DNA of 32,180 nt from Ceratorhiza oryzae-sativae (Eukaryota > Basidiomycota > Agaricomycetes > Cantharellales > Ceratobasidiaceae), in assembly GCA_030998015.1 (NCBI GenBank), contig JARWMV010000161.1, positions 1 through 32,180 on the forward strand, read 5' to 3'. Under the pieces are notes generated by a model. That model searched no databases, was not told the DNA's origin, and saw nothing but the letters and a program-made list of their open reading frames with translations. Position numbers and translations under genes: made by a program. Of this stretch, positions 1 to 32,180 are shown in pieces (position 1 is the stretch's first letter; every line of letters begins with the position of its first letter).

Positions 1-63
1 ACTCGGACAATTATATCCCAGCAAATCCAATGTCTACTCCAGCCTCAATTGTTCCTGAGTGGT
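1..63 (+). CDS. cob: cob exon (5'-truncated by window): apocytochrome b
   Basis: Apocytochrome b, a membrane subunit of respiratory complex III. In the frame starting at base 3 it reads SDNYIPANPMSTPASIVPEW, the highly conserved block around the PEW signature of the Qo site. The exon stops after the PEW tryptophan plus one T. The next exon, beginning at 605, resumes with the LPYYAILRSIPNK block, so the break is an intron. A final exon T with an intron-terminal G at 604 fits group I splice sites. The upstream part of the gene lies outside the window. Confidence 0.95.
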
Positions 64-283
64 AAGTAAAGATGCCACGCTTAAGAGTAATCTTATGAAA
101 AATTAACTTTACTATTTGTTGGAAAATCCTAAAGATGTTAATATTTAATTCTAAATAAAAACTTAACAATGTAACAATGGATAATCAACAGGGAACAAAG
201 TTATACTTACATACAATAATAAATGCAAAATTGTTGTTACAGTTTAATAGTAGTACCCTAAGAGACTATACGTAAAGCTCCTT

Positions 284-424
284 CCCTCCGCGCTCTTTGA
301 TCGCCCGCAGGGCGGCCTAAGCGCGGAGGGCTCCACTAATCGATGATTTGCGAAGGCAAATCTACACCCTGCCTAGAGAACTGCGCTTTAGCGCACGTCT
401 TGGCAGGGGTATCGATTAGCGGGG
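284..424 (+). repeat. repeat family B (141 bp, two to three hairpins)
   Basis: GC-rich hairpin from CCCTCCGCGC to GGAGGG, followed by an ATCGAT-containing hairpin enclosing the gcgctttagcgc stem. It lies in the P8 region of cob intron 1. Same sequence at 5047, 25656 and, inverted, at 10228, 20970 and 21671. Confidence 0.9.
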
Positions 425-493
425 AATTGTAAATTGAGGATGAAGAAATAGTCCAGCCATTTTATTAACAAAAATGGATAATATATAATTTCC

Positions 494-588
494 AACTCTC
501 TGATCGCGCCTTTAGGCGCGGCCTAAGCGCTGAGGACTCCTAAATTGGGGGTGATTTGCGCAGGCAAATCTACACCCCCAATTTGGGG
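494..588 (-). repeat. repeat family J
   Basis: Hairpin around aggcgcggccta plus a CCCCAAATTG/CAATTTGGGG hairpin with a gatttgcgcaggcaaatc stem. Inverse copies at 27744-27842 and 29321-29419, partial copy at 9094-9139. Confidence 0.85.
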
Positions 589-604
589 TTATATTATAAA
601 TGTG

Positions 605-650
605 ATCTTTTACCTTACTATGCAATTTTACGATCTATCCCTAACAAATT
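605..650 (+). CDS. cob: cob exon: apocytochrome b middle piece
   Basis: A short exon of about 46 bases. It completes the tyrosine codon begun at 63 and then reads LLPYYAILRSIPNK plus two bases of a leucine codon, the conserved segment after PEW in cytochrome b. The 3' border was set at 650 because exon-final T, followed by an intron ending in G at 6059, gives NKL-LGVIAMF on joining. A shift of a base or two is possible. Confidence 0.88.
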
Positions 651-1103
651 AAATCTTCTAGTGGTTTGTATAAATTTTACTGTATGCTTGGAAGTCTTGT
701 AGTTTAAGTACTGTATTTCACAGTAAAAATCTTAAAACTTGTTTAAGATAACCAGCAAGTTTTTCATTACCGAGGTATTGCGAGCTCGGAATCAGGCGCC
801 TCGTGCTTTGCTCGGTCAAAAAACTTCATAGACTATACGTAAAACTCTAGATTACAAAATTTTCCTGGTTCAATCTTACGGACTGGTTAGTGCACAGCAA
901 TTGCCCAAATTTGAGAATTGCTGGTTCAATTTTTAGATAAGATATAGTCAATAAAGGCTGGAAGATTTTACGGAAATAGTATTTCTTATTTTAATCTATG
1001 CTCAAAATTCTGAATTTTCCAATTTCAATTCAACCGATAAAAACAATTTGTCTATCTCTTCTGCACGTGAGCAATTAAACCGATGTAAAAACGAACCGCC
1101 TTC

Positions 1104-1154
1104 TCCCGCGCGCGTTAGAGGGAATCTTTCAGATTCCCTCTAACGCCGGCGGGA
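1104..1154. repeat. DHE copy 1, internally deleted mini-form
   Basis: Only the two outer ends of the 173-bp double-hairpin element remain, joined as one perfect hairpin (CCCGCGCGCGTTAGAGGG outward, CCGGCGGG back). It looks like a recombination product of two DHE copies in opposite orientation. Confidence 0.75.
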
Positions 1155-1280
1155 GAAGGAGTTCCTGCGAATTTCAAATTACCTCCTAATTTTAATCCGG
1201 AAGAGTTTCGTTTAGTAGCAAATGGATTTTTCCAAGCTGAAGGACATATTTCTTGTAGAATTAGAGGTAATAACTTTATG

Positions 1281-1496
1281 CCCGCCGGCGTTAGAGGGAA
1301 TCCTCAGTTGAGGTAGCCTTGACCATGAGTCCAGGCTACCTCACATAAAGATTCCCTCGTAGAAAATGACGACCGTTCGTCATTTTCAGCCGGCGGCTAA
1401 ATATCGATATTATGCCGCGCACTAGCAATCGCAAACGGTTGCGATTGCTCACGTTGGTTGGTGGGACAAGTCCCACCAGCAACTAACGCGCGCGGG
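1281..1496 (+). repeat. DHE copy 2, long variant
   Basis: Double-hairpin element from CCCGCCGGCG to CGCGCGCGGG with a shortened form of the extra GGTAGCCTTGACC hairpin. It interrupts the LAGLIDADG gene after residues NNFM. Confidence 0.92.
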
Positions 1497-1663
1497 CTAT
1501 TAATCAGAATCTATCACCTCAAAGTTTAGAATTTTTTCTAACTCTTTGGTATGTTTTAGGGCAAACAGGTACATTAGGCATAACTGTCAATAAACACGGG
1601 AAATTGGTTATACGGTTATCTTCTGAAAGTTGGGATACAATACTTAATTCCTATTCTAAATAT

Positions 1664-1886
1664 CCGCCGGCGTTAGAGGGAATCCTCAGATGAGGTAGCC
1701 TTGACCATGAGTCTCATGGTCCAGGCTACCTCCCATAAAGATTCCCTCGTAGAAAATGACGACCGTTCGTCATTTTCAGCCGGCGGCTAAATATCGATAT
1801 TATGCCGCGCACTAGCAATCGCAAACGGTTGCGATTGCTCACGTTGGTTGGTGGGACAAGTCCCACCAGCAACTAACGCGCGCGGG
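1664..1886 (+). repeat. DHE copy 3, long variant
   Basis: 223-bp form with the extra GGTAGCCTTGACC hairpin. It is joined directly to a family L element at 1887. Confidence 0.92.
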
Positions 1887-2095
1887 CCCCCGCTCTATCG
1901 GCTAAAATCTTAGGTGTAACCCAAGATTTCAGCCGCCCTGCCTAGAGAACTGCGCTTTAGCGCACGTCTTGGCAGGGGTAATAAAGCGGAGGGTCAACGA
2001 CCCGTGGGCATTGTTAACGAGGCCGCGTTCGCGGCGAGCCGCGCGCACGCCAGGGCCGCCTTGGCAAGCCAAGGCGTTCGCAGGCGTGCACGGGT
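1887..2095 (+). repeat. repeat family L (209 bp)
   Basis: Composite of palindromes from CCCCCGCTCTATCGGC to GTGCACGGGT. The same 209 bp occurs at 15560 and, inverted, at 24263 and 30120; a shorter inverted form at 2346. Confidence 0.9.
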
Positions 2096-2345
2096 AATAT
2101 TTATGGAGAAAAATTTATTGCTTTTCAAAAATTGTCAGACATACGACGTTTAACATCTAATAATTTAAAATTAGATCCTTTTTCACTGGCTCTTGCTACA
2201 CACATTGTTTATGACCTTTCAGCAGATGGAGTAAATAGAAAACTATCTTTATCGGAACAATTAAATTTAATGAGTCTTAATTTAACTAATGTAAAACTTC
2301 CCACTTACACTGATAATTTGACTACCCCATCTATATTTTTTATTA

Positions 2346-2509
2346 CCCGTGCACGCCTGCGAACGCCTTGGCTTGCCAAGGCGGCCCTGGCGTGCGCGCG
2401 GCTCGCCGCGAACGCGGCCTCGTTAACAATGCCCACGGGTCGTTGACCCTCCGCTTTAGCGGCTGAAATCTTGGGTTACACCTAAGATTTTAGCCGATAG
2501 AGCGGGGGC
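2346..2509 (-). repeat. family L element, 164 bp, with 4-bp target duplication
   Basis: Flanked by atta (2342-2345 and 2510-2513). Removing the element with one atta joins the LAGLIDADG frame as IFFI-IGFILGD, so it is a clean insertion. It faces the family L copy at 1887. Confidence 0.88.
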
Positions 2510-2550
2510 ATTATAGGGTTTATTCTTGGTGACTGTAAATGGGGGGCTTA

Positions 2551-2669
2551 GCAGTACCCCGCTAATCGATACCCCTGCCAAGACGTGCGCTAAAGCGCAG
2601 TTCTCTAGGCAGGGCGGCTGAAATCTTGGGTTACACCTAAGATTTTAGCCGATAGAGCGGGGGCATTAT
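2551..2669 (-). repeat. composite of family B and family L pieces
   Basis: The middle hairpin of family B (gcgctaaagcgc) runs directly into the gggttacacctaag end of family L. It ends the visible second LAGLIDADG motif of the preceding gene. Confidence 0.75.
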
Positions 2670-2714
2670 CCGCCTCCTGGATCTCTAGAGATCCAGGGAG
2701 CGGAGTTATCCTAA

Positions 2715-2900
2715 CAAACGACTTCAATAAACATTTATGAGCTTGAAATTGGGCGAGATGTTGAGTCTTGGTTTAGGGATTCTCACGATGGACAATTGAA
2801 ATGTATCCATCGTTACGGAATTGTTCTTCGGGTAAAATTATTAGTCATTTTGGTGAAACACCATAAGAAGTTATACTTAATGGAGGAAATTCGGACCTAA
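2715..2900 (+). pseudogene. open segment after the cob intron 2 LAGLIDADG gene, unrecognised
   Basis: An open stretch of about 60 codons without ATG, containing INIYELEIGRDVESWF and VKHHKKLYLMEEIRT, ends in TAA at 2898-2900. Position suggests a remnant of the preceding endonuclease's C-terminal region, but no motif ties it to that family. The intron continues to 3074 with AT-rich sequence where I see nothing else. Confidence 0.35.
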
Positions 2901-3074
2901 AAAAGTTTAATTTTAATTAATACTTCCTATAAATTAATTCCAGCCTAAAATTTTATTTAACGCTTAATCTATGTTTTATAAACCGTCTTTGTTAAGCTTT
3001 TTAATTTAAATCAAATATTCACCCTAAAAAGAATAAAAGAGAAGGTAAGTAATTTTATCTATTTACCTATTTTA

Positions 3075-3165
3075 CCATACTCCACTAACTACCCCATTTT
3101 GACGGCACGGTTGTTTTTGCGCTGTGGACTCCGACTAAAGTAGGCGTTTCTACTGACCCCCAAAC
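3075..3165 (+). repeat. conserved leader of the repeated HEG unit, copy 1
   Basis: The stretch beginning accatactccacta and ending aaagtaggcgtttctactg recurs with few differences at 12168-12296, upstream of another copy of the same endonuclease. In this copy a CCCCCAAAC repeat follows at 3161. The other copy instead has a palindrome inserted at 12228. Confidence 0.8.
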
Positions 3166-3262
3166 ATGTGCAGCTACGCTGCATTGTTTGGTGGGCAGCA
3201 ACCCATTTCCACTGGGCCCCCCCCCAATGACTTACAGCATGTTGGGGGGGGTAGAGGATGTG

Positions 3263-3435
3263 CCGCGCGCGTTAGTTGCTGGTGGGACTTGTCCCACCAA
3301 CCAACGTAAGCAATCGCAACCGTTTGCGATTGCTAGTGCGCGGAATAATATCGATATTTAGCCGCCGGCTGAAAATGACGAGTGGTCGTCATTTTCTACG
3401 AGGGAATCTTTCAGATTCCCTCTAACGCCGGCGGG
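3263..3435 (-). repeat. DHE copy 4, short variant
   Basis: 173-bp double-hairpin element in inverse orientation, with a cgagtggtcg loop variant. It lies in cob intron 2 between the HEG leader and the HEG start. Confidence 0.92.
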
Positions 3436-3451
3436 AGATCACTCTCTGACA

Positions 3452-3566
3452 CTCGAGAATGCATGTAGATTTGGCGTCCCATCAATGGGACACCAAATCA
3501 TGCACTCTCGGCCGCGCCGGCCGCGCTGGGGACGCCCGAAATGCGATTTCCAAAAACACCCCCAAA
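3452..3566 (+). repeat. duplicated 115-bp segment (copy 1)
   Basis: The segment from cactcgagaatgcatgtag to aacacccccaaacat recurs almost identically at 29636-29754. It contains the ATTTGGCGTCCCATC/GATGGGACACCAAAT hairpin and a GGCCGCGCCGGCCGCGC cluster. Confidence 0.85.
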
Positions 3567-3594
3567 CATGTGCAGCTACGCTGCATTGTTTGGG

Positions 3595-3747
3595 GGTGGT
3601 TTTGGGCCCTAGTGCCCCCCAAACATGTGCAGCTACGCTGCATTGTTTGGGGGGCATCCACCCCCCAAATGAAGCAATTACGGGGCCTCTAAAATAGCTT
3701 TGCTATTTTAAGTGGCCCCTAATTGCATCATTGGGGGTCTACGGGCA
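3595..3747 (+). repeat. repeat family N (153 bp), copy 1
   Basis: Contains a CCCCCCAAACATGTGC hairpin and a CTCTAAAATAGC/GCTATTTTAAG hairpin, and ends ggtctacgggca. Same length and apparently identical at 16557 and 22459. Confidence 0.9.
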
Positions 3748-4117
3748 CAAGGATTCCTATGGAATCCTTCCATGCAAGATTTATAAAATCTTGCTGGACC
3801 GAAACCATTCGGGCGGTCCCAACGCGACGGTATGATATACCTTTAATATGTTAGTCTTATAATATGTATTTATTTTAACAATGTTTTATTTAATATCTTC
3901 TCTTCGAATATTTCTTTTTTTAATTCTACTTTGTGCCACGGCATTTTTATTCTATATGGATTGTATTCAGTCAATTGGATTTGAAATGGCTATCTTTAGT
4001 GGACTATTATTTAGTTCTGCAGTTCCCATTAACCCCGCTGATGATAAACGCCACCGCTTAACTAATAAGGAAAAAGAACAATTTACTCTTTCTCAAAAAC
4101 TAACAGAAATTGCCGTT

Positions 4118-4213
4118 GACCCCCCAAACTGATGCAGCTATGCTGCATTGTTTGGGGGGGTAATGGCACTCCCAATACGCTGGCCCGTAGGGCTTGGTAA
4201 CGCATTGGGAGGC
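4118..4213 (+). mobile_element. gACCCCC-family palindromic element, 96 bp, TSD cgtt
   Basis: Two abutting hairpins (CCCCCCAAAC...GTTTGGGGGGG and CTCCCAATACG...CGCATTGGGAG) flanked by cgtt at 4114-4117 and 4214-4217. Excision with one cgtt restores EIAV-GLILGD in frame. Confidence 0.88.
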
Positions 4214-4430
4214 CGTTGGGCTTATTCTAGGCGATCTTAATATTGAGAAACAAAAAGGTGGTGTCAATGCACGATTACGGTTTGAACAAGGAGTTATTCA
4301 CAAAGAATATTTGTTCCACCTTTATTCTATATTTCAAGAATATTGTTCTCAAGTTCCAATGATACAGACACATAATCCTCTATCAAACAATAAAACAGGG
4401 AAAATACATTATAGTATAAGATTCAAAACT

Positions 4431-4603
4431 CCCGCCGGCGTTAGAGGGAATCCTAAAGATTCCCTCGTAGAAAATGACGACCGTTCGTCATTTTCAGCCG
4501 GCGGCTAAATATCGATATTATGCCGCGCACTAGCAATCGCAAACGGTTGCGATTGCTCACGTTGGTTGGTGGGACAAGTCCCACCAGCAACTAACGCGCG
4601 CGG
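4431..4603 (+). repeat. DHE copy 5, short variant
   Basis: Interrupts the endonuclease between RFKT and PCFNELY. No target duplication, and the flanking codons are one or two short compared with the sister genes. Confidence 0.92.
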
Positions 4604-4704
4604 ACCTTGTTTTAATGAGCTTTACAATCTATTTTACCTTGATGGTAAAAAAATAGTTCCATTAATTATTGCAGAATTATTAACGCCACTAGGATTAGCC
4701 TACT

Positions 4705-4823
4705 GCCCCCCAAACATGTGCAGCTACGCTGCATTGTTTGAGGGGCATCCGCCCCCCAATAAGGTAATGGCCCCCCCCAATACGTTTGTGACGCATTGGG
4801 AGGCCATTGCCTTGTTGGGGGTC
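4705..4823 (+). mobile_element. gACCCCC-family element, 119 bp, TSD tact
   Basis: Flanked by tact at 4701-4704 and 4824-4827. Three hairpins in series, the last ending GGGGGTC. Excision gives LAY-WICDDGSF in frame. Confidence 0.88.
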
Positions 4824-5046
4824 TACTGGATTTGTGATGATGGTTCTTTTTGTAGAACTTACCATGTAGTAATATTAAATACTCAAGGTTTCACAAAGGA
4901 AGAAGTTGAACTTTTAGCCAAAACTCTGAATGAGAAATGGGATCTCAAATGCACTATTAACAAAGACGGTAACGGTTACATAATACGAATTCCAAAAAAA
5001 TCATTACCTATTTTACATTCCTTATTAGGATCCACAATGCCAACTA

Positions 5047-5187
5047 CCCTCCGCGCTCTTTGATCGCCCGCAGGGCGGCCTAAGCGCGGAGGGCTCCACT
5101 AATCGATGATTTGCGAAGGCAAATCTACACCCTGCCTAGAGAACTGCGCTTTAGCGCACGTCTTGGCAGGGGTATCGATTAGCGGGG
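5047..5187 (+). repeat. repeat family B
   Basis: 141-bp copy that replaces the last codons of the cob intron 2 endonuclease. Confidence 0.9.
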
Positions 5188-5199
5188 TGATGCTTCAAA

Positions 5200-5427
5200 C
5201 CCCCGCTTAGGGTCAACCAGCATTGTATTTATATATAAATACATGCTGTTGACCCGAGGGGTTTGGTTATCGAGGCCGCGTTCGCGGCGAGGTATTGCGA
5301 GGTACCCTGGAACTTTCAGTTCCAGGGTACCTCGGAATCAGACGCCGCGCGCACGCCAGGGCCGACTTGGCTTGATTATTGACCTTAAGGTCAATATGAG
5401 CCAAGGCGTTCGCAGGCGTGCACGGGT
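5200..5427 (+). repeat. composite element family D, joined to DHE
   Basis: From CCCCCGCTTAGGGTCAAC through the TATTTATATATAAATA hairpin and a GAGGTACCCTGG hairpin to GTGCACGGGT. Its right end abuts DHE copy 6, so no target duplication can be read. Confidence 0.85.
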
Positions 5428-5601
5428 CCCGCCGGCGTTAGAGGGAATCCTAAAGATTCCCTCGTAGAAAATGACGACCGTTCGTCATTTTCAGCCGGCG
5501 GCTAAATATCGATATTATGCCGCGCACTAGCAATCGCAAACGGTTGCGATTGCTCACGTTGGTTGGTGGGACAAGTCCCACCAGCAACTAACGCGCGCGG
5601 G
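5428..5601 (+). repeat. DHE copy 6, short variant
   Basis: Placed directly on the GGGT end of a family D element. The same D-DHE junction occurs at 9401, 18763 and 23601, and an L-DHE junction at 15769. Confidence 0.92.
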
Positions 5602-5664
5602 TCTTTAAACCTGTTTTCTAGCACTCTTCGAATAAGTTGGTCTAGTAAGACCAACTAACGTTCG

Positions 5665-6033
5665 TTGGGGCCCTCGCCAGGCTCGCCTGTGGTCCCTGTT
5701 GACTGGGCAGGGAAGAGTCTAGCTTGGCTAAGCCAAGTCAAGGGTAAAGAATATTGGCTTGATAATATTCAATCTTGGTTTAAATCCCGAGCAAATGATA
5801 CTAAATCAGGCGAAAATAATATTCAGGCGGTTTTTGGACGAGGGCCATTAAAAGGGAGTATCGTAGCTTGGAAATGTGTCTTTCCTAGTGAATTTAATAT
5901 AAAATCTCGACAGTTTGGTTTTACAAATGAATTTGAATCATTACAAGCACTTAAACAGGCTATTGAATATCGAGATATTTCTTTAAAATGCTACATAGAT
6001 TCTCTGCTGAATAGCGAAAATGGCGTTAAATAA
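5665..6033 (+). CDS. unrecognised ORF at the 3' end of cob intron 2
   Basis: An open frame of up to 122 codons. The first 28 or so lie in a GC-rich repeat-like region, so the real coding part probably begins near KGKEYWLDNIQSWF (about 5731). It contains GRGPLKGSIVAWKCVFPSEF and ends near LQALKQAIEYRDISLK. The late segment, with W, RQFGF and then an amphipathic EALxxAIEYR-type helix, vaguely resembles AP2-like DNA-binding segments attached to some endonucleases, but this is a weak impression only. It has mitochondrial AT-rich codon use like the HEGs. It could be the C-terminal part of an intron-encoded protein whose start has been lost. Confidence 0.45.
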   Translation: MGPSPGSPVVPVDWAGKSLAWLSQVKGKEYWLDNIQSWFKSRANDTKSGENNIQAVFGRGPLKGSIVAWKCVFPSEFNIKSRQFGFTNEFESLQALKQAIEYRDISLKCYIDSLLNSENGVK

Positions 6034-6059
6034 AATCCGTTACAAAGTAGCTTCATACG

Positions 6060-6348
6060 GCTAGGAGTTATAGCTATGTTTGCTTCATTGTTAATACTAT
6101 TAATAATGCCAATCGTTGACACATCTAGAATTAGAGGTAACCAATTCAGACCAATAATGAAATTCTTCTTCTGGGTATTTGTGGCTGACTTCTTCATCCT
6201 AATGTGGATTGGAAGTCAACACCCAAACTCACCATTTGTGGAAGTAGGACAAGTAGCTACAGCATTGTACTTTGCTTGGTTTGTAATTATTGTTCCGGCT
6301 GTTGGTATAATCGAAAACACTCTAATGGACCTTGCTTTAGAAGGTTAA
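6060..6348 (+). CDS. cob: cob 3' exon: apocytochrome b C-terminal part
   Basis: The final exon completes a leucine codon and reads LGVIAMFASLLILLIMP, then RIRGNQFRPIMKFFFWVFVA, MWIGSQHPNSPFVEVGQVAT and VGIIENTLMDLALEG before TAA. These are the FRP and WIG landmarks and the last two or three transmembrane helices of cytochrome b. The protein therefore ends normally, and the gene is the only intact cob 3' end in the window. A diverged scrap of the same end lies at 9194-9252. No repeat touches this exon, although repeats start about 120 bases downstream. Confidence 0.95.
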
Positions 6349-6672
6349 AGTTATCAATAGTAAATGCCTTTCTGTTTCCCTCAACACGGGACTAGTAAGA
6401 TCCAGGCAGTGGTTATATTTTTGGATAAAAATTGAAAAATGAAACTTTCAACCCCTCCTTCACTCTAAGGCAAATTCATGTTTTGTCACGCGGCGGCCTA
6501 TGATCTGGCCGCGCCTAAAGGCGCGATCAGAGAGCGTTGGATCTAAGAAGTCCCCTTAACCATGGAAAATTTCTAAAAGAAGAGGTTTTTCTTTTTAACA
6601 TGGAATAAAAATGTGAAATAGTTGCACATCACGTATGTGCAACTACTTCAGCCAGCATTGTATTTATATGTA
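6349..6672. other. spacer after cob
   Basis: No gene seen. Contains the phrase aaaaatgaaactttcaaccc, which is repeated at about 9885, a partial family J hairpin (aggcgcgatcagagag, about 6510) and a TTGCACATCACGTATGTGCAA hairpin near 6622. Confidence 0.6.
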
Positions 6673-6765
6673 CCCCGCTAATCGATGATTTGCCTTCGCA
6701 AATCATCGATTAGTTGAGCCCTCCGCGCTTAGGCCGCCCTGCGGGCGATCAAAGAGCGCGGAGGG
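6673..6765 (-). repeat. repeat family B, short form
   Basis: Inverse copy lacking the middle gcgctttagcgc hairpin, so the ATCGATgatttgc arms close directly. Confidence 0.85.
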
Positions 6766-6773
6766 TTTATATA

Positions 6774-6946
6774 CCCGCGCGCGTTAGTTGCTGGTGGGAC
6801 TTGTCCCACCAACCAACGTGAGCAATCGCAACCGTTTGCGATTGCTAGTGCGCGGCATAATATCGATATTTAGCCGCCGGCTGAAAATGACGAACGGTCG
6901 TCATTTTCTACGAGGGAATCTTTAGGATTCCCTCTAACGCCGGCGG
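6774..6946 (-). repeat. DHE copy 7, short variant
   Basis: Inverse 173-bp copy in the spacer between cob and the next endonuclease remnant. Confidence 0.92.
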
Positions 6947-6989
6947 ACATGCTGCCCTTGAGGAAATAATCATGCTTGCATGATTTAAC

Positions 6990-7077
6990 TCAAGCTTCGG
7001 ATCCGTCTGTGTACGGCTTAAGCCGCACACAGACGTCTCCTCTACAAGCGTGAAGTTGTTGCACGTACGTGCAACAA
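6990..7077 (+). repeat. repeat family G
   Basis: Hairpin GTCTGTGTACGGC.../GCACACAGAC followed by a ttgcacgtacgtgcaa palindrome. Related copies at 10972, 11557, 15962 and, inverted, at 23980; a short form at 14824. Confidence 0.85.
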
Positions 7078-7466
7078 TTTAAGCTCCGCTCCCTGGATCT
7101 CTAGAGATCCAGGAGGCGGGGTATTGCGAGGTAGCCTGGACCCCCGAGGTTCCAGGCTACCTCGGAATCAAAGTCCTTACTGCCGCGGGCTATTAACCCT
7201 GGGCATAGAAATGTTGTTGCCATTTCTTAGCCTTAAATCATCTAGGCAGATATTTCTGCCGAGAAGGATTTTCCTGGTACTTAACACCGTGTTACCGTAT
7301 CTTATCCTTTACATGAAAATTGAAGCCCGTAGGGCCCAAAACCACCGTGAAGGTGTTTTTTGGAAACATCTTAAATCAAACTTACGTATTTAGCCCTAAA
7401 CAGGCTGGAACTGGAAGTTGGGGACTTATAATTTGGTTATTTTACTTCATAGCCATTCTAGCAATG

Positions 7467-7562
7467 GCCTCCCAATGCGTTACCAAGCCTGTAAGGCCAG
7501 CGTATTGGGAGAGCCATTACCCCCCCAAACAATGCAGCATAGCTGCATCAGTTTGGGGGGTC
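7467..7562 (-). mobile_element. gACCCCC-family element, 96 bp, TSD aatg
   Basis: Same two hairpins as the 4118 element, in inverse orientation, flanked by aatg at 7463-7466 and 7563-7566. Excision joins IAILAM-AIFVLYTK in frame. Confidence 0.88.
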
Positions 7563-7599
7563 AATGGCAATTTTTGTACTTTACACGAAGTCTATCATA

Positions 7600-7846
7600 C
7601 CCCCGCTTAGGGTCAACCAGCATTGTATTTATATATAAATACATGCTGTTGACCCGAGGGGTAATGGATATCGAGGCCGCGTTCGCGGCGAGGTATTGCG
7701 AGGTACCCTGGAACTTTAAGTTCCAGGGTACCTCGGAATCAGACGCCGCGCGCACGCCAGGGCCGCCTTGGCTTACATTGACCTTAAGGTCAATATGAGC
7801 CAAGCTTGCTTGGCTTAAGCCAAGGCGTTCGCAGGCGTGCACGGGT
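7600..7846 (+). mobile_element. family D composite element, 247 bp, TSD cata
   Basis: Runs from CCCCCGCTTAGGG to GTGCACGGGT and is flanked by cata at 7596-7599 and 7847-7850. It comprises at least five palindromes, including TATTTATATATAAATA and GAGGTACCCTGG. Excision joins TKSII-FDVSNH in frame. Confidence 0.88.
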
Positions 7847-8039
7847 CATATTTGACGTAAGTAATCATGTATTTTGTCTACTTTCCCTTTCTTCTATAGT
7901 GCCTATTAAATCATCTGAAGAGAAAAGAACTAGATCTGTGCTGTTAAGCAAGGAAGAAAGACCCCAAATCACTTTACCTCCCTCCGCGCTTAGATCGCGC
8001 CAGAGGCGCGGCCCACGCGCGGAGAGCCGTCTCCAAATT

Positions 8040-8118
8040 CCCGCCGGGATAATTGACGGAAGTTGATCTGGTCAGACCAACTGACTTTTTTGCAGACGTC
8101 AATTTCCCGTCGGGGCGT
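8040..8118 (+). repeat. short repeat with gataattgacgg and a ttggtct-type hairpin
   Basis: Also at about 25228-25289. The palindrome ttgatctggtcagaccaa is followed by a gacttttttgcagacgtc stretch, inside a GC block that breaks the endonuclease before its first motif. Confidence 0.7.
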
Positions 8119-8262
8119 AGGGGAGTGAATTGAAATATATTTTAATTGGTCTCTGCCTGGGCGATTTATATATTCAGAAACAATATGCAAATGCAAGATT
8201 ATTTTTTGTTCAAGGGGCTCCTAACAGAGAATATCTTGAACATTTGTATAAATTATTCAGTA

Positions 8263-8426
8263 GACCCCCAATGATTGCAATGCGCGCCACAAAACTTGTG
8301 GCGCCATTGACCCCCCAAACTGCCATTCCTTGACAATTCCTTAGGAAATGTCAAGGATTGATGTTGGTAATGGCCCCCCCCAATACGTTTGTGACGCATT
8401 GGGAGGCCATTGCCTTATTGGGGGTC
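8263..8426 (+). mobile_element. gACCCCC-family composite, 164 bp, near-TSD agta/acta
   Basis: Starts GACCCCCAATG and ends ATTGGGGGTC, flanked by agta (8259-8262) and acta (8427-8430), one mismatch. Contains the ATGCGCGCCACAA hairpin and a TTGACAATTCC hairpin. Excision gives LYKLF-(S/T)SYC, matching sister genes. Confidence 0.8.
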
Positions 8427-8513
8427 ACTAGTTATTGTAACCTGGAACCTAAAACAACTAAAACCGGGCCCCACAAAGTAACTGGTGCTGAATATAGTTC
8501 TAGCTTGAGGCGG

Positions 8514-8539
8514 AGCTGCGATCGTAGGCGGGCACGGGT
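8514..8539 (+). repeat. repeat family K
   Basis: cttgaggcggagctgcg followed by gcgggcacgggt. Copies at 27185, 28002 and 28901, and a longer form at 20559. Always inside endonuclease remnants; no target duplication seen. Confidence 0.8.
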
Positions 8540-8619
8540 CAGGTTTAACACCCTTTCCTTGCCTTGCTTTAATATATTCTTTGAATTGTTCTATATCGAT
8601 GGAAAAAAAGTAGTTCCTG

Positions 8620-8793
8620 CCCGCCGGCGTTAGAGGGAATCCTAAAGATTCCCTCGTAGAAAATGACGACCGTTCGTCATTTTCAGCCGGCGGCTAAATA
8701 TCGATATTATGCCGCGCACTAGCAATCGCAAACGGTTGCGATTGCTCACGTTGGTTGGTGGGACAAGTCCCACCAGCAACTAACGCGCGCGGG
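8620..8793 (+). repeat. DHE copy 8, short variant
   Basis: Inserted after GKKVVP. Compared with sister genes about four codons (the IIAE region) are missing at the site, so insertion was accompanied or followed by a deletion. Confidence 0.92.
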
Positions 8794-9093
8794 AATCTTT
8801 TAACTCCCTTAGGCTTAGCTTATTGGCAAAAAGTCAGGCTTTTTGCAGATGATGGGACAAGAAATAAACAGTGTCGATATGTTGAATTATGTACTCATTC
8901 CTTTACATTGAATGAAGTTGAGTTGTTAATCAATGCTTTAAACTCTAAGTGGGGCTTAAAATGCTATAAATCCAAAAGAGGTGATTCTCATACAATTAGA
9001 ATCCCTGCTTACTCGCCCCCCGTGGTGGTGAGGACCGTCGCTTCGCTCTGGCCCATCCACCACGGGAGGCGCCTGATTCCGTCGGAATCAGAG

Positions 9094-9139
9094 TCCTCAG
9101 CGCTTAGGCCGCGCCTAAAGGCGCGATCAGAGAGTTGGA
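9094..9139 (-). repeat. partial repeat family J
   Basis: Only the tcctcagcgcttaggccgcg...gagagttgga half is present, at the broken end of endonuclease copy ii. Confidence 0.75.
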
Positions 9140-9193
9140 AATAGGAATGTAACATCAATTCAATAAACCCGTTATTAACCTTCTTCCTGGGGA

Positions 9194-9252
9194 GTAACAG
9201 GTGTAATCGAAAATACTTTAATGGATCTTGCTTTAGAAAACCCAAATTCATA
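9194..9252 (+). pseudogene. diverged fragment of the cob 3' end
   Basis: In one frame it reads GVTGVIENTLMDLALENPNSY. This matches the true cob end VGIIENTLMDLALEG at protein level but differs at several third positions. There is no stop codon after LALE; the frame runs into a family D element at 9253. It could be a relic of an older cob 3' end, or a tail carried by a mobile endonuclease, as reported for atp6 in Allomyces. The stretch is too short to decide. Confidence 0.7.
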
Positions 9253-9400
9253 CCCCCGCTTAGGGTCAACCAGCATTGTATTTATATATAAATACATGCT
9301 GTTGACCCGAGGGGTAATCTTGGCTTGATTATTGACCTTAAGGTCAATATGAGCCAAGCTTGCTTGGCTTAAGCCAAGGCGTTCGCAGGCGTGCACGGGT
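9253..9400 (+). repeat. family D composite element, deleted form
   Basis: Left end as other family D copies (preceded by cata) but lacks the GAGGTACCCTGG hairpin part. The right end abuts DHE copy 9. Confidence 0.85.
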
Positions 9401-9623
9401 CCCGCCGGCGTTAGAGGGAATCCTCAGATGAGGTAGCCTTGACCATGAGTCTCATGGTCCAGGCTACCTCCCATAAAGATTCCCTCGTAGAAAATGACGA
9501 CCGTTCGTCATTTTCAGCCGGCGGCTAAATATCGATATTATGCCGCGCACTAGCAATCGCAAACGGTTGCGATTGCTCACGTTGGTTGGTGGGACAAGTC
9601 CCACCAGCAACTAACGCGCGCGG
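9401..9623 (+). repeat. DHE copy 9, long variant
   Basis: 223-bp form with the extra GGTAGCCTTGACC hairpin, joined to the GGGT end of a family D element. Confidence 0.92.
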
Positions 9624-9988
9624 AGGTAAAAACAAAATAAAGTTCTGGCATCCGCCCTGTTGGGTAGGATGCAGGTCCAGCAAGATTTTATAAATCTTGC
9701 ATGGAAGAACGCCTAATTTCCCATGGGCTTCCGGATGGAGCTTAATCTCCATCCTGGAAGACGTACATTCGAGGAGCCCGATTTACCCTCAAGCTAAATC
9801 GGATCTAAGCGAAGTCGGGTAATTTTTAATGTCAAGAACAATAGTCCAAAATTCAATTTGTGGGCAGCCGCATAGCGCGCTGCAAAAATGAAACTTTCAA
9901 CCCCTTTGTGGAAGACCTATTTGCCATCCCGCCGAGGTAGGATCGAGTTTGACGTACTCTTCCCGTCCTCGCCCCTACAAATTGATGT
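9624..9988. other. GC-rich spacer without gene
   Basis: No coding frame recognised. Holds a GATGGAGcttaatCTCCATC hairpin (about 9734), a CGATTTACCCTCAAGCTAAATCG hairpin, and the aaaaatgaaactttcaaccc phrase shared with the region after cob. Confidence 0.55.
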
Positions 9989-10211
9989 CCGCCGGCGTTA
10001 GAGGGAATCCTCAGATGAGGTAGCCTTGACCATGAGTCTCATGGTCCAGGCTACCTCCCATAAAGATTCCCTCGTAGAAAATGACGACCGTTCGTCATTT
10101 TCAGCCGGCGGCTAAATATCGATATTATGCCGCGCACTAGCAATCGCAAACGGTTGCGATTGCTCACGTTGGTTGGTGGGACAAGTCCCACCAGCAACTA
10201 ACGCGCGCGGG
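9989..10211 (+). repeat. DHE copy 10, long variant
   Basis: Part of a 462-bp block (9966-10427) repeated directly at 21409-21870. Confidence 0.92.
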
Positions 10212-10227
10212 CCTACGCAAAGCATCA

Positions 10228-10368
10228 CCCCGCTAATCGATACCCCTGCCAAGACGTGCGCTAAAGCGCAGTTCTCTAGGCAGGGTGTAGATTTGCCTTC
10301 GCAAATCATCGATTAGTTGAGCCCTCCGCGCTTAGGCCGCCCTGCGGGCGATCAAAGAGCGCGGAGGG
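10228..10368 (-). repeat. repeat family B
   Basis: Inverse 141-bp copy inside the 462-bp direct repeat. Confidence 0.9.
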
Positions 10369-10427
10369 ATTTGTAAGGAGCGTTCAGCGCTTAGGCCGCG
10401 CCTAAAGGCGCGATCAAAGAGCGTTAG

Positions 10428-10656
10428 GCGTTCACTGCTCGGTCATCGAAGCTGTCCGGCAGGGACACACCCAAACTGAAAGGGGAGAGATTAGGGAGGC
10501 AAGATCGAAGTCGTCAGGGATAAGCCCCGCACACTACGGCCTCCTTCCGTGTGCAGGAACTATGATGCCAGTGTCAGGGTAAATGAGCATAGGAATGGGG
10601 CAGTGTTAAGGATGCCATATTATGCTAGTCCGTTTTAATTAAAAGAGATAAATACA
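10428..10656. other. GC-rich spacer without gene
   Basis: No gene seen. The stretch around 10550-10610 (gtgcaggaactatgatgcc, then gcataggaatggggcagtg) resembles 26040-26096 upstream of tRNA-Asp. This may be a shared regulatory or processing signal, or just an old repeat. Confidence 0.45.
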
Positions 10657-10680
10657 TCCCCTGCGGCCCTAGATCTGCTC

Positions 10681-10853
10681 CCCGCCGGCGTTAGAGGGAA
10701 TCCTAAAGATTCCCTCGTAGAAAATGACGACCGTTCGTCATTTTCAGCCGGCGGCTAAATATCGATATTATGCCGCGCACTAGCAATCGCAAACGGTTGC
10801 GATTGCTCACGTTGGTTGGTGGGACAAGTCCCACCAGCAACTAACGCGCGCGG
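10681..10853 (+). repeat. DHE copy 11, short variant
   Basis: Flanked by gctc/gagc so that the terminal hairpin is extended by the neighbouring bases. Confidence 0.92.
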
Positions 10854-10971
10854 GGAGCGGGCCGGGGGAAAACCCAAGGGAAAACCCAAGGGAAAATCAA
10901 TATTTCTCCGGGCCTGCGGTCAATGAAAAGCTACCCTAACCCTGTCGAAGAGTATTCACCCTCAAGCTTCG

Positions 10972-11049
10972 GAGCCGTCTGTGTACGGCTTAAGCCGCAC
11001 ACAGACGTCTCCTCTACAAGCGTGAAATTGTTGCACGTACGTGCAACAA
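10972..11049 (+). repeat. repeat family G
   Basis: Family G hairpins (GTCTGTGTACGGC and ttgcacgtacgtgcaa) in the first tandem block. Confidence 0.85.
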
Positions 11050-11078
11050 CCTAGGGGACGGGTCAGGAAAAATAGGGG

Positions 11079-11247
11079 ATTCAAAACTATCCCGGAGTTT
11101 CTCCGCTCTGTTGTGGGAAAGCGGGATAGGAACGATAATAGCGTCAATCGGCGCTTGAGGCGTGGAAGAAGGCATGCCAGGCAAATCATCATGCCATCAA
11201 AGTTGCCCGCAAAGGGGGTTTTTTTTTAGAAAAACCGGAATTTTATT
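11079..11247. other. spacer between the tandem blocks
   Basis: Unique sequence with a CGGAGTTTCTCCG hairpin, a ggcatgcc palindrome with nearby atcatgccat, and a poly-T run (about 11219-11227). No gene recognised. Confidence 0.45.
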
Positions 11248-11271
11248 TCCCCTGCGGCCCTAGCTCCGCTC

Positions 11272-11494
11272 CCCGCCGGCGTTAGAGGGAATCCTCAGAT
11301 GAGGTAGCCTTGACCATGAGTCTCATGGTCCAGGCTACCTCCCATAAAGATTCCCTCGTAGAAAATGACGACCGTTCGTCATTTTCAGCCGGCGGCTAAA
11401 TATCGATATTATGCCGCGCACTAGCAATCGCAAACGGTTGCGATTGCTCACGTTGGTTGGTGGGACAAGTCCCACCAGCAACTAACGCGCGCGG
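11272..11494 (+). repeat. DHE copy 12, long variant
   Basis: Sits where the sister tandem block has a short DHE. The two forms therefore interchange at one locus. Confidence 0.92.
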
Positions 11495-11556
11495 GGAGCG
11501 GGCCGGGCCTGCGGTCAATGAAAAGCTACCCTAACCCTGTCGAAGAGTATTCACCC

Positions 11557-11644
11557 TCAAGCTTCGGAGCCGTCTGTGTACGGCTTAAGCCGCACACAGA
11601 CGTCTCCTCTACAAGCGTGAAATTGTTGCACGTACGTGCAACAA
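11557..11644 (+). repeat. repeat family G
   Basis: Family G hairpins in the second tandem block. Confidence 0.85.
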
Positions 11645-11694
11645 CCTAGGGGACGGGTCAGGAAAAATAGGGGTCTTATTCAAATTCTCGAAGT

Positions 11695-11766
11695 GGTGTT
11701 ATAGCATAGTGGTCATGCGGAGTACTGTTAATACTTTTAACAGAGGTTCAATTCCTCTTAACGCCT
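11695..11766 (+). tRNA. trnN: tRNA-Asn(GUU)
   Basis: Full cloverleaf. The acceptor GGTGTTA pairs with TAACGCC (one U-G pair). The D stem is GCAT/ATGC. The anticodon stem GAGTA/TACTT holds loop CTGTTAA, so the anticodon is GTT. The T arm is AGAGG-TTCAATT-CCTCT, with discriminator T. It decodes AAC and AAU. No repeat lies inside it, although a repeat block ends just upstream. Confidence 0.95.
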
Positions 11767-12167
11767 TTGGGTTTGCTCGTAGGAGCCTGGGGCCTGCTCC
11801 ACGCTCCGGCCCCTGGCTCACCTCGAGCACAAGCACAACCACCATGGCAGCGCTTTAACCCGCCATGGCGTGTTAAAACATGTCCTGAATGAGAAGGCTT
11901 GGCATGTATTAACTTCTTGAAGTTAATGCGTATGTGCGTGCCAAGAGGGAGTCGTCATACACTGTGTATCCTTTGGATACCAGTGTATGGCATTGCGAGG
12001 TATCCTTCCACGCAAGATTTATAAAATCTTGCTGGACAGGATTAATTAATCCGGTCCAGCAATTGCATTCCAGCAATTGCATGGAAGGATACCTCGGAAT
12101 CATGGCCTCCAGCGCGAAATTCTTATAAAAGAAGAGTATAAGAAATCTTATCCTCTTAAAATTTTCA

Positions 12168-12618
12168 ACCATACTCCACTGACTAACCCATTTTGATGGC
12201 GCGATTCTTTTGCGCTGTGGATTCCGAGGTACCCGGATTAATTAATCCGGGATACCTCGCAATCAGGAGGATTCCGACTAAAGTAGGCGTTTCGACTGTG
12301 TTTGGCTAAAGCTCTATGCAGAGCGAATTAACCTGCACTTCTGACAAGTATATAGTTCAGGAATTATCAGAATGGCCCTAGGTTTCGTCTTATGGTGAAG
12401 GGCTGTGTTTTATTTCTACTCCGTGGTTGTGCTTTAACCAGGTTCCCGTGGTTTGGTGAAATACCAATAAATCCGATTTAAGCCTATTCTGGGTGGGATT
12501 TTCCTGGACTGTATTTATAGTATAAACACGCGAAACCACAGTTCTTCATTCATAGAGGATGTGATTATATTAATCTTTAATATGATATACCTTTAAAATG
12601 TCAGTCTTATAAATATTT
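12168..12618 (+). repeat. leader of the repeated HEG unit, copy 2
   Basis: 12168-12296 matches the leader at 3075-3165 in cob intron 2, and 12580-12612 (atgatatacctttaaaatg, then cagtcttat) matches about 3830-3862. The unique middle part (12300-12560) has no gene. It contains ccgtggttgtgctttaacc and a tggtgaaataccaa hairpin. The shared flanking non-coding sequence means the endonuclease moved or was copied with its leader. Confidence 0.75.
12219..12277 (+). mobile_element. ggtaccc palindrome with 9-bp flanking repeat
   Basis: The insert carries GAGGTACCCGGATT/AATCCGGGATACCTC and lies between two GGATTCCGA copies (12219-12227 and 12269-12277). The sister leader at about 3125-3140 is uninterrupted (tggactccgactaaag), which is a filled and empty site pair. 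Confidence 0.75.
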
Positions 12619-13603
12619 TTGATTAAAACCATGAAAAGAAATAGCATGACTCAAGCAGAACGATTACAGTTCTCTTTACCTCAAAATCTGAAAGACATTC
12701 TTGTCGGGCTTATCCTCGGGGACTCTCTTCGAATATTCCCTTTTTTAATTCTAATAACAACTTTTGTATTTTATTGTGCTACGAAATTATTATTCTATAT
12801 CGATTATACTCAATTAATTGAGTCTGATATAAATTTGTATAGTCAACTATTCCTTTCTTCTTTAGTGCCTGTTAAAACCAAACGGCTAACAAAAAAGGAA
12901 AGAGAGGAATTTGTTATACCTGAAAATTTACGAGAAATCACTATAGACCCCCCAAACTGATGCAGCTACGCTGCATTGTTTGGGGGGGCTATAGCCCCCC
13001 AAAATACGCGGTCCCTACGGGCCAGCGTATTGGGGGTCTATAGGGTTATTATTAGGAGATTTGTCTGCACAGAAACAAACCATTAAAGGAAATGCTTATT
13101 TTAGATTTGAACAAGGAATAGTTCATAAAGATTACCTTTACCATTTGTACGAACTATTTCAAACTTATTGTTCAAGTGCCCCAAAAATAACTAATCGTCT
13201 TCCTGACAGTAGAACAGGAAATGTATATTCTCGTGTTTCTTTTTTCACTTATTGCTTACCCTGTTTTACCGAGCTATATAATTTATTTTACATATCAGGT
13301 AAAAAGGTAGTTCCAAGCATTATAGAGGACTTGTTAACACCTTTGTCTTTAAGCTATTGGATAGCAGATGATGGTAGCTGGAATAAACCTGGCAAATATA
13401 CCGTATTATGTACGGATTCTTTCACATTAGAAGAAGTTGAACTTTTAATTGAAGTTTTAAATAACAAATTTAACTTAAAATGCTACAAATGTAGACAAGG
13501 AACTTCTTACAGAATAATAATTCCTTCTTATTCAATTCCTGTTTTACGAAATTTGTTGGCGGCGCACATGGCTCCTATGATGCGACATAAAATAGGTTTA
13601 TAG
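12619..13603 (+). pseudogene. LAGLIDADG homing endonuclease (repeated family, copy iii), one clean insertion
   Basis: The most complete copy. Its start (MTQAERLQFSLPQNLKDILV, then GLILGD) is a truncated family N-terminus that runs straight into a second N-terminal region (SLRIFPFLILITTFVFYCAT, then VPVKTKRLTKKEREEF). GLLLGDL (first motif, about 13043) follows, then RFEQGIVHKDYLYHLYELF, PCFTELYNLFYISGKK, LLTPLSLSYW, the second motif WIADDGSW (about 13360) and the C-terminal MMRHKIGL before TAG. A single element at 12946-13038 (duplication tata) splits it. Excision restores EIT-IGLLLGD exactly. From 13061 on the frame is open to the end, so a start downstream of the element could give a protein lacking motif 1. 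Confidence 0.85.
12946..13038 (+). mobile_element. gACCCCC-family element, 93 bp, TSD tata
   Basis: Starts GACCCCCCAAACTG, ends TATTGGGGGTC, flanked by tata at 12942-12945 and 13039-13042. Two hairpins. Confidence 0.9.
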
Positions 13604-13659
13604 TTTTATATATTATTATTATTAACAACAAACCCCTCCTTATTTTCCCCAAGGAGTCG

Positions 13660-13735
13660 ATATCCTGGCCTGTTTCAACTCGAAGAGTTGAAGCAGGCCT
13701 CGATCCTGGCCTCTCGAAGAGTTGAAGCAGGCCCA
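13660..13735 (+). repeat. cctgcttcaact hairpin pair
   Basis: CCTGtTTCAACTCgaagaGTTGAAGCAGG followed by a second half-copy ctcgaagagttgaagcagg. It replaces the N-terminal half, including LAGLIDADG motif 1, of the next endonuclease. Confidence 0.7.
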
Positions 13736-14282
13736 GGTGATGTGCATTCGTAAACGAAAAGCAAGTGTGAATGCAAGATTGCAATTTGAACAAAGTATTT
13801 TACATGAGGATTACTTGCTCCACCTTTATGATTTGTTTAAAACTTATTGTTCTTCATTGCCCAAAACAACTAATCGACCGCCGCACAAAGTAACACGTAA
13901 AATATATACTAGAGTTACGTTTAATACCTTTTCCTTACCTTGCTTTAATGAACTCTATGATTTGTTCTATCCGAATGGGCAAAAAGTAGTTCCATTAAAC
14001 ATAGGGGAGTTGCTTACTCCTTTGTCTTTAGTTTACTGGCTTTGTGACGATGGTAGTTTTAATAAAAAAGACCGGGCATTGGTGCTAAGTACTCAAAGTT
14101 TCACTATTGCTGAGGTAGAACTTCTAGTTCAAGTTTTAACTGACAAATTCGGGTTAAAAAGCACAATTAATGCAAATAATGGTGGTTTTACAATCAGAAT
14201 TTCAGCCAAATCAACACCGGTTTTACAATCCTTATTGAAGGACCTTATGCCATCCATGATGCTATACAAAATCGGGCTATAA
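13722..14282 (+). pseudogene. LAGLIDADG homing endonuclease (repeated family, copy iv), N-terminally truncated
   Basis: An open frame of 186 codons. The first 8 or so come from a repeat. Recognisable family sequence begins at RKRKASVNARLQFEQ and continues LHEDYLLHLYDLF, PCFNELYDLFYPNGQK, LLTPLSLVYW, the second motif WLCDDGSF (about 14036), then AEVELLVQVLTDKFGLK and a terminal MMLYKIGL before TAA. Motif 1 is absent, so a two-motif endonuclease is not encoded. It follows copy iii by about 120 bases, suggesting tandem duplication of the unit. It might still be expressed as a half-protein, but a relic is more likely. Confidence 0.82.
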
Positions 14283-14364
14283 AATATAGTAATAATTTAG
14301 CCTGCCAAAATAAATACATCAGAAAATACCTCTAAGGCCGACACAGGCGTCAATTGCCACCGTC

Positions 14365-14473
14365 GACCCCCCAAACTGATGCAGCTATGCTGCATTGTTT
14401 GGGGGGGTGATGGCACTCCCAATACGCTGGCCCGTAGGGCGTGCCTTACAGGCTTGGTAACGCATTGGGAGGC
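14365..14473 (+). mobile_element. gACCCCC-family element, 109 bp, TSD cgtc
   Basis: Flanked by cgtc at 14361-14364 and 14474-14477. Same two hairpins as at 4118 with a longer second hairpin (extra gcgtgccttac). The flanking DNA is non-coding. Confidence 0.88.
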
Positions 14474-14589
14474 CGTCGTGTTGGTATAACCGCGCCTAAA
14501 TTCATACCCCAATTTATCTGTCGGCGTAGCCGCCGGACCATAACCATGGTTCAGGCCCATGATCCGCCGCCGTATGGACTCTAGGGCTG

Positions 14590-14813
14590 CCCGCCGGCGT
14601 TAGAGGGAATCCTCAGATGAGGTAGCCTTGACCATGAGTCTCATGGTCCAGGCTACCTCCCATAAAGATTCCCTCGTAGAAAATGACGACCGTTCGTCAT
14701 TTTCAGCCGGCGGCTAAATATCGATATTATGCCGCGCACTAGCAATCGCAAACGGTTGCGATTGCTCACGTTGGTTGGTGGGACAAGTCCCACCAGCAAC
14801 TAACGCGCGCGGG
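14590..14813 (+). repeat. DHE copy 13, long variant
   Basis: Its ends are extended by gctg/ctgg neighbours. Followed by an inverse family G piece. Confidence 0.92.
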
Positions 14814-15258
14814 CTGGCTGAAATTGTTGCACGTACGTGCAACAACTTCACGCTTGTAGAGGAGACGGCTCCGAAGCTTGAGTTAAATCATGCAAGCATG
14901 ATTATTTCCTCAAGCTGCCCTAGAGGGACAGGAGGCGGCGGAAGGGCCGGCGGACGATCGTGCAAGCACGATCCTCCGCCGGCCCTGTTAAATGAACCCT
15001 CGTCGAATCGGTTTAGTGCGTCCCTGCCGGACATCTTCGATGACCGAGCAGGGAACGTGCGGAGATTCCAGCGTACACCTGACCCGTTGGGGAATGGGGC
15101 ACGAGGCCGGCCCTCTGGCGGTGAGCCTGCTCCCGTTAACCTAGATACCAGGGCCGACGATCTTAGAGAGAAAGAACGCCGATCGAGGCGAGTATGGATC
15201 ATATGGGGGTAACAACCGACCGAAGGTTGCGGACTATGACTGGTCCTTGCCCAAATTT
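14814..15258. other. GC-rich spacer without recognised gene
   Basis: Contains a short inverse family G (14824-14881), an aaatcatgcaagcatgattatt palindrome shared with about 6968, and a GGGCCGGCGGacgatcgtgc/CCGCCGGCCC hairpin near 14950. Both strands have open frames here, but their composition is that of repeats, not of the mitochondrial genes. Confidence 0.55.
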
Positions 15259-15336
15259 GTCTGGCCTCTATCTCGGTCAACATCGTTCCGTGGTTTGCTT
15301 CCATGCAAGATTTATAAAATCTTGCTGGACCTGTAT

Positions 15337-15559
15337 CCGCCGGCGTTAGAGGGAATCCTCAGATGAGGTAGCCTTGACCATGAGTCTCATGGTCCAGGCT
15401 ACCTCCCATAAAGATTCCCTCGTAGAAAATGACGACCGTTCGTCATTTTCAGCCGGCGGCTAAATATCGATATTATGCCGCGCACTAGCAATCGCAAACG
15501 GTTGCGATTGCTCACGTTGGTTGGTGGGACAAGTCCCACCAGCAACTAACGCGCGCGGG
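15337..15559 (+). repeat. DHE copy 14, long variant
   Basis: In the left arm of the long inverted repeat; abuts a family L element. Confidence 0.92.
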
Positions 15560-15768
15560 CCCCCGCTCTATCGGCTAAAATCTTAGGTGTAACCCAAGAT
15601 TTCAGCCGCCCTGCCTAGAGAACTGCGCTTTAGCGCACGTCTTGGCAGGGGTAATAAAGCGGAGGGTCAACGACCCGTGGGCATTGTTAACGAGGCCGCG
15701 TTCGCGGCGAGCCGCGCGCACGCCAGGGCCGCCTTGGCAAGCCAAGGCGTTCGCAGGCGTGCACGGGT
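15560..15768 (+). repeat. repeat family L (209 bp)
   Basis: Sandwiched between two DHE copies, an arrangement repeated inversely at 24090-24694. Confidence 0.9.
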
Positions 15769-15941
15769 CCCGCCGGCGTTAGAGGGAATCCTAAAGATTC
15801 CCTCGTAGAAAATGACGACCGTTCGTCATTTTCAGCCGGCGGCTAAATATCGATATTATGCCGCGCACTAGCAATCGCAAACGGTTGCGATTGCTCACGT
15901 TGGTTGGTGGGACAAGTCCCACCAGCAACTAACGCGCGCGG
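15769..15941 (+). repeat. DHE copy 15, short variant
   Basis: Joined to the GGGT end of family L. Confidence 0.92.
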
Positions 15942-15961
15942 ACGCTAAACCACGGTTCGAC

Positions 15962-16049
15962 TCAAGCTTCGGAGCCGTCTGTGTACGGCTTAAGCCGCAC
16001 ACAGACGTCTCCTCTACAAGCGTGAAATTGTTGCACGTACGTGCAACAA
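15962..16049 (+). repeat. repeat family G
   Basis: Family G hairpins at the inner end of the left inverted-repeat arm. Confidence 0.85.
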
Positions 16050-16082
16050 CTTCAGAGTAGTTGACACGAGATAGGGTAGGGG

Positions 16083-16556
16083 AACTTAAGTTCTCCTTCT
16101 TCCCGTCTGCGGCCGTGTTCCTGGAACACGACCACAGACGCAGGTGACCCCCAAACTGCCATTTCTTGACAATTCCTTAGGAATTGTCAAGGAGCCTGAT
16201 TCCGAGCTGCATCAGTTTGGGGGGTCAATGGCGCCACAAGTCTTGTGGCGCGCATTGCAATCATTGGGGAGCAGCTGAAAGGGAAGAACCTGGGTACCCC
16301 GCTTAGGCCGCCCTTCGGGCGATCAAAGAGCGTTAGAAGTGAGGGCAAAAGTGCGGTAACGAAATTTGACCGAGCCCTTCGGGGCTGAAGTAAAAACGCT
16401 CTTACGGATAGTGGTATCCCTTCGGAGTTTTCCCCAAAGACCGCGCCTTTCTGAGCATCATGGTCAAAAATCATGCATGGCAACGGCCTCCCAATGCGTT
16501 ACCAAGCCTGTAAGGCACGCCCTACGGGCCAGCGTATTGGGAGTGCCATTACCCGG
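16083..16556. other. repeat-rich spacer
   Basis: Holds a GTCTGCGGCCGTGTTCC/GGAACACGACCACAGAC hairpin, a CCCCAAACTG element with inserted TTGACAATTCC hairpin, the ggcgccacaa hairpin, and the ggcctcccaatgcg...gtattgggag hairpin (about 16482-16545). No gene recognised. Confidence 0.6.
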
Positions 16557-16709
16557 GGTGGTTTTGGGCCCTAGTGCCCCCCAAACATGTGCAGCTACGC
16601 TGCATTGTTTGGGGGGCATCCACCCCCCAAATGAAGCAATTACGGGGCCTCTAAAATAGCTTTGCTATTTTAAGTGGCCCCTAATTGCATCATTGGGGGT
16701 CTACGGGCA
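16557..16709 (+). repeat. repeat family N (153 bp), copy 2
   Basis: Same as 3595-3747 and 22459-22611. Confidence 0.9.
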
Positions 16710-17226
16710 CTCTTTGCCCAACTATCTGGGATCTTCTGGTAATAAAAAAAAATAACACCCAGAACCCTTGAACACATGTCCTGGGGCTCTGGATTGAATT
16801 TTCCTTACCTTGCTAGGTACGCTGCTGAATCGGCGATCGTAAGCTCGTTTTCATTGTTGAGGTAACTCAACTTCTGAAAACGATCGGTTTGTATTACTCG
16901 GTTTCAGCTAGATCAAATAAAAACAAAAATAAACTTCTGGCTAGCTGGTGCAATAAAGTGTTCCATCAATACCCTAGTCAAATTGTGGTTAAGTTTCAAG
17001 GAAAACCTATCCTGTATAAAAATAAAATACTGGATTCAGCCTTTTTCGCCTCGACTGTGGGCGGCTTTAGCCGCCCACAGGCTCCGGCCCCTCCAAACAA
17101 TGCAGCGTAGCTGCACATGTTTGGGGGGCAGAAGTCTGCGGTCGTGTTCATGGAACAAGACCACAGACGAGGTAAAAACAAATATTTAGAAATGCGAAAG
17201 CATAGGCACAATTAAACAAAAAAAAA
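16710..17226. other. upstream region of nad6
   Basis: An AT-rich stretch includes an open frame at 16889-17040 (SNKNKNKLLASWCNKVFHQY and following) that I do not recognise. Two hairpin repeats follow: GCCTGTGGGCGG type at about 17057-17082 and CCCCAAACAATGC type at about 17092-17130. The last 40 bases before nad6 are A-rich and may be its leader. I see no clear promoter. Confidence 0.5.
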
Positions 17227-17904
17227 ATGATAAACAACTTTTTATTAGACGTGTTAGCCGCTGGAGCTATCTTATCAGGTATTTTAGTTATTACTTCTAA
17301 AAACCCTGTAATTGCTGTACTTTTCTTAATTTCAGCTTTCTGCAACGCCGCAGGTTACCTAATCTTACTTGGAGTGGGCTTTGTAGGTATTTCATACATA
17401 ATAGTCTACATTGGAGCCATAGCTGTGCTTTTCCTATTTGTAATTATGATGATTAATATTAATTTATCTGACATACTGGACATTGGAAGTCAGTATACAA
17501 AAAACCTACCTTTGGCTTTAACTGTAGGTTTTCTATTTACATATGAGATTTTCACAGTAATTCCCGTGAACTTCGGTAAAGTTGCTATATTAAATCTGCC
17601 TTTGGAATTATTAACTTATTTAAATGGATTACTATACGGTTCAACCGTTCCTTCAATATCTGATGTAAATATTTCCCAAAATCCGTATACTTGGGACATT
17701 TCAAGTTTTAGTTTCCTACAAGTAGAATCATTGGGCCACGGACTGTACACCTATGGAGCCCCATTGTTCATTTTATGTAGTATAATACTATTGCTTTCGA
17801 TGTTGGCTCCTATTTCAGTTGTCCATTTAAAATCAAGTAATAACCAAAAAACTTATCAAACTTCTAACCCCTCCCAAACCAGAAACTCTATTTCATTTAA
17901 TTGA
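17227..17904 (+). CDS. nad6: nad6: NADH dehydrogenase subunit 6
   Basis: A membrane subunit of respiratory complex I. The 225-residue protein starts MINNFLLDVLAAGAILSGIL and has the family-typical block GFVGISYIIVYIGAIAVLFL with the following VIMMININ. The last membrane segment is SIILLLSMLAPISVVHL. At least five hydrophobic segments are visible. The polar tail of about 25 residues (SSNNQKTYQTSNPSQTRNSI) extends beyond the usual end. The stop is TGA. The same frame continues open after it into a LAGLIDADG endonuclease. The start has an A-rich leader (nine A before ATG). No repeat lies inside the gene. Confidence 0.96.
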   Translation: MINNFLLDVLAAGAILSGILVITSKNPVIAVLFLISAFCNAAGYLILLGVGFVGISYIIVYIGAIAVLFLFVIMMININLSDILDIGSQYTKNLPLALTVGFLFTYEIFTVIPVNFGKVAILNLPLELLTYLNGLLYGSTVPSISDVNISQNPYTWDISSFSFLQVESLGHGLYTYGAPLFILCSIILLLSMLAPISVVHLKSSNNQKTYQTSNPSQTRNSISFN

Positions 17905-18306
17905 ACAAGATCAGTTAAACATAATCTTGGGCTCAACTCCGGTAATAGAGCTTCTTACCATACATCTTCTTACTCGGGTAAATTAGATCCTTGGGCTGTT
18001 ACAGGTCTAGTGGATGCTGAGGGCTATTTTGGTTTCACTATTACAAAAAAAAGTGGGAGAAAACTAGGTTTCGAACTAAAACCCCAATTTTGTCTTCACA
18101 TGCATGCTAGAGAGTATGATCTACTTGTCAGTTTAAAAGAATTCTTTGGGGTAGGTACAGTCACTTTAAGAAGTAAAGACGCGTATTATGCTGTATATTC
18201 TAAAAGGGATCTCGAAATTATTGTTCAACATTTTAAACTATTCCCTTTATTGACCTCAAAAAGAAATAGTTTCTTTATATTTTTAATTGTTTTTGATATG
18301 TTCTGT

Positions 18307-18478
18307 CCGCCGGCGTTAGAGGGAATCCTAAAGATTCCCTCGTAGAAAATGACGACCGTTCGTCATTTTCAGCCGGCGGCTAAATATCGATATTATGCCG
18401 CGCACTAGCAATCGCAAACGGTTGCGATTGCTCACGTTGGTTGGTGGGACAAGTCCCACCAGCAACTAACGCGCGCGG
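18307..18478 (+). repeat. DHE copy 16, short variant
   Basis: Breaks the nad6-linked endonuclease after its first half. Confidence 0.92.
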
Positions 18479-18517
18479 ACATCTTTCTGTGGAAGGTTTC
18501 ATGAGAGCTGTTTCATA

Positions 18518-18762
18518 CCCCCGCTTAGGGTCAACCAGCATTGTATTTATATATAAATACATGCTGTTGACCCGTGGGTATGGATATCGAGGCCGCGTTC
18601 GCGGCGAGGTATTGCGAGGTACCCTGGAACTTTAAGTTCCAGGGTACCTCGGAATCAGACGCCGCGCGCACGCCAGGGCCGCCTTGGCTTACATTGACCT
18701 TAAGGTCAATATGAGCCAAGCTTGCTTGGCTTAAGCCAAGGCGTTCGCAGGCGTGCACGGGT
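18518..18762 (+). repeat. family D composite element
   Basis: Left flank cata (18514-18517); the right end abuts DHE copy 17, so the second cata is not seen. Internally like 7600-7846. Confidence 0.88.
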
Positions 18763-18935
18763 CCCGCCGGCGTTAGAGGGAATCCTAAAGATTCCCTCGT
18801 AGAAAATGACGACCGTTCGTCATTTTCAGCCGGCGGCTAAATATCGATATTATGCCGCGCACTAGCAATCGCAAACGGTTGCGATTGCTCACGTTGGTTG
18901 GTGGGACAAGTCCCACCAGCAACTAACGCGCGCGG
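18763..18935 (+). repeat. DHE copy 17, short variant
   Basis: Joined to the GGGT end of the family D element. Confidence 0.92.
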
Positions 18936-19007
18936 AAACTATCTTAACAGACCATTAGAACCCGAGACATTAAACTCTATCACAGGGATTTACGGAAAAC
19001 TACCATT

Positions 19008-19103
19008 GACCCCCCAAACTGATGCAGCTATGCTGCATTGTTTGGGGGGGTAATGGCCCTCCCAATACGTTGGCCTTACAGGCTTGGTAACGCATTGGGA
19101 GGT
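19008..19103 (+). mobile_element. gACCCCC-family element, 96 bp, TSD catt
   Basis: Flanked by catt at 19004-19007 and 19104-19107, in the nad6-linked endonuclease. Confidence 0.88.
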
Positions 19104-19245
19104 CATTGTTAATCTTACCGCCTGTTGTAAAGTATTCTAGTGTAACTATTCCAAGTCCTTGGTGGGTTATTGGGTTTATATCCGGACAATCTAAATAAAG
19201 GTTTGCCTGAAGAATTGAAAATAGCGTTCACAAATGTTGTCCCTG

Positions 19246-19560
19246 TAGACCCCCAATGATTACATTATTGGGGGGCTACTGCCCCTCAAACAATGCAGCG
19301 TAGCTGCACATGTTTGGGGGTCAGTAGAGAGACCAGAGTATGGTTTCAACTGGTCCAGTTGCATGGTGGTCCAGTTGCATGGTGGTCCAGATGGAAATAT
19401 ACCTTATCCTATGTGGATCTCCGGGTTTGTTTCTGGAAAATGATAACCTCGACTGTGGGCGGCTTTAGCCGCCCACAGGCTCCGGGCAGCGTAGCTGCAC
19501 ATGTTTGGGGGGCAGAAGTCTGCGGTCGTGTTCCTGGAACAAGACCACAGACGAGGTAGA
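19246..19560. other. decayed endonuclease end with small palindromes
   Basis: Begins after GLPEELKIAFTNVVPV with a GACCCCCAATG element of two hairpins, then a RVWFQL fragment, a ccagttgcatggtggt tandem triplication, and GCCTGTGGGCGG and GTCTGCGGTCGTG hairpins also seen before nad6. No intact frame. Confidence 0.6.
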
Positions 19561-19917
19561 AATAGTAATTCAAGTTTTTATCCTTAAAAATAAATTATTT
19601 GAAACTAATCTTAGTTACGAGGCTAACTTTTTTTAAAAGTTTATTTCTGAGTTGTCTCCTAATGATAAATATCCATTTAGGAAGACAAGCCAACTTTTAG
19701 GTCCGGGGTTCCAAGATTGGTCTTTCTGTCTCCGAGGGCTCCAGTGATGGACTCCTCAGCCGGGAAGTCGATTTGAGCTTTACTTCTATCCAGATATGGA
19801 AGAAACCGGACCTTTGGATTCTATTGTTCTCCGTATAGAGATGTAGACGATTCCAAAGTTAGGTCAGATTCCTAAAATTTGAAGAAAGTTTTGAGTCCTA
19901 TAATCGCCTGAATCATA
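19561..19917. other. spacer without recognised gene
   Basis: Mixed AT-rich and GC-rich unique sequence. I see no RNA gene, conserved frame or repeat in it. Confidence 0.45.
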
Positions 19918-20134
19918 CCCCCGCTTATCGGCTGAAATCTTAGGTGTAACCCAAGATTTCAGCCGATAAGCGGAGGGTCAACGACCCGTGGGTATGGTTA
20001 TCGAGGCCGCGTTCGCGGCGAGGTATTGCGAGGTACCCTGGAACTTTCAGTTCCAGGGTACCTAGGAATCAGACGCCGCGCGCACGCCAGGGCCGCCTTG
20101 GCTTAAGCCAAGGCGTTCGCAGGCGTGCACGGGT
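19918..20134 (+). mobile_element. family D/L hybrid element, 217 bp, TSD cata
   Basis: The left part carries the atcggctgaaatcttagg hairpin of family L, the right part is family D with GAGGTACCCTGG. Flanked by cata at 19914-19917 and 20135-20138. Confidence 0.85.
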
Positions 20135-20202
20135 CATAAATTGTGTGGCAAATAGGGTATTCAAAACAACATAACTCGTGTTTTCACCTTTTTAATTTTT
20201 AA

Positions 20203-20732
20203 ATGAGAAATATTACAAAATCACAATTTCACACTTTTTCTCCTCTTAGCCGAAAAATTATGACAAAAGAAGAACGATCACTTTTTTCTTTATCTGCTGA
20301 TTTAAAGGCCATATTGGTTGGTCTACTATTGGGAGACCTTTATGCTCGAAAACAAAAAAGAAGTGTAAATGCGTGTTTATGCTTCGAACAGGGACTTGTT
20401 CATGAGACTTATCTTTTCCATCTCTACGATTTATTTAAAAGTTACTGTCAATCAGCCCCCCAAACAAGTAATCGACTTCCTGATAAACGAACCGGTAAAA
20501 TCTATGCTAGAGTCACATTTACAACCTGTGCATTACCTTGCTTTAATGAGTTATATGACCCGCGCACGCCAGGGCCGCAGCTTATAGCTGCGATCGTAGG
20601 CGGGCACGGGTAAGTGATCTACTTACTCCTATATCTTTAGCTTATTGGCTATGCGACGATGGTAGTTTTTGTAAATCAAGTCAAAGAGTTACTCTTTGTA
20701 CAGAATCATTTACTTTCCCCACAGAATCGACG
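20203..20732 (+). pseudogene. LAGLIDADG homing endonuclease (repeated family, copy v), interrupted
   Basis: Begins MRNITKSQFHTFSPLSRKIM and continues TKEERSLFSLSADLKAILVG, LLLGDLYARKQ (first motif), CFEQGLVHETYLFHLYDLF and SNRLPDKRTGKIYARVTF up to PCFNELYD. A family K-like element (20559-20611) has replaced the DLFY..KKVVP region. The frame resumes as DLLTPISLAYWLCDDGSF (second motif, about 20655) and ends at a DHE at 20733. Continuation fragments may be those at 22830-23105. This copy has no hydrophobic N-terminal segment, which shows that segment is not essential to the family. Confidence 0.83.
20559..20611 (+). repeat. repeat family K, long form
   Basis: cccgcgcacgccagggcc, then agcttatagctgcg, then gcgggcacgggt. 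It hybridises family D and K ends. No matching flanking duplication. Confidence 0.75.
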
Positions 20733-20906
20733 CCCGCCGGCGTTAGAGGGAATCCTAAAGATTCCCTCGTAGAAAATGACGACCGTTCGTCATTTTCAGC
20801 CGGCGGCTAAATATCGATATTATGCCGCGCACTAGCAATCGCAAACGGTTGCGATTGCTCACGTTGGTTGGTGGGACAAGTCCCACCAGCAACTAACGCG
20901 CGCGGG
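20733..20906 (+). repeat. DHE copy 18, short variant
   Basis: Ends endonuclease copy v after residues SFTFPTES. Confidence 0.92.
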
Positions 20907-20969
20907 CCTTCGCAAAGCACCGATTCTTGACCCCCGATTTGCGCCAAATCGGACTCTTCCCTTACAGGC

Positions 20970-21111
20970 CCCCGCTAATCGATACCCCTGCCAAGACGTG
21001 CGCTAAAGCGCAGTTCTCTAGGCAGGGTGTAGATTTGCCTTCGCAAATCATCGATTAGTGGGAGCCCTCCGCGCTTAGGCCGCCCTGCGGGCGATCAAAG
21101 AGCGCGGAGGG
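20970..21111 (-). repeat. repeat family B
   Basis: Inverse copy, followed by ggaagaggttccctagcagc sequence that is repeated at about 22667. Confidence 0.88.
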
Positions 21112-21408
21112 GAAGAGGTTCCCTAGCAGCGTGTACTTGTACACGCTGACGACAGGGTTAGGGTAGGAGATCTCAGCGCTTAGGCCGCCCTTCGGGCGAT
21201 AAAAGAGCGCGTTAGAAAGAAGAAGTAAACTCCCCTGCAAAAAGCCTAGGTACAATTAATTATACCTAGGACTTTTTGCCGGTAGATCGCTAAAGCGGCC
21301 GTGGGCGGCAGGGGACTCCTAAGGATGCCCCTCAAACAATGCAGCGTAGCTGCACATGTTTGGGGGGCAGTAGGCGGGCGTTTGATTTATATCCTCTGCT
21401 AACTTCTA
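21112..21408. other. repeat-rich spacer
   Basis: Contains a CAGCGTGTACTTGTACACGCTG hairpin, a GCAAAAAGCCTAGGTA/TACCTAGGACTTTTTGC hairpin around aattaatt, and a CCCCTCAAACAATGC hairpin. Part (21107-21165) recurs at 22664-22722. No gene recognised. Confidence 0.6.
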
Positions 21409-21431
21409 TCCTCGCCCCTACAAATTGATGT

Positions 21432-21654
21432 CCGCCGGCGTTAGAGGGAATCCTCAGATGAGGTAGCCTTGACCATGAGTCTCATGGTCCAGGCTACCTC
21501 CCATAAAGATTCCCTCGTAGAAAATGACGACCGTTCGTCATTTTCAGCCGGCGGCTAAATATCGATATTATGCCGCGCACTAGCAATCGCAAACGGTTGC
21601 GATTGCTCACGTTGGTTGGTGGGACAAGTCCCACCAGCAACTAACGCGCGCGGG
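21432..21654 (+). repeat. DHE copy 19, long variant
   Basis: Inside the second copy of the 462-bp repeat. Confidence 0.92.
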
Positions 21655-21670
21655 CCTACGCAAAGCATCA

Positions 21671-21811
21671 CCCCGCTAATCGATACCCCTGCCAAGACGT
21701 GCGCTAAAGCGCAGTTCTCTAGGCAGGGTGTAGATTTGCCTTCGCAAATCATCGATTAGTTGAGCCCTCCGCGCTTAGGCCGCCCTGCGGGCGATCAAAG
21801 AGCGCGGAGGG
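21671..21811 (-). repeat. repeat family B
   Basis: Inverse 141-bp copy inside the 462-bp direct repeat. Confidence 0.9.
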
Positions 21812-22037
21812 ATTTGTAAGGAGCGTTCAGCGCTTAGGCCGCGCCTAAAGGCGCGATCAAAGAGCGTTAGAGAAATAGCTTTTTGACCCGAGCACGCCTG
21901 CGAACGCCCTGGCTTAAGCCAAGGCGGCCCTGGCGTGCGCGCGGCGTCTGATTCCGTCGGAATCAGACGCCGGCCGCGCTGGCGCCACAAGTTTTGTGGC
22001 GCGCATTGCAATCATTGGGGGTCACCGGCGACGGATT

Positions 22038-22204
22038 GTTTAAATAGACCCTTAGAAGCTGAAACATTAGAATCAGTCACATCTATCTACGGTGCGTTAC
22101 TTGAATTAATTTTAACTCCTGTAATTAAATACACAAGCATAGTTTTACCAAACCCATGGTGGATCGTAGGATTTGTGAGCTTTAATACTATTTTAGTAAA
22201 TTAA
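22038..22204 (+). pseudogene. fragment of a nad6-linked type LAGLIDADG endonuclease
   Basis: Open frame reading RPLEAETLESVTSIYG, LILTPVIKYTSIVLPNPWW and IVGFVSFNTILVN before TAA. It is a diverged copy of the NRPLEPETLNSITGIYG and IPSPWWVIGF segments at 18936-19190. The second motif has FVSF in place of the usual FVDG/E. It shows that this subfamily was also duplicated. Confidence 0.75.
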
Positions 22205-22222
22205 TGTGCGGAGAATAAAATA

Positions 22223-22330
22223 AAAGAGATGAAAACAACAATAATGCTTTTTGCTTGTAACATTGTAAATATGTTAGCCAATGTGCTACCTTCTCTTCGA
22301 ATATCTCCTCTATTATTACCCTCGAGAATC
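22223..22330 (+). pseudogene. N-terminal scrap of the repeated HEG family (copy vi)
   Basis: MKTTIMLFACNIVNMLANVL then PSLRISPLLL. The tctcttcgaatat DNA core is shared with the N-terminal regions at 3898 and 12725. It runs into a palindrome at 22320. Confidence 0.6.
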
Positions 22331-22458
22331 GATGTAGATTTGCCAGGGCAAATCATCGATTCTCGGCGAGGTATTGCGAGGTACCCTGGAACTTTAAGTT
22401 CCAGGGTACCTCGGAATCAGACGCCCGCCGCGCTGGGGACGACCGAATGCACCTTTAC

Positions 22459-22611
22459 GGTGGTTTTGGGCCCTAGTGCCCCCCAAACATGTGCAGCTAC
22501 GCTGCATTGTTTGGGGGGCATCCACCCCCCAAATGAAGCAATTACGGGGCCTCTAAAATAGCTTTGCTATTTTAAGTGGCCCCTAATTGCATCATTGGGG
22601 GTCTACGGGCA
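22459..22611 (+). repeat. repeat family N (153 bp), copy 3
   Basis: Same as 3595-3747 and 16557-16709. Confidence 0.9.
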
Positions 22612-22829
22612 TCCTCTAGCCCTCCGCGCTTAGGCCGCCCTGCGGGCGATCAAAGAGCGCGGAGGGGAAGAGGTTCCCTAGCAGCGTGTACTTGTACACG
22701 CTGACGACAGGGTTAGGGTAGGAGTTCTCTCTCTTCCCTTTCAGCTGCTCCCCAATGATTGCAATGCGCGCCACAAGACGAGCCCCCCGCTCAGGCCGCC
22801 CTTCGGGCGATCAAAGAGCGCGTTAGAAA
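22612..22829. other. repeat-rich spacer
   Basis: Part of family B (22619-22666), the CAGCGTGTACTTGTACACGCTG block shared with 21120, and an atgcgcgccacaag piece. No gene. Confidence 0.6.
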
Positions 22830-23105
22830 GAAGAAGTAACTCTTTTAGTTACTGTCTTAAATGATAAGTTCGGGTTAAAATGTTACTTAAACAAACCCGC
22901 GGCCATAAGGACTTTGATTCCGAGGTAGCCTGGAACCTCGGGGGTCCAGGCTACCTCGCAATACCTCTAGCTACTGGAGGCCGCGTATCCGCCGGCTCCC
23001 GGCGGGGTTATGTAATCATAATACCCGCTTATTCAATTTCTGTGTTACAAGAATTGTTGGCTACTGAGATGAACCCCATGATGAAATACAAAATTGGCTT
23101 AAATC
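22830..23105 (+). pseudogene. C-terminal fragments of a repeated-family LAGLIDADG gene (copy vi)
   Basis: LLVTVLNDKFGLKCYLNK (about 22840-22897) corresponds to ELLVQVLTDKFGLKST in copy iv. After an inserted GAGGTAGCCTGG palindrome the frame resumes as YVIIIPAYSISVLQELLATE and MNPMMKYKIGL (23008-23103). The MMxxKIGL ending is family-typical. It may be the displaced tail of copy v, carried away by insertions and rearrangement between 20733 and 22830. Confidence 0.75.
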
Positions 23106-23135
23106 CCCTCCTAGCCAGAACTCCATATGCGAAAA

Positions 23136-23251
23136 GCAACGGCCTCCCAATGCGTTACCAAGCCTGTAAGGCACGCCCTACGGGCCAGCGTATTGGGAGT
23201 GCCATTACCCCCCCAAACAATGCAGCATAGCTGCATCAGTTTGGGGGGTCA
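23136..23251 (-). repeat. gACCCCC-family element, imperfect flanks
   Basis: Same two hairpins as 7467-7562. The flanks aacg and aact differ in one base, so the target duplication is only suggestive. Confidence 0.75.
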
Positions 23252-23355
23252 ACTGCCATTCATCATCACATGCCCCGAAGGGCCCGAAAGGGATGATGGC
23301 CCCAGAGGGAAAAATGCTAATGTAATTTTGAGATTTGAACAAGGAATTATTCATA

Positions 23356-23600
23356 CCCCCGCTTAGGGTCAACCAGCATTGTATTTATATATAAATACAT
23401 GCTGTTGACCCGTGGGTATGGTTATCGAGGCCGCGTTCGCGGCGAGGTATTGCGAGGTACCCTGGAACTTTCAGTTCCAGGGTACCTCGGAATCAGACGC
23501 CGCGCGCACGCCAGGGCCGCCTTGGCTTACATTGACCTTAAGGTCAATATGAGCCAAGCTTGCTTGGCTTAAGCCAAGGCGTTCGCAGGCGTGCACGGGT
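23356..23600 (+). repeat. family D composite element
   Basis: Left flank cata (23352-23355); right end abuts DHE copy 20. Confidence 0.88.
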
Positions 23601-23773
23601 CCCGCCGGCGTTAGAGGGAATCCTAAAGATTCCCTCGTAGAAAATGACGACCGTTCGTCATTTTCAGCCGGCGGCTAAATATCGATATTATGCCGCGCAC
23701 TAGCAATCGCAAACGGTTGCGATTGCTCACGTTGGTTGGTGGGACAAGTCCCACCAGCAACTAACGCGCGCGG
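23601..23773 (+). repeat. DHE copy 20, short variant
   Basis: Joined to the GGGT end of family D in endonuclease copy vii. Confidence 0.92.
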
Positions 23774-23979
23774 ACCTTTTTCATTTGTATGTTTTATACA
23801 AAAATTATTGCTTGTCAGCTCCAACAACCTCTAACCGATTGCCTGACATAAGAACAGGGTGTACAATCGGGTAAGTTTTAACACTATGGCATTACCTTGT
23901 TTTAATGAACTTTATTGTCTTTTTTATTCTGATAAGAAAAAAGTAATTCCCCTACCCTATCTCGTGTCAACTACTCTGA

Positions 23980-24070
23980 AGTTGTTGCACGTACGTGCAA
24001 CAATTTCACGCTTGTAGAGGAGACGTCTGTGTGCGGCTTAAGCCGTACACAGACGGCTCCGAAGCTTGAG
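23980..24070 (-). repeat. repeat family G
   Basis: Inverse family G hairpins in the right inverted-repeat arm. Confidence 0.85.
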
Positions 24071-24089
24071 TCGAACCGTGGTTTAGCGT

Positions 24090-24262
24090 CCGCGCGCGTT
24101 AGTTGCTGGTGGGACTTGTCCCACCAACCAACGTGAGCAATCGCAACCGTTTGCGATTGCTAGTGCGCGGCATAATATCGATATTTAGCCGCCGGCTGAA
24201 AATGACGAACGGTCGTCATTTTCTACGAGGGAATCTTTAGGATTCCCTCTAACGCCGGCGGG
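24090..24262 (-). repeat. DHE copy 21, short variant
   Basis: First of an uninterrupted run of inverse DHE copies that continues to the end of the window. Confidence 0.92.
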
Positions 24263-24471
24263 ACCCGTGCACGCCTGCGAACGCCTTGGCTTGCCAAGGC
24301 GGCCCTGGCGTGCGCGCGGCTCGCCGCGAACGCGGCCTCGTTAACAATGCCCACGGGTCGTTGACCCTCCGCTTTATTACCCCTGCCAAGACGTGCGCTA
24401 AAGCGCAGTTCTCTAGGCAGGGCGGCTGAAATCTTGGGTTACACCTAAGATTTTAGCCGATAGAGCGGGGG
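24263..24471 (-). repeat. repeat family L (209 bp)
   Basis: Inverse copy between two DHE copies, in the right inverted-repeat arm. Confidence 0.9.
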
Positions 24472-24694
24472 CCCGCGCGCGTTAGTTGCTGGTGGGACTT
24501 GTCCCACCAACCAACGTGAGCAATCGCAACCGTTTGCGATTGCTAGTGCGCGGCATAATATCGATATTTAGCCGCCGGCTGAAAATGACGAACGGTCGTC
24601 ATTTTCTACGAGGGAATCTTTATGGGAGGTAGCCTGGACCATGAGACTCATGGTCAAGGCTACCTCATCTGAGGATTCCCTCTAACGCCGGCGG
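24472..24694 (-). repeat. DHE copy 22, long variant
   Basis: Inverse 223-bp form in the right inverted-repeat arm. Confidence 0.92.
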
Positions 24695-24772
24695 ATACAG
24701 GTCCAGCAAGATTTTATAAATCTTGCATGGAAGCAAACCACGGAACGATGTTGACCGAGATAGAGGCCAGAC

Positions 24773-25600
24773 TAATTTTAGATGAGCTCTACATTTATCT
24801 TCACGCACGGCCTATGCATTTTTCGTTCATTTTTCTTACAGACCATCACAGATGTTCAGCAGGAAAAACGGATGGAAATCACCTACTGCCTGGCCTTTTT
24901 ATCTTTTTACCATCAGAGATATCCAGAATGTAAATTATCTTTATCCGTGATGAGACTATTTCTAATAAATTGAATCTACCAAAGGCTACCGGGTTGGAGG
25001 TTATTCTCCATTATGGGGCGCGGAGTTACGGGCAAAGGGGGCCATTTGGTGGTGATTCCACCACCAAGCGCGGTAGCACAGTCAGCCTGCTGACTGGGAA
25101 ATTAGGGATTATGAATAAAGGCGGGTATTGGGTGAATGATCTTATATCTGTTAAATAGAGCCGCGATCGATCGAACGTGAGCCTTCCCTTTCCAACCCTA
25201 TTTAGAGTACACTGGGCCCAGTCGAAGGATAATTGACGGAAGTTGATCTGGTCAGACCAACTGACTTTTTTGCAGACGTCAATTTCCGAAGGCGGGGAGC
25301 TGGGCAATACCGCGTAACTCCATCATGATCAAAATAATGCATGAGAGCAGCTTTGATCTATCCCGCCTGGGAATCAGGTGAGGCCCTACCCCCTATACCC
25401 CAACCGTGACCCAACCACGATAAGAATACTTATCGTAGACCCCCAACAAGGCAATGGCCTCCCAATGCGTTACCAAGCCTGTAAGGCACGCCCTACGGGC
25501 CAACGTATTGGGGGGGGGGGGCCATTACCTTATTGGGGGGCGTATGCCCCTCAAACAATGCAGCGTAGCTGCACATGTTTGGGGGGCAGGAGTTGGGCAC
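24773..25600. other. spacer without recognised gene
   Basis: AT-rich then mixed. Open frames at 24727-25158 show no family I know. A GGTGGTGATTCCACCACC hairpin at about 25050 with the phrase ccaccaccaagc recurs near 26607. Repeats at about 25228-25289, 25435-25535 and 25548-25590. No RNA gene found. Confidence 0.5.
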
Positions 25601-25655
25601 CGCTCTTTGATCGCGCCTTTAGGCGCGGCCTAAGCGCTGAACGCTCCTTACAAAT

Positions 25656-25796
25656 CCCTCCGCGCTCTTTGATCGCCCGCAGGGCGGCCTAAGCGCGGAG
25701 GGCTCAACTAATCGATGATTTGCGAAGGCAAATCTACACCCTGCCTAGAGAACTGCGCTTTAGCGCACGTCTTGGCAGGGGTATCGATTAGCGGGG
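25656..25796 (+). repeat. repeat family B
   Basis: 141-bp copy inside the inverted block. Confidence 0.9.
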
Positions 25797-25812
25797 TGAT
25801 GCTTTGCGTAGG

Positions 25813-25985
25813 CCCGCGCGCGTTAGTTGCTGGTGGGACTTGTCCCACCAACCAACGTGAGCAATCGCAACCGTTTGCGATTGCTAGTGCGCGGCATAAT
25901 ATCGATATTTAGCCGCCGGCTGAAAATGACGAACGGTCGTCATTTTCTACGAGGGAATCTTTAGGATTCCCTCTAACGCCGGCGG
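25813..25985 (-). repeat. DHE copy 23, short variant
   Basis: Occupies the position of the long DHE in the 462-bp repeats. Confidence 0.92.
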
Positions 25986-26129
25986 ACATCAATTTGTGGG
26001 GGCGAGGACGGGAAGAGGCTACGGGTCAAGTACAATATTACGCAGGCAGGGACTATGCCGCCTGTGTCGGGCTAACTTGACATAGGGATGGGGCGGTGGT
26101 GAAAAGGAAAGTATAAAGTTCAAACATAA

Positions 26130-26202
26130 GGGTTGTTAGCTTAATAGGTAAAGCCCCTAAGCGTCACTTAGGATTATATCGGTTCGATTCCGATAGGACC
26201 CG
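26130..26202 (+). tRNA. trnD: tRNA-Asp(GUC)
   Basis: Cloverleaf with D stem GCTT/AAGC, anticodon stem CCTAA/TTAGG, loop GCGTCAC (anticodon GTC) and T arm ATCGG-TTCGATT-CCGAT. The acceptor GGGTTGT pairs with AGGACCC except for a G-G mismatch at pair 6-67. Position 33, usually U, is C. These oddities may be natural for this tRNA or show relaxed constraint. It sits 122 bases beyond a repeat block. Confidence 0.88.
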
Positions 26203-26914
26203 ATGGGATTGTCAAGCCCCTAAATTTAGACACAGACTCCGATAAGACCAGGAATCCCGGAAAACATGTTTTCCGGGATTCAGCGCGCCTTATTTCCCCC
26301 CCCCTGAATACTAAGGCGGGGCGGGGTTGGGCAGCACCCATTGCCGTCCTGCCACCGCGCTTAGGCCGCCCTTCGGGCGATCAAAGAGCGCGGTGGGGCA
26401 AGATTATGGCAACTACCCCGCCGCCGTATGGACTTTGAGGAGCCGGCCCAGCTAGGGGACTTATCGTGGTTGGGAGGAGTCCTGAGGGACCCATCAGGAC
26501 GTTGCCGAACGGCTAATTTCCCCAGGGTTATCCAATACTGACTATGTCAGTACTGTGGAGGGAGAGATGAAGATTAATCTCCATCCTGGAAGACTTACTG
26601 CGCTTGGAGATTCCACCACCAAGCACGGTAGCGTAGGTCCCTAAGTTAAATTTGGGTTATAGGAGTTGTGAATACCAAACTCCCTTCGGTAGCAACCTCT
26701 ACTACGTCGTTCCCATCAAAAGGAACGAGGTTTTATTACTTTTTTTTGTTCATGTCTGGAAACCCCAAAATAAAGCGTTAACTAGCATGCGGCCTCATGC
26801 TTCAGGCTAGGGCAGCCTCATCTTTCGTGTGGTTGACAATGATTCGATCTTAACTATATCGGGTCAGAGTGCAATTTAGGACGCACAAAAAGAATAAAAT
26901 AAAAAATATAAATT
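26203..26914. other. spacer between tRNA-Asp and nad4L
   Basis: Contains a perfect 28-base palindrome at 26253-26280 (centre AAACATGTTT), a partial B/J-type hairpin at about 26356-26394, and a GATTAATCTCCATCCTGGAAGAC stretch shared with about 9740-9765. The last 40 bases before nad4L are very AT-rich. No further RNA gene found. Confidence 0.55.
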
Positions 26915-27152
26915 ATGAATCTTTCAATAATACTGTTTTTAATTGGAATTTTAGGATTTATATTGAATAGAAAAAATATTATCCTATTAATCATTTCCAT
27001 CGAGATAATGTTACTAGCTGTAACATTACTTGTTTTAATTAGTTCTTTTGGTTTCGATGATAACATCGGTCAAACATTCGGTGTATATATTATAGCAATA
27101 GCTGGAGCAGAGTCAGTTATAGGATTGAGTATTTTAGTAGCATATTATCGAT
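26915..27152 (+). CDS. nad4L: nad4L exon 1: NADH dehydrogenase subunit 4L
   Basis: A small membrane subunit of complex I. MNLSIILFLIGILGFILNRK, ISIEIMLLAVTLLVLISSF, DDNIGQTFGVYIIAIAGAES and VIGLSILVAYYR cover nearly all of the usual length and all three helices. The expected continuation in fungi is YRLRGTISLR. The unspliced reading would instead give YRLSKLTLFII before TAA (27179-27181). Cutting after the T at 27152 and joining to 28865 or to 31524 restores the family-typical ending (see those entries). I therefore treat 27153 as the start of an intron. If it is not spliced, an 88-residue variant protein is made. Confidence 0.9.
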
Positions 27153-27184
27153 TAAGCAAATTAACTTTATTTATAATTTAATGA

Positions 27185-27220
27185 CTTGAGGCGGAGCTGC
27201 GATCGTAGGCGGGCACGGGT
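27185..27220 (+). repeat. repeat family K
   Basis: Just after the TAATG that follows the unspliced nad4L reading. Confidence 0.8.
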
Positions 27221-27627
27221 GAGAAACACAACAACCTTACTGAAATCATGGGGAAATGTTAGCAATAACGACCGAATTAATTCTTATATTCACCCTAAAA
27301 GCTTAACAATATCCACAGGGCCTAAGAACCTGGAATCAATTAAACCTAATAACGAGTGCAAGGCATTAGTTCCGTACTCCGAAGGGTTAGGTTCTACTAT
27401 AGGTATGCGACTATCTACTTTCGCTTTATCACAATTTAAACTGACAGCTGACCCCCAATGATTGCAATGCGCGCCACAAAACTTGTGGCGCCATTGACCC
27501 CAAACAAATGCAGCTACGCTGCATTGTTTGGGGGGTCAATGGTAATGAGACGAGATGGGACATTTTATTGTTACCTAACTACCAGAAGTTTACCTTGTCT
27601 TAACGAACTGTATGAAGCCTTCACAGT

Positions 27628-27708
27628 TGACCCCCAATGCTTTACAGCATGTTGGGGGGTAATTGCCCCCCCAAACAATGCAGCGTAGCTGCATATGTTT
27701 GGGAGGGC
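27628..27708 (+). mobile_element. gACCCCC-family element, 81 bp, TSD agtt
   Basis: Two hairpins (GACCCCCAATGC...GTTGGGGGG and CCCCCCAAACAATG...GTTTGGGAGGG) flanked by agtt at 27624-27627 and 27709-27712. Excision joins AFT-VDGKKC in frame. Confidence 0.88.
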
Positions 27709-27743
27709 AGTTGATGGTAAAAAATGTGTAACAATGTCTATTG

Positions 27744-27842
27744 CCCCCAAATTGGGGGTGTAGATTTGCCTGCGCAAATCACCCCCAATTTAGGAGTCCT
27801 CAGCGCTTAGGCCGCGCCTAAAGGCGCGATCAGAGAGTTGGA
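27744..27842 (+). repeat. repeat family J
   Basis: 99-bp copy within endonuclease A, the inverse of 494-588. Confidence 0.85.
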
Positions 27843-28001
27843 AGAAATACATCACGCCGCAGGCCCTTGCTATATGGAGCCAAGATGACGGAGGCCGAAT
27901 GGGTTCCGGTTTCGTTCTATGTACTCATTCTTTCAGTTTAACTGAACAACAAATTCTTCAACAAATCCTTTTGAGTAAATTTGGTTTAAGTACAAATATA
28001 A

Positions 28002-28037
28002 CTTGAGGCGGAGCTGCGATCGTAGGCGGGCACGGGT
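28002..28037 (+). repeat. repeat family K
   Basis: Within endonuclease A before the C-terminal segment. Confidence 0.8.
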
Positions 28038-28092
28038 AAGGAAACATTCTATGGACTTATTTCGAAATATTGTAAGTCCTTATTTTGGATCT

Positions 28093-28266
28093 CCCGCGCG
28101 CGTTAGTTGCTGGTGGGACTTGTCCCACCAACCAACGTGAGCAATCGCAACCGTTTGCGATTGCTAGTGCGCGGCATAATATCGATATTTAGCCGCCGGC
28201 TGAAAATGACGAACGGTCGTCATTTTCTACGAGGGAATCTTTAGGATTCCCTCTAACGCCGGCGGG
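28093..28266 (-). repeat. DHE copy 24, short variant
   Basis: Lies between PYFGS and YKL, the same codon position as DHE copy 27 in the paralogous tail at 31230. Confidence 0.92.
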
Positions 28267-28864
28267 TATAAATTAAGTTCCGTTTAGCTTCAGCCAATTT
28301 TGATAAAATATTTCATTATATTTCATTAATTCAGTACTCCTCTGTGTAAAATAACAAACTCCCCTCCTCAGCGCGGTAGCTAGGGGTCTATTATTTGCGG
28401 AACCCGCTACCACGCGGCGGTTGTTCTGTGTCTATGTCATTCTTATTTATAAAGTTAATAATTTCTTGGTCCTGGATTAATTCTACATTGGAACCAACCG
28501 TAGAACCGGGGCATGGCGGCCTACGCCCCGGAATATATATCCACGCAATTCACTAAATGCTGGGACGTATCATGATAACTAATAATGTTAATAATTATTT
28601 AAAATGTTGTCAAGATGTCATTTGTTTTGATCTTATGACATAACCAATCAGCAGGCTTTATGAAGCCTCAGAGACTACACGTGAGTCTGTTATTTATAAC
28701 ACTTGCCGGCCTAACAGTATCCACTTGTCTAATTTTATTCAAAGCGGGTACTTAAAAGTTCTAGTTGGTGTTGTAATTCTTAGCTACGGAAACATTTAAC
28801 AGAAGATATAGTCCGACCCTGAATGGTAATCTATATTTAAGAATAAGGGTAAATTGGGGTTTTG

Positions 28865-28893
28865 TAAGAGGGAATATTTCACTAATGACTTAA
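28865..28893 (+). CDS. nad4L: nad4L 3' exon, first (diverged) copy
   Basis: Joined to exon 1 it gives AYYRLRGNISLMT and TAA. It directly follows a group I intron that ends in G at 28864. The TAA is followed by TG, so a TAATG overlap exists here too, and the ATG (28893) opens endonuclease B. This looks like a replacement 3' end brought in with the intron or endonuclease, since the copy at 31524 overlaps the real nad5 start. Which copy is used is not decidable from sequence. Confidence 0.75.
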
Positions 28894-28900
28894 TGACACG

Positions 28901-28936
28901 CTTGAGGCGGAGCTGCGATCGTAGGCGGGCACGGGT
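28901..28936 (+). repeat. repeat family K
   Basis: Near the start of endonuclease B, at nearly the same place as the copy at 27185 in endonuclease A. Confidence 0.8.
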
Positions 28937-29002
28937 GAGAAATACTTTAGTTTCACTTAAATCTTGGGGAACAATTAGTAATGCTGACCGAATTGCTTCA
29001 TA

Positions 29003-29249
29003 CCCCCGCTTAGGGTCAACCAGCATTGTATTTATATATAAATACATGCTGTTGACCCGTGGGTATGGTTATCGAGGCCGCGTTCGCGGCGAGGTATTGC
29101 GAGGTACCCTGGAACTTTCAGTTCCAGGGTACCTCGGAATCAGACGCCGCGCGCACGCCAGGGCCGCCTTGGCTTGATTATTGACCTTAAGGTCAATATG
29201 AGCCAAGCTTGCTTGGCTTAAGCCAAGGCGTTCGCAGGCGTGCACGGGT
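29003..29249 (+). mobile_element. family D composite element, 247 bp, TSD cata
   Basis: Flanked by cata at 28999-29002 and 29250-29253. Excision restores RIAS-YIYPKD, matching RINSYIHPKS of copy A, which is empty at this site. Confidence 0.9.
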
Positions 29250-29320
29250 CATATATCTACCCCAAAGATGTAACCATTTCCACAGGTTCACGTAATCTTG
29301 ATTATGTTAAACCTAATCAA

Positions 29321-29419
29321 ACCCCAAATTGGGGGTGTAGATTTGCCTGCGCAAATCACCCCCAATTTAGGAGTCCTCAGCGCTTAGGCCGCGCCTAAAG
29401 GCGCGATCAGAGAGTTGGA
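29321..29419 (+). repeat. repeat family J
   Basis: 99-bp copy inside endonuclease B; copy A has no repeat at the equivalent place. Confidence 0.85.
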
Positions 29420-29635
29420 ATTGTATTTCGTTAATACCATACTCCCTTGGTTTAGGGTCTACAGTAGGAATGAGATTACCTACTTCTGTTCTATCTGAAA
29501 TTAAATTAACGGCTGAAGCAATGTCAATTCTAGCGGGTTCTCTTCTAGGTGATGGGAGTATTAGAAAACCTTCAACTAATGGAGCTCCTCAGTGGAGATG
29601 CAACGTTGGGTTGCTCCATATAGAATATCTTCTAT

Positions 29636-29754
29636 CACTCGAGAATGCATGTAGATTTGGCGTCCCATCAATGGGACACCAAATCATGCACTCTCGGCCG
29701 CGCCGGCCGCGCTGGGGACGCCCGAAATGCGATTTCCAAAAACACCCCCAAACA
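29636..29754 (+). repeat. duplicated 115-bp segment (copy 2)
   Basis: Same as 3452-3566. Here it is followed by a TTGACATTTCC hairpin and TTTGGGGGGTC, interrupting endonuclease B. Confidence 0.85.
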
Positions 29755-30119
29755 TCAATCCTTGACATTTCCTAAGGAATTGTCAAGGAATGGCAGTTTG
29801 GGGGGTCAATGGTGAGAAGAAGAGACGGCTCATATTATTGTTATTTAACTACTAGAAGTTTACCTTGTCTTAACGAACTGTTAAAGGTATTTACAGTTAA
29901 TGGGAAAAAATATGTTACAATGGCTATAGCGGAATATATCACACCGCAAGCCTTGGCTATTTGTTGGGGTTGGTTAAAATAAACCTGCCTAGGCAACTGC
30001 GCTTTAGCGCACGTCTTGGCAGGGGTAATTAAAAGAAGAGGAAGAAATTCCTTTTTAGCAGCGCAAAACATATCTATTGTAATAGGGTTCTTGGTTCTTA
30101 AACTATTTGAAGTTTATTA

Positions 30120-30327
30120 CCCGTGCACGCCTGCGAACGCCTTGGCTTGCCAAGGCGGCCCTGGCGTGCGCGCGGCTCGCCGCGAACGCGGCCTCGTTAA
30201 CAATGCCCACGGGTCGTTGACCCTCCGCTTTATTACCCCTGCCAAGACGTGCGCTAAAGCGCAGTTCTCTAGGCAGGGCGGCTGAAATCTTGGGTTACAC
30301 CTAAGATTTTAGCCGATAGAGCGGGGG
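30120..30327 (-). repeat. repeat family L (about 208 bp)
   Basis: Left flank atta (30116-30119); the right end abuts DHE copy 25. Confidence 0.9.
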
Positions 30328-30500
30328 CCCGCGCGCGTTAGTTGCTGGTGGGACTTGTCCCACCAACCAACGTGAGCAATCGCAACCGTTTGCGATTGCT
30401 AGTGCGCGGCATAATATCGATATTTAGCCGCCGGCTGAAAATGACGAACGGTCGTCATTTTCTACGAGGGAATCTTTAGGATTCCCTCTAACGCCGGCGG
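30328..30500 (-). repeat. DHE copy 25, short variant
   Basis: Inverse 173-bp copy next to family L. Confidence 0.92.
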
Positions 30501-30599
30501 AAAATAAACAAAAAATGGCCCGTAGGGCGCCCTACGGGCTTGGCCAAAACCACCCCCAAACAATGCAGCGTAGCTGCACATGTTTGGGGGTGTTTTTGG

Positions 30600-31155
30600 A
30601 AACAAATTATTTTATCTTTAACTACTGATTTATTAAATATATATTCTTATGTAAGTACTGTTGAGTGCTCATATTTATTGCAATTTTCTGTCATTCCCGT
30701 AGACCCCCGACATTGCCGCGCGCGTTAGTTGCTGGTGGGACTTGTCCCACCAACCAACGTGAGCAATCGCAACCGTTTGCGATTGCTAGTGCGCGGCATA
30801 ATATCGATATTTAGCCGCCGGCTGAAAATGACGAACGGTCGTCATTTTCTACGAGGGAATCTTTAGGATTCCCTCTAACGCCGGCGGGCATTACAATATC
30901 GGGGGGTTGCTGCCCACCAAACAATGCAGCGTAGCTGCACATGTTTGGGGGTCAGTAGTAACGTACTCTAATGCTGATTTATTGAAAGTATCTATTATTA
31001 AGGATAATAAAGCAAAAATAGGTGTATACCGATGGACTAATTTATTAAACAATAAAACCTATATCGGAAGTTCAATGAATTTAGGAAGTAGATTTAGAGA
31101 CTATTTTAAAGTAAATTATCTTATGAGATATAATAAAAATATGATAAACATTTAG
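30600..31155 (+). pseudogene. GIY-YIG endonuclease fragment
   Basis: KQIILSLTTDLLNIYSYVST and LLQFSVIPV (30600-30704) are followed by repeats (30705-30955) and then TYSNADLLKVSIIKDNKAKI. Next comes GVYRWTNLLNNKTYIGSSMN with the GIY (31021) and YIG (about 31060) motifs, then LGSRFRDYFKVNYL before TAA. The frame before the repeats joins well (IPV-TYSNADLLK), as in mitochondrial GIY-YIG proteins. The catalytic Arg and Glu region downstream is absent, so it is a truncated N-terminal domain. It lies between the B endonuclease and a LAGLIDADG tail, making a mosaic. Confidence 0.85.
30716..30888 (-). repeat. DHE copy 26, short variant
   Basis: Sits inside a gACCCCC-type element (agacccccgac...atatcgggggg) within the GIY-YIG gene. 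catt flanks both ends, possibly a 4-bp duplication. Confidence 0.92.
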
Positions 31156-31160
31156 ATGGG

Positions 31161-31436
31161 TACAAACTATATATTCCTGCGGGTTCTATGGAACTTTTTC
31201 GAAGTATTGTAACTCCCTACTTTAGTTCACCCGCGCGCGTTAGTTGCTGGTGGGACTTGTCCCACCAACCAACGTGAGCAATCGCAACCGTTTGCGATTG
31301 CTAGTGCGCGGCATAATATCGATATTTAGCCGCCGGCTGAAAATGACGAACGGTCGTCATTTTCTACGAGGGAATCTTTAGGATTCCCTCTAACGCCGGC
31401 GGGTATAAATTAGCTGCTAAAGTTAAAGGGCAATAA
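31161..31436 (+). pseudogene. LAGLIDADG C-terminal tail
   Basis: YKLYIPAGSMELFRSIVTPY, then FSS, a DHE (31230-31403), then YKLAAKVKGQ before TAA. Homologous to the end of copy A (MDLFRNIVSPYFGSP). The rest of this gene may be copy B, separated by the GIY-YIG insertion. Confidence 0.8.
31230..31403 (-). repeat. DHE copy 27, short variant
   Basis: Same insertion point as copy 24 in the paralogous endonuclease tail. Confidence 0.92.
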
Positions 31437-31523
31437 TTATATGTTTTAATAATATCCCTAATTAAATCCCCTTACCCCAATTTCTATTCATTTAAAATTA
31501 AGGTGTTACCATTCATGGGTTTG

Positions 31524-31552
31524 TAAGAGGAACCATTTCACTTAGAACATAA
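31524..31552 (+). CDS. nad4L: nad4L 3' exon, copy overlapping nad5
   Basis: Joined to exon 1 (27152) it gives [13 protein letters not shown] and TAA, the family-typical nad4L end. The preceding base is G (31523), as expected for a group I 3' splice site. The TAA shares its last A with the nad5 ATG, the one-base nad4L-nad5 overlap usual in fungi. This marks it as the ancestral nad4L end. No intron core is visible in the 87 bases between the LAGLIDADG tail and this exon. Splicing from 27152 would therefore need to skip 28865-28893, or this copy is now just a relic upstream of nad5. Confidence 0.75.
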
Positions 31553-31875
31553 TGTATCTATCTATCTTATTTTTACCATTACTAGGTTCTTTAGTTTCAG
31601 GACTATTAGGACGAAAAATTGGTGTGACTGGAAGTCACATCATTACTTGCTCTTCACTAGGTTTGACTAGTGTTATGGCAGCTATAGCCTTTTACGAAGT
31701 AGGTATCTGCGGTTCACCTGTATCTATTTACTTAACAAGTTGGATCGATTCTGAGTTAATGTCTGTTTCTTGGGGATTCTTATTTGATTCTTTAACTGTT
31801 TCAATGTTAATTCCTGTTTTATTCGTTTCAACTTTAGTTCATATCTATTCTATTTCATATATGGGCGAGGATCCT
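31552..31875 (+). CDS. nad5: nad5 exon 1: NADH dehydrogenase subunit 5 (N-terminal part)
   Basis: A large proton-pumping subunit of complex [21 protein letters not shown], then [20 protein letters not shown] and [13 protein letters not shown] are diagnostic NAD5 blocks. The exon ends after GEDP with a T. The following bases no longer encode NAD5 (expected HxxRFFxYLSLF) but start a group I intron. The intron frame stays open for 21 codons after the exon. Confidence 0.95.
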
Positions 31876-32180
31876 TTAATTGTTTTGGAAAAACATTCAA
31901 TATTTGGGGATCAAAACTATCAAACTCCGGGAACACCCTAAAGCTTACGGTACCAAGCAATAGTCGAAAGGCTGTTTGTGGATGAAGTAATTACTCATGT
32001 AAGGTAACAAGCCGTAAGATAAACGAAAGTTAAATGGGTTACCGCGGAACTAAATCAGAGTTTAAATCTCTCGCGAGGGTAAAGGATTTCGAGCTAATCA
32101 AAGGAATCAAATCCTTTAATCCATCCGGGATCGGGACCGGAAATTTAAACTTTGTAAAAGCGCAACGAGTAGACGGTAGT
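31876..32180 (+). other. group I intron 1 of nad5 (5' part, cut by window)
   Basis: Starts after the exon T in the GEDP block. The sequence tcaaactccgggaacaccct followed by aaagctt and gaaacg-type stretches has the look of the P3-P6 region of a group I intron. No repeat element occurs in the visible 305 bases. The rest of the core and the next exon lie beyond the window. Confidence 0.75.

What the first reader, a model, noticed from the sequence alone, without database searches (positions are those of the whole stretch)
4114..27712. Mobile palindromes with 4-bp target-site duplication (gACCCCC...GGGGGTC family)
At least six elements of about 80-120 bp made of two or three GC-rich hairpins lie between perfect 4-bp direct repeats, each with a different sequence: cgtt (4118), tact (4705), aatg (7467), tata (12946), catt (19008), agtt (27628); also cgtc in non-coding DNA (14365). 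In most coding cases, deleting the element with one repeat copy rejoins a LAGLIDADG reading frame and recreates residues found in sister genes. This is strong evidence of insertion with target duplication, more like a miniature transposon than hairpins that spread by slippage or gene conversion. Some copies carry a second family nested inside.
Basis: seen in the sequence. Interest (0 to 1): 0.88.

Follow-up and report, generated by a model that had tools for sequence, protein, structure and literature searches.

The report
Mitochondrial hairpins with built-in address
In this fungus's mitochondrial DNA, small two-hairpin sequences sit between copies or near-copies of a six-letter site and mostly carry that site's reverse complement between their hairpins, so each likely finds its landing site by base pairing and is predicted to spread by being copied into matching sites.

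Summary
The window is basidiomycete mtDNA; its nad6 protein has Rhizoctonia as the closest hit bearing an organism name. All seven listed copies are flanked by direct repeats, really hexamers, usually C-N4-G: six of seven are 6/6 identical, the seventh 5/6. Across 177 kb of non-redundant mtDNA, 18 of 35 two-hairpin loci have identical flanking hexamers (shuffled mean 2.9). Endonuclease-gene paralogues supply empty sites: 10 of 13 decisive sites need exactly six bases removed with the element. New here: the hexamers are not arbitrary. In most loci the spacer between the hairpins is the reverse complement of the flanking hexamer, allowing G·T pairs, and the two covary across subfamilies. In the 27-locus core, where the two flanks differ (9 loci) the right one always pairs with the spacer and differences fall only in bases 1-3. 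I read this as an element-borne address plus target-primed copying (inferred), rather than a staggered-cut transposon. Rivals: microhomology template switching, a generic transposase, spacer correction after insertion. A minority subfamily breaks the rule; no enzyme and no presence/absence polymorphism was found. A new variant of mobile mitochondrial GC clusters and double-hairpin elements.

The parts
4113..4218 (+). Two-hairpin element 4119-4212 with flanking hexamers CCGTTG (4113-4118) and CCGTTG (4213-4218); spacer TAATGG 4161-4166; inside a LAGLIDADG_2 gene
   Evidence: register test peaks at 6 bases, 71 vs 51 bits next best; fold z -7.3
4700..4828 (+). Composite element 4706-4822 with CTACTG (4700-4705) and CTACTG (4823-4828); a second hairpin is nested inside; spacer CATCCG does not pair with the flank
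   Evidence: register test with the outer boundary, set by hand, peaks at 6 bases, 102 vs 66 bits; with the inner boundary of the pattern it failed
7462..7567 (-). Element 7468-7561 between CAATGG and CAATGG as read on the + strand (CCATTG in element orientation); spacer 7514-7519
   Evidence: no decisive empty paralogue (best score elsewhere by 2 bits)
12941..13043 (+). Element 12947-13037; CTATAG occurs as left flank, spacer (12989-12994) and right flank; inside a LAGLIDADG_2 gene
   Evidence: 83 vs 57 bits; fold z -9.2
14360..14478 (+). Element 14366-14472 with CCGTCG/CCGTCG and spacer TGATGG 14408-14413
19003..19108 (+). Element 19009-19102 with CCATTG/TCATTG and spacer TAATGG 19051-19056; in sequence whose joined flanks align without gap to another open frame (window near 22090)
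   Evidence: (85 vs 56 bits)
23137..23255 (-).
   Evidence: register test not decisive (56 at 8 bases vs 55 at 6)
27624..27713 (-). Element 27630-27707 with CAACTG/CAACTG (CAGTTG on the + strand); spacer CAATTA 27660-27665; empty paralogue in the same window near 29890
   Evidence: (84 vs 66 bits)
19243..19327 (-). Element 19249-19321 of the CTACTG subfamily: left CTACTG, spacer CAGTAG (exact reverse complement), right CTACAG
13340..13345 (+). Empty target hexamer CCTTTG in a LAGLIDADG_2 paralogue that is uninterrupted here; the same site in locus L041 (3126-3244) holds an element with spacer TAAAGG between two CCTTTG copies
   Evidence: 126 vs 68 bits

Best explanation
These are two-hairpin palindromic insertions in fungal mitochondrial DNA whose inner spacer is mostly the reverse complement of the six-base site they sit next to, and a new copy is likely made when a target strand ending in that hexamer anneals to an existing copy or its transcript and primes copying of the whole unit. 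Shown: the layout flank-hairpin 1-spacer-hairpin 2-flank; the net gain of element plus six bases relative to empty paralogues; the coupling of flank, spacer and flank across subfamilies. Inferred: the left hexamer is the target's own sequence, and the right hexamer comes with the element as the pairing partner of the spacer. On that reading the direct repeat is mainly an address match, not a staggered-cut duplication. Untested: whether the template is DNA or RNA, which polymerase copies it, and whether the spacer itself touches the target.
For: Matching flanks: 18 of 35 loci have identical hexamers, shuffled mean 2.9. Spacer pairing with Watson-Crick plus G·T: full for the left flank in 24 of 35 loci and for the right in 26 of 35 (24 and 26 of the 41 before dropping); in the 27-locus core (spacers beginning TAA, TGA, CAA or CTA, chosen after seeing the table) 21 and 26 of 27; all P=5e-5, the floor. 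Random genome hexamers would give 0.11 full pairings of 27, or 0.39 among C....G hexamers. Covariation on the 16 distinct core triples: left:spacer 92.7% of cells paired with 8 doubly changed cells, spacer:right 97.9% with 10; 0 of 500 shuffles as high for these two measures and for the covariation score; the two coarser measures are weaker (23 and 3 of 500; 21 and 12 of 500); every slid control lower. Examples not self-complementary: CTATTG/CAATAG, CCTTTG/TAAAGG, CCATTG/TAATGG, CTACTG/CAGTAG. Empty sites: with a 10-bit margin (set after seeing the scores) 9 of 12 sites peak at exactly six bases removed; 4706 with its outer boundary makes 10 of 13. Priming: bases 4-6 of the two hexamers agree in 27 of 27 core loci, bases 1-3 in 18 of 27 (Fisher P=0.0018). 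Where core flanks differ (9 loci) the right pairs fully in 9 of 9, the left in 4 of 9.
Against: The right-versus-left asymmetry is thin: the swap test on pairing gives P=0.03, and swap tests on association with internal sequence give P=0.28 and 0.29. Paralogue letters do not settle which hexamer is native in the mismatched sites. The rule is not universal: of the eight collapsed loci outside the core, four with spacers CATCCG or CATCCA do not pair with their flank, and the six rows dropped as shared-flank copies are all of this CAT type. At 23 of 35 loci at least one left:spacer pair is not Watson-Crick, mostly G·T, and 17 of the 25 G:T cells are one shared position (base 6). CAATTG and CTATAG are self-complementary, so those loci cannot tell an inverted from a direct copy. 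Three of 13 decisive register sites peak elsewhere. No RT motif in the 17 ORFs of 220 aa or more. No copy differed in presence between the redundant contigs compared, so movement was not seen. Inheritance of spacer and right flank within subfamilies means the shuffles overstate independence.
Confidence: 0.45

Rival explanations
1. Replication or repair template switching at six-base microhomology: a broken or stalled strand ending in the hexamer jumps to an existing copy, copies it, and jumps back at the element's right hexamer. No dedicated machinery and no role for the spacer; spacer complementarity is only the stem of an inherited hairpin.
For: Hexamers recur with subfamilies; matching is strict at the 3' half of the hexamer; an element-borne right flank is explained; no enzyme needed, and none was found in limited searches.
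Against: Does not explain why the repeat is about six bases with C....G ends (26 of 27 core left flanks), nor why A precedes the left hexamer in 19 of 27, nor why spacer and right flank change together in new subfamilies.
Confidence: 0.27
2. Ordinary miniature transposon: an unknown transposase or endonuclease, perhaps nuclear-encoded, makes a six-base staggered cut at C-N4-G and repair duplicates the target; later quasi-palindrome correction makes the spacer complementary to the flank.
For: Six-base duplication at empty sites, identical flanks in 18 of 35 loci, C....G and preceding-A preference. Two different hairpin-2 sequences each occur with both TAATGG at CCATTG and TAAAGG at CCTTTG, as rewriting by the target would give.
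Against: A duplication should give equal flanks with random later decay, but in the core differences fall only in bases 1-3 and leave the right flank paired. Departures from left:spacer pairing are 25 G:T plus 3 T:G against 8 others, which correction would not choose, though 17 of the 25 are one shared position. No transposase was searched for.
Confidence: 0.18
3. No insertion: the paralogues lost hairpins, or hairpins grew by slippage or gene conversion in place.
For: No presence/absence polymorphism in the redundant contigs compared.
Against: Near-identical elements at many sites with unrelated flanks, and exact six-base register at ten sites; precise loss of element plus one hexamer in many paralogues would be needed.
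Confidence: 0.04

Closest known systems
GC clusters of yeast mtDNA (GC42 and relatives)
   Same: Short GC-rich palindromes dispersed in fungal mtDNA, with merging and direct repeats at the ends (PMC4478555: outline, whole Discussion and passages seen)
   Different: Their repeats are AG or ACT (passage); here a variable hexamer, mostly C-N4-G, tied to the element's own spacer. No sequence comparison with them was made.
Double-hairpin elements of Allomyces mtDNA
   Same: Two adjacent hairpins, dispersed, thought mobile
   Different: Said to lack flanking duplications, hence an RNA route was suggested (passage in PMC2800124; original paper not seen); here hexamer repeats are present.
Byp elements of Magnusiomyces mtDNA (Lang et al. 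2014; recalled, plus mentions in PMC4478555)
   Same: Hairpins inserted in mitochondrial coding sequence with putative duplications
   Different: Those sit in essential genes and are skipped in translation (recalled); the four essential gene pieces in this window are open frames.
IS200/IS605 and REP elements (recalled)
   Same: Hairpin elements in which a short internal guide pairs with the cleavage or target site
   Different: Bacterial, Y1 transposase, no target duplication (all recalled); nothing here shows a transposase.

Membership tests
Mobile mitochondrial GC clusters (yeast type) | dispersed GC-rich palindromes in fungal mtDNA | tested here: met
   81 hairpin-1 cores in 177 kb of non-redundant mtDNA; two copies fold far below shuffles
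Mobile mitochondrial GC clusters (yeast type) | flanked by AG or ACT repeats | tested here: not met
   flanks are hexamers such as CTATTG, CAATTG, CCATTG
Allomyces double-hairpin elements | two hairpins per unit | tested here: met
   41 composites
Allomyces double-hairpin elements | no flanking duplication | tested here: not met
   18 of 35 loci with identical hexamers
Miniature inverted-repeat transposon | terminal inverted repeats with target duplication taken from the target alone | tested here: inconclusive
   six-base repeats exist, but they are tied to the spacer and unequal in 9 of 27 core loci
Miniature inverted-repeat transposon | cognate transposase | not tested
   no transposase search of the nuclear or mitochondrial contigs was made
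Byp elements | bypassed during translation of essential genes | not testable with these tools
   no RNA or protein data; cob 3' part, nad6, nad4L and nad5 5' part in the window are open frames

The most novel reading that the evidence does not exclude
A mobile mitochondrial hairpin unit that programmes its own insertion site: a six-base spacer held between two hairpins acts as a guide, pairing with the target by Watson-Crick and G·T pairs, and a compensatory change of spacer and terminal hexamer retargets the whole subfamily.
Probability: 0.3. Interest if true: 0.88.

Novelty: new variant of a known kind. Interest (0 to 1): 0.68.

Why it matters
How palindromic GC clusters spread in mitochondrial genomes is an open question: PMC4478555 discusses cut-and-paste and RNA-mediated copying without settling it. 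A family in which target, spacer and flank are tied together by base pairing gives a concrete, testable rule: from a spacer one can predict where new copies land. If the guide reading holds, it would be a self-addressed mobile element of about 100 bases.

Tried and rejected
Plain four-base duplication with unrelated targets: rejected because flanks recur within subfamilies and pair with the spacer. Independent capping of the two ends of a break by two hairpins: considered because it would give flank-hairpin-complement-hairpin-flank, and set aside because hairpin 1 and hairpin 2 travel together in the 41 composites found; the pattern itself demands that order, so this is weak. Group II intron maturase or plasmid-type DNA polymerase in this genome: two Pfam searches found nothing, but the control genomes did not ring either, so absence is not shown. 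Presence/absence polymorphism among redundant contigs: 103 alignments of at least 1 kb, 316 kb in all, no indel of eight bases or more; only fetched contigs were compared. Copies elsewhere: exact core pattern absent from the viral and prokaryotic contig collections, as expected for a fungal family; no fungal collection was searched. Which flank is native, by paralogue letters: inconclusive. Literature: 8 of 10 searches used; I saw no spacer-flank rule in the listings or in the passages read, but most papers were seen as listings only.
Full report
WHAT THE WINDOW IS. The window is contig C161 of a 48.8 Mb assembly. It carries a 3' part of cob (6076-6348), nad6 (17227-17904), nad4L (26915-27181), the 5' part of nad5 (31552-), two tRNAs and several LAGLIDADG genes in pieces. 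The nad6 protein finds mitochondrial nad6, with Rhizoctonia as the nearest source that bears an organism name among the 120 hits listed (70-71% identity), so this is very likely basidiomycete mtDNA close to the Cantharellales. The order name is from general knowledge. The two loci I checked recur 17 and 26 times at full length in the assembly, often in mirror-image contigs. I reduced the fetched DNA to 177 kb of non-redundant sequence; this is not the whole mitochondrial genome.

THE OBSERVATION. All seven sites hold two or more GC-rich hairpins between direct repeats. Read with the TGCAGC hairpin first, the repeat is a hexamer, usually C-N4-G; it is identical on both sides in six of the seven and differs by one base at 19003-19108. 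Two of the seven (7467 and 19008) are the same hexamer on opposite strands. The core pattern occurs 12 times in the window against none in 100 shuffles; a somewhat different core pattern occurs 1699 times in the redundant assembly.

CHANCE TEST. A fixed pattern, blind to the flanks, found 41 two-hairpin composites. Six share upstream or downstream flank with another and were dropped, leaving 35; all six are of the CAT-spacer kind described below, and some share only the inner downstream sequence. Identical left and right hexamers: 18 of 41 and 18 of 35, shuffled means 2.90 and 2.86, maximum 10 in 20,000 shuffles.

EMPTY SITES. The clearest case is window 13340-13345, a paralogue uninterrupted at that point with one CCTTTG, where locus L041 has CCTTTG, the element, CCTTTG. 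For all 41 composites I joined the flanks with 0 to 19 bases removed from the right side and scored ungapped translated similarity to other loci. 22 of 41 gave a score of 45 bits or more. Requiring the best score to exceed the next by 10 bits, a margin set after seeing the scores, leaves 12: nine peak exactly at six bases (4119, 12947, 19009, 27707, L022:8022, L030:3176, L034:293, L041:3132, L043:284). Three peak elsewhere (window 3615 and 25586, L041:2695), all composites whose spacer begins with CAT. The site at 4706 failed because the pattern stopped at an inner hairpin; with the outer boundary set by hand it peaks at six, 102 against 66 bits. So 10 of 13 decisive sites fit. The ten look like endonuclease coding sequence from their alignments; Pfam was run on only a few of them.

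THE SPACER RULE. Between the hairpins lies a six-base spacer that pairs with the flanks: CTATTG/CAATAG/CTATTG at five loci, CAATTG/CAATTG/CAATTG at three (TAATTG at a fourth), CCTTTG/TAAAGG/CCTTTG at two, CTATAG three times over in one, CCATTG or CCGTTG with TAATGG, CTACTG with CAGTAG. CAATTG and CTATAG are self-complementary and so say less. Full pairing, G·T allowed: left flank 24 of 35, right flank 26 of 35 (shuffled means 7.4 and 9.9). In the 27-locus core the values are 21 and 26 of 27. The core was chosen by spacer prefix after I had seen the table. Of the eight loci outside it, three (CAGTAG) pair fully with the left flank, one (CAGCAG) falls one pair short, and four (CATCCG or CATCCA) do not follow the rule. 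On the 16 distinct core triples both helices show compensatory changes: cells paired, cells changed on both sides and covariation score exceed all 500 shuffles; pairs changed on both sides and further pair types are weaker (23 and 3, 21 and 12 of 500); slid controls are lower. Departures from left:spacer Watson-Crick pairing are 25 G:T and 3 T:G against 8 others, 17 of the 25 at base 6, which is shared by descent. At the 11 loci with spacer TAATGG, target base 3, opposite T, is A five times and G six times, never a pyrimidine.

WHICH FLANK COMES FROM WHERE. In 9 of 27 core loci the flanks differ. The right flank pairs fully with the spacer in all nine, the left in four (swap test P=0.03). All differences fall in bases 1-3; bases 4-6 agree in 27 of 27 (P=0.0018). 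Three loci with the same hairpin-2 loop carry TCATTG on the right but CCATTG, CAGTTG and CCATTG on the left. I read this as a right hexamer that travels with the element and a left hexamer that belongs to the target, with the 3' half needed for priming. This step is inference: tests of association with internal sequence were not significant (P=0.28, 0.29), and paralogue letters did not settle it.

HOW IT LIKELY WORKS. A target strand ending in the address hexamer would anneal to an existing copy or its transcript, be extended through hairpin 1, spacer and hairpin 2 to the element's own right hexamer, and rejoin the target there. That gives copy-and-paste growth with a six-base repeat and no staggered cut. 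The data do not tell whether the spacer itself holds the target (a guide in the strict sense) or merely preserves the address as a stem partner. No RT motif was seen in the 17 ORFs of 220 aa or more in the fetched mtDNA. Two Pfam searches of the assembly were empty, but without a positive control. Transposases were not searched.

AGAINST RIVALS. A transposase with a six-base cut explains equal flanks, but not the spacer, the one-sided differences or the G·T pattern. Later correction of the spacer by the target is possible: two hairpin-2 sequences each occur with two spacers, each matching its site. But an A opposite G next to the flank helix stays uncorrected in the two copies folded. Microhomology template switching is the strongest rival and shades into the preferred model.

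KNOWN KINDS. Yeast GC clusters carry AG or ACT repeats (PMC4478555, passage). Allomyces double-hairpin elements are said to lack flanking duplications (passage in PMC2800124). Palindromes of Fusarium mtDNA are A and T runs (PMC7218506, passages). None of these passages describes a spacer complementary to the site. I place the family as a new variant of mobile mitochondrial palindromes.

Noticed in passing
window 3126-3134 (empty) and 12219-12277 (occupied): A different palindromic family (GGTACCCGG...CCGGGATACC) appears inserted with a nine-base repeat (GGATTCCGA) relative to a paralogous stretch.
   Followed up: no
window about 4432-4603 and many further copies: A very abundant family of about 170 bases (CCGCCGGCG...GCGCGCGG); some copies carry a 50-base palindrome (GAGGTAGCC...GGCTACCTC) at one fixed internal point.
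   Followed up: no
L030:812 (minus) against L026:632: A single-hairpin relative (CCAAAAACACCCC...GGGGTGGTTTTGG) shows a four-base CCAA repeat against an empty paralogue, and the element ends in TTGG, its reverse complement; by eye most other single copies of this kind show no clear repeat.
   Followed up: partly
G000 contigs C67, C77, C85, C86, C141 and others: Mitochondrial contigs are mirror-image (head-to-head) assemblies with high redundancy, either an assembly artefact or real inverted molecules.
   Followed up: partly
G000:C85:33983-63571: cox1 exon matches are spread over about 30 kb, so the gene looks heavily split by introns.
   Followed up: no
L035:9771-9860 within L035:8929-9903 (minus): One element with CTATTG flanks lies at the start of an otherwise open LAGLIDADG_1 reading frame without introducing a stop.
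   Followed up: no
L043:453-1367: An open frame joins a VAR1 (rps3-like) domain to the start of a LAGLIDADG_1 domain.
   Followed up: no
base before the left hexamer at 27 core loci: A precedes the left hexamer in 19 of 27 (P=6e-6, one of 30 positions tried), a possible further target preference.
   Followed up: no
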